Assembly: GCA_024401925.1 (NCBI GenBank)
Contig: JAKSKD010000001.1
Coordinates: 1 to 64,000 of the forward strand
Direction: 5' to 3'
DNA: 64,000 nt
Source: Bacteroidales bacterium
GTDB lineage: Bacteria > Bacteroidota > Bacteroidia > Bacteroidales > UBA932
Below the pieces are notes generated by a model. It did not search any database, was not told the DNA's origin, and saw only the letters and a program-made list of their open reading frames with translations. Every line of letters starts with the position of its first letter. The stretch's first letter is position 1. Of the stretch, positions 1 through 64,000 are shown in pieces. A program made the translations under genes and the position numbers.

Positions 1-373
1 CACCGGCAGACTCGAACACTGCACGCATAGCACCACCGGCCTTAACACCGGTACCTGGAGCGGCAGGTTTCATGAATACCTTTGATCCGCCAAACTTGGA
101 TTCCTGCTCGTGAGGAATTGTAGTGTTGATAACAGGAATCCTTACAAGATTCTTCTTTGCATCCTCAACTCCCTTTGCGATAGCGGCTGTAACCTCATTA
201 GCCTTTCCAAGACCATAACCTACAACGCCGTTCTCGTCACCTACGACTACAATAGCAGCAAAGCGGAAGTGACGACCACCCTTAGTAACCTTGGTTACTC
301 TCTGGATGGCAACAAGTCTGTCCTTAAGTTCAAGGTCAGATGTCTTTACTCTTTTAACATTTGTATTTGCCAT
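1..373 (-). CDS. rpsE: 30S ribosomal protein S5 (partial, 3' end outside window)
   Basis: Small-subunit protein S5, part of the 30S decoding and mRNA-entry region. About 124 N-terminal codons are present from the ATG at 371-373; the C-terminus lies beyond the window edge. The translation contains S5 signatures [20 protein letters not shown] and [11 protein letters not shown]. It is the last visible gene of the rplP-led half of the split ribosomal cluster and starts 11 bases after the rplR stop, as usual in spc operons. Confidence 0.97.
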
Positions 374-384
374 AGTCTTATCAA

Positions 385-747
385 TTAGAATTCGAGGCCG
401 CCTTCACGGGCAGCATCTGCCAAACTTTTAACTCTACCATGGAAAAGATAACCGCCACGGTCGAAAGCGACTGCGGAGATTCCCTTATCCTTTGCACGCT
501 CTGCGATAGCCTTTCCGACTATTGCAGCGCTCTCGATTCCGCTCTTGCCTTTGCACTGAGCTGCAAGAGCCTTGTCGTTTGAAGCAGCAGCAACAAGTGT
601 CTTGCCCTGCTCGTCATCAATAACCTGTACGTAAATCTGCTTGTTGCTTCTGAAAACAACCATTCTTGGTCTATCAGCTGTGCCACTAACGTGTTTGCGA
701 ATACGGTAATGAATTCTTCTTCTTCTTTCAATTCTATTCAATGCCAT
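385..747 (-). CDS. rplR: 50S ribosomal protein L18
   Basis: L18 binds 5S rRNA with L5 in the central protuberance of the 50S subunit. The 120-residue product has normal family length, with a basic N-terminus ([13 protein letters not shown]) and the conserved tail [21 protein letters not shown]. It sits between rplF and rpsE in the canonical spc order, 15 bases after rplF, and is presumably transcribed with them from the promoter upstream of rplP. Confidence 0.98.
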
Positions 748-762
748 AACTCAATCCTCCTA

Positions 763-1323
763 TTATTTAGCGGCTGCAGTCTTACCAGCCTTACGACGAA
801 GCTGCTCACCAGAGTACTTAATACCCTTACCCTTATAAGGTTCAGGTTTGCGGAATGAACGTATCTTAGCTGCTACCTGGCCTACGAGCTGCTTATCGCA
901 ACTTGTGAGCACGAGGAGCGGATTCTCACCCTTCTTTACCTGAGGAGTCTCAGCTGTAATCTCCTTAGGGAGCATAAGCTGGATGGAGTGTGAATAACCG
1001 AGAGAGAAAGTAAGCATCTGGCCTGCCGCCTCAACTCTATAACCAACACCGACAAACTCCTGCTTGATGGTGAAGCCCTCAGAAACACCTACTACCATAT
1101 TGTTTACAAGTGCGCGGTAAAGTCCGTGCATTGAACGGTGGCGAGGCTGGTCTGTAGGACGGGTGAATTTAATTTCTGTTCCCTCGATGGTGACGGTAAT
1201 ATCCGGGTCAACTTTCTGACTCATCTCACCCTTCGGGCCTTTAACCTTCACAACGTTGCCAGGAAGCAACTCTGCAGTTACTCCGGCCGGAAGGTTTACA
1301 GGTAATTTACCAATTCGTGACAT
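763..1323 (-). CDS. rplF: 50S ribosomal protein L6
   Basis: L6 lies near the sarcin-ricin loop of the 50S subunit. The 186-residue product starts MSRIGKLPVNLPAGV and has two L6 repeats; the C-terminal signature PEPYKGKGIKYSGEQLRRK is intact. It lies 18 bases downstream of rpsH in canonical spc order. Nothing unusual is visible. Confidence 0.98.
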   Translation of the reverse strand: MSRIGKLPVNLPAGVTAELLPGNVVKVKGPKGEMSQKVDPDITVTIEGTEIKFTRPTDQPRHRSMHGLYRALVNNMVVGVSEGFTIKQEFVGVGYRVEAAGQMLTFSLGYSHSIQLMLPKEITAETPQVKKGENPLLVLTSCDKQLVGQVAAKIRSFRKPEPYKGKGIKYSGEQLRRKAGKTAAAK

Positions 1324-1341
1324 TATTCTTTTATTTTAATA

Positions 1342-1737
1342 TTAGTATACGTAACAAATAACTTCACCACCTACATTAAGGTCTTTAGCTTCCTTGTCTG
1401 TGATGATGCCCTTTGATGTGGAGATGATGGCGATTCCGAGTCCGTTGAGAACGCGTGGCATATCTTTAACATCTGTGTACTGTCTCAAACCTGGAGATGA
1501 AACCCTTTCTATCTTCTTGATAGCCGGCATCTTGGTCTGAGGGTGGTACTTGAGAGCAATTTTGATTGTGTTCTGAGGTGCAGTCTCAACCACCTTGTAG
1601 CTGAGGATGTAACCCTTGTCACAAAGGATCTGCGTGATGGCTACCTTCATCTTGGAAGCAGGGATCTCAACGACCTTGTTTCCAGCGAGATATGCATTGC
1701 GTACCCTAGTGAGATAATCTGCAATTGGATCTGTCAT
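1342..1737 (-). CDS. rpsH: 30S ribosomal protein S8
   Basis: S8 binds the central domain of 16S rRNA early in 30S assembly; in Escherichia coli it is also the translational repressor of the spc operon (family knowledge, not shown here). The 131-residue product starts MTDPIADYLTRVRNAYLAG and ends with the S8 signature GGEVICYVY. Canonical position between rpsN and rplF. Confidence 0.98.
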   Translation of the reverse strand: MTDPIADYLTRVRNAYLAGNKVVEIPASKMKVAITQILCDKGYILSYKVVETAPQNTIKIALKYHPQTKMPAIKKIERVSSPGLRQYTDVKDMPRVLNGLGIAIISTSKGIITDKEAKDLNVGGEVICYVY

Positions 1738-1758
1738 AATATTTATTCTTTTTAATTT

Positions 1759-2028
1759 TTACCAACTTGCTTTCTTTACACCTGGGATGAGACCATTAGC
1801 GGCCATCTCACGGAACTGGATACGGCTGATGCCAAAGGCACGCATATATCCCTTCGGACGTCCTGTGAGGGAGCAACGGTTGTGAAGGCGTACTGGAGAA
1901 GCATTCTTAGGGAGCTTGTCGAGAGCAGCCCAATCACCAGCCTCTTTAAGAGCCTTTCTTTTCTCGGCGTATTTAGCAACGAGTTTCGCGCGCTTAACTT
2001 CGCGGGCTTTCATTGATTCTTTTGCCAT
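1759..2028 (-). CDS. rpsN: 30S ribosomal protein S14 (zinc-free form)
   Basis: S14 belongs to the 30S head. At 89 residues it is the long form without the paired CxxC zinc motifs of short S14 proteins; only one Cys is visible, in the conserved segment [17 protein letters not shown]. The C-terminus IPGVKKASW is typical. It follows rplE by 5 bases. Confidence 0.98.
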
Positions 2029-2033
2029 AGTTA

Positions 2034-2627
2034 TTACTTGTTATGTTTTTTGAAAGGAAGGCCGAATGCCTGAAGAAGGGCGTGTGCCTCTTCGTCAGTC
2101 TTGGCTGTTGTTACGAATGTAATCTCAAGACCGTGAATCCTAGGGTTCTTGTCGATGTCAATCTCAGGGAAAATAATCTGCTCCTTAAGACCGAGTGTGT
2201 AGTTGCCCTGTCCGTCCATCTTCTCTGCAATACCGTTGAAGTCACGGATACGAGGAAGTGAGATACGGATAAGTCTCTCAAGGAACTCATACATCTTCAC
2301 GTCACGAAGGGTGACCTTTGCTCCGATAGGCATACCCTTACGGAGTTTGAAGTTGGAGATATCCTTTCTTGAAGTGGTAATAACTGCCTTCTGTCCAACG
2401 ATTGTTGAAAGCTCAGCTGCTGCCTCCTCAACGATTTTCTTATCCTGAGTTGCGTCACCTACGCCCTCGTTGATAGTAATCTTAACGAGCTTAGGGACCT
2501 GCATTACAGTAGTGTAAGAGAACTGCTTTATGAGAGCAGGTACAATCTCCTCCTTGTAAACCTTCTTAAGAGAAGGAACATAAGAAGCAGGTACTGTATT
2601 CTTTGGTTGTTCTTTCTTTGCTGCCAT
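2034..2627 (-). CDS. rplE: 50S ribosomal protein L5
   Basis: L5 binds 5S rRNA and contacts the P-site tRNA. The 197-residue product carries a basic, probably disordered N-terminal extension ([17 protein letters not shown]) ahead of the conserved core, which contains [11 protein letters not shown] and the region with [13 protein letters not shown]. The extension explains a length slightly above the usual 180 or so. It lies 2 bases after rplX, suggesting coupled translation. Confidence 0.98.
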
Positions 2628-2629
2628 AA

Positions 2630-2947
2630 TTATTTGATCTCCTCCCCAGATTTTTTAGCGTAACGAATCTTCTTGCCGTCAACGAACTTGTGGCCTACTC
2701 TTGTAGGAACGTTCTTGACCGGGTCAATAAGCTGAAGATTTGATACATGGATTCCTGCCTCCTGCTTTAAGATACCGCCCTGAGGCTGTTTTGAATTCGG
2801 TTTTGTATGCTTGCTGACAATATTGATGCCCTCAACGATTGCGCGGTCCTTTGAAGGATCCACTGAGAGGACCTTTCCGGTCTTGCCCTTATCATTACCT
2901 GCATTTACATACACGGTATCGCCTTTTTTTATGTTCAATTTTTTCAT
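2630..2947 (-). CDS. rplX: 50S ribosomal protein L24
   Basis: L24 is an assembly-initiating protein near the 50S exit tunnel. The 105-residue product has the KOW motif near its N-terminus ([20 protein letters not shown]) and the conserved SKHTKPN segment. It lies between rplN and rplE with short gaps, in canonical order. Confidence 0.98.
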
Positions 2948-2959
2948 AAGACTTAATTA

Positions 2960-3325
2960 TTAAAGGACCTCCGGTGCCAGTGAAACAATTTTCATAAAAT
3001 TCTCACGAAGCTCTCTTGCTACAGGGCCAAAGATACGGGTACCTCTGAGCTCTCCGGCGTTATTGAGAAGAACGCAAGCATTATCATCGAAACGGATGTA
3101 TGAACCATCTGGTCTACGAATCTCTTTCTTAGTGCGTACCACTACAGCCTTTGAAACTGTTCCCTTCTTGGCGTCACCGCCAGGGATAGCACTCTTTACT
3201 GATACGACGATTGTGTCGCCTACAGTAGCATAACGATGGTGTGTACCGCCAAGAACCCTGATACAAAGGACTTCCTTTGCACCGCTGTTGTCGGCCACCT
3301 GTAAACGTGTTTCTTGCTGTATCAT
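2960..3325 (-). CDS. rplN: 50S ribosomal protein L14
   Basis: L14 sits at the subunit interface of the 50S. The 121-residue product starts [18 protein letters not shown], a hallmark of L14, and ends IVSLAPEVL. The internal signature [18 protein letters not shown] is complete. It starts 3 bases after the rpsQ stop. Confidence 0.99.
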
Positions 3326-3328
3326 AAA

Positions 3329-3583
3329 CTATTTTGCTTTTTCTACGATTTCAACTAATCTCCAGTTCTTTGTCTTGCTCAACGGACGTGTTTCCATGAT
3401 GCGGACGGTATCACCCTCACCGCACTCATTCTTCTCGTCCTGTGCAACGAACTTGGTGGTCTTCTTGACGAACTTGCCGTACAAAGGATGTTTCTCTTTG
3501 ATTTCAACGGCAACAACGATGGTCTTGTCCATCTTGTTGCTGACCACTACTCCTACTCTTTCCTTACGAAGATTTCTTTCCAT
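3329..3583 (-). CDS. rpsQ: 30S ribosomal protein S17
   Basis: S17 binds 16S rRNA early in 30S assembly. The 84-residue OB-fold protein shows the S17 signature [11 protein letters not shown] followed by [18 protein letters not shown]. It lies between rpmC and rplN in canonical order, with an 11-base gap to rpmC. Confidence 0.98.
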
Positions 3584-3594
3584 AAGACATCAAT

Positions 3595-3792
3595 TTAGTT
3601 CTGTTGTTTTTCTTTTTCTGCGAGGATAGTGATCATGCGAGCGATATCCTGTCTGGTCTTCTTAAACTTTGACGTATCCTCTAATGGAGAGATAGCGTGA
3701 TTGATCTTCATAGAATCGAGATTTGCTTTTTCAATCTCAATACGGTCGCGCAGGTCTGCTACAGACATTTCGCGTACTTCAGAAACTTTCAT
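3595..3792 (-). CDS. rpmC: 50S ribosomal protein L29
   Basis: L29 is a small helical protein near the polypeptide exit of the 50S. The 65-residue product has two predicted helices, an L29-like N-terminus (MKVSEVREMSVADLRDRI) and the conserved C-terminal RQDIARMITIL. It directly follows rplP, 19 bases apart. Confidence 0.97.
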   Translation of the reverse strand: MKVSEVREMSVADLRDRIEIEKANLDSMKINHAISPLEDTSKFKKTRQDIARMITILAEKEKQQN

Positions 3793-3811
3793 TTTCTTTC
3801 TCCATTAAATT

Positions 3812-4231
3812 TTATTCAACATAATCTCTACGAACCACAAACTTCGTATCTACAGGAAGTTTGTGTGCAGCAAGACGCATAGCCTCTTTTGCGACGTCAA
3901 GGGAAACACCCTCAGCTTCGAAAAGTATACGGCCCGGAGTGATAGGGGCAACGAATCCGTAAGGATCACCCTTACCCTTACCCATACGGGTTGAAAGAGG
4001 CTTCTTTGTAACAGGCTTCACAGGAAAGACTCTGATCCAGATCTGACCTTCACGGTTCATATGACGTGAGATAGCCTGACGGGCAGCTTCAATCTGCTGT
4101 GCTGTAAGCCAACAATTTTCAAGGGTCTTAAGACCGAAAGAACCGAAAGCAAGCTGGTTGCCCCTCTGGGCCATTCCCTTCATGCGGTTTTTCTGTTCCC
4201 TTCTAAATTTTGTTTTCTTAGGTTGTAACAT
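3812..4231 (-). CDS. rplP: 50S ribosomal protein L16, first gene of the detached downstream half
   Basis: L16 helps shape the A-site region of the 50S. The 139-residue product starts [19 protein letters not shown] and carries the conserved [11 protein letters not shown]. In most bacteria rplP directly follows rpsC; here rpsC lies 9.2 kb away and rplP instead heads its own transcription unit, with a Bacteroidota-type promoter about 95 bases upstream. Downstream genes follow in normal order to rpsE. Confidence 0.98.
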
Positions 4232-4324
4232 TGTTGTATTACTTTAAAATATAATTTCTGTACTTTTCCCGTAATCGACTGATAATCAATGTTCTACGCA
4301 TTTCAGGCCGCGATTTTGGGACTG

Positions 4325-4353
4325 CAAAGATACAAAAAATTCTACAAACGCAA
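4325..4353 (-). promoter_or_regulatory. Putative promoter of the rplP-rpsE transcription unit
   Basis: On the minus strand a TATCTTTG -7 box (4325-4332) is preceded, 18 bases away, by TTG (4351-4353), fitting the Bacteroidota promoter TTG-N19-TAnnTTTG. It leaves a leader of roughly 85-90 bases before rplP. It matters because it shows that this half of the cluster has its own start of transcription. Confidence 0.65.
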
Positions 4354-4511
4354 AGACTTTTTCAAGAAAAATCACAAGTTTTCGACACAAAAACCGAATA
4401 GTTAATTTGCGTTTTTTCAGCAACTTAACATATATGGTTAAAAAAATTATCATGCAGTTTTCGACACGGCTGTCCAGGTCCTTTCAATGATGCCCTCCAT
4501 ACTGCGGAATA

Positions 4512-4675
4512 AGAACCTGTTTTGAAATGATTGACGAATTTTGTTATGGCGGATTTTTCTTGGATTTTGGAACTGGAAAGAGGGAGCGTAGTCGTAGCTA
4601 CGTGACTGAATGACAGGTTCAAAAGCCTGAAAAAGATGCTTAAAAAAAGAAATTGAGCATTTCAAAACAGGTTCT
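4512..4675. repeat. MITE-like element with 18-bp perfect terminal inverted repeats
   Basis: AGAACCTGTTTTGAAATG at 4512-4529 has its exact reverse complement at 4658-4675, bounding a 164-bp AT-rich unit. An internal ACAGGTTC at 4613-4620 repeats the outer tip, and a palindrome CGTAGCTACG sits at 4593-4602. No convincing protein is encoded; the short reading frames through it are probably spurious. The size and terminal repeats suit a non-autonomous mobile element or another dispersed palindromic repeat. No target-site duplication is obvious. It lies just upstream of the DUF4294 promoter. Confidence 0.65.
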
Positions 4676-4680
4676 AAAGT

Positions 4681-4710
4681 TTGATAATTGGTTTTCTGAG
4701 TCTATATTTG
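4681..4710 (+). promoter_or_regulatory. Putative promoter of the DUF4294 gene
   Basis: TTG (4681-4683), 19 bases, then TATATTTG (4703-4710) fits the Bacteroidota promoter pattern. The chosen ATG is at 4719, only 8 bases after the -7 box, so the transcript would have a very short leader. This also argues against a start further upstream at 4653. Confidence 0.6.
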
Positions 4711-4718
4711 TCATACGA

Positions 4719-5411
4719 ATGAAAACACGTTCCGCTACATATCTGTTTTATCTGTCAATTATCATCTGCTGCCTGCTGGAATGTGCGCCATCCTCAGCCC
4801 AAGACAAGGCCAAAAGCTGGCAGGAGCGCGTTTACCTGGAATATTATGTGGAAGATAAAGGAGATACCGTATATGTGGACGAATTGAGCCCCTCGGTAGT
4901 ATTTCCCCGCATCAAAAGAAACACTCCAGATCTTCGCAAATATGCACGTCTGGTGTACAATTTCAACAGGGTTTATCCATACACTTCCGTTGCCCGCCAG
5001 GTCATTGACAAGGCTGATGCCGACATCGCAGGGATGAAGAAAATCCAGAAAGAACGCTATGTGAACAAAGTCCAGGAACAGCTTCTGGACGACTTCAGCG
5101 ACGTGGCGAGAAAAATGACGATTTCCCAAGGAAAACTGCTGATACGACTTGTAGATAGGGAAGTCGGAAAGACCCCGTATTCGATAGTCAAAACGTACAA
5201 AAGCGGAGTTGCCGCCGGCTTCTGGCAAGGTATTGCCAAACTGTTCGGGCAGGACCTGAAGACCCCGTATGATCCGAAAGGAGAAGACAGGATGACGGAA
5301 TACCTGATAGAAAAATGGGAAGCAGGACAGTTCGAAGCCCTGTATTATTCAATCTTCCTCGAGTGGCCCGTCAAGGTGGAGGTGCCGTTGAAGTACGAGT
5401 ATAATAAATAA
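4719..5411 (+). CDS. DUF4294 family exported protein
   Basis: Function unknown; a Bacteroidota family of small envelope proteins. The 230-residue product from ATG 4719 starts with a signal peptide (hydrophobic core about residues 8-22, likely cleavage after APSSA). The mature part is helical and contains the family-like segments RLVYNFNRVYPY and LIRLVDREVGKTPYSIVKTY. An in-frame start at 4653 would add 22 residues but lies upstream of the promoter and inside the inverted repeat, so it is rejected. The last 67 bases overlap the convergent end of the LpxH-like gene. It is one of the unrelated genes separating the two ribosomal blocks. Confidence 0.8.
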   Translation: MKTRSATYLFYLSIIICCLLECAPSSAQDKAKSWQERVYLEYYVEDKGDTVYVDELSPSVVFPRIKRNTPDLRKYARLVYNFNRVYPYTSVARQVIDKADADIAGMKKIQKERYVNKVQEQLLDDFSDVARKMTISQGKLLIRLVDREVGKTPYSIVKTYKSGVAAGFWQGIAKLFGQDLKTPYDPKGEDRMTEYLIEKWEAGQFEALYYSIFLEWPVKVEVPLKYEYNK

Positions 5412-6106
5412 TTCGGACCCTCAATCCAGTCGTCCATCACCAGAAATCTCGCACCACCAGGCATAGCCAGATCAACGCCTACGTGGTAATGTCCGAATAT
5501 GAAATAATCCACTTTCTTTGTCTGCAACACATCAATTGCATACTTATACAGCGGTTCATTCTCGTTCTTAAAAACATATTTCTCTTTTCTGGCCAGTCTT
5601 CCGTTCTTTGACCAACCGCGCGCAATAGCAAAGGCAATCCGCGGATGGAGAAGATTGAACAGCCACTGGGCAACTTTATTTCTGAAAACAGACTTCATCA
5701 GTTTGTACGACCTCATCCCCGGGCCAAGTCCATCTCCGTGCCCTATGCAGAATGCGGCATCCCCATACCGGAAGAAATATGGCTGGTCGATAACCCTGAT
5801 TCCCATGCTCTGGAAATAATGATAGCACCACATATCGTGGTTTCCGGGCATGAAGCATACCTCCACTCCAGCTGCAACCAATTTCTGCAACGCATTGAAT
5901 ACTCCGGCATATCCCTTTGGAACTACATATTTGTACTCATACCAGAAATCCCATATGTCCCCGAGAAGATAAAGGGTCCTCGTGGTTTCTAAAGGAATGG
6001 ACTCCAGGAAAGACACGAATTCCGCTTCCCTGCCTGCAGGATCCCCCACCTCCAGACCGAGATGGACATCCGATACGAAATAAATATCTGTTCTCTTTTC
6101 TTCCAT
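5345..6106 (-). CDS. lpxH: LpxH-like UDP-2,3-diacylglucosamine diphosphatase (metallophosphoesterase)
   Basis: Predicted to hydrolyse UDP-2,3-diacylglucosamine to lipid X in lipid A synthesis at the inner membrane. The 253-residue product has the calcineurin-like metal motifs in order: SDVHLG, GDIWDFW, GNHD, GHGDGLGPG and GHYHVG. The start is the ATG at 6104-6106, sharing one base with the uppP stop (TAATG); an in-frame start at 6166 would add 20 atypical residues inside uppP. The 3' end overlaps the convergent DUF4294 gene by 67 bases. The exact substrate is inferred from family and from envelope-gene neighbours. Confidence 0.85.
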   Translation of the reverse strand: MEEKRTDIYFVSDVHLGLEVGDPAGREAEFVSFLESIPLETTRTLYLLGDIWDFWYEYKYVVPKGYAGVFNALQKLVAAGVEVCFMPGNHDMWCYHYFQSMGIRVIDQPYFFRYGDAAFCIGHGDGLGPGMRSYKLMKSVFRNKVAQWLFNLLHPRIAFAIARGWSKNGRLARKEKYVFKNENEPLYKYAIDVLQTKKVDYFIFGHYHVGVDLAMPGGARFLVMDDWIEGPNYLLYSYFNGTSTLTGHSRKIE

Positions 6107-6888
6107 TATACCATCTGGCTGATAATTACGATAATGCCTACGACGGCACAATACAAGGCGAACCATTTCATCTTCGCGCGCTTAACCAGTGCAATCATCG
6201 CCTTGCAGGCAAGAAGGCCCGAAACGAATGCGGCAATGAAGCCGAGTACAAGGGGCAGCAGGGCTGTAGATGAAGCCGCAACTTCACCCCCAACAACATC
6301 AAGGAACGCTTCACCGAGTACCGGCACAAGCACCATCAGGAAAGAGAACTGCGCGACGGATTCCCTCTTCACCCCACACAGAAGTCCGGTAGAGATTGTG
6401 GTGCCGGACCGCGAAAGCCCAGGAATCACAGCCAGCGCCTGACCGAGTCCTATGACCAGGGCCTGCCACCAGCTTATCTCCTCTCCCTGCTTTTTCACTC
6501 CGTCGGAAAGCGCAAGGAGGATTCCTGTCACAACGAGGCCAAGGCCGACTACCAGAAGGGAGCCGAATGCGGCCTCTACATAATCCTTGAAGAAAACACC
6601 CACGATGAATACAGGAATCATAGAAAGGCAGATCTTCAGAATATATTTCGTCTCGTCATTGTAGCTGAACTTGAACAGCCCTCCGAGCAGGCGCAATATT
6701 TCGTTCCAGAAAACGACGATGATCGCTATCGCGGTTGCGGCGTGGACTGCTACTTCAAACACCAGATCCCCACCTGCGCCGATACCGAGCAGCTCCCTGC
6801 CAATCGCAAGATGTCCGCTACTGCTGACCGGAAGAAATTCCGTCAGGCCCTGGACAAAGCCAAGGATTATTGCCTGCCACCAGTTCAT
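6106..6888 (-). CDS. uppP: Undecaprenyl-diphosphatase UppP (BacA family)
   Basis: Dephosphorylates undecaprenyl diphosphate so that the lipid carrier can be reused for peptidoglycan and O-glycan synthesis; an integral membrane protein. The 260-residue product has several membrane helices and both catalytic regions: GLTEFLPVSSSGHL near residues 14-27 and IPGLSRSGTTIS in the middle. Overlapping ATGA or TAATG junctions with DUF3098 upstream and lpxH downstream suggest one co-translated set, ftsX-DUF3098-uppP-lpxH. Confidence 0.96.
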   Translation of the reverse strand: MNWWQAIILGFVQGLTEFLPVSSSGHLAIGRELLGIGAGGDLVFEVAVHAATAIAIIVVFWNEILRLLGGLFKFSYNDETKYILKICLSMIPVFIVGVFFKDYVEAAFGSLLVVGLGLVVTGILLALSDGVKKQGEEISWWQALVIGLGQALAVIPGLSRSGTTISTGLLCGVKRESVAQFSFLMVLVPVLGEAFLDVVGGEVAASSTALLPLVLGFIAAFVSGLLACKAMIALVKRAKMKWFALYCAVVGIIVIISQMV

Positions 6889-7142
6889 TTCCCTTCTTTC
6901 TTGTCCTTGCGGCCAATCCTCATAATAGCCACTACTTCAACGGCTATTCCGGCAACAATAACTATCGGGGCCGCTACAAGACGCCTGAAATTGAACATTT
7001 CATAATTGAACACCTGAGGGTCATCACTCCCGCCTCCCATCATCAGAATATACCCTGCAATCATTACAAGGACACCGGCCAGAAGCAATTTCAGACCCTT
7101 GCGGTCCATAGCGAATTTTTCTTTGTTATTATCCATCATCAA
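6885..7142 (-). CDS. DUF3098 family small membrane protein
   Basis: An 85-residue protein of unknown function with two predicted membrane helices (about residues 17-36 and 54-73), separated by the conserved GGGSDDPQVFNYEMFNFRR-type loop. DUF3098 proteins typically sit between ftsX and uppP in Bacteroidota, exactly as here, with 4-base ATGA overlaps on both sides. A role with FtsX or lipid-carrier recycling is only a guess from this conserved neighbourhood. Confidence 0.8.
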   Translation of the reverse strand: MMMDNNKEKFAMDRKGLKLLLAGVLVMIAGYILMMGGGSDDPQVFNYEMFNFRRLVAAPIVIVAGIAVEVVAIMRIGRKDKKEGK

Positions 7143-8017
7143 TAATATAATTCGTTCTTACCGAGCGATACAAGCCTGTTGACCACGAAATACGTGCTTA
7201 CCATACAGATAATCACGCCGGACACGACCATGATGCCCAGGACCAGAAGCAACAATTTCAATTGGAATATCTCGAACAACTGCGTAAACTCCTTCCGGAC
7301 GACGAACATCAGGCCCAGCAGTATGAAGATCGCGAATATGGATGCAAAAAGGCCCTGGAACGCCGACTGCACCATGAACGGAGACCGGATGAAAGAACGT
7401 GTCGCCCCCACGAGTTTCATCGTATGTATCGTGAAACGTCTGGAGAACACGCTGAGTCTCACCGTATTATTTATCAGGACAAAGGAAATGAATAGAAGAA
7501 GGATAATCACCACGCCGAGAATCAAGGATATCTTCCTGAGGTTGGCATTCAAGGCTTCGATTAAGGATTGCTGATATGCGACCTCATCCACGAGCGGAGA
7601 CTTGTACAGTTCCCTCTCAACGACAGCAAGACTGTCGGACGAAACATACTCAGCCTTGAGGGTGACATCTATCGACACAGGAATCGGAGAAGCCTCGAAC
7701 ACACTCAGAAAGTCCTCGCCCAACATTAAGGACAGCTCTTCCTCACCCTGTTCCCTTGACACGAAACGAGTACTGTTGATAAAGTCCTTCCCATCCAGTT
7801 CTGACTGATAGGCAAGTGCCTGATCCTCGCTGACGTTACTTTTCATCAGCACGGACACCTGCATGTTCTCCTTGAAGAAACGTGAGACACCGCTTGCATT
7901 TACAAGCAGCATACTGGCAATACCAACAAGCAGAAGGACCAGGCTGATACTGATTACAGCAGACAAATATGCGTTCATCAGCCTCCGGCGTATTAATTTT
8001 ACTTCCCTGTATGCCAT
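7139..8017 (-). CDS. ftsX: Cell division protein FtsX
   Basis: FtsX is the membrane part of the FtsEX ABC complex that couples divisome assembly to peptidoglycan hydrolase activation. The 292-residue product has one N-terminal membrane helix, an extracytoplasmic domain of about 120 residues, and three C-terminal helices with the FtsX segment FTIHTMKLVGATRSFIR. The ATG at 8015-8017 (MAYREVKLIRRR) is preferred to a start 9 bases upstream. ftsE is not nearby, as is common in Bacteroidota. Confidence 0.93.
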   Translation of the reverse strand: MAYREVKLIRRRLMNAYLSAVISISLVLLLVGIASMLLVNASGVSRFFKENMQVSVLMKSNVSEDQALAYQSELDGKDFINSTRFVSREQGEEELSLMLGEDFLSVFEASPIPVSIDVTLKAEYVSSDSLAVVERELYKSPLVDEVAYQQSLIEALNANLRKISLILGVVIILLLFISFVLINNTVRLSVFSRRFTIHTMKLVGATRSFIRSPFMVQSAFQGLFASIFAIFILLGLMFVVRKEFTQLFEIFQLKLLLLVLGIMVVSGVIICMVSTYFVVNRLVSLGKNELYY

Positions 8018-8043
8018 AATGCACAAAATTATGAAAAAATTCT

Positions 8044-8051
8044 TATCTTTG
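8044..8051 (+). promoter_or_regulatory. Putative -7 box for the GT5-like gene
   Basis: TATCTTTG fits the TAnnTTTG box and lies 19 bases before the ATG at 8071. No clear TTG is found at the expected -33 distance, so the promoter is only partly supported. The 53-base gap to ftsX is the only space for divergent promoters here. Confidence 0.45.
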
Positions 8052-8070
8052 TACGTAATATAATATTAAG

Positions 8071-8889
8071 ATGGCTGATTCCGCAAAAAGAGTTCTCTTC
8101 GTCAATTCGGAAATATTTCCATATCTTCCAGAATCCGAGATTGCCAGCCTGGGGCGTTATCTTCCTCAGGGCATTCAGGAAAGGAAATGGGAGATACGCT
8201 CTTTTATGCCGCGTTACGGATGTATCAATGAGCGGAAGAACCAGCTTCACGAGGTAATCCGTCTCTCCGGGATGAACATCATCATCAGTGATGTGGACAG
8301 GCCTCTGGTAATTAAAGTCGCATCCATCTCCGCCGCAAGAATCCAGGTCTATTTCATTGACAATGACGACTATTTCAGGCGCAAGCAGACTTTCTGCGAC
8401 GAAAACGGAAACTTCTTTGAGGATAATGACGAGAGGGCCGTCTTCTTCGCACGCGGAGTACTTGAAACCGTTAAAAAACTTCGTTGGGCTCCTGATATAA
8501 TCCATTGTCAGGGCTGGATATCCCATATTCTGCCGCTGTATCTGAAAAAAACCTACAAGGAGGACCCTATCTTTTCCAACAGCAAGGTCGTTCTCTCCCT
8601 GTTCAATGATTGCGACGGATGCAACTTCTCCGATAGGTTCGCAGAGAAACTTGCTTTCGGCAACATCAAGGCCGAAGACGCACCTTTCCTGACCGAGGCT
8701 ACTGGCATAAATCTTGCGAAAACGGCAATCCAGTACTCAGATGCCGTCATCCTCGGTTCCGGCAGCATTGATAAAGAACTCCTGTCTTTCTGCACGGAAA
8801 AGGGGCTTCCGGTGCTCCCATACAATGAAGCATCACTCAAAAATGGCAGCTACATTGATGAGTACAACAGTTTTTATGACCAGTTGTAG
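8071..8889 (+). CDS. Stand-alone starch/glycogen synthase N-terminal domain (GT5-like)
   Basis: The 272-residue product resembles the N-terminal ADP-glucose-dependent synthase domain: RVLFVNSEIFPY at the start, then MPRYGCINERKNQLHEV, VYFIDNDDYF, and APDIIHCQGWISHILPLYL (the DWH-equivalent region). The second Rossmann half of a GT-B enzyme is missing, and the product stops at the domain boundary, so it is a one-domain protein and not a full synthase. Similar short proteins occur next to DUF4270 genes in Bacteroidota (recalled). Catalytic activity is doubtful. It is 3 bases from the DUF4270 gene and probably co-transcribed. Confidence 0.75.
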   Translation: MADSAKRVLFVNSEIFPYLPESEIASLGRYLPQGIQERKWEIRSFMPRYGCINERKNQLHEVIRLSGMNIIISDVDRPLVIKVASISAARIQVYFIDNDDYFRRKQTFCDENGNFFEDNDERAVFFARGVLETVKKLRWAPDIIHCQGWISHILPLYLKKTYKEDPIFSNSKVVLSLFNDCDGCNFSDRFAEKLAFGNIKAEDAPFLTEATGINLAKTAIQYSDAVILGSGSIDKELLSFCTEKGLPVLPYNEASLKNGSYIDEYNSFYDQL

Positions 8890-8892
8890 AAG

Positions 8893-10542
8893 ATGAGATT
8901 GAAGTTTTTCCCAATATTGATTGCAGCATTATGCTGCATTTCTTGTGTAACGATAGACAATACATTAGGTCAGAGTCTTATCCCTTCAGACCAGCAGTAC
9001 GATATTTTCAGCGCCGAATTTCCAATTGAGGACATCCAACTGAAAATGGCGGACAGCCTCTCGGGATATTCATCCTACCGTCTTACGGTAGGCGCTGTCA
9101 GGGACAAGGATTTCGGGCTCACGACAAGAAGCTGCGCCTTCACAATTGTTCCGTTCTTCGACACCCTGGACTTCGGAAAGGATCCTGTGGTCTCCAGATT
9201 CTTCGCAACCATAGAAAGGGACACCAGCTATGCCGCATCCGAAAAGGATCTGAACATCCTGCAGAACATCAACGTATATGAGCTTACAGAGAAACTTAAG
9301 GGCTTCGACATCAACACCAAAGTGGCGCATAGCGACAAACACATCTCGGCAGGCAGCATTGTCTACAACGGAAAAGATTCCCTTTCATTCAATTTTTCAA
9401 AGGAATATACTGAGAAATTCTTGTCGATAACCCAAGAAGATCTGTCCTCGATAGACAAGTATACAGATAAGATTCCGGGGATTTATATTGACACAGATTC
9501 ACCTCTGGAGGACGGTGGAAGAATAAATATGTTCAATTTCCAGTTGGACGTCAACTCTCAGATGGGCCTCCTGACCGGAAGCTATGCAGAGCTGGTCTTC
9601 AATTCCGAATATAATGGAGAAAGGAAGGATACGGCGTTCTACTTCTATTTCGGCCCGGACAATTTCTACAATCTTGATTCGCTCATCACGCTCAGGAACA
9701 ACGGCAGCATCCAGTACCTGCCACAGTATGGGTTGAATCTTACCGGACACCAGACCAGATCCTCTGAAGGACCGGCACACGAAAGAATCCTGGTGGAGGG
9801 CGGTGGCGGACTGAAGCCTGTTATCTCCGCAAGTTTCCTGAAGGAAAAACTTTACCAGGAAATCCTTTCAAAGGGAGGAGACCCGAGAAAAGCGCTGATC
9901 AACAAGGCTACGATTGAGTTGCCTTATGAATTTGCAGAAGACAAATACGAATACTTGGATTTATTCCCGTCAATGCTGAACCCAACTTGCAGGATTGAGA
10001 GGGAGGACAATGTGACTTACGCCAGCCTGACCGACTATAGTTCCGACACCGAGGATCCCGGAAATATTGACTACTCTCACAACAGTTATTCTCCGGACAT
10101 CACTTATCACATCCAGAAACTCCTCAGAACCGGGGACAATGAGACTCTGCAGAATTATGACATATGGTTCCTGATAATGGCTCAGGAGGTACTCAAGTCT
10201 TATTCGTCGGGCGGTTCGTCTTCAGATATGTCAGACTACTACAACGCCTTGATGTATGCCAACTATTACAACAACCTGTATGGCGGCGGCTATGGCGGGT
10301 ACGGCGGATACGGATATGGTGGCTATGGCGGTTACGGCGGCTATGGATACAACAGTTATTACAATAACTATATGACCTATCAGCTGGCATCTATGTACGC
10401 AAGCAATTCTTCCGGGCCGACCACCACTACAACCACAGCGCTGGATACACACAGGTTCTATAAGGCCGTCCTTCTCGGTCCTGAAGCAGAAGGCGACAGG
10501 AAGCCAGTACTGAAAGTTGTCTATTCTTTACCGAATGAATAA
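8893..10542 (+). CDS. DUF4270 family lipoprotein with Gly/Tyr-rich insert
   Basis: A 549-residue predicted lipoprotein; the lipobox ends at Cys18 (CCISC). DUF4270 proteins are Bacteroidota envelope proteins of unknown function, often beside GT5-like genes as here. Beta-rich sequence dominates. Near residues 463-492 there is a low-complexity stretch built of GGYGGYGYGGYGG-type units, followed by Asn/Tyr- and Thr-rich segments, which looks like a flexible or adhesive linker. The gene ends 1 base before a strong hairpin shared with convergent acpP. Confidence 0.8.
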   Translation: MRLKFFPILIAALCCISCVTIDNTLGQSLIPSDQQYDIFSAEFPIEDIQLKMADSLSGYSSYRLTVGAVRDKDFGLTTRSCAFTIVPFFDTLDFGKDPVVSRFFATIERDTSYAASEKDLNILQNINVYELTEKLKGFDINTKVAHSDKHISAGSIVYNGKDSLSFNFSKEYTEKFLSITQEDLSSIDKYTDKIPGIYIDTDSPLEDGGRINMFNFQLDVNSQMGLLTGSYAELVFNSEYNGERKDTAFYFYFGPDNFYNLDSLITLRNNGSIQYLPQYGLNLTGHQTRSSEGPAHERILVEGGGGLKPVISASFLKEKLYQEILSKGGDPRKALINKATIELPYEFAEDKYEYLDLFPSMLNPTCRIEREDNVTYASLTDYSSDTEDPGNIDYSHNSYSPDITYHIQKLLRTGDNETLQNYDIWFLIMAQEVLKSYSSGGSSSDMSDYYNALMYANYYNNLYGGGYGGYGGYGYGGYGGYGGYGYNSYYNNYMTYQLASMYASNSSGPTTTTTTALDTHRFYKAVLLGPEAEGDRKPVLKVVYSLPNE

Positions 10543-10575
10543 AAAAATTGTCTCAGTTTCCCTGAGACAATTTTT
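10543..10575. terminator. Bidirectional terminator embedded in the end of acpP
   Basis: A 14-bp perfect inverted repeat (10543-10556 and 10562-10575) with a 5-base loop ends in T-runs on both strands. It serves the DUF4270 gene (+) and acpP (-). The acpP stop codon (10553-10555) and its last codons are part of the stem, so the coding end and terminator are superimposed. Confidence 0.85.
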
Positions 10576-10804
10576 CGTTTACCTTTTCAACAACGTCCTT
10601 GACTGTTGCAATTGAACTTGTTTCCTCTTCAGGAATCTTGATTCCGAATACTTTTTCAAATTCCATAAGGAGTTCTACGGTATCAAGTGAATCAGCTCCG
10701 AGATCATTTGTGAAGTTCGCTGTCTCTGTCACCTCTGATTCTTCAACGCCAAGTTTGTCGACAATAATTTCCTTGACTTTCTGTACGATTTCCTCGTATT
10801 GCAT
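10553..10804 (-). CDS. acpP: Acyl carrier protein
   Basis: Carries growing acyl chains on a 4'-phosphopantetheine arm in fatty acid synthesis. The 83-residue acidic protein has the modification motif [15 protein letters not shown], with Ser near residue 40. It is downstream of pnuC but separated by 70 bases containing a TATCTTTG box, so it may have its own promoter. FabF, which often neighbours acpP, is not present. Confidence 0.95.
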
Positions 10805-10856
10805 AGTTGATTAATTTTAGTTTATATTTTATATTACACGTTCTGGTTTATCCCGA

Positions 10857-10864
10857 CAAAGATA
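10857..10864 (-). promoter_or_regulatory. Putative -7 box for acpP
   Basis: TATCTTTG on the minus strand, 52 bases before the acpP ATG. The -33 TTG is not clear at the expected distance, so support is partial. Confidence 0.4.
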
Positions 10865-10874
10865 ATAAATTTTT

Positions 10875-11597
10875 TTAAGTCTTACTAAGTTTCAGCCATA
10901 TTCGGATTCCGTTGATTCCGTTAATGAAGTAGAACGAATATTTGATAAGCGGGATGATAGCATAACCGGCATCCGGTTCCGAAATCAAAGTCACTGTCCA
11001 AAGAATGACTGAAGTGACATTCACAAGGGTCCACAAATACCACTGTTCCATATATGCGAACGCCATCATCACAATCGCAACAATGTTGGCAGTGGTGGCC
11101 ATAGCATCGAGGAACATTTTTGAATAATTCATCGAATCCCCAGCCTTACTGAGGAACCACCAGGAGACGGCAAAGGAGACGGCCAGGACTCCGACGAACA
11201 ACAGTGAATACAATAATATCTTTTTCCCTTTCAACCTCTGCGCCTTCACCTTGCTTTTCGAGTCCGCCCCGCGTCTTTTCCACTGGAAGAAACCGACGAA
11301 CTCCATCGGCACGAAATATAGTGCGTGAAGCAGAAACTGTGACGGCATTTTACTGTCGTATAGAATATAGGCATATATACTCACATCAATGAGGCCGAAA
11401 AGGAAGGTCCATATACTTCCATTTGCCGACAGGACTGTACTTATCACGCCCATCAATGCACCGAACGCGGATATGACAAGCAGCCACTTCCTCGCATCAG
11501 GAGCCTGCATCTTCCCGATGCAGGACAGTACTACACACACCGCCATACCGGCAGTAATAAAAATGCTGAACCATTTGTTAAATGTCTCTTCTTTCAT
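10875..11597 (-). CDS. pnuC: PnuC-type nicotinamide riboside/mononucleotide transporter
   Basis: A 240-residue inner-membrane protein with about seven hydrophobic helices. The PnuC signature WTLVNVTSVILW (a W-x-x-x-N motif that lines the substrate path in family structures) is present near residue 195, and FLFGLIDVSIYAYILY gives the paired repeat. It is expected to bring in nicotinamide riboside for NAD synthesis. Its start overlaps the uvrC end by 20 bases. No NadR kinase gene is seen in the window. Confidence 0.87.
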   Translation of the reverse strand: MKEETFNKWFSIFITAGMAVCVVLSCIGKMQAPDARKWLLVISAFGALMGVISTVLSANGSIWTFLFGLIDVSIYAYILYDSKMPSQFLLHALYFVPMEFVGFFQWKRRGADSKSKVKAQRLKGKKILLYSLLFVGVLAVSFAVSWWFLSKAGDSMNYSKMFLDAMATTANIVAIVMMAFAYMEQWYLWTLVNVTSVILWTVTLISEPDAGYAIIPLIKYSFYFINGINGIRIWLKLSKT

Positions 11598-13407
11598 TCA
11601 ATTCCTTTTTTATTGTTTGAGCCAAAGCCGGACCGACCAGCCCTGCAATATCTTCCAGTGATGCATCAGCAATCCTCGCCACACTTCCAAAATGCATTAG
11701 CAGCCGCTTTTCTGTCTGCTCCCCCACACCCTTTATCTCCCTAAGTGCAGAATGAATCTGAGCCTTACTCCGCAGGCTGCGATGGAATGTGATGCCGAAA
11801 CGGTGAGCCTCGTCGCGGATCTGCTGAAGGACTTTCAAGGCCTGAGAATTCCTGTCGATAAAGAGCGGATACGGGTCTCCGACGCGGATAACTTCTTCCA
11901 GCCTCTTCGCCAGGCCGATGACGGTAAGCTTCTCTGTAAGCCCCAGTTCAAAAAGCGCCTGGTAGGCGAAGTCCAGTTGTCCCTTTCCTCCATCAATCAC
12001 CACCAGCTGAGGCAGGTCATCAGGAGCTTCCTCCAGCATTCGTGAATAGCGTCTGTTGACTACCTCCTTCATTGAGGCATAGTCATTGGCACCGACCACC
12101 GTCTTTATCTTGAACTTCCTATAATCCTTCTTGGATGGTTCGCCATTTCGGAATACTACGCAGGAGGCCACAGGATTCGTTCCTTGTATGTTCGAGTTAT
12201 CGAAACATTCCATATGGACAGGTAGTTCCTTCATCCCCAAGGCCTTGCGCAATTCCTCCATAACTGACTGCTTATATGCGTCAGGATCGCTGTGTTCCTT
12301 CTGCCGCAAAGCATTGAAGCGGTACTCCTTAGCATTCTTGATGCTCAGTTCCAAAAGGGCCATCTTGTCTCCTTTCACAGGAATCCTGAACTCGGTGCCG
12401 TCAATCTCCACATCAGGGAGGAACGGGACGATGATTTCACGAGAAAGAGCACCGAACTTTGACTCGATTTCCGCTACGAAAGTGCTAAGGACAGATTCCT
12501 GCCGTTCCTCTATATTCATCTTGAATCCCAGGTTCAGAGACTGGACAACCGACCCCTTTCTCACCCTCAGAAAATTGCCATAGGCCTCATTCCCGTCAAA
12601 TACGAGCGAGAACACGTCAGCATCAACATCCTTTGCTGCCGACACCACAGATTTCGAATAATGCTTGTCCAGGGACTCGATCCTGACCTTGTACTCCTGT
12701 GCAAGCTCGAAGTCGAGGGCCTCGGAAGCCTCCATCATCTTTGACTTATAATTGCGGATAATATCCTGGACATCACCCTTGAGAATGGAAACAATCTCCT
12801 CGATATCGCTGTTATACTCTTCCCGCGAAACGGATCCTACACAGCAGCCCTTGCACTTCCCTATGTGGAAGTCCAGGCAGGGGCGTATCTTCTTCCGGAG
12901 TATGGTATCCGCATCAATCCTGTTCTTGCAGCTGCGCAGAGTATAGGTCTTATTGAAAAAATCCAAAAGATATCTTGCGTGCATCACGGAACTGTACGGA
13001 CCGAAATACCGCGAACCGTTCTGGATGACCCTGCGGGTAAGGAACACCCGCGGATACTCCTCTGCAGTGACACAGATCCAAGGGTAGGTTTTGGAATCTT
13101 TCAGGAGGATGTTGTATTTAGGCTTGTACTGCTTGATGAGATTGTTCTCAAGGAGCAGGGCGTCAGCCTCGGAATCGACGACAGAATACTGGGCGTCGGC
13201 TATCTTCGACACAAGCAGACGCGTCTTTGTATTCAGCCGGGACGGCTCCACAAAATACTGGGCCACCCTTTTATGCAGGTCCTTGGCTTTACCTACATAT
13301 ATCACATTCCCTTCGGAGTTGTAATACCTGTACACCCCGGGGGAATGAGGAAACAATGCTATTTTTTCCTGAACAGTCAAAGCAAAAAGTCCCCGGCACA
13401 AATGCAC
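11578..13407 (-). CDS. uvrC: Excinuclease ABC subunit C
   Basis: UvrC makes both incisions in nucleotide excision repair. The 609-residue product has the GIY-YIG nuclease at residues about 15-100 (SPGVYRYYNSEGNVIYVGKAKDLHKR), a UVR motif near 210, the RNase H-like nuclease region (MECFDNSNIQGTNPVAS and VVIDGGKGQLDFA) and C-terminal helix-hairpin-helix motifs (IKGVGEQTEKRLL). The listed start is GTG 13405-13407, which lies in the loop of the rpsC terminator hairpin; TTG at 13378-13380 is an alternative that would give a more usual short N-terminus. It separates rpsC from the rest of the ribosomal cluster. Confidence 0.95.
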   Translation of the reverse strand: MHLCRGLFALTVQEKIALFPHSPGVYRYYNSEGNVIYVGKAKDLHKRVAQYFVEPSRLNTKTRLLVSKIADAQYSVVDSEADALLLENNLIKQYKPKYNILLKDSKTYPWICVTAEEYPRVFLTRRVIQNGSRYFGPYSSVMHARYLLDFFNKTYTLRSCKNRIDADTILRKKIRPCLDFHIGKCKGCCVGSVSREEYNSDIEEIVSILKGDVQDIIRNYKSKMMEASEALDFELAQEYKVRIESLDKHYSKSVVSAAKDVDADVFSLVFDGNEAYGNFLRVRKGSVVQSLNLGFKMNIEERQESVLSTFVAEIESKFGALSREIIVPFLPDVEIDGTEFRIPVKGDKMALLELSIKNAKEYRFNALRQKEHSDPDAYKQSVMEELRKALGMKELPVHMECFDNSNIQGTNPVASCVVFRNGEPSKKDYRKFKIKTVVGANDYASMKEVVNRRYSRMLEEAPDDLPQLVVIDGGKGQLDFAYQALFELGLTEKLTVIGLAKRLEEVIRVGDPYPLFIDRNSQALKVLQQIRDEAHRFGITFHRSLRSKAQIHSALREIKGVGEQTEKRLLMHFGSVARIADASLEDIAGLVGPALAQTIKKELNERRDI

Positions 13408-13414
13408 CGGGGAC
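13384..13414 (-). terminator. Terminator after rpsC, overlapping the uvrC 5' end
   Basis: On the minus strand GTCCCCGG and CCGGGGAC (13407-13414 and 13389-13396) form an 8-bp GC stem followed by five T. It ends the rplC-rpsC unit. A TATATTTG box sits directly upstream (13415-13422), so a uvrC transcript could start inside the hairpin. This supports real operon separation at this point. Confidence 0.75.
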
Positions 13415-13441
13415 CAAATATAAGAATTTTATCTTAAATCC

Positions 13442-14206
13442 TTACTTCTGCTGAGCATCCCTGCGGGGACCTCTGTTACCGCCACGACGGTTTCCGCCAC
13501 GCTCGCCTCCGCGAGGTGCACGGCCACCCTGAGCAGAAGGCTGTGCATTGGCAGCGATTCCGGCATTAGGAGTAAGATCCTGCTTGCCATAACGCTCTCC
13601 ATTGCAGATCCAAACCTTGATTCCGAGGCAACCTACCTTGGTGTGAGCTTCTGCAAGAGCGTAGTCGATATCAGCACGGAATGTGTGAAGAGGAGTACGA
13701 CCCTCTTTGAACATTTCGCTACGAGCCATTTCAGCACCGCCTACACGACCGCTAATCTGAACCTTGATACCTTCTGCGCCTACTCTCATAGTGTTGGCAA
13801 CTGCCATCTTGATTGCACGGCGGTATGAAACACGTCCTTCAATCTGACGGGCAATGCTGTCTGCTACGATGTGAGCATCAACCTCAGGTCTCTTGACCTC
13901 GAAGATGTTGATCTGAACATCCTTCTTTGTAACTTTCTTAAGCTCTTCCTTCAGTTTGTCAACTTCAGCGCCACCCTTTCCGATGATAACACCCGGACGT
14001 GCAGCGTGGATTGTCACTGTGATGAGCTTGAGAGTTCTCTCGATAATGATTCTTGAAAGGCTAGCTTTTGAGAGACGATTTGACAAATACTTACGGATTT
14101 CGTAATCTTCTGCAATCTTCTCTGCGTAGTTACCACCACACCAGTTAGAGTCCCAACCACGGGTGATACCGATTCTGTTGCTAATAGGATTTGTTTTCTG
14201 TCCCAT
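13442..14206 (-). CDS. rpsC: 30S ribosomal protein S3, last gene of the detached upstream half
   Basis: S3 forms part of the mRNA entry channel. The 254-residue product starts [22 protein letters not shown], has the KH-type motif [14 protein letters not shown], and ends in an Arg/Gly-rich tail ([14 protein letters not shown] type) typical of Bacteroidota S3. In nearly all bacteria rplP follows; here a terminator and uvrC do. It starts 1 base after the rplV stop. Confidence 0.98.
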
Positions 14207-14207
14207 A

Positions 14208-14624
14208 TTATTTCTCTACTGCTGTTGGTTTAACATCGAGGATGATGGTAACGTGATTCGAACGCTTGCGGATCCTTCCGGCTCTTCCCTGAGGGCAAGG
14301 ACGGATTCTCTTGATCGTACGGCCTTCTCCTACCATAATGGTCTTGACGATGACATTACCATTGTCCAATTCTTTACTCTTATCCGGATTCTTTGCTTCC
14401 CAGTTAGCGATGGCGCTACGGAGAACCTTTTCCAGACGTATTGAAGCCTCTCTCTTTGAGAATTTCAAAAGATCGAGAGCATGGTTTACTTCCACTCCTC
14501 TGATGGTGTCTGCAACGAGACGCATCTTACGAGGTGATGTAGGGATATCATTCAGCTTGGCAACAGCTGTAACCTTCTTAGCCTCCTTGAGGCTCTCGGC
14601 CATAAGTCTTTTACGCTTTCCCAT
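14208..14624 (-). CDS. rplV: 50S ribosomal protein L22
   Basis: L22 lines the peptide exit tunnel. The 138-residue product has a short N-terminal extension, then [20 protein letters not shown] and the conserved C-terminal [19 protein letters not shown]. Between rpsS and rpsC in canonical order; the gap to rpsS is 5 bases. Confidence 0.98.
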
Positions 14625-14629
14625 AGTGA

Positions 14630-14902
14630 TTACTTCTTATTGTTACCTGAATGTCCCCTGAATGTACGTGTAGGAGCGAATTCGCCAAGTTTATGGCCTA
14701 CCATCTGCTCAGTAACATAAACCGGAATAAACTTGTTTCCGTTATGAACTGCGATTGTGTGGCCGATGAAGTCAGGTGAAATCATGCTGGCGCGTGACCA
14801 GGTCTTGACCACCTCTTTCTTCTTGCTACCTTCATTCATAGCAATAATCCTTTTCTCCAGAGCTTCCTGGATATATGGACCTTTTCTTAATGAACGACTC
14901 AT
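14630..14902 (-). CDS. rpsS: 30S ribosomal protein S19
   Basis: S19 is a 30S head protein that pairs with S13. The 90-residue product starts [18 protein letters not shown] and carries the S19 signature [20 protein letters not shown]. Canonical position, 21 bases after rplB. Confidence 0.99.
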
Positions 14903-14923
14903 AATCTCTAAAGTTTTATTCCG

Positions 14924-15748
14924 TTATTTCTTTCTTCTTTCAATAATGAACTTATTTGAAGACGCCTTAGGATTACGTGTCTTATATCCCTTAGCAGGAA
15001 GACCCTTGCGTGAGCGTGGATGACCACCGGATGCACGGCCTTCACCACCACCCATCGGGTGATCTACCGGGTTCATAACAACACCACGGTTGTGAGGACG
15101 GCGACCGAGCCAACGGCTGCGACCGGCCTTACCAAATGACTCCAAATTGTGATCAGGATTTGATACTGTACCAACTGTTGCGCGGCAGGATACGAGCACC
15201 ATACGTGTTTCGCCTGAAGGCAGGCGGAGAACAGCGTGGTTTCCTTCACGTGCTGCGAGCTGAGCGAATGTACCGGCTGAACGTGCCATTGCAGCACCCT
15301 GGCCAGGACGGAGCTCGATGTTGTGTACAAGTGTACCAACCGGAATTTCACCCAGAGGGAGACAGTTTCCAACCTCAGGAGCAACACCGCTTCCTGATGC
15401 GATAACCTGTCCTACTGTGAGTCCGTTAGGAGCGATGATATATCTCTTCTCTCCATCTTCATATTCTACGAGAGCAATACGTGCACTGCGGTTAGGGTCA
15501 TACTCGATTGTAAGCACCTTTGCTGTGCAGTTATCCTTGTTGCGGAGGAAGTCGATGATACGATACATTCTCTTGTGACCGCCGCCGATGTAGCGGACTG
15601 TCATCTGACCTGTATTGTTACGACCACCTGTGCTCTTAAGAGGTTCCAACAATGCCTTGTGAGGCTTCTTTGTAGTAATCTCGTCAAATGCGCTGATTAC
15701 CTTATTCCTTTGACCAGGAGTAACTGGTTTGTACTTTTTTACTGCCAT
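14924..15748 (-). CDS. rplB: 50S ribosomal protein L2
   Basis: L2 is needed for subunit joining and peptidyl transferase assembly. The 274-residue product has the expected length and the C-terminal signature [18 protein letters not shown], which includes the conserved His of the family. It starts 14 bases after the rplW stop. Confidence 0.99.
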
Positions 15749-15762
15749 TGTTCGGTTCCTCC

Positions 15763-16053
15763 TTAAATATTACTGTAGAAATCAATTTTCTCATCACCAG
15801 AAAGAGTGATATACGCTTTCTTATAATGATTTGCACGACCTCTCAATAAACCGGCCTTTGTAAAACGGGACTTCTTCTTTCCGTGATAGTTTACTGTATT
15901 TACATCAGCAACTGACACGTTATACATCTGCTCTACGGCAGCTTTGATCTGAAGCTTGTTGGCCTTGCGGTCTACGATGAAGCCATAACGGTTCAACTTT
16001 TCGCCCTGATCCGTTAACTTTTCTGTTACTATTGGCTTAATTATTATTCCCAT
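15763..16053 (-). CDS. rplW: 50S ribosomal protein L23
   Basis: L23 at the exit tunnel docks trigger factor and SRP. The 96-residue product starts [20 protein letters not shown] and has the [16 protein letters not shown] core. Canonical position between rplD and rplB. Confidence 0.98.
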
Positions 16054-16065
16054 CGCTTTATCTTT

Positions 16066-16695
16066 TTAGCGTCTTACTCTTGAAGCAAGGATATCCTGAA
16101 CTCCGTCAACGAATACTACTGAATTTGCATTCATAATAGTGTAGGTGTTGATTTCGTCAACAGTGATGACCTTGACCTCCTGGAGATTGCGAGACGAAAG
16201 GTAAATATTGGTTGAATTTGCAGGAAGCACTACGAGTACCTTGCGGTCTCCAGCCTTGATGTTTGCAAGAATCTGGAGAAGTTCCTTGGTCTTAGGAGCG
16301 TCCATTGCAAAAGGTTCAACGATTGTAATTGCATTTTCCTGTGCCTTGTATGTAAGGGCTGAGAAGCGTGCAAGCTGCTTAACCTTCTTGTTCAACTTGT
16401 TTCTGTAGCAACGTGGGATAGGTCCGAATACGCGACCACCACCTACGAAGATATTAGCCTTGAGGCTACCGTGACGTGCACCGCCGCCGCCTTTCTGACG
16501 ACCGAGCTTCTTGGTGCTGTATGCAACCTCGCTGCGATCCTTGGTCTTTGCAGTACCCTGACGCTGGTTGGCGAGATACTGAACTACATCAAGATAAATA
16601 GCGTGGTCATTCGGCTGAACACCGAATACGTTCTCGTCGAGAACAACCTTCTTTCCGGAATCTGATCCGTCAATTTTCAAAACTGACAACTGCAT
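16066..16695 (-). CDS. rplD: 50S ribosomal protein L4
   Basis: L4 reaches the exit tunnel; in E. coli it also represses the S10 operon (family knowledge). The 209-residue product has the conserved loop region TKDRSEVAYSTKKLGRQKGGG followed by ARHGSLKANIFVGGG, and FGPIPRCYRNKLNKKVK. The start is 3 bases after the rplC stop. Confidence 0.98.
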   Translation of the reverse strand: MQLSVLKIDGSDSGKKVVLDENVFGVQPNDHAIYLDVVQYLANQRQGTAKTKDRSEVAYSTKKLGRQKGGGGARHGSLKANIFVGGGRVFGPIPRCYRNKLNKKVKQLARFSALTYKAQENAITIVEPFAMDAPKTKELLQILANIKAGDRKVLVVLPANSTNIYLSSRNLQEVKVITVDEINTYTIMNANSVVFVDGVQDILASRVRR

Positions 16696-16698
16696 AGC

Positions 16699-17325
16699 TT
16701 AAGCCTCCATAATTAAATAAGAACCTTTAGCTCCTGGAACAGAGCCCTTGATGACGAGAAGATTATTCTCAGGGATCACCTTGACAACCTGAAGGTTGAA
16801 AACCTTTACTCTCTCATTGCCCATATGTCCTGCCATACGTGTCCCTGGGAATACGCGTGAAGGCCATGCGCAGGCACCGAGTGAACCAGGGTGACGGAGA
16901 CGGTTGTGCTGACCGTGGGTAGCACCACCTACTCCCTGGAAGTGGTAGCGATGTACAACTCCCTGAAAACCTTTACCTTTAGAAGTACCGACAACGTCTA
17001 CGAACTTCACACCCTCATTGAAGATGTCTGAAACTGTGAGGACGTCGCCCAATTTAAGCTCTCCAGCGAAGTTTGCCTTGAACTCGACAAGCTTGCGTCT
17101 TGGAGTGGTTCCTGCCTTTTTAAAGTGGCCCAAAAGAGCCTTGCTGGCGTGTTTTTCAGTGATTTCGTCATAGGCAAGCTGTACAGCGGCATAACCATCT
17201 TTTTCAACTGTACGGATTTGCGTGACAACACACGGACCAGCCTCGATAACAGTGCATGGGATGTTTTTCCCCTCGGCACTGAAAACGGAAGTCATTCCGA
17301 TTTTCTTTCCAATTAATCCAGGCAT
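16699..17325 (-). CDS. rplC: 50S ribosomal protein L3, first gene of the S10-type unit
   Basis: L3 initiates 50S assembly. The 208-residue product starts [15 protein letters not shown] and has the signature [21 protein letters not shown]. In Bacteroidota this gene normally follows rpsJ, but here its upstream neighbour is the divergent cdaA, so rpsJ and the usual str-operon genes are elsewhere. The gene is preceded by a clear promoter at 17385-17414. Confidence 0.98.
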
Positions 17326-17384
17326 TTTTAGATAATTGATTGATAATAAATAATTTATAACCCACCGTCTATTTTGGCGGGCTG

Positions 17385-17414
17385 CAAATATACGACTAAT
17401 TTTTTAATTTTCAA
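17385..17414 (-). promoter_or_regulatory. Promoter of the rplC-rpsC transcription unit
   Basis: On the minus strand TTG (17412-17414), 19 bases, TATATTTG (17385-17392): an exact match to the Bacteroidota promoter pattern, giving a leader of about 50 bases before rplC. It shows rplC is the first gene of its operon. Confidence 0.75.
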
Positions 17415-17454
17415 TCATTTATCCATAAAAAGATTTCTTCCAGACCGGCTTCCT

Positions 17455-17486
17455 TTTGCATATGTTTCAGCGAAAGCCTATATTTG
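17455..17486 (+). promoter_or_regulatory. Promoter of cdaA and following genes
   Basis: TTTG (17455-17458), 20 bases, TATATTTG (17479-17486), 25 bases before the cdaA ATG at 17512. Divergent from the rplC promoter. It decides the cdaA start, because the longer in-frame start at 17374 would lie upstream of it. Confidence 0.7.
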
Positions 17487-17511
17487 TAGGTCAAGAATAA
17501 AATCAATACAT

Positions 17512-18306
17512 ATGATGCTTGGGGTTTTCAGCTTTCTGAACATGTCGCTTGTGGATGTCATCGACATTCTCCTTGTAGCGTCGTTCATCTATCTAGTATT
17601 CAGATGGATACGTAATTCATCCGCCCTGAACATCTTCCTTGCGATATTACTCCTGTTAATCCTGCAACTGGTAGTTGTGGCCTTCGACATGAAATTGATG
17701 TCCGCAGTGCTGGGGACGATACTTGATGTAGGCGTAATAGCTCTGATTGTCATTTTCCAACCGGAGATAAGGAGATTCCTCATGAGGATAGGAAGCGGCT
17801 ATTCGCTGAACAAGATTTTCAAGGTCAAGGAAAAACGTATGGACGGAGCGATTGTCAATGAAATCGTACAGGCCTGCGAGGCAATGTCCGAGCAGAGGAC
17901 CGGAGCACTCATAGTGTTCCCTCACAAGACCTCCCTCCAGTACATTATCGAGACCGGGGACGAGATTGACGCGCAAGTCAGCAGCCGCCTTCTGATGAAT
18001 CTGTTCTTCAAGAACTCCCCTCTTCACGACGGGGCCCTCATCATCAGCAACGGGCGCGTAGTGGCCGCCAGATGCACACTCCCTATTACAAAGAGGACGG
18101 ATATTCCGGCAAAATTCGGTATGCGGCACAAGGCAGCGATAGGAATCTCCGAAGAAAGTGATGCCACCGTCATAGTGGTTTCCGAGGAAACGGGTGGCAT
18201 TTCATACATCAAGGATGGAGTCGTAGAGCTGGTTACAACAACCAATAATTTAAAAAACCTTCTTCTGAATGACGGAAACGAGACTGGAAGCCAAGCTGGG
18301 ATTTGA
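17512..18306 (+). CDS. cdaA: Diadenylate cyclase CdaA (DisA_N domain)
   Basis: Makes cyclic di-AMP from two ATP. The 264-residue product from ATG 17512 has three N-terminal membrane helices (first about 90 residues), then the DAC domain with the DGA motif (SPLHDGALIISNGRVVAARC) and the RHR-type motif as MRHKAAIGISE, where the third position is Lys. The upstream in-frame start (17374) would add 46 residues that precede the promoter. The final 38 bases overlap the mutS2 start, suggesting coupling. Confidence 0.92.
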   Translation: MMLGVFSFLNMSLVDVIDILLVASFIYLVFRWIRNSSALNIFLAILLLLILQLVVVAFDMKLMSAVLGTILDVGVIALIVIFQPEIRRFLMRIGSGYSLNKIFKVKEKRMDGAIVNEIVQACEAMSEQRTGALIVFPHKTSLQYIIETGDEIDAQVSSRLLMNLFFKNSPLHDGALIISNGRVVAARCTLPITKRTDIPAKFGMRHKAAIGISEESDATVIVVSEETGGISYIKDGVVELVTTTNNLKNLLLNDGNETGSQAGI

Positions 18307-20761
18307 CAGGGTCAGGAAAGCCATTTCCGACCGCTGTTCCACAGAGTACGCCGCATCCAGGGTGGCGGGCGAGGAGTTTGTCTCCGATCCGGAAGAAATC
18401 AGCCGCAGGCTGCTCCTGACCGACGAGATGAGGCTCATCCTCATGTTCGAAGAAAGTTTCCCTACAAACGGATACATAGACTGCCTTCCCTTCCTGAAGC
18501 CTCTTGAAAAAGAAGGGTTCAATATTGACCTTTTGTCTCTGGGAAAGCTCAAGACCATGCTGGAGACAATCCGGAAAGTCACTCATTTCTTCCACGAAAT
18601 CAAGGACGGAATCTATCCCAATCTCAAGAGGATGGCCGCCCCGATTCTTTATTTCTCGGAAGTCCAGAGGCGGATAGACAACATCCTGGATAAGTTCGGC
18701 GAGGTGAAGGATACGGCCTCCAACGAATTATATTCAATTCGCAAGAGTCTCCGCGACAAGGAAGCGAACATATCGAAAAGGGCTAATGCCATTCTGAAAA
18801 AAGCTCAGGAGGAAGGTATCGTGGATAGCGATATGGGCATCTCCATCCGTGACGGGAAATACCTCATCCCTATCAGCACATCCAACAAAAGGAGCCTTCA
18901 GGGCTTTGTCTATGACGAGTCGGCGTCCGGAAAGACCACTTTCGTGGAGCCGGCCGAAATAATCGAACTCGAGAACGAAATCAACGAACTCCGTTTCGCG
19001 GAAACCAGGGAAATTTCAAAGATTCTATATGAATTCAGTGAATTCCTCAGGCCATACGTGCCGGATTTGATCAACGGGGCCACATTCCTCGGGGAACTGG
19101 ATTTCCTGATGGCAAAGGCTCAGACCGCCATCGATTACATCGCCGGAATGCCTTTAATTTCTGAAAACGGGGAAATGTTCCTGAGGAAAGCAAGACACCC
19201 GATACTCGAAAAGGCCCTCAAAAAGGAGAAAAAAACCATTGTACCGCTATCCCTGGCACTTTCCCCGGCCAAACACATACTGCTTATCTCAGGGCCTAAT
19301 GCAGGAGGAAAATCGGTATGTCTCAAGACCACCGGACTTCTTCAGTATATGTTCCAGTGGGGTATGCTCATCCCTACATCCGAGACATCGGAGCTTCCTG
19401 TATTCGACAGGATTATGGTCAGTATCGGAGATGACCAATCAATAGACAACGACCTCAGCACCTACAGTTCCTTCCTCGAAGATATGAAGGATATGCTTGC
19501 AAAAGCGGATGGAAAGACCCTCGTACTAATAGATGAATTCGGGTCGGGAACCGAGCCGACCGCAGGAGGAGCAATAGCGGAAGCCATTCTCAGTGAACTC
19601 GATAAGAGGGGCACCTATGGCGTCATCACCACGCACTATACCAATCTGAAACTCTATGCTTCAGGAGCATCGACAGGTGTGATGAACGGAGCAATGCAAT
19701 TCGATGCAAAGAATATCGCTCCACTGTTCCAGCTCGAGATGGGCCTTCCGGGAAACTCATTCGCGTTCGAACTCGCCAGAAAGCTCGGACTGCCGGAGAC
19801 AATCGTGAAAGATGCTGAAAACCGCGCCGGAGAAGAATTCGTGGGCATAGAGCGCAACCTCAGGAAGATTGTACGCAACCGTCGCGCCATTGACGAGAAG
19901 CTTACGCGCATCCGCCAGACCGACAAGGCTCTGGAGAACATAACAGAAAAATACGAGCAGGAGCTTACCGCCATCAAGAAGCAGAAGAACGAAATCATAG
20001 ACGAGGCGAAGCGCGAGGCCCAGGAAATCGTTAAAGGGGCCAACAGGCAGGTGGAAAAGACCATCCGCGACATAAAGGAGGCGCAGGCGGAAAAGACCCA
20101 GACAAAGACCGCAAGGAAAGAACTCCAGGATTTTATGAGCGCCCTGCAGGAACACAAATCCTCCGAGCAGAAGGAGCGGGACGAATATATAGACAAGAAG
20201 TTGTCCCAGATTGCAAAGCGCCGCGAACGCAACAAGGAGCGCAGGGGCATCCGTAATGAAGAACAACAGACAGAAATCTTCCGCGGAGGTCCGCTCAAAG
20301 TCGGCGAAAAAGTCAGAATCAAGGACAATGGGATGGTCGGGGAAATAGCAGTTGTGTCCAACAAGGCCGCCACCATCATCATAGGCAACATCAGCAGCAA
20401 ACTGCCGCTGGACCGCATTGAGCGCATATCTTCCAACGAATTCAAGGCGGCGGCGAAGGAGATTGTCCGCCCTGCAGTCCAAAAGGTGGATGAATCCATC
20501 ACAAGGCGGAAACTAAATTTCAAGACGGAACTTGACATCAGGGGCGAACGGCTCTCTGATGCCCTTGATATAGTCACGCACTACATAGATGATGCAATAA
20601 TGCTCAATATGGGTTCCGTGAGAATCATCCACGGAAAAGGGACCGGGGTCCTGAGGGACGAGATCCAGAAGTATCTCCGGACGGTTCCCGGCGTCTCGTC
20701 CGCCAAGGATGAGCAGATTCAATTGGGAGGATCCGGCGTCACTGTCGTTACTTTTGACTAA
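18269..20761 (+). CDS. mutS2: MutS2 family ATPase with Smr domain
   Basis: MutS2 proteins suppress recombination or act on collided ribosomes, depending on species. The 830-residue product has the MutS core, a Walker A motif GPNAGGKS near residues 342-349, a signature region STYSSFLEDM, Walker B LVLIDEFGSG near 418-427, a long coiled coil (about 520-660) rich in Lys/Glu, a KOW-like segment, and a C-terminal Smr domain (ELDIRGERLSDAL, then VRIIHGKGTGVLRD). The MutS1 mismatch-binding N-terminus is absent, as expected for MutS2. It overlaps cdaA by 38 bases. Confidence 0.96.
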   Translation: MTETRLEAKLGFDRVRKAISDRCSTEYAASRVAGEEFVSDPEEISRRLLLTDEMRLILMFEESFPTNGYIDCLPFLKPLEKEGFNIDLLSLGKLKTMLETIRKVTHFFHEIKDGIYPNLKRMAAPILYFSEVQRRIDNILDKFGEVKDTASNELYSIRKSLRDKEANISKRANAILKKAQEEGIVDSDMGISIRDGKYLIPISTSNKRSLQGFVYDESASGKTTFVEPAEIIELENEINELRFAETREISKILYEFSEFLRPYVPDLINGATFLGELDFLMAKAQTAIDYIAGMPLISENGEMFLRKARHPILEKALKKEKKTIVPLSLALSPAKHILLISGPNAGGKSVCLKTTGLLQYMFQWGMLIPTSETSELPVFDRIMVSIGDDQSIDNDLSTYSSFLEDMKDMLAKADGKTLVLIDEFGSGTEPTAGGAIAEAILSELDKRGTYGVITTHYTNLKLYASGASTGVMNGAMQFDAKNIAPLFQLEMGLPGNSFAFELARKLGLPETIVKDAENRAGEEFVGIERNLRKIVRNRRAIDEKLTRIRQTDKALENITEKYEQELTAIKKQKNEIIDEAKREAQEIVKGANRQVEKTIRDIKEAQAEKTQTKTARKELQDFMSALQEHKSSEQKERDEYIDKKLSQIAKRRERNKERRGIRNEEQQTEIFRGGPLKVGEKVRIKDNGMVGEIAVVSNKAATIIIGNISSKLPLDRIERISSNEFKAAAKEIVRPAVQKVDESITRRKLNFKTELDIRGERLSDALDIVTHYIDDAIMLNMGSVRIIHGKGTGVLRDEIQKYLRTVPGVSSAKDEQIQLGGSGVTVVTFD

Positions 20762-20773
20762 ATTTGCACCACT

Positions 20774-21154
20774 ATGAAAACTTCGACACAGGAACTCGGC
20801 AGGAAGGGTGAATCTCTTGCCGCTGAATTTTTGCAACATAACAACCACACGATTATTGACACCAACTGGCGGTATTCGCATCTTGAGCTGGATATTGTCA
20901 GTCTCGCGCAGGACGGCTTACATTTTGTAGAGGTAAAGAGCCGGCGCAGGAGCGACATAGACCCCGTGGAGAATTTCACCAAGGCGAAGCAGGCTGCAAT
21001 AACAAGAGCCGCGAACGCTTACCTGCACAGCAGCCACAAAGTACGGCTGCCACACGACCTGGAAGTATTTTTTGATTTAATAACCATAATTTTTGACGGC
21101 GAGCAGGCGGAATTGCAATATTTCCCCCAAGCCTTCATACCGATATACGTCTGA
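20774..21154 (+). CDS. YraN family (UPF0102) nuclease-like protein
   Basis: A 126-residue protein of the PD-(D/E)XK-like UPF0102 family. It begins TQELGRKGESLAAEFL and carries the nuclease-like residues in HLELDIVSL and LHFVEVKSRR. Length and motif order are typical. Cellular role is unclear. It lies 12 bases after mutS2 and 2 bases before manC. Confidence 0.88.
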   Translation: MKTSTQELGRKGESLAAEFLQHNNHTIIDTNWRYSHLELDIVSLAQDGLHFVEVKSRRRSDIDPVENFTKAKQAAITRAANAYLHSSHKVRLPHDLEVFFDLITIIFDGEQAELQYFPQAFIPIYV

Positions 21155-21156
21155 AG

Positions 21157-22251
21157 ATGAACAAACACTACTATTGCGTCATTATGGCGGGAGGAATCGG
21201 CTCCCGTTTCTGGCCGATAAGCCGTGAAGAAAAACCGAAACAGTTCCTGGATTTTTCCGGGAAGGGACACTCTTTCCTCAGAATGACTTATGAACGTTTC
21301 CTTGGCATAATCCCGAAAGAAAACATCTTAGTGGTGTCGCTCAGGAAGTATAAGGATCTCGTGATGGAACAGATACCGGAACTGCCGGAAGAAAACCTGC
21401 TCCTCGAGCCTTACAACCGCAACACCTGCCCTTGTCTCGCCTTTGCGACCTACCATCTTCTGAAAAGGGACCCTCAGGCCGTTATGGTTGCGACACCTTC
21501 AGACCTTCTGATCGGTGACCTGGAACTCTTCGAGCAGACCCTCACGAATGCTCTCGGATATGCGGCCGGAAACGAGTCGCTGATTACCCTCGGCATCGTT
21601 CCGGACAGGCCTGACACTAATTTCGGATACATACAGGTCACGGGCGGAAGTTCTTCTTTCTCGGAGGACAAGCCTGTCAAAGTCAAGACCTTCACCGAAA
21701 AGCCTGACATCGACCTTGCCAAAGTGTTCCTCGACAGCGGAGAATTCCTCTGGAACTCAGGTGTTTTCGTATGGCAGGCTGAGCTGATACGCAAGGAAAT
21801 GGAAAAATACTGCCCGGAGGTCACCAGACCTTTCAAAGGATGGGAGGATCATATTTCCGAAGATGACGAATACTCTTTCCTCGAGAAAGTCTATATGAAC
21901 CTTGAGAAGATGTCCGTGGACTATGGCGTGATGGAGAAGACCAGTATGGCATGGGTGTATCCGGCAAAGTTCGGATGGGCCGACATAGGAAACTGGGAAT
22001 CCCTCTACGGCTATCTCGCAGACAAGGACGGCAGCAACAACGCAGTCAAGGCATCCCACAAGCTGCTCCAGGAGAACAGGAACAACATCATATATTCTTC
22101 CGTCAAGGACAAGCTGGTCGCAATAAAGGGACTGGAGAATTACGTCATCATCGACACGGACAATGTGCTGATGATATGCCCACGCGACGACAAGAAGCTC
22201 AAGGAGGTTATCACCAACATCGGGATGCCGGGATATGAAGATTTCAGATAA
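21157..22251 (+). CDS. manC: Mannose-1-phosphate guanylyltransferase
   Basis: Makes GDP-mannose from mannose-1-phosphate and GTP for surface glycans. The 364-residue product is the short form without the C-terminal isomerase domain. Motifs: IMAGGIGSRFWPISREEKPKQF (nucleotide binding), FTEKPDIDLA and FLWNSGVFVWQA. The neighbourhood (dapF, murB, murA) is envelope-related. 2 bases from yraN and 3 bases from dapF suggest an operon. Confidence 0.93.
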   Translation: MNKHYYCVIMAGGIGSRFWPISREEKPKQFLDFSGKGHSFLRMTYERFLGIIPKENILVVSLRKYKDLVMEQIPELPEENLLLEPYNRNTCPCLAFATYHLLKRDPQAVMVATPSDLLIGDLELFEQTLTNALGYAAGNESLITLGIVPDRPDTNFGYIQVTGGSSSFSEDKPVKVKTFTEKPDIDLAKVFLDSGEFLWNSGVFVWQAELIRKEMEKYCPEVTRPFKGWEDHISEDDEYSFLEKVYMNLEKMSVDYGVMEKTSMAWVYPAKFGWADIGNWESLYGYLADKDGSNNAVKASHKLLQENRNNIIYSSVKDKLVAIKGLENYVIIDTDNVLMICPRDDKKLKEVITNIGMPGYEDFR

Positions 22252-22254
22252 GGT

Positions 22255-23052
22255 ATGAAAGTTCTAAAATACTCGGGCGCAGGCAACAGATTCGTAGTTT
22301 TCGACGGAAGGAACCGTGATATGTCGGATTTCCGCCGCTTGGAGACCATTTCCAGACTCTGCAGGGAGAACGGCACCGACGGGCTGATGATTCTGGACAA
22401 TTCCGAAAGCTACGACTTCAAGATGGAATTCTACAACCCGGACGGAAGCGGCGGAATGATGTGCGGAAACGGAGGCAGATGTGTCGTGGCACTCGCCGAG
22501 TCCCTTGGAATAGAGCCTTCCGGCAGAGAATATATGTTCGAGGCGGCCGACGGCGTCCATACCGCGCAGATTCTTTCAAAGGAAGGAGACCGTGCAATCG
22601 TCCGGCTGCACATGATCGACGTGAAGGAAATTCGCAAGGTCCTGGGCGGATGGTTCCTCAACACGGGTACACGGCAGTTCATTAAATTCGTTGATGATGT
22701 GGAAGTTGTCGACATAATGACGGAAGGCAAAGAGCTGCGCTGGGACAAGGCCTTTGCTCCGGAAGGAACGAATGTCTGCTTCGTCCAGAATCTCGGGAAC
22801 GGAGAACTCAGGATACGCACTTTCGAAAAGGGTGTCGAAGGAGAGACGCTTGCCTGCGGGACAGGAATTACGGCCACGGCAATTGCAGCTTACAATGCAG
22901 GTATCGCCCCGGCAAAGATCGAAGGGCGCAGGGTCAGCTACATTCTCCACGCACGTATCGACGACCTTTCAGTGGATTTCATCCCCGTTTCGAACTCCGG
23001 ACTCATCGCCACGGACGTTCATCTGACCGGTCCGGCAGAGCCATACGAATAA
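22255..23052 (+). CDS. dapF: Diaminopimelate epimerase
   Basis: Converts LL- to meso-diaminopimelate for lysine and peptidoglycan. The 265-residue product has the two catalytic Cys motifs, MMCGNGGRC near residue 66 and LACGTGITATA near residue 200, and the phosphate-free pocket sequence NPDGSGG. It lies in a run of envelope and peptidoglycan precursor genes. Confidence 0.96.
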   Translation: MKVLKYSGAGNRFVVFDGRNRDMSDFRRLETISRLCRENGTDGLMILDNSESYDFKMEFYNPDGSGGMMCGNGGRCVVALAESLGIEPSGREYMFEAADGVHTAQILSKEGDRAIVRLHMIDVKEIRKVLGGWFLNTGTRQFIKFVDDVEVVDIMTEGKELRWDKAFAPEGTNVCFVQNLGNGELRIRTFEKGVEGETLACGTGITATAIAAYNAGIAPAKIEGRRVSYILHARIDDLSVDFIPVSNSGLIATDVHLTGPAEPYE

Positions 23053-23094
23053 TTGTCTTAAGGAATGGTTAAAAAATGACTAACTTTGTTTGAT

Positions 23095-24132
23095 ATGGCT
23101 GTAACCAGATACGAAAACTTTGACCTTTCAGGCAAGAACACTTTCAGGATGAAGGTGTCCTGCGCCTGCTACATCGAATATGATGATGCGGCAGACCTGA
23201 AGACCATCGATTTCGCATCCCTGCCGCAGCCTGTAATGCACATAGGGGCGGGAAGCAATCTGCTTTTCACAAAGGATTTCCCAGGCACCGTGCTTCATTC
23301 CGGAATAAAATACATAAAATATGTGGATCTGGGTCTTGAGGAACTGCTGGTCGCTGTCGGCGCGGGCGTAATCTTCGATGACTTCGTGGCAGAGACCTGC
23401 GCCCACGGGCTTTGGGGAGCGGAGAACCTGTCGCTCATCCCGGGCGAAGTCGGAGCCGCAGCCGTCCAGAACATCGGAGCCTACGGTGTGGAGGCCAAGG
23501 ACATCATCTCGGGAGTAGTCTGCTACGACACTCAGACTGGAGAGAAGGTTACTTTCAAGAAAGAGCAGTGCGGATACGGCTACAGGGACTCAATGTTCAA
23601 GCAGGCCGGGAACAAAGGACGCTACATCATAACCAGCGTGCTGTTCCGCCTTTCACGCACACCGAAGCCCCAGTTTAAATACGGCAACATACAGCTTGCG
23701 CTGGGCGGGAAGACCCCTTCTTCCCCATCGGAAGTCCGTGACACCATCATCAGAATCCGTCAGGAAAAGCTTCCGGACCCTGCGGAGAAAGGCAGCGCAG
23801 GCAGTTTCTTCAAAAACCCCGTCATAAGCAAGGAACATTTCGAAAAAATAAAAGCTGTCGCAGCCAAGGAGCTCGGAGAGGATTATTCAGTACCACACTT
23901 CCCCCTGGAAGACGGAAGCGTGAAAGTCCCTGCTGCCTGGCTTATCGAGCAGTGCGGATTCAAGGGGCAGAAACTCGGCGGAGCAGCAGTGTATGAGAAG
24001 CAGCCGCTTGTCATTGTGAATGACTCGGGAGAGGCAGCACCGGAAGAAATACTGGCCCTCGAGAGAAAGATTCAGGAAAGCATAAAGACGAAATATAATA
24101 TAGACCTAACCCCGGAAGTGGAGCATATATGA
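23095..24132 (+). CDS. murB: UDP-N-acetylenolpyruvoylglucosamine reductase MurB
   Basis: Reduces enolpyruvyl-UDP-GlcNAc to UDP-MurNAc in the cytoplasm, FAD- and NADPH-dependent. The 345-residue product is the longer E. coli-like type I form: FAD-binding segment PVMHIGAGSNLLF, LSLIPGEVGAAAVQNIGAYG, the CGYGYRDSMFK motif, and GSAGSFFKNPV with the catalytic Ser. ATG 23095 is chosen over an upstream TTG (23086) that falls inside a TAACTTTG box (23081-23088), a possible -7 element. The end overlaps murA by 4 bases. Confidence 0.95.
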   Translation: MAVTRYENFDLSGKNTFRMKVSCACYIEYDDAADLKTIDFASLPQPVMHIGAGSNLLFTKDFPGTVLHSGIKYIKYVDLGLEELLVAVGAGVIFDDFVAETCAHGLWGAENLSLIPGEVGAAAVQNIGAYGVEAKDIISGVVCYDTQTGEKVTFKKEQCGYGYRDSMFKQAGNKGRYIITSVLFRLSRTPKPQFKYGNIQLALGGKTPSSPSEVRDTIIRIRQEKLPDPAEKGSAGSFFKNPVISKEHFEKIKAVAAKELGEDYSVPHFPLEDGSVKVPAAWLIEQCGFKGQKLGGAAVYEKQPLVIVNDSGEAAPEEILALERKIQESIKTKYNIDLTPEVEHI

Positions 24133-25436
24133 GCAGATTCATAATAGAAGGAGGACACAAGCTTAGCGGAGAAATACGTCCTCAAGGTGCAAAGAACGAG
24201 GCCCTCGAAGTCCTCAGCGCAGTACTACTCACAGACGAAGAAGTACGGATAGACAATGTCCCGGAGATCCTGGACGTCAAGAACCTGATAGAACTCCTCA
24301 GGACTATGGGAGTTGCAGTCACGCGCCACGAAAAGGGAAGCTACACCTTCAAGGCAGACAGCATCGACCCCGAATACATCGAGAGCGAGGATTTCGTCAG
24401 GAAATGCGCCGCGCTCAGAGGCTCTGTGATGGTTGTCGGGCCGCTTCTCGCCCGCTTCGGCCATTCATATTTCCCGAAACCGGGTGGAGACAAGATCGGA
24501 CGCCGCAGGGTGGACACCCACCTGGAAGGCCTCAGCAGGCTGGGCGCTTCCCTCACCTATGACAACACTCTCCACGCATTCCACCTCACAAGGGAAAAGG
24601 CCCTCGAGGGATGCTATATGCTCCTTGACGAAGCATCCGTCACCGGAACGGCCAATATCCTTATGGCAGCCTGCCTCGCAAAAGGCACGACCACAATCTA
24701 CAACGCTGCCTGCGAACCATACATCCAGCAGCTCAGCAAGATGCTTGTCGGGATGGGGGCAAGGATTGACGGAATAGGGTCCAACCTTCTTACAATAAAC
24801 GGAGTGGAAAAACTCCACGGAACTGTCCACAGGATACTTCCGGATATGATTGAGGTGGGAAGTTTCATAGGAATGGCCGCCATCTGCCGCAGTTCCATCA
24901 CCATCAAGGACGTATCCTACAAGGATCTCGGCATCATCCCGGACAGCTTCCGCCGGCTCGGCGTGAAACTCGAGCAGAGGGGCGACGACATCTTCATCCC
25001 TGAGCAGGAAAGCTACGAGATCGAATCCTTCATCGACGGCTCCATAATGACACTCGCCGACGCTCCGTGGCCGGGACTCACCCCGGACCTTCTCAGCGTG
25101 ATGCTCGTAGTAGCCACCCAGTGCAAGGGAAGCGTCCTGATCCACCAGAAGATGTTTGAGAGCAGACTGTTCTTCGTGGACAAACTCATCGATATGGGCG
25201 CACAGATCATCCTCTGCGACCCGCACAGGGCCGTCGTCATCGGCCACGACCACAAGCACAACTTCAAGGCTGGCAAGCTCGTCTCCCCTGACATCCGCGC
25301 CGGCATCGCGATGCTCCTCGCGGCCATGGCCGCCAAAGGCAGCTCCGAGATCGACAACATCGAACAGATCGACCGCGGCTACGAAGACATCGACACCCGT
25401 CTGAATGCCTTGGGTGCGAATATCAGGAGAGCGTAG
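24129..25436 (+). CDS. murA: UDP-N-acetylglucosamine 1-carboxyvinyltransferase MurA, Cys-to-Asp variant
   Basis: Catalyses the first committed step of peptidoglycan synthesis. The 435-residue product has the MurA N-terminus GGHKLSGEIRPQGAKNEAL (Lys/Asn substrate residues) and repeated alpha/beta halves. In the active-site loop the sequence is PKPGGDKIGRRR: Asp121 stands where the loop of E. coli MurA has Cys115, the residue alkylated by fosfomycin. Asp at this position is known in other bacteria and retains activity while giving fosfomycin insensitivity; that property is inferred here. It directly follows murB with a 4-base overlap. Confidence 0.95.
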   Translation: MSRFIIEGGHKLSGEIRPQGAKNEALEVLSAVLLTDEEVRIDNVPEILDVKNLIELLRTMGVAVTRHEKGSYTFKADSIDPEYIESEDFVRKCAALRGSVMVVGPLLARFGHSYFPKPGGDKIGRRRVDTHLEGLSRLGASLTYDNTLHAFHLTREKALEGCYMLLDEASVTGTANILMAACLAKGTTTIYNAACEPYIQQLSKMLVGMGARIDGIGSNLLTINGVEKLHGTVHRILPDMIEVGSFIGMAAICRSSITIKDVSYKDLGIIPDSFRRLGVKLEQRGDDIFIPEQESYEIESFIDGSIMTLADAPWPGLTPDLLSVMLVVATQCKGSVLIHQKMFESRLFFVDKLIDMGAQIILCDPHRAVVIGHDHKHNFKAGKLVSPDIRAGIAMLLAAMAAKGSSEIDNIEQIDRGYEDIDTRLNALGANIRRA

Positions 25437-25445
25437 GGAAAGAAA

Positions 25446-25610
25446 TCAATCGCCGAAACCGGCATCAAGGATAGCCTCAGTGGCCGCATCGAAGTCCTGC
25501 CCTGAAGAAAACCTGAGCTTGAGATTAATCGTGCCGGGCCTTGCAGAAATATATGTTTCTTTAAGAAATTTACGTTTGCTTTCATCATATTCGTCGAAAA
25601 CTGGAACTAT
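25446..25610 (-). pseudogene. Possible 3' remnant of an unknown minus-strand gene
   Basis: A minus-strand frame of about 55 codons ends in TGA at 25446-25448, convergent with murA. Its translation (with FDEYDESKRKFLKET and INLKLRFSSGQDFDAATEA) looks protein-like, but it has no start codon before it runs antisense into the Rpn gene. I do not recognise the family. It may be the tail of a gene cut off when the Rpn gene arrived, or simply a chance frame. Confidence 0.25.
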
Positions 25611-26523
25611 GATGTATATGATGGAAAACTTCAAACGGGGACGCTTCGCCGACCCCACAAACGACTTCGCTTTCAAGCGGATTTTCGGCACGGAGCAGTA
25701 CAAGGACGCGACTATCGGGCTGCTCAACTGCCTTTTTACTGAGATTAACATCGTGGATGTTTCATTTCCGAACACAGAGATATTGGGAGATACCGAAGAT
25801 TCCCGGAAGGGATTCATCGATGTGCTCTGCACTGACGTTAAAGGAAATCAGTTCGTAATAGAGATGCAGAATGCCCGACAAGAGTTCTTCCGCGAGAGGA
25901 CAATCTACTACAGTTCAAAACTCATCACCGGTCAGGCTTCTGTCGGGAAATGGGACTACCGCATCAAACCGACATATGTCGTCGCTTTCCTTAATTTCAA
26001 GATGGAGAGGCTGTCGGATGAGTTCAAGGACGACGGAAGATATCTGATCAGATACTGCATGCGTGATGAGGAGACTGGGGAGAAGATGCCGGGAAGCACG
26101 GAGTATGTTTTCCTCGGAATTCAGGATTTCAAGAAAGGTGCCGGTGAATTGGAATCATATTCAGAAAAATGGTTATATTTGATGCGTAACACACTGACTC
26201 TGGAGGAAATACCGGACGGCTTCGGCAAGGACAAGGAGTTCAAGGCCTATTTTGAGGCCTGCGAGCGTGCGGGGTTTACGAAGGAGGAGGACGAAAAATA
26301 CACACAGATTATGATGAATGAATGGGACATACAGAATGCCAAGGACCTCGCTGTCCGCGAAGGCCGCGAGGAAGGTCGGAAAGAAGGACTACGAGAAGGA
26401 CTACGAGAAGGCATCGCTGCAGGAAAGGCTGAAGATGCCAAAAATTTTCTTGCAGCAGGCGTAGATATCAAGATTATCTCTCAGTGCACCGGCCTTGATG
26501 AGGCAACTATCCGCAGTCTTTAA
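25609..26523 (+). CDS. Rpn family recombination-promoting nuclease / PD-(D/E)XK transposase-like
   Basis: The 304-residue product matches the Rpn/PD-(D/E)XK nuclease-transposase family: an N-terminal DPTNDFAFKRIFG motif, the nuclease core KGFIDVLCTD followed by QFVIEMQNARQEFFRERTIYY, and the C-terminal KEGLREGLREGIAAGK repeat with a helix-turn-like tail ending LDEATIRSL. In the family this protein promotes RecA-independent DNA exchange; inferred here. ATG 25609 follows a TACGTTTG box at 25571-25578. The same frame is open from 25405 but that extension lacks family similarity. A decayed copy follows 0.5 kb downstream. Confidence 0.88.
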   Translation: MMYMMENFKRGRFADPTNDFAFKRIFGTEQYKDATIGLLNCLFTEINIVDVSFPNTEILGDTEDSRKGFIDVLCTDVKGNQFVIEMQNARQEFFRERTIYYSSKLITGQASVGKWDYRIKPTYVVAFLNFKMERLSDEFKDDGRYLIRYCMRDEETGEKMPGSTEYVFLGIQDFKKGAGELESYSEKWLYLMRNTLTLEEIPDGFGKDKEFKAYFEACERAGFTKEEDEKYTQIMMNEWDIQNAKDLAVREGREEGRKEGLREGLREGIAAGKAEDAKNFLAAGVDIKIISQCTGLDEATIRSL

Positions 26524-26547
26524 TAGAATATTGATTTTTTATTTCAG

Positions 26548-26572
26548 GTCGGCTTTTAATGCCGACTTTTTT
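26548..26572 (+). terminator. Terminator after the Rpn gene
   Basis: GTCGGC (26548-26553) and GCCGAC (26561-26566) form a stem with a 7-base loop followed by six T. It lies 24 bases after the stop codon and ends the Rpn transcript. Confidence 0.8.
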
Positions 26573-27027
26573 ATCAGTTGAAGGGTAAGCGACCGGCATC
26601 TTCTGGCAAATCACCTGCGAACTGACGGTGCCACAGAGAGGGTTGTGTGCAGTAATTGGTTTGCAGGTGTCGGCCTCAGGTCTGGGCATATGCCGCTGCG
26701 TCACATTCCACAAAAGGGCCGGGTTATTTCCCGCGGCGGCTGCGGGAAGCTCGAAGGGGCGGCTTTCCTCGCCGCCCCGAGAATAACCCTGCGTACGATT
26801 CTGTGGAGCATAAACTGCTGCTAACCAATGAAATGTCGACTGACACCCTTTCGGTTGCGGTTGGGGTGAAAGCGAATAAATGCTTGAAACACAAAATGTT
26901 ACGCTCCACGGAACTCCTCCGCCAATCTGGGAGCAGGCTGACCGGGGCGGGCTGGAGGTTATGACGGGAAGCCCATGGCCTTGTGAATGGGTGTCACGAC
27001 CAGGAGGGAGTGACGGGATGAGCGCGC
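26573..27027. other. Non-coding stretch with several inverted repeats
   Basis: No convincing gene in 455 bases. Paired arms include CACCTGCGAAC (26612-26622) with GTTTGCAGGTG (26659-26669), and a stable hairpin CTCG-AA-GGGGCGGC / GCCGCCCC-GAG around 26750-26781. GGGTTATT near 26721-26728 pairs with AATAACCC near 26782-26789, enclosing that hairpin. The structure suggests a decayed palindromic element or a structured RNA; neither can be named. It separates the intact Rpn gene from its decayed copy. Confidence 0.45.
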
Positions 27028-27710
27028 ATGAGGTGATTGGAGAGACGGGCGATTCCCGGAAGGGATTCATTGACGTGCTGTGTACGGACACTGACGGGAA
27101 TACCTTCATCGTGGAGATGCAGAATGCCAGGTAGGAGCATTTCCGTGAAAGGGTGATTTACTACAGTTCGAAGATTATTGCGCGGCAGGCGCCATCGGGA
27201 GAGTGGGACTATGGGCTGATGCCGACTTATGTTGTTGCATTTTTGAACTTCAAGATGGAGAGGCTGGGGAGAAGATGCCGGGCAGCACGGAGTACATCTT
27301 CCTTGGAATACAGGATTTTGAAAACAGAGGAGGAGTTGGAGACATATCCGGAAAAGTGGTTACATCTGTTCCGTAACACTCTGACTCTGGAGGAGATACC
27401 GGACGGCTTTGACAAGGAGAAGGAGTTCAAAGCCTATTTCGAGGCTTGCGAGCGGGCCGGGTTCTCGAAAGAGGAGGACGAAAAATACACACAGATTATG
27501 ATGAACGAATGGGACATACAGAATGCCAAGGACCTCGCTGTCCGCGAAGGCCGCGAGGAAGGTCGGAAAGAAGGACTACGAGAAGGACTACGAGAAGGCA
27601 TCGCTGCAGGAAAGGCTGAAGATGCCAAAAATTTTCTTGCAGCAGGCGTAGATATAAAGATCATCGCGCAGTGTACCGGTCTCGATGAGGCAACCATCCG
27701 CAGTCTTTAA
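27028..27710 (+). pseudogene. Decayed second copy of the Rpn nuclease gene
   Basis: Aligns with the intact Rpn gene from about residue 40 onward. The N-terminal part is missing. CAA for Gln in NARQE is TAG (27132-27134), a nonsense codon. A 64-base deletion after ...KMERL, followed by a 2-base loss about 75 bases later, shifts and then restores the frame. The last 240 bases, including the 3' flank TAATAGAATATTGATTT, are almost identical to the intact copy while the first part is clearly diverged. That pattern suggests gene conversion or a second exchange at the 3' end. No functional product is expected. Confidence 0.85.
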
Positions 27711-27836
27711 TAGAATATTGATTTGGTTCGGCCCTGCCCCTTCCATGACATAATCGCTGATACGCGAAGGGCTGACACCGATTTTTCCGACTAGTTCTTT
27801 TTGGGAGACGGGAGGGAAAGGTGGACAGGACTTATT

Positions 27837-27866
27837 TTGCTATACTCTTAATATTTCTTACATTTG
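27837..27866 (+). promoter_or_regulatory. Promoter of the GH5-hydrolase pair
   Basis: TTG (27837-27839), 19 bases, TACATTTG (27859-27866) matches the Bacteroidota promoter; the GH5 ATG is 24 bases further at 27891. It rules out the upstream in-frame TTG at 27864, which lies inside the box. Confidence 0.7.
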
Positions 27867-27890
27867 TCTAAACACCAATCCACCAAAAAT

Positions 27891-28883
27891 ATGAAGAAAC
27901 TAGCTATTGCCATCTGCGCCGTACTGGCGCTGGCCTGCTCACCTACGGTCGAGAAGAACTGGGTGAAGGTCGAAGGAAACAAATTCGTTGACGGAGAGGG
28001 AAATGAGGTCGTTTTCCGCGGGCTCTGCTTCTCCGACCCTGTAAAACTTGTCCGCGAGGGGCAGTGGAACGAGAACTATTTCGCTAATGCCGCTGACTGG
28101 GGCGCTAATGTAGTAAGGTTCGCCGTGCATCCTGAGAACATCAATTCCTTCGGCTGGGAGGAGACTTTCGCTGCCATGGATGAGGGTATCGAATTCGCAA
28201 AAAAATACGGCATGTACGTCATCATGGACTGGCATTCAATCGGTAACCTTCTTGACGAAAAGTTCACAAATGACATGTACATCACCACAGTCGAGGAGAC
28301 TTACAAGTTCTGGCGCACCGTCGCAGAGCGTTATAAGGATGAGCCTCAGGTGGCAATATATGAGCTTTTCAACGAGCCTACCGTCACCGGAGAATGCGAG
28401 GGAACGACCTGGACAGAATGGAAGGAATTCCAGGAGGGCCTTATCGACATCATCCGCGAAATCAACCCGAATGCAGTATGTATCTGCGCAGGCTTCAACT
28501 GGGCTTATGACCTCACACAGATTGCTGAGGAGCCTGTAAGACGCGACAATATCGCTTATGTCTGCCACCCTTACCCTATGAAGAGGGACCAGCCTTGGGA
28601 AGAGCAGTGGGAGCAGGATTTCGGCTATGTTGCAGCCACTTATCCTGTAATCTGCACCGAAATAGGTTTCTGCCTCGAGAACGAGCCGGGTGCCCATATT
28701 CCTGTGATGTCAACCCCTGAATACGGCGAGCGCATCACCAAATTCTTCGAGGAGAGAGGAATCTCATTCACCGTATGGTGCTTCGATACGAGCTGGGCTC
28801 CGATGCTGATAAGCGACTGGGACTTCACCCCTACGACTCAGGGAACGTTCTTCAAGGCATACTTGCAGCAATTCAAAAAATAA
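27891..28883 (+). CDS. GH5 family glycoside hydrolase lipoprotein
   Basis: A 330-residue predicted lipoprotein (lipobox LALAC, lipid Cys16). The TIM-barrel GH5 motifs are clear: GANVVRFAVHP, the acid/base Glu162 in YELFNEP, HPYP, and the nucleophile Glu257 in ICTEIGF. GH5 enzymes cleave beta-1,4-glucans, mannans and other beta-glycans; the substrate here cannot be read from the sequence. It pairs with the alpha/beta hydrolase 14 bases downstream and lies at the edge of the glycoprotein locus, so it may act on accompanying cell-wall polysaccharide. Confidence 0.85.
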   Translation: MKKLAIAICAVLALACSPTVEKNWVKVEGNKFVDGEGNEVVFRGLCFSDPVKLVREGQWNENYFANAADWGANVVRFAVHPENINSFGWEETFAAMDEGIEFAKKYGMYVIMDWHSIGNLLDEKFTNDMYITTVEETYKFWRTVAERYKDEPQVAIYELFNEPTVTGECEGTTWTEWKEFQEGLIDIIREINPNAVCICAGFNWAYDLTQIAEEPVRRDNIAYVCHPYPMKRDQPWEEQWEQDFGYVAATYPVICTEIGFCLENEPGAHIPVMSTPEYGERITKFFEERGISFTVWCFDTSWAPMLISDWDFTPTTQGTFFKAYLQQFKK

Positions 28884-28897
28884 ATTTTTAACAATAA

Positions 28898-29854
28898 ATG
28901 AAAGTACCTAAACACATTCTCTTATTTTTACTGGCAGCCCTGGCTGCTGTCAGCTGCAGTCCTGGAAAACTTCTGTGCCGGGCGGTGCTTAATCCTCCAA
29001 GACCGGTATATTACAACATCAAAGATGCACGGAAGCTGGAAGAGGGACGCTTCCCGGGCTTGATGGCCTGGTATGACAGCCTGAAAAAAGAGAATGTGTT
29101 CAGGGACACTTTCATTGTCAACAACACCGGAACTGCGCTGCACGCCGTCTTTGCCGAAAGTCAGGAGAAAAAGGGTGCGGCGGTAATCCTCCACGGGTAT
29201 GGAGTCAACCATATAGCTATGCTCCATATCGCCCGGGTCTATCGGGATTCGCTTGGGTTCAGCGTCCTGCTGCCGGACCTGCAGTATCACGGTCTGAGCG
29301 GAGGGAACTCCGTCCGGATGGGCTGGGATGACAGGCTGGATGTCAGGCAATGGGTAGATGTAGCCCACAGCTTCGCCGGAGGGGACTTCATCCTTGTGCA
29401 CGGAGTATCAATGGGCGGAGCCACCACGATGATGCTCAGCGGAGAGCCCGACCTGCCGGAATACCTCAGAGGATTCATTTCTGACTGCGGCTACACCTCT
29501 GTCTGGGACGAGTTCTGCTATCTCGAGACCCGCTCCCCTTTCACGATGAAGAATCTAGAAAATGCAAATAAGTACTGTAAGCAAACCTATGGATGGGATT
29601 TCCGCGAGGCTTCATCCGTCCTCCAGCTGGAAAAATCCGAAAAACCAGTATTCTTCATCCACGGGGACGGAGATACATTTGTCCCGACAAATTTCGCAAC
29701 GGAATGCTATGACGCGAAGCAGAACGGCTACAAAGAGCTCTGGGTCGTAAAAGACGCTCCGAAACACGCGCAGGCATATCGCACCCACCCCGACGAATAC
29801 ATTGACCATCTGAGACATTTCATAGAAATAATCGCTTCTTCTGTATCTGACTAA
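28898..29854 (+). CDS. Alpha/beta hydrolase lipoprotein
   Basis: A 318-residue predicted lipoprotein (AAVSC, lipid Cys20) of the alpha/beta-hydrolase fold. The oxyanion segment AAVILHGYGVNH and the nucleophile elbow GVSMGG (Ser171) are present, with the likely acid Asp259 (HGDGDTFVP) and base His290 (APKHAQAY). It could be a carbohydrate esterase or a peptidase-like hydrolase; substrate unknown. It follows the GH5 gene by 14 bases and is probably co-expressed. Confidence 0.82.
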   Translation: MKVPKHILLFLLAALAAVSCSPGKLLCRAVLNPPRPVYYNIKDARKLEEGRFPGLMAWYDSLKKENVFRDTFIVNNTGTALHAVFAESQEKKGAAVILHGYGVNHIAMLHIARVYRDSLGFSVLLPDLQYHGLSGGNSVRMGWDDRLDVRQWVDVAHSFAGGDFILVHGVSMGGATTMMLSGEPDLPEYLRGFISDCGYTSVWDEFCYLETRSPFTMKNLENANKYCKQTYGWDFREASSVLQLEKSEKPVFFIHGDGDTFVPTNFATECYDAKQNGYKELWVVKDAPKHAQAYRTHPDEYIDHLRHFIEIIASSVSD

Positions 29855-29972
29855 CATTACCACCTGATTTTCATACCGAAAATACTGATGGCTTTTTCGG
29901 AGCTAATCATCCTCTCAGCTTGCAACAGCAACGGCATCATCTATACCAACAAAGAATTCACCCGGACAAATG

Positions 29973-30230
29973 CTATTTGTGCGGAAAGCTTGGATAATTG
30001 TTTATTGCCGTATCCAGAAATTCGAATCTTTTCTCCAGCCAGTTTTTCAGTTTTCTCACCTCTTCGCTATGGCTGTAGCGGATGTCCCAAATCGACAAAT
30101 CAGTATCTGCGCTGGATACTATAAGTTCCTCGGTGCAGTCAATGCTGTCAAGAAGGTAGCCGAGAAGGTCTTCCTCAACTTCATTCCAGCGCTCCTTCAC
30201 GGCATCCACGAATTCCGGAAGTGTCTTTTT
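29973..30230 (-). pseudogene. C-terminal remnant of a CotH-like protein gene
   Basis: A minus-strand frame open from a TAA at 30231-30233 to a stop at 29973 reads LPEFVDAVKERWNEV, then LLDSIDC...WDI, then EEVRKLKNWLEKRFEFLDTAI. This order (PEFV..VKxRW, a central helix, xLKxWLxxRxxxLD) is what I recall for the extreme C-terminus of CotH-kinase-like secreted proteins. No start or upstream domain remains. The first 50 bases overlap, in another frame, the end of the GH51 gene. It looks like the scar of a replaced gene. Confidence 0.65.
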
Positions 30231-32253
30231 TTATCTTGACTTCATAAACAGCGAACGTACGGCCGCCTATCCTTGTCCTGACAGAAGGGATGCCATTTTC
30301 CGCAGATGTTTGCATTTCTATTTCTGATGTCTTTGGCACGACTGCATACGGAGATTCAATGGTATTCTCTGCTATGGGATTGTCTGAATGGATGGACGTG
30401 ACTGTTCCTCCATTTATCCCGGCTGTTCCCGGAAACTGCAGTTCCACTTCCCTGTTGAATTCATCCAGGTTGGCCAATTTCACGATTACTCTGTCACCGT
30501 CCCTGAGAGACGTGGCGTATAACCTGCTCTGTCCGTCTTTTCCGGCAACAGGCCTGCCATCCATCAATGCCGGGATGACTGTTCCGTGGCCGTTGAGTGA
30601 GTAGAGTTGCTGAACATAGTAGTTTGTGGTCTTTACAACGTTCAGATTGTCGAACCATACAAGGTCCGGACGCCACTGCCAGCCCTTGGTATGTGCAAGC
30701 AAAGGAGCATATGTAGCCATATACACCACATCCGCGTTCCGTTCAAGACCTGTCATAAACGCAGACTCCACAAGGGCCGCATTGAAATGGTTGTATTTCT
30801 TACCGTCAGAACCGTGACAGGCGTACTCGCCGGCAAAAACTTTGGTGCCTTCCCTAGGGTAATTGTCATAACGGTCGGCATTGCGTTCATAGAACAACTC
30901 GCTGCTGTAATAGTGCTCGTCAACAAGGTCGCACCCGAGTTCCCTCATCGCCGGCCACAGTTCATCGAACCATTCTCCTCCGAGATATGGCCCGGCAGAG
31001 CCGATGAGCTTGATTTCCGGATATCTGGCGCGGATCTGCTCAACGAAAGGCTTGAGATGCTCCACGAAATCAGTCCCCCACTGCTCATTGCCCACAGCAA
31101 GGAACTTGAGTCCAAAAGGCTCCGGATGCCCCATCTGTGCACGCACTTTCCCCCAGGTTGATGTGGCAGGACCGTTGGCGAATTCGATAAGATCCAGAGC
31201 ATCGTCTATATAAGGCTGAAGAGCTTTCAAATCTGCGTGGGGATGATCGTCAGGGTCATTCTGGAACTGGCAGGCCATTCCGCAACTGATTACCGGCAGG
31301 GGTTCCGCCCCTATTTCCTCGGCGAAACGGAAGAATTCATAGAATCCAAGACCATATGACTGATAATAGTCAGGGAACATCCTATAGTCAAAGGAATAGT
31401 TCCAGCGGTTCATATTTGTCGGACGGTTCTCCACCGGTCCCACGCTGTTCTTCCACTGATAGCGCTGCTCAAGTGTAGTTCCTTCTACAATGCAGCCTCC
31501 GGGAAATCTCAGCACCCCGGGCTTGAGGTCGGCAAGAGCCTGGGCTATATCCTTTCTGAGTCCGTTGGAATCGCCGTTGTATGTATCTACAGGGAAGAGG
31601 GATACATGTTCAAGATCAACGCAGCAGTCCTGACGGTATCCGTCCTCTTCTGTCCAGCTGCAAAGCACGATTCTCAGTGTCGCATCATCAATTGTTCGCG
31701 GTGCGGTGAATACCACCTCATATTTTTTCCAGTCGCTGCCGTTGATTTCTAGGACTTCTTCATAGAAAATCTGGCTCTCTTCCATCGTGTCATTGTCGCA
31801 CAGGGCGAAATATATCAACTCGCTGCCCGCAGCTCGTGACTTTCTGGAATATGGAGCGGTGCGCGCCCAGACACAAAAACGGTATTGCTCTCCTTCCCTG
31901 ATGCCCATACCGAAAAATCCCTCATTCTCAATGCCGGTATACATCACGGGATGACCGGCATTTTTAAGACGAACATAGTGCGGACATCTCTCGAACGGGC
32001 CGTCATCACGGACTTCAACCTTTCCGAAAGTTTTCCACCCCGACAAAGGATTGTCAAACTCGAAGGATCTGTTTTTTACCAGCTCTGCGTACAGACCTCC
32101 GTCTGCACCGTAGTTGATATCCTCAAAGAAAATACCGTACATAGTCTCCTGTACAGGAAAACCTTCTGCACGTGTGTCAATGGTGATTTTCTGCGCCGTT
32201 GCCACCAATGGCAGCCAGATGGCTGCCAGCGCCAATGCCATCGTCTTTCTCAT
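30181..32253 (-). CDS. GH51 alpha-L-arabinofuranosidase
   Basis: Predicted to release alpha-linked L-arabinofuranose. The 690-residue product from ATG 32251-32253 has a signal peptide (MRKTMALALAAIW..., cleavage after VATA), an N-terminal carbohydrate-binding-like region, and the GH51 barrel: FEDINYGADGGLYAEL, PGVLRFPGGC, acid/base Glu390 in FLAVGNEQW and nucleophile Glu476 in VFAGEYACH. The start directly follows the GH127 stop (2-base gap). The last 15 or so residues, after VYEVKIKK, come from reading into the CotH remnant in another frame and are not family sequence. Alpha-Araf caps occur on extensin Hyp-arabinosides and on pectic arabinan. Confidence 0.9.
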   Translation of the reverse strand: MRKTMALALAAIWLPLVATAQKITIDTRAEGFPVQETMYGIFFEDINYGADGGLYAELVKNRSFEFDNPLSGWKTFGKVEVRDDGPFERCPHYVRLKNAGHPVMYTGIENEGFFGMGIREGEQYRFCVWARTAPYSRKSRAAGSELIYFALCDNDTMEESQIFYEEVLEINGSDWKKYEVVFTAPRTIDDATLRIVLCSWTEEDGYRQDCCVDLEHVSLFPVDTYNGDSNGLRKDIAQALADLKPGVLRFPGGCIVEGTTLEQRYQWKNSVGPVENRPTNMNRWNYSFDYRMFPDYYQSYGLGFYEFFRFAEEIGAEPLPVISCGMACQFQNDPDDHPHADLKALQPYIDDALDLIEFANGPATSTWGKVRAQMGHPEPFGLKFLAVGNEQWGTDFVEHLKPFVEQIRARYPEIKLIGSAGPYLGGEWFDELWPAMRELGCDLVDEHYYSSELFYERNADRYDNYPREGTKVFAGEYACHGSDGKKYNHFNAALVESAFMTGLERNADVVYMATYAPLLAHTKGWQWRPDLVWFDNLNVVKTTNYYVQQLYSLNGHGTVIPALMDGRPVAGKDGQSRLYATSLRDGDRVIVKLANLDEFNREVELQFPGTAGINGGTVTSIHSDNPIAENTIESPYAVVPKTSEIEMQTSAENGIPSVRTRIGGRTFAVYEVKIKKDTSGIRGCREGALE

Positions 32254-32255
32254 AA

Positions 32256-34658
32256 TTACTTGACTGACCATTCATATATACCTGCAGACAATTTGTCCTG
32301 CAGTTCGATTTCAATCTTGACTGCTGAAGTAGTGACCGGTTTGAAGGTTATAGTGCAGTCGGCTAATTTTTTAACAGGGTAAACTGCACTGCTCTCTACC
32401 GGCTGCCAGTTGCCATCACCGTCCAGATAAAGAATCCTCCAGGATTTCGGGAGCCCGCATCCGCCCCACGGCTGGTCCTCGAACCAGAATACCGTGCTTG
32501 AACTTATTGTGCTTGGCTGGGCAAATGTGTAACTTATCCATTCCACGCCTCCCTCCTTTGGCCACCAATGATAATATGGTACTGACATATCATCTTCAGA
32601 CGGTATCAGCCGGTCATTTATTGCGTCGATTGACACAGACATTGTTGATGCGTCAATTTTGCTCTGAGAAGCGAGGGTGGCAGGTTTGGTTGCCCTCACC
32701 GCGCTCAGGTCCTGCGCAAGCCAGACCGCCATCTCACCGCTGCCGCGGTGGCACCAGGCATAGTACGGGATGAGCGTGAGCGTCACGTCCTTGACTTCGA
32801 GTTTCCCGGACTTGTTGAATGCTATGGTCTGGGCTTCGGTTGAAATCTTTTCTACGCTGTAAAGTTCATCACTATGGAACACCTTGAACTCCGGTTCCTG
32901 GTTCAAGAGGACACTGCGTACTGAGAAATCATTGTCAGGCCACTCGGCGCAATAAACCACAGGGCCGCGCTCCACTGAGATGCGTCCGGCGTCAGCCTTG
33001 ACATTTGGATTGGCCTTGACCACGCGCGGCTCCATGTCGAAATGCACGCTGATCTTGTCACCCTTGACCCATTTGCGTTCTATGGTGAAGTATCCGTCCT
33101 CGGTGAGGCTGCCTTCTGCTTTCTCGCCGTTGACGAGGATGCTGTAGCCGAGGCGCTTGCCGTCAGCGTAGGTGTAGAGGTCGCTCGGGACTACCTCGCC
33201 CTTGACCCAGCCAGGGATGCGGATCTTGATGCCGAACGGCTTTTTCTGGGCGGTCTTGTCGATGCTGATGGCTACGTCACCGTTCCAAGGATAGTTGGTC
33301 TCCTGGCTGATGGTTACGGCCTTGCCTTCGATTTTCTGAGTGAGGGTGTTGGAAGCGAACAGGTTGACATACAGGTCATTGCCCTTGGCGGCATAGATAT
33401 AGCCGGGGAATGAAGGTATGAAGCGGCAGATGTTGGAAGGGCAGCAGGCGCAGCCGAACCATGCTTTTCTCTGATGCTGGCCGATGCTTTCGAGAGGGTT
33501 CGGATAGAAGAATCCGTCGCCTTCGAGGCTCACGCCGCTGATGAGACCGTTGTAGAGCGAGCGCTCGAGCACGTCGATGTACTTGCTCTGGCCGTGGAGA
33601 AGGAACATTCTGTAGTTCACATAGACGTTGCCGATGGCGGCGCAGGTCTCACAGTAGGCGCTCATATTAGGGAGCTCGTAGTTGTCTCCGAAGGCTTCAC
33701 CGTCATTTGTGGCACCGATGCCGCCGGTGATGTAGAGCTTCTTGCTGACGATGTTGTCCCAGATGCGGTCAATGGCGTCGATATATGCCTTCTCTCCGGT
33801 AAGGGCGGCCACATCAGCGATGCCTGAATACATATAGGCAGCGCGGACGGCGTGTCCCACAGCCTCATCCTGCTCAAGGATGGGTTTGTGTGCCTGGCTG
33901 TACTCATCCGAACGCTCCGTGTATCCTCTCTTGTCAAGGAAGAACTTGGCCTGGTCGAGGTATTTCCTGTCTCCTGTAACTGTATAGAGTTTGCTGAGTG
34001 CCATTTCTGCAATCTGATGCCCCGGGACACGCACCACCTGACCTTCTCCTTCGCCGATTTCGCGGCATACGCAGTCAGCGTAGCGGATGGCTATGTCGAG
34101 AAAAGTCCTCTTGCCTGTGGCCTGATAGTGGGCTATGGCACCTTCCACCATATGACCCAGGTTGTAGAACTCGTGGCTGAGGTCTTCCACCATCTCCCAG
34201 CGGTGCTCACCTGCCCACTCGTGAGGGTGCTCAGGATTCATTGTACGCGAAGTGTACAGATATCCGTCCGGTTCCTGCGCGGCCTCCACAATTGCGAGCA
34301 CACTGTCAATATATGCTTCAAGCTTCGCATCCGGATAAGTCTGCAGTATATAACTGGCCCCTTCTATGGTTTTGTATACGTCCGTGTCATCGAACGCCAA
34401 TCCGCCAACCTCGAATCCGAGATTATGGTCTGCATTCATTTGCTGTGCGGCTTTGACGAAATTGTCGTAGCGTCCCGTTTCCTCGCATTTGCTGAAGGCG
34501 AGAGGGATGGTGACTTCGCGGGAGGCCTTGAGTCTCTGGCCCCAGAAGGAAGCGGATTCAACCTTGACGGAGGTGAAAGGCACCGGGTCAATCGGGTACT
34601 GCGCGAATGCTGACACTGTCAGGACAAGCGCTGCGGCGGTCATTGCAAATCTTTTCAT
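32256..34658 (-). CDS. GH127 beta-L-arabinofuranosidase
   Basis: Expected to release L-arabinose from beta-L-Araf units, as HypBA1 of Bifidobacterium longum does on Hyp-linked beta-arabinooligosaccharides of extensin. The 800-residue product has a signal peptide (about 20 residues), the (alpha/alpha)6 barrel, and the zinc/cysteine site: Glu337 and Cys339 (YCETCAAIGN) with Cys405 and Cys406 (CACCPSN); by homology the first Cys of the pair is the nucleophile. A C-terminal beta-sandwich (about 670-800) may bind sugar. It lies between the GH97 fusion and GH51 genes, 11 and 2 bases apart. Confidence 0.93.
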   Translation of the reverse strand: MKRFAMTAAALVLTVSAFAQYPIDPVPFTSVKVESASFWGQRLKASREVTIPLAFSKCEETGRYDNFVKAAQQMNADHNLGFEVGGLAFDDTDVYKTIEGASYILQTYPDAKLEAYIDSVLAIVEAAQEPDGYLYTSRTMNPEHPHEWAGEHRWEMVEDLSHEFYNLGHMVEGAIAHYQATGKRTFLDIAIRYADCVCREIGEGEGQVVRVPGHQIAEMALSKLYTVTGDRKYLDQAKFFLDKRGYTERSDEYSQAHKPILEQDEAVGHAVRAAYMYSGIADVAALTGEKAYIDAIDRIWDNIVSKKLYITGGIGATNDGEAFGDNYELPNMSAYCETCAAIGNVYVNYRMFLLHGQSKYIDVLERSLYNGLISGVSLEGDGFFYPNPLESIGQHQRKAWFGCACCPSNICRFIPSFPGYIYAAKGNDLYVNLFASNTLTQKIEGKAVTISQETNYPWNGDVAISIDKTAQKKPFGIKIRIPGWVKGEVVPSDLYTYADGKRLGYSILVNGEKAEGSLTEDGYFTIERKWVKGDKISVHFDMEPRVVKANPNVKADAGRISVERGPVVYCAEWPDNDFSVRSVLLNQEPEFKVFHSDELYSVEKISTEAQTIAFNKSGKLEVKDVTLTLIPYYAWCHRGSGEMAVWLAQDLSAVRATKPATLASQSKIDASTMSVSIDAINDRLIPSEDDMSVPYYHWWPKEGGVEWISYTFAQPSTISSSTVFWFEDQPWGGCGLPKSWRILYLDGDGNWQPVESSAVYPVKKLADCTITFKPVTTSAVKIEIELQDKLSAGIYEWSVK

Positions 34659-34669
34659 GGTATAATTGT

Positions 34670-37600
34670 TTATTTATTGATTCTTATGCTGTATGGCCAC
34701 TGGGCCTGAGAGTTCATGATGTGCTCCGAAGGGGCTCCCATGACGACGAACCAGAGGCACTGGATATCCTGATCCTGAGGTGCGGAATATGAAACTGTCC
34801 CTGTGGCGGACTTATGCATAGGGCAATAGATGGAGTGTCCGTCAGCGCCGATGGCCAGGAAACCGTATCTCCATCCCGCGAGGTCTTTGTTTTCGCCGTT
34901 GAATCCCTCCAGACCGGCTTCTCCTCTGAAATCGATGCTTACAGTCTCTCCTCTATGAGGCACTTCGACCGGGATGGCGTTGAAGCCGTAGTCTTCAGGG
35001 CAGTTGTCCTTGGCTACCCTCTGCCAGCCTTCTTCTGCAGGGGACAGTTTTGTGACATTCTTGTTGGCATAAGGGCGGCTTTCCTCCCAAACCCTTTCAT
35101 AATCCCAATTTACGAAATGGCAGCAGCCGTCCCACATTTCATCGTTGAACTGCTCCTGGGTCATGTTGAAATGCCTCTTGTATGTCATTACCGGGTCTTC
35201 TCCTATGCGTCCCTCGCGGTAAAGGTCAGCTATCAGGCCGACACCGTGACGGGCAGCCCAGTCCTCGATGACATAAGGGGAGTGGTACATGTTTTCAAAA
35301 TGCAGGAATGCTTTGTGAGTCAATGTGTTCCATGCGTCCCAATGGTATTTCTCGCTTGTCTGCCACTCAGGGTTGACGTTCCAGAGCATCCATTGTGAGG
35401 TCATCTCGAAGAAAGGACTTCCGCCCCACGCCTGACCCATGTCATCGCATGATATCTGGCTCTGGAATGAGTGGCCGAGCTCGTGTGCGATGCAGTTCAG
35501 CCTGCTGTCCTGTATGCGTCCCGGAGTCACCCAAAGCGCTCCGATGGTGCTGTCGACGTCGCCGCCGTAAGCTGTCTGCTCAAGGTCATAGCGGACATGG
35601 CATATCATCCTGTACTTGTCTGCGATGGAGCCTTTCTGGATGAACCCCATTTCATCCTTGTAGCATTTGTAGAATCTTTCCAGATTATCCGCAAGGTTCT
35701 TCAAGTCCCAGGTCATAGGCTGTCCGCCAAGCTCCGGAGCCTTGGAAGGTTCTGCTCCGAATCCTTTCTGCCAGAAAATGGCTACATTGTCGGTGCAGTA
35801 CATCCTATGGTAGCTCCACTGGCTCTCCGGATCGTTCGGGTCCTGCCCACCCCATTCTTCGGGGATGTATATCATCTTCCCTTTGGGAAGCTCGGATTTC
35901 TTGATGAGCTTCATGGCGAAACCGCCTCCGGAGGCCATCCTGATGCTGATGGACTCGCCTTTGCGGACCGTTTTGTGCTCAAGGACGTAATCCTGTGCGT
36001 TCTTGTCGGCGTTGGCTCCGTCCCGGAGCAAATGCAGATTGTATTTGCCCTCGCCGAGGAAGTCAAGTGATATGTCCACATCCTTCCCGTCCCAGTCGGC
36101 GAGTCCGCCCACGTACCAGTTGTCGCCCACACGGCGGGCAATGACGACGTATCCGCCCATCTTTCCGTCAAGGCACACGGTCTGCTCGTATGTGCGTGGC
36201 AGTGTGCTGATGAAATCCGTCACATCTTTTTCTTTCTCGTAGCGTGAAGGTGTGTCGCAGAGCATGGTGAGAGGGGAGTCCACGGCTATGTAGATGGCCG
36301 CCTGCTGGCCGCGTGTGCCGAGTGAGAACGGGTTGCTGTAAACAGGCTTGAAATCTTCCAATGATGCGTTCAGCATGGCTCCCGGGGTGAAGTCGGTGTA
36401 TCCGCACATCTGTCTGATAAACGGGAATGTAACGAGATATTCAGGCATGTTGATGCTTGCCTCGCCCCATTTGACCTCTTCCATTCCGAATACTGACTCG
36501 AAGTTCAGCACGTTCGGATAAGTCCTGTTCATACCAGCTGGCGGATAGATGCCGTGGTAGTCGAGCACCAGATGGTGGCGGGCGGCGGCTTCAGCTATCC
36601 TCCATGCCATCTCCACGCCTGTCTGGTCGCCTCTGTCGAGGAAATCCACCTTGAAACCGGCTATGCCCATATCAGCGTAGTGCTTGCATGTCTCCTCCAG
36701 CTTGTCATCGAGTACGTTGAATACAGTCCAGAGTATAAGCTTCACGTTCCTTTCCGCGGCATACTTCACCAGAGCCGGAATGTCAAGCTCAGGGATCGGA
36801 GTGAGCATGTCGCCTGAAGACGGCACATACCAACCTTCGTCAAGAATAATGTATTCCAAGCCGTTAGCGGCGGCGAAATCTATATATTTCCTGTATGTAG
36901 GCATGTTGATGCCAGCCTTGAAGTCCACTCCGGTGAGTCCCCAGTCGTTCCACCATTCCCATGCCGAGAAACCTGGCTTGATCCATGATGTGTCACCTAT
37001 CCTCGATGGCTCAGCCAATGCGTACACGAGGTCGTTCACAGGCATCTCAGTGTCTTCGCGGGAAACGGCAAGGATTCTCCACGGGAAAGTCCTCACGCCT
37101 TCGAATGTGCAGATGAAGTCCTTTGTGTCAGTGACATACTGCTGCTGGCGTCCCGGATATCTGTCGTATGCAGATGGGTAGGCCGGGAATTCTCCCGCTA
37201 TGGCCGTGCTTCCCTTTTCCGGACGTACGAACATCACCGGATATGACTGAATGTCCGCTTCCAGGATGGTCACGCGCGCTCCGTCGGTGTTTACGCTTGC
37301 GGGAAGGAAACCGGGTATGGCTGCGTCGGCCTTGCTTATGTTTTCAGTTCTGTATGTGTTCTGGAAGGCCATGGCGTATGGCTTCTTCTCGTTCGTGGTG
37401 TAAGCCATGGTGAGCTCGTAGTCTTCGCTGAAAACGAATGACGCCGTTTCGTCGGTGACAGTTGTGCTCACTCCCTGTTCTCCTCCGAAGAACCTGTATG
37501 CAGCTCCCTGGTTTGAAACGATCCATTCCATGCCCCAGCCTTTCCCGAAATCCAGCTTGAGTGTGTTGTATTCGAAGCTGAAGGTATCCTGTCTGTAGAA

Positions 37601-37867
37601 TGGAGCTTCTATCCGTTCCTTGACCGGTGATTTCGAGATACGTGCTTTTCTGACTTTTGTGGAAGTTCCGAAGGTTCTTCCGTCTGAGAGTTTCATTTCA
37701 GCGATGCTTGTCGACATCGCTGTCCTTCCATCGATAGTGAGGCAGTAAGCTCCGTCCTGGATGCTGACTGAAATCCTGCCGTCAGGGGAGAATACCTCTG
37801 TTCTGGATGATGCATGTGCGCCCAAGGCTATGAAAAGAGCCGCCAAGGCCGGAAAAAGTGATTTCAT
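34670..37867 (-). CDS. GH97 alpha-galactosidase fused to a DUF6055 zinc-peptidase-like domain
   Basis: A 1065-residue secreted fusion (signal peptide to about residue 19). Residues 20-640 form a GH97 enzyme of the retaining alpha-galactosidase type: WEWWNDWGLTG, ILDEGWY, nucleophile Asp408 in FKVDFLDRGDQ and likely acid/base Glu457 in LNFESVFGMEE. From about 650 to the end it matches the DUF6055 protein encoded at 50112-51818, with the zincin motif HELGH at 795-799, a following WGG...FFEMTSQW segment and the shared end WPYSIRINK. Joining a glycosidase to a peptidase-like domain fits attack on an alpha-galactosylated protein; that role is inferred. First gene of a GH97-GH127-GH51 operon divergent from the regulator. 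Confidence 0.9.
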   Translation of the reverse strand: MKSLFPALAALFIALGAHASSRTEVFSPDGRISVSIQDGAYCLTIDGRTAMSTSIAEMKLSDGRTFGTSTKVRKARISKSPVKERIEAPFYRQDTFSFEYNTLKLDFGKGWGMEWIVSNQGAAYRFFGGEQGVSTTVTDETASFVFSEDYELTMAYTTNEKKPYAMAFQNTYRTENISKADAAIPGFLPASVNTDGARVTILEADIQSYPVMFVRPEKGSTAIAGEFPAYPSAYDRYPGRQQQYVTDTKDFICTFEGVRTFPWRILAVSREDTEMPVNDLVYALAEPSRIGDTSWIKPGFSAWEWWNDWGLTGVDFKAGINMPTYRKYIDFAAANGLEYIILDEGWYVPSSGDMLTPIPELDIPALVKYAAERNVKLILWTVFNVLDDKLEETCKHYADMGIAGFKVDFLDRGDQTGVEMAWRIAEAAARHHLVLDYHGIYPPAGMNRTYPNVLNFESVFGMEEVKWGEASINMPEYLVTFPFIRQMCGYTDFTPGAMLNASLEDFKPVYSNPFSLGTRGQQAAIYIAVDSPLTMLCDTPSRYEKEKDVTDFISTLPRTYEQTVCLDGKMGGYVVIARRVGDNWYVGGLADWDGKDVDISLDFLGEGKYNLHLLRDGANADKNAQDYVLEHKTVRKGESISIRMASGGGFAMKLIKKSELPKGKMIYIPEEWGGQDPNDPESQWSYHRMYCTDNVAIFWQKGFGAEPSKAPELGGQPMTWDLKNLADNLERFYKCYKDEMGFIQKGSIADKYRMICHVRYDLEQTAYGGDVDSTIGALWVTPGRIQDSRLNCIAHELGHSFQSQISCDDMGQAWGGSPFFEMTSQWMLWNVNPEWQTSEKYHWDAWNTLTHKAFLHFENMYHSPYVIEDWAARHGVGLIADLYREGRIGEDPVMTYKRHFNMTQEQFNDEMWDGCCHFVNWDYERVWEESRPYANKNVTKLSPAEEGWQRVAKDNCPEDYGFNAIPVEVPHRGETVSIDFRGEAGLEGFNGENKDLAGWRYGFLAIGADGHSIYCPMHKSATGTVSYSAPQDQDIQCLWFVVMGAPSEHIMNSQAQWPYSIRINK

Positions 37868-37955
37868 AATCGTATATTCAGTTCTTTATATTCGTGAAGT
37901 TATGGATAAAATATAGTATCATGAAACAATTTTATCTAATATTGCTGTAAAATAG

Positions 37956-37968
37956 TCCAATTATTGGA
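37956..37968. promoter_or_regulatory. Short palindrome in the divergent regulator/GH97 spacer
   Basis: TCCAAT-T-ATTGGA is a perfect 13-base palindrome in the 144-base spacer between the GH97 fusion gene and the regulator, 29 bases upstream of the regulator -7 box. It could be an operator, but no second copy of the full palindrome was seen elsewhere in the window. Confidence 0.3.
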
Positions 37969-37996
37969 TTCTTGTTTTTCAGGGACATAATTTTCT

Positions 37997-38004
37997 TATA
38001 TTTG
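37997..38004 (+). promoter_or_regulatory. -7 box of the regulator gene
   Basis: TATATTTG, 7 bases before the ATG at 38012, with a TTG at 37972-37974 (22-base spacing, slightly long). The leader would be very short. Confidence 0.55.
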
Positions 38005-38011
38005 TAACAAT

Positions 38012-40642
38012 ATGAAAAGGTTAATGTCTCTGTTCGCCGTCATGTCGCTTTGTATCCAGAGCGTACTGGCCCTGCCTAAGTTCCAGTTCAGGAACCTGAC
38101 CTCCGAGAGCGGTCTTTCTTCCAATACGGTCCTGGCCATGGAGCAGGACCATCTCGGCATGATATGGATAGGCACAGCGGACGGCCTTTATTCGACCGAC
38201 GGCCTTGAAATGGTCCGGCATGACTTCTGCCCGGTAGGAGACATCCTTGTAATAAACTGCCTTATGGCTGATTCCTCCGACAGGCTCTGGATAGGCACTG
38301 ACAATGCTGTCCATGTATATGAATCAGACATACATCTGTATTTTTCCTCATCTGTAACTGCAATCCTGGAGGACAGGGATTCCAACATCTGGATCGCAAC
38401 CCGAGGTGATGGAGTGATGCGCTATCATCCTTCAACGGGTGAGATCGACACTTTCGACGGAATCGGTGAATGCGAAGTCCTTTTCCTTGACTCGCATAAT
38501 ATCCTCTGGATGTGCAGCAGGGAAGGTACGATGCATATCTACTCATTCACTGACGACAGCGTCCGTGAGGCAAACCTCAACTGGGACTCGGGAAAGTCCT
38601 ACCGAATAATGTCCATAGTGGAGAGTGAGACTTCCGACCTGTGGCTTCTTTCATGGGACTCGGGAGTGTTCCATTTTGACCGTGCCTCCATGTCGGTAAG
38701 GCATCTCCCAGGGACAGCAGACGGCAAAGGCTTCTCGCATGTCCATTATTCCATGGAGTACAAGCCTTCGGAACTGCTGGTCTCCTCCGATGACGGCCTT
38801 CTGTGGTACAATACACAGACCTATGAGTCCAGCCTTTATACCTTCCAGCGTTTCGTGTATCCTATCCTGAAGGATGCTGAAGGCGGAATCTGGGCCGGAT
38901 CGTACTATGGCGGCGTTTCTTATTCATCCATAAACAGCGGCCAGTTCGATACTTTTCCTCTTGAAATCGATGGCGAAAACTGCATTGTGAGCTGTTTGTG
39001 CGAGGATACCGATGGGACAGTCTGGGCCGGCTGCGACAACTTCGGCCTCGTCCATTTCTCTCCGAAAGACGGCCATATCATCGGACGTTACATGACTGAA
39101 CGCAATGTCCATGCTATCATACTGGTTGGGGATTTCCTTTGGGTCGGGTCTTATGCCGGAGGGCTTTACAGGTTGGACAAGAACACGGGTGCGGTCAAGG
39201 ATTACCTCAAAGGCAGCAGCGTTTTTGACTTGATGATCGATTCGCATGGCACGATGTGGGTGGCCACCATGGGCTCCATCCTGTCCTTTGACAGAAAGAC
39301 CGGTGCTACCCTGAGCACTCTCGATATCGGCGGTACTGCCGTGGATATCGCCGAGACGTCAGATGGATCGTTATGGTTCGCGACGGACTCCAGGGGATTG
39401 CTCCGATATGACCCGTCGACTGACGTGTGGAGCGATTTCAAAAGGGATTCCGGGCTTCCGAGCGAGCATATCAACAGCCTTTATGTTTCCGACGGGAACA
39501 ACCTTTTCGTCGGTACTGCTTCCGGCTTGTCCATGCTGTCAGTCGGTACAGGCGTGTTCCTTAACCAGGATTTCAGCATCGGCAAGAACATCCTATATGT
39601 GACATCTGACGGCTTGAATCTCTGGTGTTCCGCGTCTGACGGCCTTTTCCGCTACAATCCTGTCGAATTGAAGGCTGAGCGCTATATCATCGACGACGGC
39701 CTGAATTCGCTTCAGTTCATGGCGGGGTCAGGCACCTCCTCGGCCAACGGGCGCATATTCCTGGGTACTTCCAGCGGAGTAAGCGCATTCTATCCGCACA
39801 GCATCCATACCAATGAGTATGTGCCGCCTGTTATCATCACGAGGTTCAGGATGAGGGAGAAGGACCGCAAGGCCTCCGGACAGCCTGCTGAGTATCAGGT
39901 GATATCCGATTTCCTGAATTCTGTTTTCAAACACAACCAGAACAATTTCATCTTCTCCTTCGCTTCTTTGAGCTACACTTCTCCGGCCAAGAACCGGTAC
40001 AAGTACAAACTGGAAGGTTTTGACGAGAGATGGCGTGAGAGTGAAGGCAACCGTGCCGAGTATACCAATATTCCTGCGGGGAAATATGTATTCCGTGTCA
40101 TGGGCTCCAACAATGACGGAGTCTGGAATGAAAAGGGGGTGTCTGTGCCTTTCATAGTCCGTCCTCATTTCCTTAAGAGCAAAGGGGCTATGGTGTTCTA
40201 TCTCCTTGTTCTCATTTTCCTTTCATTCCTTCTATTAAGGTTTATCCAGAAGCGCATCAAGGAAGTCTCGGATGAGCGGTACAACAATTATGTCAAGGAG
40301 TTCGAGGAGAACGAGCGTGACCGCCGCGACAAGGATATGGTCCAGAAACTCAAGGAAATAATCAAGGCCAACATAACGAATTCCGAGCTGACAGCCGATT
40401 TCCTGGCCAACGAACTCTGCGTCTCCCGCTCGGGCCTCTTCTCAAAAGTGAAGGAGGTCACGGGCAAGACGCCTCATGACCTGATCATGGAAGAAAGGCT
40501 CGAGCAGGCCTCCATCCTGCTGGACACCACAGACAAGAGTGTCAGCGACATCAGTTTCCTGGTCGGTTTCAACTCTCCTTCATATTTCTCCAAGTGCTTC
40601 ACCAAAGCGAAGGGTAAGAGCCCTTACAACTGGCGCGGTTAA
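38012..40642 (+). CDS. Membrane-anchored sensor-AraC regulator lacking kinase and receiver
   Basis: An 876-residue protein that resembles a hybrid two-component regulator with the middle removed. Order: signal peptide; two beta-propeller lobes of Reg_prop repeats (for example MIWIGTADGLYSTDG, LWFATDSRGLLRYD); a Y_Y_Y domain near 650-715 (FDERWRESEGNRAEYTNIPAGKY); one membrane helix at about 727-746; a short cytoplasmic coiled coil (EFEENERDRRDKD); and an AraC-type HTH at about 785-876 (LADFLANELCVSRSGLF-like first helix pair, SPSYFSKCFTKAKGKSPYNWR). There is no HisKA, ATPase or receiver segment. Ligand binding outside would have to act on the DNA-binding domain directly, perhaps by dimer change. 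It sits centrally in the locus, divergent from the GH97 operon. Confidence 0.9.
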   Translation: MKRLMSLFAVMSLCIQSVLALPKFQFRNLTSESGLSSNTVLAMEQDHLGMIWIGTADGLYSTDGLEMVRHDFCPVGDILVINCLMADSSDRLWIGTDNAVHVYESDIHLYFSSSVTAILEDRDSNIWIATRGDGVMRYHPSTGEIDTFDGIGECEVLFLDSHNILWMCSREGTMHIYSFTDDSVREANLNWDSGKSYRIMSIVESETSDLWLLSWDSGVFHFDRASMSVRHLPGTADGKGFSHVHYSMEYKPSELLVSSDDGLLWYNTQTYESSLYTFQRFVYPILKDAEGGIWAGSYYGGVSYSSINSGQFDTFPLEIDGENCIVSCLCEDTDGTVWAGCDNFGLVHFSPKDGHIIGRYMTERNVHAIILVGDFLWVGSYAGGLYRLDKNTGAVKDYLKGSSVFDLMIDSHGTMWVATMGSILSFDRKTGATLSTLDIGGTAVDIAETSDGSLWFATDSRGLLRYDPSTDVWSDFKRDSGLPSEHINSLYVSDGNNLFVGTASGLSMLSVGTGVFLNQDFSIGKNILYVTSDGLNLWCSASDGLFRYNPVELKAERYIIDDGLNSLQFMAGSGTSSANGRIFLGTSSGVSAFYPHSIHTNEYVPPVIITRFRMREKDRKASGQPAEYQVISDFLNSVFKHNQNNFIFSFASLSYTSPAKNRYKYKLEGFDERWRESEGNRAEYTNIPAGKYVFRVMGSNNDGVWNEKGVSVPFIVRPHFLKSKGAMVFYLLVLIFLSFLLLRFIQKRIKEVSDERYNNYVKEFEENERDRRDKDMVQKLKEIIKANITNSELTADFLANELCVSRSGLFSKVKEVTGKTPHDLIMEERLEQASILLDTTDKSVSDISFLVGFNSPSYFSKCFTKAKGKSPYNWRG

Positions 40643-40649
40643 GTGATCG

Positions 40650-40681
40650 ACAAAAAATCGGAGGCCCATCAGCCTCCGATT
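40650..40681 (-). terminator. Terminator of the HypD operon, overlapping the activase stop codon
   Basis: AATCGGAGGC (40656-40665) and GCCTCCGATT (40672-40681) form a 10-bp stem with a 6-base loop, followed on the minus strand by a run of six T. The activase stop codon (40669-40671) lies in the loop. On the plus strand it may also stop the regulator transcript, whose stop codon is just upstream. Confidence 0.85.
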
Positions 40682-41688
40682 ATTGCATTGATTCCGTGTG
40701 CAGCGAACTGTGCGACGCACCGCTGCTGTGTCTCTTCCGACGGGGTGGACATCTGCAGCCCGTCAGGATTGTATACAGTGTGCATCCTTTCGTGCTTTCC
40801 CTTGCCTATGTCGTGATACGGAAGCAGATTCACTGTCCTGCGTTCCCATCCGTCCAGTGATTCGAGGAACGTTGCCGTCGCCTCGATGTTTCCCTCATTG
40901 GAGTTCACTCCGTCTATGAGGGGGATACGGATGAAGAAGTCTGCACCCATTCCGGCCACCATCCGGATATTGTCGAGAATCAGCCCGTTAGACTGTCCTG
41001 TGCAGAGCTTATGCTTGTCTGCGTCCATATGCTTCAGGTCAATCAAAAGCAGCTCGCTGTTCTCCACGACTTCCCTGACCGTATCGGGAGAGGCAAAAAG
41101 GGAGGTATCGACGGTCCTGTGGAATCCGCGGCTGCCGAGTTCCTTGAGGAGTTCGAGAAGGTATGACGGGTGCATCAGCGGTTCTCCTCCGCAGATGGTA
41201 ACGCCGCCTCCGCTGTCCTCCATGATCTGTCTTTCTTTCTCCACTTCGGCCATCAGTTCGTCCATCGGGTATTCCTTGCCGCACATCTCCAGTGCGCAGG
41301 TCGGACACTCCTCCACGCACTTCCCGCACAGCAGGCACTTTGTCGCATTCCCGTTGCCGGCAGTGCCCTGGAAAACCGTGCCGCCCTCGGCATCGTAAGA
41401 GGGGGGACCCTTCAGGGTGGGGTCGGCGCAGCCGACGTTTTCAAGGGCACTGCCGGAACGGGAAGACAGTGCCGTTCGTGGGTCAAGGCCCTGAGGACAG
41501 GCTTCGACGCAGCTGAGGCAACCTATGCATTTGCCTGACTTGAAGAGTATTTGCGGTTCTTCGCTCCAGCTCTCAGGATTATGGCACCAGACGCATCGTA
41601 GAGGACAGCCCTTGAGGAAAAGGGTTGTCCTGATTCCCGGTCCGTCATTGATCGAATATCTCTTGATATCGAATATCCTACAGTTCAT
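40669..41688 (-). CDS. Glycyl-radical activating enzyme for HypD, with translated palindromic insert
   Basis: Radical-SAM activase that installs the glycyl radical on the neighbouring HypD. The 339-residue product has the SAM-cluster motif GCPLRCVWC (Cys28, 32, 35) and two ferredoxin-type clusters (Cys54, 57, 60, 64 and Cys118, 121, 124, 128). The linker between clusters is 53 residues; residues 77-113 correspond to a palindromic DNA insertion read in frame (includes GCADPTLKGPPSYDAEGG). Without it about 16 residues remain, a normal linker. The start overlaps the hypD end by 11 bases and the stop sits in a terminator loop. Confidence 0.9.
   Translation of the reverse strand: MNCRIFDIKRYSINDGPGIRTTLFLKGCPLRCVWCHNPESWSEEPQILFKSGKCIGCLSCVEACPQGLDPRTALSSRSGSALENVGCADPTLKGPPSYDAEGGTVFQGTAGNGNATKCLLCGKCVEECPTCALEMCGKEYPMDELMAEVEKERQIMEDSGGGVTICGGEPLMHPSYLLELLKELGSRGFHRTVDTSLFASPDTVREVVENSELLLIDLKHMDADKHKLCTGQSNGLILDNIRMVAGMGADFFIRIPLIDGVNSNEGNIEATATFLESLDGWERRTVNLLPYHDIGKGKHERMHTVYNPDGLQMSTPSEETQQRCVAQFAAHGINAIIGG
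41352..41460. repeat. Palindromic element inserted in frame in the activase gene
   Basis: The arms at 41352-41376 and 41437-41460 are inverted copies differing by one substitution and one indel (core GGCAGTGCCC). Between them lie two further hairpins: ACCCTTCAGGGT (41408-41419) and GTCGGC-GCA-GCCGAC (41422-41436). The 109-bp unit has no stop in the host frame. It resembles, in behaviour, Rickettsia palindromic elements that sit inside coding genes. No second copy was seen in this window. Confidence 0.75.
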
Positions 41689-44077
41689 TGTTCTCCGTGC
41701 GTGCGATGATTTCGTTTTGCAGCTGGGTAGTCATATCGTTGAAATAGTCGGAATAGCCAGCCACGCGCACAAGGAGGTCACGGTAATTGTCAGGATGCTT
41801 CTGTGCATCGAGCAATGTTTCAGTGTCGACTATGTTGAACTGGATATGGTGCCCGCCCAGCTTGAAATAGCTGCGTATGAGAGAAGTGAACTTCTTCAGG
41901 TCCTCCTCCCGCTTCAGCAGGGCCGGGATAAACCGGACGTTCAGTAGAGTGCCGCCGCTCTTTGTCTGATCAAGCTTGCCCAAGGACTTTATCACCGAAG
42001 TAGGCCCGTGCGAGTCGGAGCCATGTGCCGGCGATGTGCCGTCACTGATAGCGAAATGAGCGAAGCGGCCGTTTACAGATGCTCCGCAGACTGAACCGAA
42101 GTAGTTGTGACAGGTCGTGCTGAGCATATTGAGATAAGTCTTTCCTCCGCGTGTGTTGGGGTGTCCTTCGATAGCCTTTACGAGGTCATCATAGACTTTC
42201 ACGGCGATGGTGTCGGCGTATTCGTCGTCATTGCCGAAAAAAGGTGTGTGGTTGCGGATATACTGGCGCATCTTCTCCTTGCCCTCGAAGTTGCAGGCAA
42301 CGGCTTCGAGCATTTCGTCCATCGTGTACTTCCCGTCTTCGAACACGTGCTTCTTGAGCGTGGTGAAACAGTCGGTGATGGTGCCGAGCCCAGTGCACTG
42401 GATGTATTGGGTGTTGTATCTCGCACCACCGCTGTAGTAGTCTCTGCCTTTTTCGATACAGTCGTCTATGAACAGACTTAGGAAAGTGGCAGGGGCGTAC
42501 AATGAGAACATTCTCTCAATGTAGTTGTTTACAGCAAGTTTCATGTTTACGAAGTAGACCATCTGCTTGTACCAGGCCTCATAAAGTTCATCGAAACTCT
42601 TGAAACTGCGCGGGTCACCGGTTTCGAGACCTATCTTCTTGCCGGTCTGAGGGTCTGTTCCGTTGTTGAGGACCAGTTCGAGAATCTTCGGCGTGTTCAG
42701 GTAGCCGGTGAGGAGATAAGCCTCCTTTCCGAAGGCCCCCACCTCGATGCAGCCTGAACAGCCTCCTTCGCGTGCGTCCTCCGGGGTCTTGCCCTGGCGC
42801 ATCAGCTCGCGTGTGTATACGTCTGGATTGAATACGGAAGGATACCCGTGACCCTGACGGATCACACGTGCTCCTGCGAGTATAAACTCATCGGGAGTTA
42901 CCTCGCTGACGTGAATGCTGAGTCCCGGCTGAAGTTCGTGAAGCTCCTCCTGAATCTCAAGGATTATGTATGAAATCTCATTGCTCCCATCCTTTCCGTC
43001 TCGTGTCACTCCACCGATATTGATGTTGGTGAAATCGTTGTAGGTGCCTGATTCCTTGGCGGTAATACCCACCTTCGGAGGAGCCGGCTGGTTGTTGAAC
43101 TTGATCCAGAGGCAGCTGAGGAGTTCCTTGGCTTTGTCGCGGGTCAGGGTACCGTCTTCAATCCCCTTCTTATAGAAAGGCCAGAGATGCTGGTCTATGT
43201 GTCCAGGATTCATACTGTCCCAGCCGTTGAGTTCAGTGACAGTGCCCAAATGGACGAACCAGTACATCTGGATAGCTTCCCAAAGGTCGCGTGGAGCGTT
43301 TGCCGGAACCCAATGACAAACGGAGGCAATCTTCTCAAGCTCAGCCTTGCGCTGAGGGTCCTTCTCCTCTGCCGCCATTTTTTCGGCCAGCTCGGCATGC
43401 CTTTCCGCGAGCACTATGGCTGCGTCGCAGGAGATGCTCATCGCCTCGAGCTCATGCTCCTTATCTGTGGCCTCCGGGTCGTTGATATAATCGAGTTCTG
43501 ATATCTTGAGTGCGATTCTTTTCTTGGTTTCGAGCAGTCCACAATGGTACATCTTGCTGTCCATGGCCGTGTGACCGGCCGCGCGCTGCTCCATGAACTC
43601 AGTGAAAACTCCCGCCTGGTAGGCCTCTTTCCACTCATCGGAAACATGGTTGAAGATGCGTTCGCGCTGCGTCTTGCCTTCCCAGTAAGGGATGACCTCA
43701 CGCTCGTAGATGTCGATGTCCTCCTGACTGATATGATATGGCTGGAGATCGCGGGTGTCGAGCACGTGAAGGTCTTCGACGCTATGGCAGGTCAGTTCAG
43801 GAAAAGTCGGAACAGCCTTCGGAACAGGTCCTCTTTCTCCGACTATCAGCTCGTCCCTGCCGATGTAGATGGTTCTTTTCTTGCAGATCTCCAGAAAATT
43901 GGATGCGCGGAGCACTGCTACCGGCATCATTCCGTAATTCTCTTTGTAGAAAGCGGTCTCTATGAGAGCTCTTTCGATGGTGAGTGTGGTCGGGGTATCG
44001 ATACTCTCCTGACGGAGGCGCTTGATTCTCTCGTTCATACCGCCGTCATTCTGAGGGTATTTCAGATCGAAATTCAT
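41678..44077 (-). CDS. hypD: trans-4-hydroxy-L-proline dehydratase (glycyl radical enzyme)
   Basis: Predicted to dehydrate trans-4-hydroxy-L-proline to 1-pyrroline-5-carboxylate by radical chemistry, oxygen-sensitive, in the cytoplasm. The 799-residue product has the thiyl Cys443 and Glu445 in GCSGCIEVG and the glycyl Gly774 in RVAGYSDYF. Active-site residues recalled for Clostridioides difficile HypD (Phe152, His160, Ser334, Asp339, Phe340, Cys434, Glu436, Tyr450, Thr645, Gly765) all have identical counterparts here with a constant offset of +9 (Phe161, His169, Ser343, Asp348, Phe349, Cys443, Glu445, Tyr459, Thr654, Gly774). That separates it from pyruvate formate-lyase, which has adjacent cysteines, and from diol or choline enzymes. 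It lies between the aminopeptidase P and the activase in a tight operon. Confidence 0.94.
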   Translation of the reverse strand: MNFDLKYPQNDGGMNERIKRLRQESIDTPTTLTIERALIETAFYKENYGMMPVAVLRASNFLEICKKRTIYIGRDELIVGERGPVPKAVPTFPELTCHSVEDLHVLDTRDLQPYHISQEDIDIYEREVIPYWEGKTQRERIFNHVSDEWKEAYQAGVFTEFMEQRAAGHTAMDSKMYHCGLLETKKRIALKISELDYINDPEATDKEHELEAMSISCDAAIVLAERHAELAEKMAAEEKDPQRKAELEKIASVCHWVPANAPRDLWEAIQMYWFVHLGTVTELNGWDSMNPGHIDQHLWPFYKKGIEDGTLTRDKAKELLSCLWIKFNNQPAPPKVGITAKESGTYNDFTNINIGGVTRDGKDGSNEISYIILEIQEELHELQPGLSIHVSEVTPDEFILAGARVIRQGHGYPSVFNPDVYTRELMRQGKTPEDAREGGCSGCIEVGAFGKEAYLLTGYLNTPKILELVLNNGTDPQTGKKIGLETGDPRSFKSFDELYEAWYKQMVYFVNMKLAVNNYIERMFSLYAPATFLSLFIDDCIEKGRDYYSGGARYNTQYIQCTGLGTITDCFTTLKKHVFEDGKYTMDEMLEAVACNFEGKEKMRQYIRNHTPFFGNDDEYADTIAVKVYDDLVKAIEGHPNTRGGKTYLNMLSTTCHNYFGSVCGASVNGRFAHFAISDGTSPAHGSDSHGPTSVIKSLGKLDQTKSGGTLLNVRFIPALLKREEDLKKFTSLIRSYFKLGGHHIQFNIVDTETLLDAQKHPDNYRDLLVRVAGYSDYFNDMTTQLQNEIIARTENNEL

Positions 44078-44079
44078 TT

Positions 44080-45492
44080 CTATATGTTTTTAGCTTTGTA
44101 CACTTCTTCTATAGTCATAGGCTTTTTGATGTTGCCCAGCAAGCGTGCACCATCCTTGGTGATGACATAGTTCAGCTCGTTACGCAGGCCGGTGAAGTCA
44201 CGCCAAGGGCCAAGTTTATCATAATTGATGAAGTCAGTAAACTGCTTTTCCGCATTCCATTTGTCGATGAGCTCCGGTACGAGGTAGATACCCGGTTCCA
44301 CTGTGAAAACGAAGCCCTCCTCAAGAGGACGCGCCAGACGCAAGGACTTGAACCCGAACTGCTTGCTCTTCTGCTCCCCGTCTGAATAGCCTACGTACTG
44401 CTCTCCGAGATTCTCCATGTCGTGCACGTCCAAACCCATCATATGACCGATACCGCACGGGAAGAACAGTGCATACGCGCCAATGTTCGCAGCCTCGACA
44501 GGGTCGCCTTTCATCAGCCCCAGCTCCTTCATGCCTTCGCATATTTTCGCTGCGGCGGCCAGATGAGCCTTTTTGAACGGGACACCGGGTGCGAGCGTGT
44601 CTACTGCGGCCCGGAATGATGCCAGATGGATGTTGTAGATGGCTTCCTGGCGTTCGCTGAACTTCTCTCCGACAGGCATGGACGACGAAAGGTCTCCGGA
44701 ATAATGAAGCTTGCTTTCAGCACCTGCGTCGAGCAGGAAGATGTCCCCCTCCTTGAGCGTATGGATGAATCCGTGATTGTGGAGCACCTGACCCTGTACA
44801 GTAGCGATAGTAGGGAAAGCGAGGCACTCGCCTCCACGGCACGCCACCTGCTCCACGGCAGCGGCGATTTCAGCCTCGTGCACGCCGGGTCGGGCCATCC
44901 GGTATGCAGTAAGGTGCATATTAGTGCTGATGTCCAAGGCTTTTTCTATCTCCTCGATTTCCTCAGCTGTCTTGTGGTTGCGCTGGTTCACGATGGCCTT
45001 GATGAACGGCACGGATGCCTTGGAGGATTGCTCTGATGGTGATATGCCCAGCAACTCCTGAAGCCACACCTTGTGTTCTCCGCGGTATGGGGGAAGGAAG
45101 TGAATCTCCTGCCCCTTGGACTTGGCCGAGTGAATGCATGCGCCCAATTGACTGAGTGGAAGCGTATTGTATATTCCGTATCCGGCTGCCATCTCGGAAA
45201 GGGTAGGCATAGTACCTGTCCAAACGATATCGTCTATGGTCAGCTCGTTGCCGAATACCGCCTCACTGTCGTTGTCAATATCGATGATAGCGGCAAGGCC
45301 GGCGCAGTCGAGTCCGAAATAGTACAGGAAGGAGCTATCCTGACGGAAGCGGTAAGTGTTGTCCGTGTAGTTCATTGGACTTTCTCCGTTTCCGAGGAAG
45401 ATGAGCAACCCGCTGCCGATAGCCTTCTTCAGCTGTGCGCGTCGCTGTATGTAAGTTTCTTTAGGGAACATATCATCTAACGTAATAGTCAA
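44080..45492 (-). CDS. Aminopeptidase P (M24B, Xaa-Pro aminopeptidase)
   Basis: Removes the N-terminal residue when the second residue is Pro (and often Hyp). The 470-residue product has no signal peptide, so it acts in the cytoplasm. All five metal ligands of the pita-bread fold are visible: Asp255 (LLDAGAES), Asp267 (YSGDLSSSMPV), His350 (GIGHMMGLDVHD), Glu399 (VEPGIY) and Glu439 (GLRNELNYVI). It is 2 bases upstream of hypD and overlaps the M64 gene by 20 bases. Its place next to HypD suggests it frees Hyp- or Pro-bearing peptides for dehydration. Confidence 0.92.
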   Translation of the reverse strand: MTITLDDMFPKETYIQRRAQLKKAIGSGLLIFLGNGESPMNYTDNTYRFRQDSSFLYYFGLDCAGLAAIIDIDNDSEAVFGNELTIDDIVWTGTMPTLSEMAAGYGIYNTLPLSQLGACIHSAKSKGQEIHFLPPYRGEHKVWLQELLGISPSEQSSKASVPFIKAIVNQRNHKTAEEIEEIEKALDISTNMHLTAYRMARPGVHEAEIAAAVEQVACRGGECLAFPTIATVQGQVLHNHGFIHTLKEGDIFLLDAGAESKLHYSGDLSSSMPVGEKFSERQEAIYNIHLASFRAAVDTLAPGVPFKKAHLAAAAKICEGMKELGLMKGDPVEAANIGAYALFFPCGIGHMMGLDVHDMENLGEQYVGYSDGEQKSKQFGFKSLRLARPLEEGFVFTVEPGIYLVPELIDKWNAEKQFTDFINYDKLGPWRDFTGLRNELNYVITKDGARLLGNIKKPMTIEEVYKAKNI

Positions 45493-46819
45493 TCATTTCT
45501 TCAATGGCTTTCTGGCAGACAGGACAGAAGTCCGGGGCGGTGTTATTGAGCATCCTGCACTCGAAGTATGGCCTATAGCAGCCTTTCGCCATATAACCGG
45601 CACCTTCAAACACTCCCACTGTGCCATAATACTTATCGGGATCGTTTGGCGTAGGAACAGGAGTGCCTTCTTCAATCATACCGGTCCATTTGGCGTCGAA
45701 GTTTACGAGAGTGGTGATGTTAGGCTCCCACGGCTCCACGTCTGCAGGGTAGTAGTCTTCGTATGCCACTTCGGAAGTATAGTACTCATCACCAAGACCG
45801 GCGAAACTGTGACCGAACTCATGGATGAACACAACGTCTGAGAGCTCGTTGTCGGAAGTGCCCATAGCATACGAACCATAGACGCCGCCACCACCGTATT
45901 TGCTCTCATTGGCTATGATGAACAGAGCATCGAAAGGTACGCCCGAATATGCGGAAGCTATCTTCTGATGGTTCATTATGGTGAGATACCTGTCCTCATA
46001 GAAAGTGTCAAAGCAGGAGTCCATGGTTGTTCTGCGCCATTGTCCCCAGTTTGGAATATCCACTCCACCGTCTTCGGAAACGCTTTCCACCAGATATACG
46101 TTGAAATCGTCGCGTCTGTGCTTGTACGGCTCGAAAGTGAAGAGATATTCCATCATCCTTTCCGCATCCTTGCGGAGCTTTGGAAGGTCTTCGCGTGTAT
46201 AGGCTTCCCCTGCGAATACCAGATCCACCTTGTGAGCGGGATCGCCTTTCTGCTGCAATGTTTTCACTGCGAAATCATTGTCAGGACCCGGTATGATGTG
46301 GGTGTCGGATGGGTCAACATCACATTCGTAGAACTTTTCAAACAGGCCTGTCTCCCTTATTCTCTGGTAGAGTACGATGTGAACCTTGTCCTTTGGAAAA
46401 GGCATCCAGACTGTCTGGTTTGCAGCCATAGGGGTGATCTTTGCCTGCGGAGTGGTTCTCCATTCCTCAAAAAGAGTCGAGAATCCCTTTGAGTAAATCA
46501 GCTTGTCTGCGGAGAATGCCTCGAAGAAATACTGCCCGTATCCGAATTTATCTATCAAGGAGTTAGGAGACCCGGCCCACTCACATTCCTTGTGAAGCTC
46601 GGAGAGAAATGCGTATTGGTTATCAACGTCACCGGCCAAGACGAAATCGATGCGTAAGCGCTCCTGAGTGAAGTATGTTCCGTAGTCCACTTTTTCTGCG
46701 AAAGTGCTGCTTACCGTTCCGTCTCCTTCAAGAGATGCCTTCTCTATCTTTGGCGAACAGGAGTAAAAAGCGCCGAGCGTAATGACTGCCGCTGCGGCAA
46801 AAGCCTGAAATCTATTCAT
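45473..46819 (-). CDS. M64 family (IgA-peptidase type) metallopeptidase lipoprotein
   Basis: A 448-residue predicted lipoprotein (GAFYSC lipobox, Cys near 21). The N-terminal half is a beta-rich M64_N-like domain; the peptidase half has HEFGHSFAGLGDEY at 333-346, the classic HExxHxxxGLxDEY motif of peptidase M64, and a Cys-rich end (CRMLNNTAPDFCPVCQKA). M64 enzymes are known to cut IgA in its Pro-rich, O-glycosylated hinge, so a Pro/Hyp-rich protein is a plausible substrate here. It is embedded between the tandem zincin and aminopeptidase P genes with overlaps on both sides. Confidence 0.9.
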   Translation of the reverse strand: MNRFQAFAAAAVITLGAFYSCSPKIEKASLEGDGTVSSTFAEKVDYGTYFTQERLRIDFVLAGDVDNQYAFLSELHKECEWAGSPNSLIDKFGYGQYFFEAFSADKLIYSKGFSTLFEEWRTTPQAKITPMAANQTVWMPFPKDKVHIVLYQRIRETGLFEKFYECDVDPSDTHIIPGPDNDFAVKTLQQKGDPAHKVDLVFAGEAYTREDLPKLRKDAERMMEYLFTFEPYKHRRDDFNVYLVESVSEDGGVDIPNWGQWRRTTMDSCFDTFYEDRYLTIMNHQKIASAYSGVPFDALFIIANESKYGGGGVYGSYAMGTSDNELSDVVFIHEFGHSFAGLGDEYYTSEVAYEDYYPADVEPWEPNITTLVNFDAKWTGMIEEGTPVPTPNDPDKYYGTVGVFEGAGYMAKGCYRPYFECRMLNNTAPDFCPVCQKAIEEMIDYYVR

Positions 46820-48416
46820 GGGTATAAAGGTTTATCTTCTTGTGTTTGCTTATCTGTGCCTCTGTCTCCGGGAAATATTGAGAGAGAAGGTCGTAGAGGT
46901 CAGGGTCGTAGGCTTTGAGGTCCTCTCGGGTGTTGACCCAGTTGTGCTTGCTGTCAGGGTATTCTGCTTCGGCATTGACGTTGAACCAGTCCTGTACGCC
47001 CTCTGCCCAGTACTCTTCCAGGCAAGTGCCGGCATATGTGCCTTGATATTTGCCTTCGGCAAGAGCCTTGTCCAGCAGAGACTGGAGCCGGTCGTTGATG
47101 TCAGGCTCGACCTGTATGATGCCTATGAGATGGATAGAGTGCGCAAATTCGTGGAGAAGGATGTCCTCAGCGTGGTATTTGTCAATCTGGTATGCCAGGA
47201 TGTTCTCCTCTGCACCGGATGACATGGGGGCTTCGAGTTCTCCTCCGAGACCGCGGGCACGAAGATTCCAGTTCAATGTGGTGTCGGCTGCAAGCATAGC
47301 GTGCTCGGGAACGTCCGTAGTTCCTTCGTAGCGGGCCATTACGGTGATTCTGGTGCCTACGTCGGTCATTGCCTTGAGAATCTTCTCCGGGAGCATGCTT
47401 GTCATTGAATAAATGGTTCTATGGGCTTGCACAAGGCAACTGTCAGGAACCCTCCAGGAGGAGCATATAGGAATGCCGTTCGCGCAGGTGTACTTCTTAT
47501 AGAACGTGCGGTCTATGTCCAGATCTTCAGGAATGCCCGTGATGACACACTCGGGGATATCGAAGTCCACCTCGTCCTCCGCCGGCTCATAGGGATACTC
47601 GTGGGTGTAGAGATTTGTGCCGGCGTGTTTGCTTATGGGCTCGTCGGTAGCCTTGAAATATTTGGCTATCAGATTGTAGAGAGGGCGGTCATAGGCTTTG
47701 AGCTCTTCTCTTGTGTTCACGTAGCAGTGCTTGCCGTCGTGCCAGGGCATCTCAGCGTTCACGTTGAACCAGTCCTGTACGCCTTCTGCCCAGTAGTCCT
47801 GATAGTTGTCGATGGCGTACGTGTTCTTCCATTTGCCTTTTGCGACAGCTTTATCCATCATTTTCTGCAGTTTGGCATCTATTTCGGGCTCAATATTGCT
47901 GATGCCCAGTAGCTGGATGGCATGGGCGAACTCATGCACGAGTATGTCCTCGGCATGATACTGGTCGATCTGGTATGCCAGGATGTTCTCTTCTGCACAA
48001 GTGGTAAGAGGACAATCCATAGTGCCTTCAAGACCTCTGGCACGCACGTCCATGCATATTGAAGTGTCAGCCCTCATCCAAGCGTGCTCCGGGATGTCGG
48101 TAGTACCTTCGTAACGTGCCATGATGGCCACTCTTGCTCCATTATCTATCATAGTCTGAAGAATTTCCGGCTTCAGATATGAAGTCATGGCGTAAAGCGT
48201 GCGGTGTGCAGCGACGAAACAACTGTCTGGAACTCTCCAGGAGGATATAAGCGGAATGCCGTTCACCTCAGTATATTTCTTGTAGAAATCAGGGAGCCCA
48301 AGTTCTTCCGGAGGTGCGGTGATGCTGAAGTCCGGAATGGCCAACGCTTCCGGTTTTCTTGTACAGGAAACCAGAAGCATCGACAATCCCGCGATGATGA
48401 GAAATGCTCTTTTCAT
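46812..48416 (-). CDS. Tandem two-domain HExxH metallopeptidase-like lipoprotein
   Basis: A 534-residue predicted lipoprotein (LLVSC, lipid Cys18) made of two copies of a domain of about 260 residues. Each has HEFAH plus a downstream Glu in YWAEGVQDWFNV: His161-His165/Glu211 and His422-His426/Glu472, the gluzincin pattern with zinc ligands kept in both. Other repeated blocks are GIPLISSWRVPDSC / GIPICSSWRVPDSC and MARYEGTTDIPEHA / MARYEGTTDVPEHA. I cannot name the family. Two intact active sites suggest processive or bivalent cutting. It overlaps the M64 start by 8 bases and lies 3 bases from the P5C dehydrogenase gene. Confidence 0.75.
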   Translation of the reverse strand: MKRAFLIIAGLSMLLVSCTRKPEALAIPDFSITAPPEELGLPDFYKKYTEVNGIPLISSWRVPDSCFVAAHRTLYAMTSYLKPEILQTMIDNGARVAIMARYEGTTDIPEHAWMRADTSICMDVRARGLEGTMDCPLTTCAEENILAYQIDQYHAEDILVHEFAHAIQLLGISNIEPEIDAKLQKMMDKAVAKGKWKNTYAIDNYQDYWAEGVQDWFNVNAEMPWHDGKHCYVNTREELKAYDRPLYNLIAKYFKATDEPISKHAGTNLYTHEYPYEPAEDEVDFDIPECVITGIPEDLDIDRTFYKKYTCANGIPICSSWRVPDSCLVQAHRTIYSMTSMLPEKILKAMTDVGTRITVMARYEGTTDVPEHAMLAADTTLNWNLRARGLGGELEAPMSSGAEENILAYQIDKYHAEDILLHEFAHSIHLIGIIQVEPDINDRLQSLLDKALAEGKYQGTYAGTCLEEYWAEGVQDWFNVNAEAEYPDSKHNWVNTREDLKAYDPDLYDLLSQYFPETEAQISKHKKINLYTHE

Positions 48417-48419
48417 GGG

Positions 48420-50048
48420 CTATTTCTTCATATATGAGTAGTGATAGTCTGTAGGGGTGACAAGGGTTTCCTTGATGCAGCGAGGGAGAACCCAGCGTAT
48501 GAGGTTGAACTCACCGCCTGCTTTGTCATTGGTGCCTGATGCACGGCTTCCGCCAAACGGCTGCATGCCTACGACTGCTCCGGTAGGACGGTCGTTGATA
48601 TAGAAGTTGCCTGCAGTGTAGCATAGTGCGTCAGCAATTTTTTGAACCTCAAGTCGGTCGCGTCCGAATACTGAACCTGTGAGACCGTATGGAGAGGTGG
48701 TGTCGAGATCGTGTACAGCCTCCCATACCTTGTCGTCATCGTATGGATAAACGGTCAACACAGGACCAAAAATTTCTTCTTCCATAGTCTTGAAGTGAGG
48801 GTTGCTGGTCTCAATGACGGTAGGCTCGACGAAATATCCGACACTCTTGTCGCGTCCACCTCCCATCACAATCTTCGCATCGTCGGCGGCTTCGGCATAT
48901 TTGAGATAGCTGTCGATATTATCCCAGCTGGTCTCGTCAATGACTGCGTTGATATAGTTCTGTGGGTCGCGGACGTCTCCCATACTGATTTCGGAGGCGA
49001 ACTTCTTCATCTTCTCGAGGACTGCAGGCCACATGCTCTTCGGCACGTATATACGGGAAGCTGCGGAACATTTCTGACCTTGGAACTCGTAGGCGCCGCT
49101 GAATGCCGCCCATGCTATCTCATCAGCGACAGCTGAAGGGTGGACGAAGATATAGTCCTTACCACCGGTCTCACCTACGAGGCGAGGGTAGCTGACGTAA
49201 TGGGCAATATTCTCTCCGACGGATTTCCAGAGTGTCTGGAAAGTGGCGGTGGAACCTGTGAAGTGTATGCCGGCGAGGTCCTTGGATGCGCAGCAGATGC
49301 GACCAATCTCAGATCCTTTGGAAGGAACGAAGTTGACCACTCCGGCAGGTACTCCAGCCTCTTCGAACATCTTCATCATATAGTAGTTCGAGAGGACGGC
49401 GGTGCCTGAAGGTTTCCAGACTGTTGTATTGCCTAGAAGGACAGGGGTCATATTTAGATTGGAGGCGATACTTGTGAAATTGAACGGTGTGACAGCGAGG
49501 ACGAAGCCTTCGAGAGGGCGGTATTCCGTGGAATCAATGAACCCCTTCCCGTCTTTAGGCTGGATGGCGTAGAGCTTGCTCGCGTAATGGACGTTGTAGC
49601 GGAAGAAGTCTATGGTCTCGCAGGCGGAGTCGATCTCGGCCTGGAAGATGTTCTTGCTCTGTCCGAGCATTGTGGCAGCGTTCATTATCGGACGGTACTT
49701 GGTGGAAAGGAGTTCTGCACACTTCAGGACAATGGCTGCGCGGACGGTCCAGTCCGTCTCAGCCCATTGTTTGTGTGCGGTCATTGCGGCATCTATGGCC
49801 ATTTTTATCTCTTTTTCTCCGGCCTGATGGTAGCGTGCCAGCACGTGACCGTGCTCGTGAGGGCAGACGACTTCCTTGATGTTTCCGGTGAATATCTCCT
49901 TGCCTCCGATGATGAGGGGGATCTCCACTACAGTGTTGTACTGACGCTCGAGTTCCTCATCGAGGGCGATGCGTTCAGGTGAACCTTCAAGATAGGTTTT
50001 TACCGGTTCGTTTGCCGGGCAAGGGAATGATATAATAGCGTTTTTCAT
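48420..50048 (-). CDS. 1-pyrroline-5-carboxylate (glutamate semialdehyde) dehydrogenase
   Basis: Oxidises P5C/glutamate-5-semialdehyde to glutamate with NAD. The 542-residue product is of the stand-alone P5CDH type: N-terminal segment CPANEPVKTYLEGSPER, NAD region VTPFNFTSIASNLNMTPVL, GSTATFQTLWKSV, general base Glu293 in VGETGGKD and nucleophile Cys327 in GQKCSAASR. No PutA proline dehydrogenase is attached or nearby. In this operon its substrate would come from HypD. It heads the tight six-gene block to the activase, 63 bases after the DUF6055 gene. Confidence 0.93.
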   Translation of the reverse strand: MKNAIISFPCPANEPVKTYLEGSPERIALDEELERQYNTVVEIPLIIGGKEIFTGNIKEVVCPHEHGHVLARYHQAGEKEIKMAIDAAMTAHKQWAETDWTVRAAIVLKCAELLSTKYRPIMNAATMLGQSKNIFQAEIDSACETIDFFRYNVHYASKLYAIQPKDGKGFIDSTEYRPLEGFVLAVTPFNFTSIASNLNMTPVLLGNTTVWKPSGTAVLSNYYMMKMFEEAGVPAGVVNFVPSKGSEIGRICCASKDLAGIHFTGSTATFQTLWKSVGENIAHYVSYPRLVGETGGKDYIFVHPSAVADEIAWAAFSGAYEFQGQKCSAASRIYVPKSMWPAVLEKMKKFASEISMGDVRDPQNYINAVIDETSWDNIDSYLKYAEAADDAKIVMGGGRDKSVGYFVEPTVIETSNPHFKTMEEEIFGPVLTVYPYDDDKVWEAVHDLDTTSPYGLTGSVFGRDRLEVQKIADALCYTAGNFYINDRPTGAVVGMQPFGGSRASGTNDKAGGEFNLIRWVLPRCIKETLVTPTDYHYSYMKK

Positions 50049-50111
50049 AATGATATGTGATGTTTTCGATAATTCTTATTAAACAAAAATAGTAAATAAA
50101 GTGTAAAGGGG

Positions 50112-51818
50112 TTACAAGCTTGCGCCGGTTATTTTGATTCTATAAGGCCACGTTAGGTCATCGGTGAGTTTGTTGTCCCATTTGTGAGAGTAATAAGCGC
50201 TCGGCGTGCATGCAACAACAGCCCAAACCTTGGAACAGCCTTCAGGAACCGTCCACTCAGTCGTGGTTTTATACCCGGAGCTTCTGGCTGCACAGGCTGG
50301 CTCGCTGTAATGGCGGACATTGTTCTTGTCCAGACCTACGAACCCCACGGTCCAGCCTGCGTCAGCTTTCTCCGACATGCCTTCAAGTTCTATTGAAACC
50401 TGACTTCCGGTCTTGATGGATTTGAGTTTGATGACATTGAATCCTGTGGCTTCAGGACTGCGGGCATCGGACACCTTATAGAATCCATCTGCGCCTTTGG
50501 CGTATTTCCAACTGATTTTGTCGAGATGCTTCAGGCCTTCTTCATGAGTAGCGTTGAAATCCCATGTCACGCATCTGGCGGCATAGTCGTATATGTCTTT
50601 GTTCAAGTCATTTACGCTTAGGTTGAACAACTTCATATATGCCTGTAAAGCATCATCCGGATAGCGGGAGGCCCTCCAGATACGTCCTATGGCGTCCAGA
50701 CCGTATTTGTCCGTGACGAAGTAATGGAAGAAATAACTGCTGTAACGCATGACCTCGTGGAGGAAATGCCTGTGGCAGTTGCTGACAAAGCAGCCGAGGT
50801 CGCTGCCGTCAGTAGTCTCTACTGGATTCTTGTATGCATCGAAATACCAGTTGGTGAATGTCTGATCCGGGCACATCATGAATGACTGCCACTGTGCTGT
50901 CTGTTCCCAGAAACCGCAGCCTGCGCTTCCGATTTCGTACCTCCAGCCTGAGTGGAAATTGGCGGAAACTTCCTTGTTCAGAACTTGGTCGCAATATACC
51001 TGATATTGGAAAATGTGGCCAATCTCGTGTGCGAGCGTGGATCTGTCCTTTGCTGCATCCGGGTTCACTGCGAGTACGCCGATCACATCGTCCACTCCGA
51101 ATCCTTCAGCCTTCCATTCCGTGCTGTGAACGAGACGGATATGCATCTTGTATTTGTCAGTGTATGATTTGCCATTTCCGTGGTCGACGAACTTCAGGGT
51201 GTTGCAATAATAGTCGAAGCACTTCTCGGCCCATGAAAGAAGGTCGTTGATGTCAACCTTGTACCTGTCTGGGGCATCGGCCGGTGTGGCTTCACCGTAT
51301 TCGCCATAGTCTTTCTCCCAGAAGATGATAAAATGCTCGCTTTGTGCGCTTCTACCGAAATACCACTGTTTGCTGCTGTCCAGAAAGCCATGTGACCTCA
51401 TGTCCGACGGGATGTATATCTTGTCGTAGTCCTTGATGTCGGATGGGGTCAGAGTTTTCGCACCCTGCTTCTGAAGCACCGGCACTTCCTTGACGGTAGC
51501 GCCGGACTTAAAAGTGATGGTGGCAGTCCTTGGTTCCTGGTGTTTGTTCGGCTTCACTTCCACAGTGAGGCGATATTCCTCGGAGCCTTCCCCTCCCTCG
51601 CGGGAGAGGTCAACCCAAGTCTCATCCACGGAAACGGTCCATTTATAAGAGGAACGGACCGTTATGAAAGTCTTGAGATCTGTTCCTGCAGCATTGAATT
51701 CGAGACTTTCCTTGCTCAGTGTAATGGCTCCATAGATGTCTGACTCGGGGTCCTCTTTCTGACACGACACTGCTAGAAAGAGGAAAGCGGTAAACAAGTA
51801 ATAAATAACCTTTTTCAT
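50112..51818 (-). CDS. BACON-DUF6055 surface lipoprotein, zinc-peptidase-like
   Basis: A 568-residue lipoprotein (LAVSC, lipid Cys19) followed by QKEDPESD, which resembles the Bacteroidota lipoprotein export signal, so surface display is likely. Residues about 30-118 form a BACON domain (ITLSKESLEFNAAGTD... WTVSVDETWVDL). The rest matches the C-terminal half of the GH97 fusion: EHFIIFWEKDYG, the zincin motif HEIGH at 264-268, FWEQTAQWQSF and the end LTWPYRIKI. Peptidase activity is inferred from the motif only. It follows the surface-binding protein after a 67-base gap with a hairpin. Confidence 0.82.
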   Translation of the reverse strand: MKKVIYYLFTAFLFLAVSCQKEDPESDIYGAITLSKESLEFNAAGTDLKTFITVRSSYKWTVSVDETWVDLSREGGEGSEEYRLTVEVKPNKHQEPRTATITFKSGATVKEVPVLQKQGAKTLTPSDIKDYDKIYIPSDMRSHGFLDSSKQWYFGRSAQSEHFIIFWEKDYGEYGEATPADAPDRYKVDINDLLSWAEKCFDYYCNTLKFVDHGNGKSYTDKYKMHIRLVHSTEWKAEGFGVDDVIGVLAVNPDAAKDRSTLAHEIGHIFQYQVYCDQVLNKEVSANFHSGWRYEIGSAGCGFWEQTAQWQSFMMCPDQTFTNWYFDAYKNPVETTDGSDLGCFVSNCHRHFLHEVMRYSSYFFHYFVTDKYGLDAIGRIWRASRYPDDALQAYMKLFNLSVNDLNKDIYDYAARCVTWDFNATHEEGLKHLDKISWKYAKGADGFYKVSDARSPEATGFNVIKLKSIKTGSQVSIELEGMSEKADAGWTVGFVGLDKNNVRHYSEPACAARSSGYKTTTEWTVPEGCSKVWAVVACTPSAYYSHKWDNKLTDDLTWPYRIKITGASL

Positions 51819-51836
51819 TACACTGTTCTTTGTGAA

Positions 51837-51860
51837 CTGCGGAGCGGTCAGGCTCCGCAG
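51837..51860 (-). other. Intergenic hairpin between the surface-binding-protein and DUF6055 genes
   Basis: CTGCGGAGC (51837-51845) and GCTCCGCAG (51852-51860) make a 9-bp GC-rich stem with a 6-base loop. No T-run follows on the minus strand, so it is more likely an mRNA-stability or attenuation element than a full terminator. It may set higher levels of the Sus-type genes than of the peptidase genes downstream. Confidence 0.55.
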
Positions 51861-51885
51861 CCCAGTATTAGGTAAAGACTGCCGA

Positions 51886-54156
51886 TTACTCGACGATCTT
51901 GAGAGTTACGTTCCAGTCGATTCCGTTCATCTTTGCCTTGGCGGTGACTGTCTGCCCGACGGTGAAGATGTCAGGGTTGCAGTTGTTACCGAGGAGAAGG
52001 AGGTTCGGAATCTCGTAGTCATACTGTGAATGGGTGTAGTACTGCCAGAAGCTCCAGCCTGTATCCCAGGCTGCAGCGTTTCCATCAGCGTCGAACCACT
52101 CACCAGGCTCGTATGAAGACCAACTGGTATATGGAGTGCCGTCAGCAGCTACAGGGTAGAACTGCTCGATGTCAGCGGAAACTTCATCAATGTCGATACC
52201 GTAGTAATCATTGATATATTTCTCGTTGAACACCATTCCGAACCAATTCCAGCTGTCATTGAACTTCGCGAGAGAGCACTCTGCATTGATGTTCACAGCG
52301 GTCTCGGTGAGCACCCAGCTAAGAGAGTTGTTACCGAGCTTGTATGTAAGGGCTGTAGGATATACCGATACATAATGGACGTTGATGGTGACAGGAAGTT
52401 CGCCCATCATGGCCTTCGCAGTGACAGTCTCATCAGCGTGTGCCGCAGCATTGTCAGGGTTGCAGCCGATGACGAGGAGACCCTCTGTGAAGTGGCCGTC
52501 GTACATATGGTCAGCATCGTACTGGTACTGGTAGTACATCGATCCGTCAGACCAGTTGGATGCATCGCCGTTGGCATCGACCCACTGACCCGGTTCGTAT
52601 GATGTCCACTCTGTAAGCTTGTCGCCAGCTGAAGAAAGCGGATAGAAGTACTCGATGTCGCCGAGCTGGCTTACGTCAACACCAGCCTTTGCGAGTTCCT
52701 CGGTAGGGATGACCATGCCGGTGAACTCCCATGCACCAGCCTCAGTGATGGCAGGTACGTAAGCGGTAACGTCAACATTGAGGCCCTCTTCGGTGATGGC
52801 CCAGAACCACTGGTGGTCGCCGTCAACGCCTGAACTGTAAGCGAGCTCGCCGTTTCCTGCATACATAGGAACGTTCTGATAGCCCTCGCCTTCCGGTGGA
52901 AGGACGTGCTCTGAGAATGTGAAGTTGACAGTGATGTCATACTTGTTGCCGTTGGCCTCCATAATGGCGTATGAACCGAAGGTCTCGTCATAAGTGATCT
53001 TATTGACATTTCCTGGATTTGAGCCGATGACAAAGAGGTCAGGGAACTGCTCGTAGTCGTTGTCGTATCCGATGACGGCGCCGTTCTTGTCGGTCTTGCC
53101 GCCCCAGATGTACCACTGCCAGTAAGCTGCGCCGCCGGAGTAGTCGGTAGGCTCTCCCTTGGCGTCAATCCACATACCAGGCTTGTACGAAGTGAATTCC
53201 TCAAGAGGCTCGCCGAATGCGTCGATAGGATAGAAGCTGGTCTCATCTAGAGTTGCAGGATCGAAGCCCATCATCTCCTGGATGGTTGTGCGAGGGAATG
53301 TGAAATGTCCGATCTCCCAATCACCGATTTCGAGATACTCTTCGGTGTCGATGGTGAAGTCAAGCAGGATGGAGGACTCTGAAATCTTGTAGTAATAACG
53401 GCTGTTGAGGTCGTACTGTCCTACGATATTCCAATCATCATCATATTCGAATGCCTGCAGCGCGCCTTCACCCTCGACAGCCTTTTCAAGCTCTGAGAAG
53501 TTGTAGGTGATGACCAGACGGTAGGTCTGTCCGTTGGCTACGATACGTGCTTCTGTACGGAGGGACTTGCCAGGCATATTGTTTGGGGTGTTGGAAGGAT
53601 TGCCGCCGAGGACGAACATGCTCATATGGTTGTTGTAGTCCCAGTCGTAGGTTTCACCCTTGCCTCCCCATACATACCACTGCCAGAATGCAGATCCGTC
53701 GCTCCAGCCGCAGCTCTCGCCTGTATCTGTGATCCACATGCCCGGTTTGTAAGATGTGAAATCTGTCTTTTCACCGCTTGGAGTGACAGCATAGAAAGTG
53801 GATTCGTCAAGATCCATGACGGAAACACCACCAAGGAACTCGGCAATCGTTGAAGCAGGAAGTGTGAAGTGTCCTATTTCATAGGCTCCGCGCTCCTTGT
53901 ATTCGGTTAGATCAATGTCAGCAGTGATCTCGATGACATCGTCGTGTGCGCTCCAAGTATAAGTGGAGGTCTCGATTTCGACGTCAGACTCATCATCACC
54001 CACATAGCAGAGGTTACCGCTTCCTTCAAACACTACAGGTTCCTTTTCGCGCTCGACGAGCGGCACGTCAGGGTTGACATTGTCAGCGCAGCCGACAATG
54101 GCCAAAGCAGAAAGTGCTGTGAGAATCAATCTATAATTTTTCATTGTTGTATTCAT
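51886..54156 (-). CDS. Surface-binding lipoprotein with four DUF4859-like repeats
   Basis: A 756-residue lipoprotein (AIVGC lipobox; ATG at 54156 or the one four codons later) in the position of SusE/SusF-type binding proteins, right after susD. It contains four related modules of about 160 residues, each with FYPV.. or FYAV.., TSYKPGMW or SSYEPGEW, a WQWY/WQYY aromatic patch and IGSNPGN or GCNPDN. Example blocks: FTSYKPGMWITDTGE, FTSYKPGMWIDAKGE, WTSYEPGQWVDANGD, WSSYEPGEWFDADGN. Aromatic patches suit carbohydrate or Pro-rich ligand binding. The ligand is unknown. Confidence 0.83.
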   Translation of the reverse strand: MNTTMKNYRLILTALSALAIVGCADNVNPDVPLVEREKEPVVFEGSGNLCYVGDDESDVEIETSTYTWSAHDDVIEITADIDLTEYKERGAYEIGHFTLPASTIAEFLGGVSVMDLDESTFYAVTPSGEKTDFTSYKPGMWITDTGESCGWSDGSAFWQWYVWGGKGETYDWDYNNHMSMFVLGGNPSNTPNNMPGKSLRTEARIVANGQTYRLVITYNFSELEKAVEGEGALQAFEYDDDWNIVGQYDLNSRYYYKISESSILLDFTIDTEEYLEIGDWEIGHFTFPRTTIQEMMGFDPATLDETSFYPIDAFGEPLEEFTSYKPGMWIDAKGEPTDYSGGAAYWQWYIWGGKTDKNGAVIGYDNDYEQFPDLFVIGSNPGNVNKITYDETFGSYAIMEANGNKYDITVNFTFSEHVLPPEGEGYQNVPMYAGNGELAYSSGVDGDHQWFWAITEEGLNVDVTAYVPAITEAGAWEFTGMVIPTEELAKAGVDVSQLGDIEYFYPLSSAGDKLTEWTSYEPGQWVDANGDASNWSDGSMYYQYQYDADHMYDGHFTEGLLVIGCNPDNAAAHADETVTAKAMMGELPVTINVHYVSVYPTALTYKLGNNSLSWVLTETAVNINAECSLAKFNDSWNWFGMVFNEKYINDYYGIDIDEVSADIEQFYPVAADGTPYTSWSSYEPGEWFDADGNAAAWDTGWSFWQYYTHSQYDYEIPNLLLLGNNCNPDIFTVGQTVTAKAKMNGIDWNVTLKIVE

Positions 54157-54162
54157 TTAATA

Positions 54163-55860
54163 TTAATAACCAGGGTTCTGCTTGAGGTTGGCGTTGGAGT
54201 TGAGAACATCAAGCGGAATAGGGAAGAGGGCAGTGTGCCCGTCAGAAATAGCTTCATGGTTGAACCAGTTCTTTGTAGAGTAAGTTCCGAAACGGATCAT
54301 CTGCTGACGGCGGAGCCCTTCGAGAGCGAACTCCCATCCCCATTCGTCATACATACCGCCCAGGGCAACCTTTGCCTTGTCGGCTGCAGATGCCTTCGGC
54401 TTCTGTGAAGCCTCGAGCTCCTCTACGACTGAAGACCAGTCGTGTGAGTCGTTGCAGGCCTGCCAAACTTCGTATGTGAGAGAGCCCCAAGGAAGCAGAC
54501 CGTAGACCATCTTGGTGTCACCTTTGAGGTCCGCTGCAGTAATGGCAGGAGCTACGCGAGCGCGTACTGCATTGACAGCAGCGACAGCGTCAGCCTCGTT
54601 CTGACCGAGACGGAGAAGGCACTCAGCCTTTGTGAGATAAGCCTCAGCGAGACGGAAGAAAGGCATGTCGTTGCCCCAGTAGAACTCTGTTTCAAGATCC
54701 TTTCCATACTTGTTTTGTCTGAGACCGAAATCGATGCTTGTCATAGACTTGCCCTTATCCTTTCCTGCATCCGGCTTGGATGTGAGTGAAGGGAGGTAGT
54801 TCAGGTTTGTCCATACGATGCTTCCGTCAGATTTTGCACATGGACCGTACATCCAGGTGAGTTCCTTGCGGGTGTCACCAGGCTGGTAAGAGTTCACGAA
54901 CTGAGGGTTGGCGCAAGAACCGCCCCAGCACTGGTATGACCATCCGAAGTACTCCTTTGATACAGGCGGGTACCATTTTGCATTCTGGCTGAATACATGG
55001 CCACCGGTGTCGAATTTAGCATCGTAAGGGATGGCGAACATCACTTCAGTGTTGTCGGGACCGAGATTCACGATGAAGTTGTCGCTGTAGTTTGCCGAAA
55101 GTGTGTACGGGCTGTTGTCAACGATATCGCTGGCCAGAGCGAGAGCCCTGTCATAAGCCGGAGTGCCGGTATAGACCTCAGCGTTGAGATATACTCTCAT
55201 AAGGGCCATCTCGGTGGTCCAGTGGTTCAGACGGCTGTATGTTGAAGCACTCTTTTCCTTGGTGAGAGTGTTTGCTGCGAGAACCTCGGTGAACTCCTTT
55301 ACTACAAATTCATAGACTTCCTGACGGGTCCTGTATGCAGGAACTTCGTCGGTGAAAGCGGTCACGATAGGAACGTTTCCGTGTGAGTCGAGAAGGATTG
55401 AGTACCAGAGGGCGCGGACTGCGCGGAGCTCGTTGACCATAGATGCCTTGGACTCCTCGTCCACTGGAAGTGAACCGTCTTCGAGCTGACCGAGTACGCG
55501 GTTGCAGTTGTTGACTCCTGTGAAACCTGTCTCATATACGTTCCAAGGCTGCCATTCCTCGGCGCTCCAAGTGTGCTTGTGCATGCGCTGATAGGTACCG
55601 CCATCATCCCAACCGTTAGGACGTACAGGAGTGATGACTACGTCTGCAGGCTCTTCCATAGCGTCGAAGAGACCCTGCCAGTCAAAGAAGAATGCAAGAG
55701 GTGTGTATGCGCTCGCAAGCAGGGATGCAACATCCTGCTCTGAAGGAGTGAAGGACTCCTGAACGATTTCTGAGAAAGCCTCTTCTGTGAGATCGAAGCA
55801 GCCGGTGAGCATTGTCATAGAAGCTGCAAGAGCCAAAGCTATATTTTTAATCTTTTTCAT
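54163..55860 (-). CDS. SusD/RagB family nutrient-binding lipoprotein
   Basis: A 565-residue lipoprotein (MLTGC lipobox) of the SusD family: N-terminal SusD-like region with SLLASAYTPLAFF, helical TPR-type scaffold (YDRALALASDIVDNSPYTL), PFFRLAEAYLTKAECLLRLGQ and a C-terminal YDEWGWEFALEGLRRQQMIRFGTY. It forms the lid of the SusC transporter in the outer membrane. 12 bases downstream of susC and 6 bases before the repeat-containing binding protein. Confidence 0.95.
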   Translation of the reverse strand: MKKIKNIALALAASMTMLTGCFDLTEEAFSEIVQESFTPSEQDVASLLASAYTPLAFFFDWQGLFDAMEEPADVVITPVRPNGWDDGGTYQRMHKHTWSAEEWQPWNVYETGFTGVNNCNRVLGQLEDGSLPVDEESKASMVNELRAVRALWYSILLDSHGNVPIVTAFTDEVPAYRTRQEVYEFVVKEFTEVLAANTLTKEKSASTYSRLNHWTTEMALMRVYLNAEVYTGTPAYDRALALASDIVDNSPYTLSANYSDNFIVNLGPDNTEVMFAIPYDAKFDTGGHVFSQNAKWYPPVSKEYFGWSYQCWGGSCANPQFVNSYQPGDTRKELTWMYGPCAKSDGSIVWTNLNYLPSLTSKPDAGKDKGKSMTSIDFGLRQNKYGKDLETEFYWGNDMPFFRLAEAYLTKAECLLRLGQNEADAVAAVNAVRARVAPAITAADLKGDTKMVYGLLPWGSLTYEVWQACNDSHDWSSVVEELEASQKPKASAADKAKVALGGMYDEWGWEFALEGLRRQQMIRFGTYSTKNWFNHEAISDGHTALFPIPLDVLNSNANLKQNPGY

Positions 55861-55872
55861 AGAGTACTCGGA

Positions 55873-58800
55873 TTAGAATGTGATGTTGATACCGAAGGTG
55901 TATGAACGGATGGTAGGATACTTGTCACGGTCGTCGGTACCAGGGTCATAGCCGTTTCCGCCGTAGGTGACGCGGATTTCCGGGTCGAGACCGCTGTAAT
56001 TTGTGAAGGTGGCAAGATTGTGGATGCTACCGTAGAAGCGTACGTTCTTGACGATGGACTTGTTCTTGATAGGAAGGGTATAACCAAGCGTTACATTGTC
56101 AATCTTCCAATAGTCACCGTTCTCGATATAGTAGCTGATATAGCGCTGTGAGTCACTGATGTAGGTCTTCTCTCCTGTCTTCTGTCCTGTGTACTCGTCA
56201 ACTACGTCGATCTTGTCGAAAGCGCACTTGAGGACGTTGTACTGGATAGTCGGGTTGCCGTAGAAGAGCTTTTGATAGTTGAGTACCTGGAAGCCAAAGG
56301 CGCCACGCATGGTGATTGCGAGATCGAAGTTCTTGAAACGGAAGTTATTGTTCCAGTTTGCATAGTAAAGCGGAACACCGTTACCGAGCACTTGCCAATC
56401 TGCAGATGTGGCGTTCTCGGCGAGGTCAGGAAAGCGGCTGACGACGTTACCGTTCTCGTCGTAGTTGAAACGCTCCACAATCCACTTTCCTGCTGAGTTG
56501 AGTCCCATTGAATGGAGACCGAAGAAGTTTCCGATGGCCCAGCCTTCCTTTACACGGTGGGTGGAAGTCTGAATAGGCTCTCCCGTGTATCCTGTGTCAA
56601 AGTAGTCGGTTGACATCTGGAACTCGTCGTTCTGGAGAGAAACGAGCTTGTTCTCATTGGCTGAGAAGGTGGCAGACGTTTTCCACTCGAAATCGCTTGT
56701 TCGTACAGGGACTGCGTTGATGAGCACTTCGAGACCTCGGTTGCGGATATGGCATACATTGGCCATCATGGAGCTGTACTGGTATGGAGGGACAGGGACG
56801 CTGTACCAGTAGAGACCGTCCTTCGTGTCTCTCTGGTAGGCATCAATGCTACCGCTGATTCTCTCGTCAAAGAATGAGAAATCAAGACCGACATTGTACT
56901 CGTATTTCTTCTCCCAGCGGAGGTTCTCGTTGTCGTTGCGGACAGGTGTGAGAACAGGGATCCATTCGTTGTTGTAGAAGAAGTATCCATCGTAGTTGAG
57001 GGATGCAAGTGACTGGTACGGGCTGTCTACATCGATACCGGTGATACCGAAACCGGCGCGGAGCTTAAGGTTGTCGATCCACTTGATGTCTTTCATGAAA
57101 TCCTCATTGTTGATACGCCATCCTGCGGATACGCCAGGGAAGTTACCCCATTTGTAGTCCTTACCGAACTTTGAAGAACCGTCGCGGCGGAGGGAGAGCA
57201 TGAGGAGGTACCTGTCTGCATAGTTATATGTAGCACGTGCGAAAAGACCGATGAGCTTGGTCTTCTCCTTGTATGAATACATGCTTGCAAGACCGTCCTG
57301 GAGACCCATACCTGCACCTATGTTGTTGTAGAGGTACTGGTCGGTAGGGAAGTTCTTGTTGGACATTGAGAAGTTCTCAGAGGTGTTGTCCTCATAAGAG
57401 TAACCTGCGACTGCAGTTACGTGGTGGTTACCGAAGTCCTTCTGGAATGAAGCGGAAAGCTCGGCCATGTTGTTGATGTAGTCGGAAGCGCCTCTGCTGG
57501 CGTATCCGTTGTTGCCGCTTTCAGTGGTGGATACATCGTTGTGAGTGTTGTAGTAGCCGTTGATGCTGCTCTGTCCCTTGCGGACATAGAGGGCCTTGAG
57601 TGTAAGGAAGTCCCATGGTGAGAACTCTGCGACACCGTTGAAACGTACGTTGCGTGAACGGCGCATGCCGATACGCTCATGAACGTATGAAAGCGGGTTG
57701 TCGTAGAAGTAAACTGAACGCTCGTTCCATGTGCCGTCCTCGTTGTAGATAGGCTGGGTAGGGTTCTGGATGCAAGCCTGACGGTAAACGTAGTTAGGGT
57801 CGAAGCCTGTGTTGCCGTTGGTCTCGTTGGCGAGGACCTCGCCTGTAAGTTTCAACTTGTCATTGAAAAGGTACTGGGAGATTTGGGCGCGTGCGCGCAA
57901 GTCGCTCTGGCCGGTGCCGATGATGGTACCTTCGTTGTTGTTGTAGCTGATGTTGGCGGTGTAGGTGTTGTGCATGGTTCCGCCCATCACTGAAAGGTTG
58001 TGGTTGTGGGTGATACCTGTCTGGCTGATTTCATCGAGCCAGTTCACGCTTGCACCGTAATCCTTGTCGTTCGCACCGGAGAATGTCCAACCGTCTGACA
58101 TGAGCTGGCGGAGGTCGTCAGCCTGAAGGAAATCAGGAGTTTTGAGCCATGTTGAGGCTGAGATGTAACCTGAGTATTCCACTACTGCCGGCATGTCACG
58201 CCTGGCGTTCTTTGTGGAGATGATGATGACACCGTTGGTACCGCGGGTACCGTAGATAGCGGTTGCAGAACCGTCCTTGAGGACGTCGATGCTTTCGATG
58301 TCCTCAGGAGCGACTGTGCTGAAGCTTCCAGGCACACCGTCGATGAGGATAAGAGGTGCTGTTGAACCGAGGAGTGATGAATAACCGCGGAGCATCACTG
58401 ATGATGAAGAGGTAGGGTCACCTGAAGAAACGGTTACCTGGAGGCCTGCGACCTTGCCCTGAATGAGCTGGCCGGCATCGTGGATGGCTCCCTTATTAAA
58501 TGACTCAGCCTTTACGCTCTGTACTGAAGAAGTGACGTCGGCCTTCTTCTGGGTACCGTAACCGATGACCACCGTTTCCTGAAGAAATGATGCCTCTTCC
58601 TCTAGAGTGACGTTGATTACCTGCTGATTGCCGACCGTGATTTCCACGGTCTGGTATCCTATGCAGGAGAATTGAAGGACAGAACTTGCGTCCCTGACGG
58701 TGATGGTATAAGTACCATCAGCGCCGGTAATGACGCCGTTCTGAGTTCCAAGTTCGACGACACCTCCACCTATTACAGGCTCGCCGGTGGCATCGGTAAC

Positions 58801-58887
58801 AGTTCCCTTTACGACTACTGCCGCCATTGCAGGAAGTGAGGCAAGCAGGAGAAGCAGGGACAAAGAGAATTGTAAAATTCTTTTCAT
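55873..58887 (-). CDS. SusC/RagA family TonB-dependent outer-membrane transporter
   Basis: Imports oligomeric nutrients through the outer membrane. The 1004-residue product has a signal peptide, a carboxypeptidase-D-like regulatory domain (VVVKGTVTDATGEPVIGGG), the SusC plug with VVIGYGTQKKADVTSSV and ILIDGVPGSF, and a 22-strand-type barrel ending in FGINITF with terminal Phe. No STN anti-sigma domain is present, so regulation is likely not through an ECF pair. It lies 43 bases downstream of the GH27 gene. Cargo could be glycan or glycopeptide. Confidence 0.96.
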   Translation of the reverse strand: MKRILQFSLSLLLLLASLPAMAAVVVKGTVTDATGEPVIGGGVVELGTQNGVITGADGTYTITVRDASSVLQFSCIGYQTVEITVGNQQVINVTLEEEASFLQETVVIGYGTQKKADVTSSVQSVKAESFNKGAIHDAGQLIQGKVAGLQVTVSSGDPTSSSSVMLRGYSSLLGSTAPLILIDGVPGSFSTVAPEDIESIDVLKDGSATAIYGTRGTNGVIIISTKNARRDMPAVVEYSGYISASTWLKTPDFLQADDLRQLMSDGWTFSGANDKDYGASVNWLDEISQTGITHNHNLSVMGGTMHNTYTANISYNNNEGTIIGTGQSDLRARAQISQYLFNDKLKLTGEVLANETNGNTGFDPNYVYRQACIQNPTQPIYNEDGTWNERSVYFYDNPLSYVHERIGMRRSRNVRFNGVAEFSPWDFLTLKALYVRKGQSSINGYYNTHNDVSTTESGNNGYASRGASDYINNMAELSASFQKDFGNHHVTAVAGYSYEDNTSENFSMSNKNFPTDQYLYNNIGAGMGLQDGLASMYSYKEKTKLIGLFARATYNYADRYLLMLSLRRDGSSKFGKDYKWGNFPGVSAGWRINNEDFMKDIKWIDNLKLRAGFGITGIDVDSPYQSLASLNYDGYFFYNNEWIPVLTPVRNDNENLRWEKKYEYNVGLDFSFFDERISGSIDAYQRDTKDGLYWYSVPVPPYQYSSMMANVCHIRNRGLEVLINAVPVRTSDFEWKTSATFSANENKLVSLQNDEFQMSTDYFDTGYTGEPIQTSTHRVKEGWAIGNFFGLHSMGLNSAGKWIVERFNYDENGNVVSRFPDLAENATSADWQVLGNGVPLYYANWNNNFRFKNFDLAITMRGAFGFQVLNYQKLFYGNPTIQYNVLKCAFDKIDVVDEYTGQKTGEKTYISDSQRYISYYIENGDYWKIDNVTLGYTLPIKNKSIVKNVRFYGSIHNLATFTNYSGLDPEIRVTYGGNGYDPGTDDRDKYPTIRSYTFGINITF

Positions 58888-58930
58888 GCTGTTTTTAGTT
58901 TTAGATTATAAATAATTGGTTTATTGAGGA

Positions 58931-60169
58931 TTAGTTTTTGACCGGTGTGAGCCTGACGAGCTTGACCCCGTGCCCGGGCACTTCTGCCTTGTAGTTGGTT
59001 GCGGTGGTCCCGACGTCCTTGTGTAGCCACAGGTCCCTTATTTTGTATCTCTTTTTGTGCAGATTTATATTCTCGGCGAAATACATTGTCTGATCAGTCC
59101 AGCAATAATCGAGATTCCAGACAAATTCGCTGCGGTTCATAAAGCAGATGGCGATTTCTCCTCCATCCAGAGGTTTTGCCCAAATCTGTCTGTCGCCCAT
59201 ATCCATAAAGAGCGTGGCCTGAATTCCAAGTTTATCCTGATCGAGCGCTATGACTTCCTTGTTTGAAAGTATTTCAAGAATCTGTGATGTCATATTGCGC
59301 AGATCATTGCCGCACATAAGTGGCGCAGACAGCATACACCACATAGAAAAATGAGTAATATTCTCATCGTAACTCATCTGGCCGTTGCCCACCTCAAGCA
59401 TCTCAGCATCGTTCCAATGTCCAGGACCGGCATATTCTACAAGATCCTTCATCGCGTCGATGCACCCGAGCACTCCGACGCCTCCCCAGTCGAACTTCGC
59501 ATTGTAAACGGCGCGGATGTCAGGAGTCACCCTCCAGAGGTGGCCAATGCCTTTGCCCCATTCCCAAGGCTTGTTTTCACCCCATTCGCAGATGCTCAGG
59601 ATAATGGGTCTGCCTGCTGTCTTTATGGCCTCTGCCATTGTCCTATATGCTGCCTCGGCGTTCTGACCTCCGTTGTTGCACCAGTCATATTTCAGGTAGT
59701 CGACTCCCCATTCGGCATATTTGAGAGCATCCTGGTACTGATGCCCGTTGCTTCCGGGTCTTCCTTGACAAGTGTAGTCACCCGCACAGGAATATAGACC
59801 GAACTTGAGTCCTAGGCTGTGAATATAGTCAGCAAGCGCCTTGATGCCGTGAGGGAATGCTTCGGGGTCTGCAACGATATCTCCCTTCTCGTCTCTGGAT
59901 ATCTGCCAACAATCATCCATTACGATATACTCGTATCCTACATCATTAAGTCCCGAACTCACCATTGCCTCGGCTATCGAGCGAATCTTATCCTCATCGA
60001 TCTTTCCGCCGAAGATGTTCCAGCTGTTCCAGCCCATCGGAGGAGTCTGGGCGAGAGATTCGTATTCCTCGTCGCTGAGCTTCCGGACTTCACCGTTCTG
60101 GGCAAAGCAAAGGGATGAGCATGTCATCAGGACAGTTGATACTGCGGTGAGAAGAGCTTGGAGTTTCAT
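58931..60169 (-). CDS. GH27 alpha-galactosidase
   Basis: A 412-residue secreted enzyme (signal peptide ending near CFAQ). GH27 clan-D motifs are complete: TPPMGWNSWN, MDDCWQ, nucleophile Asp162 in YLKYDWCN and acid/base Asp254 in GHWNDAEMLEVGN. It removes terminal alpha-D-galactose; alpha-galactose is O-linked to serine in extensins, so it fits the proposed substrate, though galactomannan or raffinose-type substrates are equally possible from the sequence alone. First gene of the long minus-strand run down to the activase. Confidence 0.94.
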   Translation of the reverse strand: MKLQALLTAVSTVLMTCSSLCFAQNGEVRKLSDEEYESLAQTPPMGWNSWNIFGGKIDEDKIRSIAEAMVSSGLNDVGYEYIVMDDCWQISRDEKGDIVADPEAFPHGIKALADYIHSLGLKFGLYSCAGDYTCQGRPGSNGHQYQDALKYAEWGVDYLKYDWCNNGGQNAEAAYRTMAEAIKTAGRPIILSICEWGENKPWEWGKGIGHLWRVTPDIRAVYNAKFDWGGVGVLGCIDAMKDLVEYAGPGHWNDAEMLEVGNGQMSYDENITHFSMWCMLSAPLMCGNDLRNMTSQILEILSNKEVIALDQDKLGIQATLFMDMGDRQIWAKPLDGGEIAICFMNRSEFVWNLDYCWTDQTMYFAENINLHKKRYKIRDLWLHKDVGTTATNYKAEVPGHGVKLVRLTPVKN

Positions 60170-60528
60170 TTTAGTGTCTGGTAATAATTTTCAACAAGAT
60201 AGACACTAATAATTACTGATAGGGCTAATAAAATCCAATCTTGTAGCAAAAAAGTCCAAAAAACAGATAAATGCTATTGCTTGGGCATAAGAGGTGGTGT
60301 AATAAATGTAAAATTATGCTTATTAGGCACTTATTTAAATATTTTATTAATTCTGGACCCCGTTGAGGCTTCTGTCGCCCTCATTCTGCTTTATGCTTGC
60401 GAGAGCCGGAATTGGTCAAATATCTACCACTTTTAGACTTTTGTCCTATATTATTATACTATTTTTCCGCATCGGTTCAGCCTAATTCTTAAATTTGCAC
60501 AGAAAGGAAAATCAAAATACCGCATATC
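60170..60528. other. Divergent regulatory spacer between GH27 and GH146-type genes
   Basis: 359 bases, AT-rich, without a gene. On the plus strand a TAAATTTG box (60490-60497) lies 31 bases before the GH146-type start; a good -33 TTG is not at the right distance. No clear minus-strand promoter could be assigned for GH27. It shares the short string AGTCCAA (60253-60259) with the spacer upstream of the regulator, too little to call a site. Confidence 0.4.
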
Positions 60529-63489
60529 ATGAAACTTCTGAACCGCATCATCTCCGCCACCCTGTTCGTGGTCGCGCTTCTGACCGCCCCTCAGCTTTCC
60601 GGAGCATCGAAAAGAAACATTTCCAAGGTCGATCCGATCTCAGTGACCACTCCTGAAGGCACTGCCCCGCGACTCCCGTACCAGGTGTTCGTGAAGTACT
60701 CGGACGGCACTTCGGAATGGCGCCAGGTCAAGTGGGACAATTTTTCGAGAGAGACCGAAGATGATGAGGCGGATCCGAAGACTCATCCCGCCGGAACTGT
60801 ATATACCGTCACTGGCAACATTATCGGCGACAACACCACAGAAAACGGTTATCCCGTTTCCGCCAGGGTCGAAGTCGTGAAGGAAGCTTGGGCGGTTCCT
60901 GCATCCAAACCGGTTGCGGAGACTCTCCCTCTTGCTGACGTCAAGCTCCTCGGCGACAACCGCCTTACATCAAACAGAGACCTCGATATCAATGAAATCA
61001 TCAGCTGGGACGTAAAGCAGCAGCTCTACAACTACCGTGACACTTACGGCCTCAGTACAGAAGGCTATCCTGTCTCAGATGGCTGGGACTCTCCTGATAC
61101 CAAACTCAAGGGTCATGGTTCGGGGCATTATATGTCAGCTCTCGCTTTTGCGTATTCAAGCACGGATGACCCGCAGCAGAAGGCACAGCTCAAGGAGAGA
61201 GCGAAGTTTATGGTGGACCAGCTCCGTGAGTGCCAGGAGATGACTTTCGTCTGGTCAGACTCGCTCGGACGCTACTGGGAGGCCCGCGACCTGGCTCCTG
61301 AGGAGGAACTCAGGGAACTCAAGGGTACATGGGATGCTTTCGACGAATACAAGAAAGACTGCACGAAATACGGCTATGGCTACATCAACGCCATCCCTGC
61401 ACAGCATCCGGCCCTCATCGAGATGTACCGTGCATACAACAACTCCGACTGGGTATGGGCGCCGTATTACTCCATCCACAAACAGCTCGCCGGTCTTATC
61501 GATATTGCTAACAACTTTGACGACAAGGAGATAGCTGACAAGGCCCTCCTTATCGCCAAGGACATGGGCCTTTGGGTATGGAACAGACTCCATTACCGTA
61601 CATATGTCAAGATGGACGGTGACAAGCAGGAACGTCAGGCCAAGCCAGGCAACCGTTACGAGATGTGGAACATGTACATTGCCGGTGAGGTGGGTGGCAT
61701 GGCCGAGTCGCTCTCGCGCCTGTCCGAGATGGTCTCCGACAAGAATGAGAAGTCGAAACTTATAGAGGCCGCCAACTACTTCGATTCTCCGGCCCTCTTC
61801 AACCCGCTTTCAGCCGGAGTCGATGATATACGCACCCGTCACGCCAACCAGCACATCCCTATGATTGTCGGCGCACTCCGTTCATACCGGGTGAATGAGA
61901 ATCCATATTACTATAATATTGCCCTTAACTTCTGGAACATGATGCAGGGCCGTTACATCTATGCGATGGGCGGTGTCGGAAACGGAGAGATGTTCCGCCA
62001 GCCATATACGCAGATTCTCAGTATGAACACCAACGTGATGACCGACCATAATCGTAACATGTACCCGAATCCCGATATCAATGAAACCTGCTGCGCATAT
62101 AATCTGGCAAAACTCACCAAAGACCTGAACTGCTACGATCCTGACGATGCAAGGTATATGGACTACTATGAGAGAGTTCTGTACAACCAGCTTGTAGGCT
62201 CCGTCCATCCGGAGCACTATATGACCACATACCAGTATGCTGTCGGAATGAACGCCGCGAAGGAGTTCGGCAACGAGACTCCGCAATCAACATGCTGCGG
62301 TGGCACAGGTTCCGAGAATCACGTAAAGTATCAGGAGGCAGCTTATTTCGTCTCCGACGACACTGTCTGGGTGGGGCTCTATATGCCTACCGAGGCTGAC
62401 TGGAAGGCCAAAGGAATCACCCTCGTCCAGGATTGCCTCTGGCCTGCTGAGAGGTCCGTAATCAGAGTCAAGGGCGGCGAAGCTGATTTTACCCTCAAGC
62501 TGCGTGTTCCTTATTGGGCTACTGAAGGATTCGACGTGAAACTCAATGGCGTGTCTGTCGCTCCTTCATATCAGCCTTGCTCTTATGTCGCTGTGCCTAA
62601 GCTTCATTGGACCGCTTCCGATGTCGTGGAGGTGGTGATGCCGTTCGGCAAGCACATAAACTTCGGCCCTGACAAGATGGATCTTGCCGCCACCGATGTG
62701 AACGAGACCGCCACCCCGTTCGACCCTCAATGGGTGGGGACGGTAATGTACGGGCCGCTTGCAATGGCTACCAGGGACGTGACCAGCTGGTTTGACGCCG
62801 ACATCAGTCTCAGTTCCGATCTCAAGGAAATCAAGCTCGAGGGTCATACTAACGATGCAGGCTTCAATGGAAACCTCTATACACTCAGCATAAATGGGTT
62901 GCATTTCCAGCCTGACTACTGGCAGACTGAGAATTCGACGCACTACCTGCGTCTCAACGTTCAGAACGGACCTAAGAAAAAAATCAAGGCCGGCAAGGTC
63001 GATAAGTCCGCCCTCCAGCAGGCTGTAGCCCTGGCCGTTGAGAGGAAGACGGCTCAGGAAGCATGGGAGGCCATGGCTGTCAAGGTCCCTGAATTCGCTC
63101 CTTGGGCTTCTAACGGATACGCCCGCCTCATGGAGAAGATGCAACGCGCCGAAGAAGTTCTGTCTATGAGAAAGAAGGACGTGACACCAGCCAAGATTGC
63201 CGCAGCCCTTTCATCCCTGAATATGGCAATCAACACCATGCGCCCCGGCAATCTCGCGGAACCTGAGGATCTGGATGCGCTGTTCCCGCTTCTGATGGAC
63301 TCCAGATACAACATCAATGACAAGACCACTGAACTTCGTGAAGCTATTGACTACGGCGAAATGGTAGTCCAGTATGTAAATGACGGCAGTGGAACAAAGG
63401 ACCTGATAGACAAAGCAATAATCCGGCTCAGAAAAGCCAGGGAAGAAATGGGAGTTGCAGCAGAAACAAACATTGGAATGTATCTGTAG
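60529..63489 (+). CDS. GH146/GH127-type beta-L-arabinofuranosidase
   Basis: A 986-residue secreted protein (signal peptide, cleavage near SGA). Residues about 35-120 are an Ig-like domain. The catalytic (alpha/alpha)6 domain (former DUF1680) has GHGSGHYMSALAFAY, HANQHIP, Glu519 with Cys521/Cys522 in NETCCAYNL and Cys589/Cys590 in STCCGGTGSENH, the zinc/thiolate site of cysteine-dependent beta-L-arabinofuranosidases. This motif form is closer to GH146 than to the GH127 enzyme encoded at 32256-34658. The last 120 residues are a helical repeat region. It is transcribed divergently from GH27. Confidence 0.87.
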   Translation: MKLLNRIISATLFVVALLTAPQLSGASKRNISKVDPISVTTPEGTAPRLPYQVFVKYSDGTSEWRQVKWDNFSRETEDDEADPKTHPAGTVYTVTGNIIGDNTTENGYPVSARVEVVKEAWAVPASKPVAETLPLADVKLLGDNRLTSNRDLDINEIISWDVKQQLYNYRDTYGLSTEGYPVSDGWDSPDTKLKGHGSGHYMSALAFAYSSTDDPQQKAQLKERAKFMVDQLRECQEMTFVWSDSLGRYWEARDLAPEEELRELKGTWDAFDEYKKDCTKYGYGYINAIPAQHPALIEMYRAYNNSDWVWAPYYSIHKQLAGLIDIANNFDDKEIADKALLIAKDMGLWVWNRLHYRTYVKMDGDKQERQAKPGNRYEMWNMYIAGEVGGMAESLSRLSEMVSDKNEKSKLIEAANYFDSPALFNPLSAGVDDIRTRHANQHIPMIVGALRSYRVNENPYYYNIALNFWNMMQGRYIYAMGGVGNGEMFRQPYTQILSMNTNVMTDHNRNMYPNPDINETCCAYNLAKLTKDLNCYDPDDARYMDYYERVLYNQLVGSVHPEHYMTTYQYAVGMNAAKEFGNETPQSTCCGGTGSENHVKYQEAAYFVSDDTVWVGLYMPTEADWKAKGITLVQDCLWPAERSVIRVKGGEADFTLKLRVPYWATEGFDVKLNGVSVAPSYQPCSYVAVPKLHWTASDVVEVVMPFGKHINFGPDKMDLAATDVNETATPFDPQWVGTVMYGPLAMATRDVTSWFDADISLSSDLKEIKLEGHTNDAGFNGNLYTLSINGLHFQPDYWQTENSTHYLRLNVQNGPKKKIKAGKVDKSALQQAVALAVERKTAQEAWEAMAVKVPEFAPWASNGYARLMEKMQRAEEVLSMRKKDVTPAKIAAALSSLNMAINTMRPGNLAEPEDLDALFPLLMDSRYNINDKTTELREAIDYGEMVVQYVNDGSGTKDLIDKAIIRLRKAREEMGVAAETNIGMYL

Positions 63490-63512
63490 TCTGGCAAAAG
63501 AGAGAAAAAACA

Positions 63513-63646
63513 GAGCGCGGAAGGCCGGCTTGTCCTGAAACCTTCCGCGCTTCGCGCTTCATCCAGTCATTCGCTTCGCTCATGCCAGCCGCTCACGAGG
63601 CCGCGGCCGGCCACGGGTTTCCGGGACAAGCCGGCCTTCCGCGCTC
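63513..63646. repeat. Large intergenic palindrome between the GH146-type gene and aspS
   Basis: The arms at 63513-63542 and 63616-63646 are inverted copies over about 30 bases (core GCGCGGAAGGCCGGCTTGTCC perfect to about 23 bases, then one small indel). The 70-base centre contains GAGGCCGCGGCCGGCC-type self-complementary sequence. It could act as a bidirectional terminator for the two convergent genes, or be a dispersed palindromic element. No T-run is adjacent, which favours the second. Confidence 0.6.
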
Positions 63647-63672
63647 CATAATATAAATATATACCTATAAAT

Positions 63673-64000
63673 CTATTCGCCAGCGCGAACGTCTATCTGC
63701 AGTTCATCAAGCTGCTCCCGGTCAATCTTTGACGGAGAATCAATCATCACATCGCGTCCCTGATTGTTCTTAGGGAATGCGATATAATCGCGGATTGTCT
63801 CCTGCCCGCCGAAGAGGGCGCATACACGGTCGAAACCGAATGCAAGTCCTCCGTGAGGAGGTGCACCGAACTTGAAAGCATTGATGATGAAGCCGAACTT
63901 GTACTCAGCATCCTCCTTGCTGATGCCGAGGACTTCGAACATACGGCTCTGCATCTCTGCATTATGGATTCGGATAGATCCGCCACCGAGCTCCGTTCCG
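63673..64000 (-). CDS. aspS: Aspartyl-tRNA synthetase (partial, C-terminal part)
   Basis: C-terminal 108 residues or so of AspRS; the rest lies beyond the window end. The frame is open to base 64000 and reads [23 protein letters not shown], then the class II motif 3 region [16 protein letters not shown] and [22 protein letters not shown]. It ends in a normal C-terminus. Convergent with the GH146-type gene; it marks the return to housekeeping genes. Confidence 0.96.

What the first reader, a model, noticed from the sequence alone, without database searches (positions are those of the whole stretch)
30181..63489. Candidate locus for complete use of plant hydroxyproline-rich glycoproteins
One contiguous region combines enzymes for every bond class of an extensin-like glycoprotein. 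GH127 and GH146-type beta-L-arabinofuranosidases match Hyp-linked beta-arabinosides, GH51 matches alpha-Araf caps, and GH27 and GH97 match Ser-linked alpha-galactose. Four secreted zincin-type domains could cut the backbone, SusC/SusD could import glycopeptides, aminopeptidase P could free Pro/Hyp peptides, and HypD plus P5C dehydrogenase would turn Hyp into glutamate. Known polysaccharide loci stop at sugars; here amino-acid catabolism of the signature residue is in the same co-directional gene run. Gene content is seen directly; substrate and pathway flow are inferred. The main alternative is a pectic-arabinan locus with an unrelated Hyp operon.
Basis: partly seen in the sequence, partly recalled or inferred. 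Interest (0 to 1): 0.95.

Follow-up and report, generated by a model that had tools for sequence, protein, structure and literature searches.

The report
Whole-glycoprotein utilisation locus for extensin
A bacterium whose nearest named relatives come from herbivore guts carries, in one gene cluster, enzymes predicted to strip sugars from plant cell-wall hydroxyproline-rich proteins, cut and import the protein and likely turn its hydroxyproline into glutamate, and the pairing of this peptidase family with hydroxyproline genes recurs in distant relatives, even with a different hydroxyproline pathway.

The parts
30181..32271 (-). GH51 alpha-L-arabinofuranosidase, signal peptide by eye
   Evidence: Pfam ASD1_dom 200 bits and Alpha-L-AF_C 107 bits, CBM_4_9
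32256..34658 (-). GH127 beta-L-arabinofuranosidase, signal peptide by eye
   Evidence: Pfam PF07944 407 bits; best solved relative 6ex6, 1056 bits; CCPS and ETC motifs present
34670..37867 (-). GH97 retaining-type alpha-galactosidase domain fused to DUF6055 gluzincin peptidase domain (HELGH at residue 795)
   Evidence: Pfam GH97 305 bits + DUF6055 449 bits in one 1065-aa frame; best solved relative 3a24 alpha-galactosidase 592 bits; NF053844 750 vs cut-off 800
38012..40642 (+). Sensor-regulator: Reg_prop propeller, Y_Y_Y, AraC-type HTH, no kinase domain found
   Evidence: Pfam
40656..40681 (-). Terminator-like hairpin (11 pairs, T tail) at the end of the gene run
   Evidence: consensus scan
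40669..41688 (-). HypD activase (radical SAM)
   Evidence: TIGR02494 307 bits over cut-off 174; NF043069 309 bits, below cut-off 425
41678..44077 (-). HypD, trans-4-hydroxy-L-proline dehydratase (glycyl radical enzyme)
   Evidence: NF043068 1149 bits over cut-off 1100; 6vxc 942 bits, gapless; 14 of 14 checked active-site residues kept
44080..45492 (-). Aminopeptidase P (AMP_N + M24), no signal peptide seen by eye
   Evidence: Pfam
45473..46819 (-). M64 'IgA peptidase' family protein, HEFGH, lipobox by eye
   Evidence: Pfam PF09471 235 bits; 3p1v 345 bits
46812..48416 (-). Protein with lipobox (by eye) and two tandem zincin domains (HEFAH twice, 60% identical to each other), predicted Pro-Pro endopeptidase fold
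48420..50048 (-). L-glutamate gamma-semialdehyde (P5C) dehydrogenase
   Evidence: TIGR01236 730 bits over cut-off 613.6
50112..51818 (-). BACON domain + DUF6055 gluzincin peptidase (HEIGH), lipobox by eye
51886..54156 (-). DUF4859 protein with lipobox (by eye), likely surface glycan-binding protein
   Evidence: Pfam DUF4859 41.8 bits; position next to SusD
54163..55860 (-). SusD
   Evidence: Pfam SusD_RagB 95 bits
55873..58887 (-). SusC
   Evidence: TIGR04056 740 bits over cut-off 368; SusC tree
58931..60169 (-). GH27 alpha-galactosidase
   Evidence: Pfam Melibiase_2 219 bits; 6f4c alpha-galactosidase 338 bits
60529..63489 (+). GH146-like beta-L-arabinofuranosidase with Big_4 domain
   Evidence: Pfam PF07944 172 bits; 5opj 154 bits, 8k7y 115 bits

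Best explanation
This is likely a glycoprotein utilisation locus: a gene cluster whose enzymes are predicted to take an extensin-type hydroxyproline-rich glycoprotein apart completely, sugars and backbone, and to feed its hydroxyproline into glutamate. Inferred order of events: GH27, GH97, GH127, GH146-like and GH51 enzymes outside the cell remove Ser-linked alpha-galactose and Hyp-linked arabinosides; DUF6055 peptidases (one tethered to the GH97 domain) cut the glycosylated Ser-Hyp backbone; SusC/SusD with the DUF4859 protein import glycopeptides; the M64 and the tandem Pro-Pro-endopeptidase-like proteins cut the Hyp-rich stretches; aminopeptidase P frees Xaa-Pro/Hyp ends in the cytoplasm; HypD converts free Hyp to P5C and P5C dehydrogenase converts that to glutamate. 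Gene content, order, packing, conservation and co-occurrence are shown; every enzymatic step, localisation and the substrate are inferred.
Against: No activity or expression data. DUF6055 scores 56 and 34 bits against the Svx model (cut-off 625) and matches only its peptidase part; the acyltransferase-like domain that Svx needs for extensin cleavage (PMC13164431) was not found here. Svx carbohydrate-site residues reported as W136, G137, N171 (PMC9266454, passages) are not at the corresponding spacing from HExxH in the window's DUF6055 copies (my reading). [quoted passage not shown] Many DUF6055 genes show no Hyp gene in the fetched flanks: 6 of 79 named loci show HypD; of 29 DUF6055 genomes that I chose among them, 17 have HypD anywhere, and in G516 it is over 100 kb away; around DUF6055 of G677 and G685 none of the other query enzymes was found. 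HypD also occurs without any of the marker genes in the fetched stretch in 31 of 51 tree rows.
Confidence: 0.76

Rival explanations
1. A pectic-arabinan or arabinogalactan(-protein) locus into which or beside which an unrelated hydroxyproline/proline-peptide operon happens to lie.
For: Beta-L-arabinofuranosidases of GH127 and GH146 also act on arabinan and AGP side chains (PMC10850190 passages); GH127 best relative 6ex6. GH127-domain genes are common in the genus without HypD: 36 of 44 such congeners tested, against 16 of 17 with HypD.
Against: Hyp genes are interleaved with SusCD, DUF6055 and peptidases in one run; co-occurrence and similar order in relatives; association with two Hyp pathways and in several HypD lineages; among the 16 proteins scanned no GH43 and no exo-beta-1,3-galactanase was found.
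Confidence: 0.1
2. The substrate is another arabinosylated Hyp glycoprotein (AGP with extensin-like modules, solanaceous-lectin type, algal Hyp glycoproteins) or a mixture, not extensin proper.
For: The enzyme set reads bond types (Hyp-Araf, Ser-Gal), not the protein; some loci with oxidative Hyp genes belong to marine or other non-gut bacteria by name (Mangrovibacterium, Salegentibacter).
Against: Svx precedent is extensin (PMC13164431); alpha-galactosidase-DUF6055 fusions fit the Ser-Gal of extensins; no beta-galactanase set for AGP among the 16 proteins.
Confidence: 0.1
3. The peptide part serves animal collagen/gelatin or general proline-rich peptides, with HypD as in other gut bacteria; the glycosidases are separate.
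For: HypD without the marker genes is frequent in the family; M64 peptidases are named for IgA.
Against: Collagen is not known to carry Araf or Ser-linked Gal (recalled); tight packing with SusCD and GH27; alpha-galactosidase-peptidase fusions.
Confidence: 0.04

Closest known systems
Polysaccharide utilisation locus (Sus-type) of Bacteroidota
   Same: SusC/SusD pair, neighbouring lipoprotein, secreted GHs, adjacent sensor-regulator
   Different: Adds five peptidase genes (two DUF6055, tandem zincin, M64, M24) and the Hyp-to-glutamate route; the polymer backbone would be protein
Bifidobacterium longum hypBA1-hypBA2-hypAA cluster and Xanthomonas homologues for HRGP arabinosides (PMC7263609, PMC6085000: abstract openings in the search listing)
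   Same: Beta-L-arabinofuranosidases for Hyp-linked arabinosides
   Different: What I saw names enzymes for the arabinosides and, in Bifidobacterium, an ABC transporter; no backbone peptidases or Hyp catabolism
Svx peptidase of Pectobacterium (PMC13164431 abstract and Results; PMC9266454 passages; PMC10815107 abstract)
   Same: Gluzincin peptidase domain related by profile (NF040510)
   Different: DUF6055 here lacks the acyltransferase-like domain, is fused to GH97, GH27, BACON or DUF4859, and lies in a nutrient locus rather than being a single secreted virulence protein
HypD of Clostridioides difficile (PMC7077986 passages; 6vxc)
   Same: Sequence, 14 of 14 checked active-site residues, neighbouring activase
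   Different: P5C dehydrogenase in the run (a P5C reductase partner in Clostridia is recalled); linked to glycoprotein-degrading genes
Pro-Pro endopeptidases PPEP-1/2/3
   Same: Predicted fold, HExxH and a downstream invariant Glu
   Different: 15-19% identity in the listed alignments, tandem duplicated, substrate unknown
Latescibacteria HRGP degradation prediction (PMC4454575 passages)
   Same: GH127 assigned to extensin, peptidases noted genome-wide
   Different: The passages report no dedicated locus, no Svx-like peptidase and no Hyp catabolism

Membership tests
Sus-type polysaccharide utilisation locus | adjacent SusC and SusD | tested here: met
   12 bp apart
Sus-type polysaccharide utilisation locus | linked carbohydrate-active enzymes | tested here: met
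   GH27 43 bp from SusC; GH51, GH127, GH97, GH146-like nearby
Sus-type polysaccharide utilisation locus | induced by and needed for its glycan | not testable with these tools
   no expression data
HypD (trans-4-Hyp dehydratase) | passes curated equivalog cut-off | tested here: met
   1149.4 vs 1100
HypD (trans-4-Hyp dehydratase) | catalytic and Hyp-binding residues of the C. difficile enzyme | tested here: met
   14 of 14 at gapless positions; 13 are named in the passages of PMC7077986, the radical glycine 765 is recalled
HypD (trans-4-Hyp dehydratase) | adjacent activase passing its own equivalog cut-off | tested here: not met
   NF043069 308.7 vs 425; subfamily TIGR02494 307 vs 174 is met
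P5C dehydrogenase TIGR01236 | curated cut-off | tested here: met
   730 vs 613.6
Svx (NF040510) | curated cut-off | tested here: not met
   55.8 and 34.1 vs 625
Svx (NF040510) | gluzincin HExxH...E peptidase domain | tested here: met
Svx (NF040510) | C-terminal acyltransferase-like (left-handed beta-helix) domain | tested here: not met
   no such Pfam domain in either protein; profile matches end at 421 and 264 of 601
Pro-Pro endopeptidase (PPEP) | fold | tested here: met
Pro-Pro endopeptidase (PPEP) | sequence family (Pfam ATLF PF07737) | tested here: inconclusive
   window protein no hit; a homologue, L051:17524-18333, 22.5 bits, cut-off 27.4
Pro-Pro endopeptidase (PPEP) | cleavage between two prolines | not testable with these tools
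   -
M64 peptidase | Pfam gathering score | tested here: met
   235.5 vs 26
GH97 retaining alpha-galactosidase (NF053844) | curated cut-off | tested here: not met
   750 vs 800, though the closest solved relatives are alpha-galactosidases 3a24/5e1q at 592/591 bits

The most novel reading that the evidence does not exclude
Bacteroidota have repeatedly built 'glycoprotein utilisation loci' that consume plant structural glycoproteins whole, as carbon and nitrogen: alpha-galactosidase-peptidase fusions that unmask and cut at Ser-Gal sites, Pro-Pro-endopeptidase-like enzymes for Hyp-Hyp bonds, and a swappable hydroxyproline module, glycyl-radical HypD plus P5C dehydrogenase in anaerobes and epimerase/D-Hyp dehydrogenase in oxygen users.
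Probability: 0.6. Interest if true: 0.9.

Novelty: new variant of a known kind. Interest (0 to 1): 0.86.

Why it matters
Extensins are a cross-linked, glycosylated part of plant cell walls and so of herbivore and human diets (recalled); how gut bacteria use them was not described in what I could search. This locus names a complete, testable route and suggests functions for DUF6055, for an unnamed zincin family with 1971 database matches and for HypD in plant-feeding communities. It extends the utilisation-locus concept from glycan to whole glycoprotein and offers an isolate with a related locus, Mangrovibacterium marinum, for tests.

Tried and rejected
Rejected: chance co-location (Fisher test and shared order); mis-assembly of this one genome (similar order in other assemblies, same calls). 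Rejected as evidence: presence of GH127-domain genes alone, found in 52 of 61 congeners (36 of 44 without HypD, 16 of 17 with).

Mixed results. Hyp epimerase occurs in 5 of 9 other strong-DUF6055 genomes of a phylum sample against 5 of 20 genomes without a DUF6055 match that I took from the top of that list; p=0.005 was computed only for the 5-of-5 class-level subset against the 20, and the 5-of-9 comparison is weak. Of the five, four have the epimerase 12 to 26 kb from DUF6055, but all four share one genus. Of 29 genomes that I chose from the 79 named loci, 24 have a proline-racemase-family match (23 over the cut-off); by equal contig length it lies on the DUF6055 contig in 8 and within 25 kb in 5 (L114, L135, L099, L109, L092). 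P5CDH also occurs in 13 congeners with neither HypD nor DUF6055. Of 29 DUF6055 genomes chosen from the named loci, 17 have HypD (15 over the cut-off, two split); several of these are also in the genus sample. HypD of G516 lies on the DUF6055 contig but over 100 kb away; HypD of G908 had no marker gene near. For G076/G088 HypD and the GH/DUF6055 genes are on different contigs, for G040 too; their linkage is open.

Not found: any sequence match of DUF6055 among solved structures or one better than E 0.034 for the tandem zincin. The fold match of DUF6055 to M60 peptidase ZmpB was weak (Foldseek E 6.7e-4, TM 0.22).

Counts: 'HypD' means summed matches of at least 500 bits, my threshold (17 of 250, 48 of 299); over the curated cut-off it is 12 of 250 and 32 of 299. 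DUF6055 in 17 of 250 includes one partial match (G350, 93 bits); two DUF6055-only genomes are 58-61% complete. Several named loci and G genomes are the same records (equal contig length: G370=L067, G333=L068/L073, G301=L075, G354=L141, G263=L077, G303=L079, G076=L140), so I did not add the two series. The HypD tree left out HypD under 740 aa and identical copies; 'linked' means a tblastn match over 150 bits to the tandem zincin, DUF6055, GH27, GH127, GH146-like or P5CDH in the fetched stretch, so some rows (L062, L196, L197, L198) count as linked by the zincin or P5CDH alone.

Literature: ten searches of an open-licence library, five of them on HRGP/extensin use and one (65) on Hyp catabolism; none lists a Bacteroidota locus joining HRGP glycosidases, peptidases and Hyp catabolism. 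Subscription papers are mostly missing. Recalled, from no call: that 6ex6 is BT3674 and 5opj BT0349, PPEP specificity, action of GH27/GH97 on Ser-Gal, oxygen use of the named genera, the standard Hyp pathways, HypD with P5C reductase in Clostridia.
Full report
What is there. The window is the first 64 kb of a 187,559-base contig of a 1.86-Mb, 67-contig assembly. The nearest named relatives of its DUF6055 gene are MAGs from roe deer colon and water deer rectum and Candidatus Cryptobacteroides caccocaballi. The last (L067) has the order DUF4859, DUF6055, P5CDH, M64, M24, HypD, activase, with P5CDH 81%, M64 70%, M24 71% and HypD 83% identical, but no tandem zincin. Domain scans confirm all 16 genes of the finding. 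From GH27 (60169) to the HypD activase (40669) eleven genes run on the minus strand with gaps between -20 and +67 bp, so the Hyp genes are inside the SusC/SusD run, not next to it. The longest minus-strand terminator-like hairpin falls right at its end. Of ten flanking proteins scanned, six are of housekeeping type (tRNA synthetase, EF-G, MutS, ParA-type, EPSP synthase, MutS2-like); the others are an S46 peptidase, a GH5-family enzyme, an alpha/beta hydrolase and a second GH97 about 11 kb past the window's end.

HypD. It passes the curated cut-off (1149 vs 1100), aligns without gaps to the solved enzyme 6vxc, and keeps 14 of 14 residues checked: 13 that the passages of the crystal-structure paper name for catalysis or Hyp contact (PMC7077986) and the radical glycine, whose number I recalled. 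P5CDH passes its cut-off. The pair gives, by established biochemistry, Hyp to P5C to glutamate.

Linkage test. In a sample of 299 genomes of the family, DUF6055 occurs in 6 and HypD (my 500-bit threshold) in 48; all 6 have HypD (p=1.3e-5). In 250 congeners each occurs in 17, both in 13 (p=3e-15), and P5CDH in 13 of 13 of these (in G482 and G301 as two pieces), in 0 of 4 HypD-only and 0 of 4 DUF6055-only genomes. By the places listed, DUF6055 and HypD share a contig in 9 of the 13: eight 4.6 to 6.1 kb apart, G303 25 kb apart. In G301 P5CDH runs into the ends of both contigs, the one with DUF6055 and the one with HypD. These tests do not correct for kinship. Mapping window proteins onto fetched stretches shows the order DUF6055, P5CDH, zincin or M64, M24, HypD on one strand in G292, G263, G376, G370, G477, G333, G482 and G419, with SusC or SusD upstream where the stretch reaches that far. 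Most other HypD stretches fetched from the family showed, of the window's proteins, only HypD and activase, so the linkage is a property of this locus, not of HypD.

Another Hyp pathway. In Galbibacter (L114) and Salegentibacter (L135) DUF6055 and SusC/SusD lie beside a 4-hydroxyproline epimerase (606 and 598 bits, cut-off 376), a DHDPS-family enzyme, an aldehyde dehydrogenase, a D-amino-acid dehydrogenase-type oxidoreductase and DPPIV. Their SusC proteins fall with the window's SusC in one group of 11 (support 100, quick tree) apart from the 40 others. Mangrovibacterium marinum has a longer version: DAO, epimerase, ALDH, DHDPS-family, M24, P5CDH-like, GH146-like, PPEP-like zincin, DPPIV, GH27, two GH127, DUF6055 and SusD on one strand, with one ORF on the other strand between and SusC next (L092); its SusC belongs to the larger group, so the association occurs in two SusC lineages. 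In a phylum sample of 345, ten genomes have strong DUF6055 (over 300 bits); of the nine besides ours five have the epimerase, four of them within 12-26 kb of DUF6055, all one genus; four (G779, G677, G654, G685) lack it. So DUF6055 alone does not imply Hyp use.

How it likely works. See Best explanation. Shown: genes, packing, conservation, co-occurrence, residues; predicted: folds. Inferred: substrate, cleavage sites, localisation, flux. Weakest link: that DUF6055 without the Svx acyltransferase-like domain still attacks extensin.

Known or new. Polysaccharide utilisation loci, HRGP arabinosidase clusters of Bifidobacterium and Xanthomonas, Svx and HypD are each known. A utilisation locus that joins them and adds catabolism of the backbone's signature residue was listed by none of ten searches of the open-licence library (see Tried and rejected). 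I rate it a new variant of a known kind.

Noticed in passing
L004:10884-12881 (contig C1:74884-76881): A second, stand-alone GH97 enzyme about 11 kb beyond the window, behind MutS.
   Followed up: no
L004:4355-6376 (contig C1:68355-70376): S46-family peptidase gene close to the locus.
   Followed up: no
27864-29854, +: GH5-family enzyme followed by an alpha/beta hydrolase just outside the locus on the other strand.
   Followed up: no
G354:C79:11287-16669, G333:C11:12384-17767, G303:C31:10006-15352: Three DUF6055 genes in a row in congeners, a possible sign of diversified cleavage sites.
   Followed up: no
G433:C64:3-2303: HypD at 1373 bits with one in-frame TGA, much higher than its congeners; may be a contaminant contig.
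   Followed up: no
L196:16855 and L197:9200: Relatives of the tandem PPEP-like protein (65-66% identical, over 700 bits) near HypD and M24 in G890 and G889, whose kinship is not told.
   Followed up: partly
38012-40642: Regulator has propeller, Y_Y_Y and AraC HTH but no kinase or receiver domain found: a one-component cousin of hybrid two-component systems.
   Followed up: no
G482:C25:93452-95093: P5CDH of a congener matches in two pieces.
   Followed up: no
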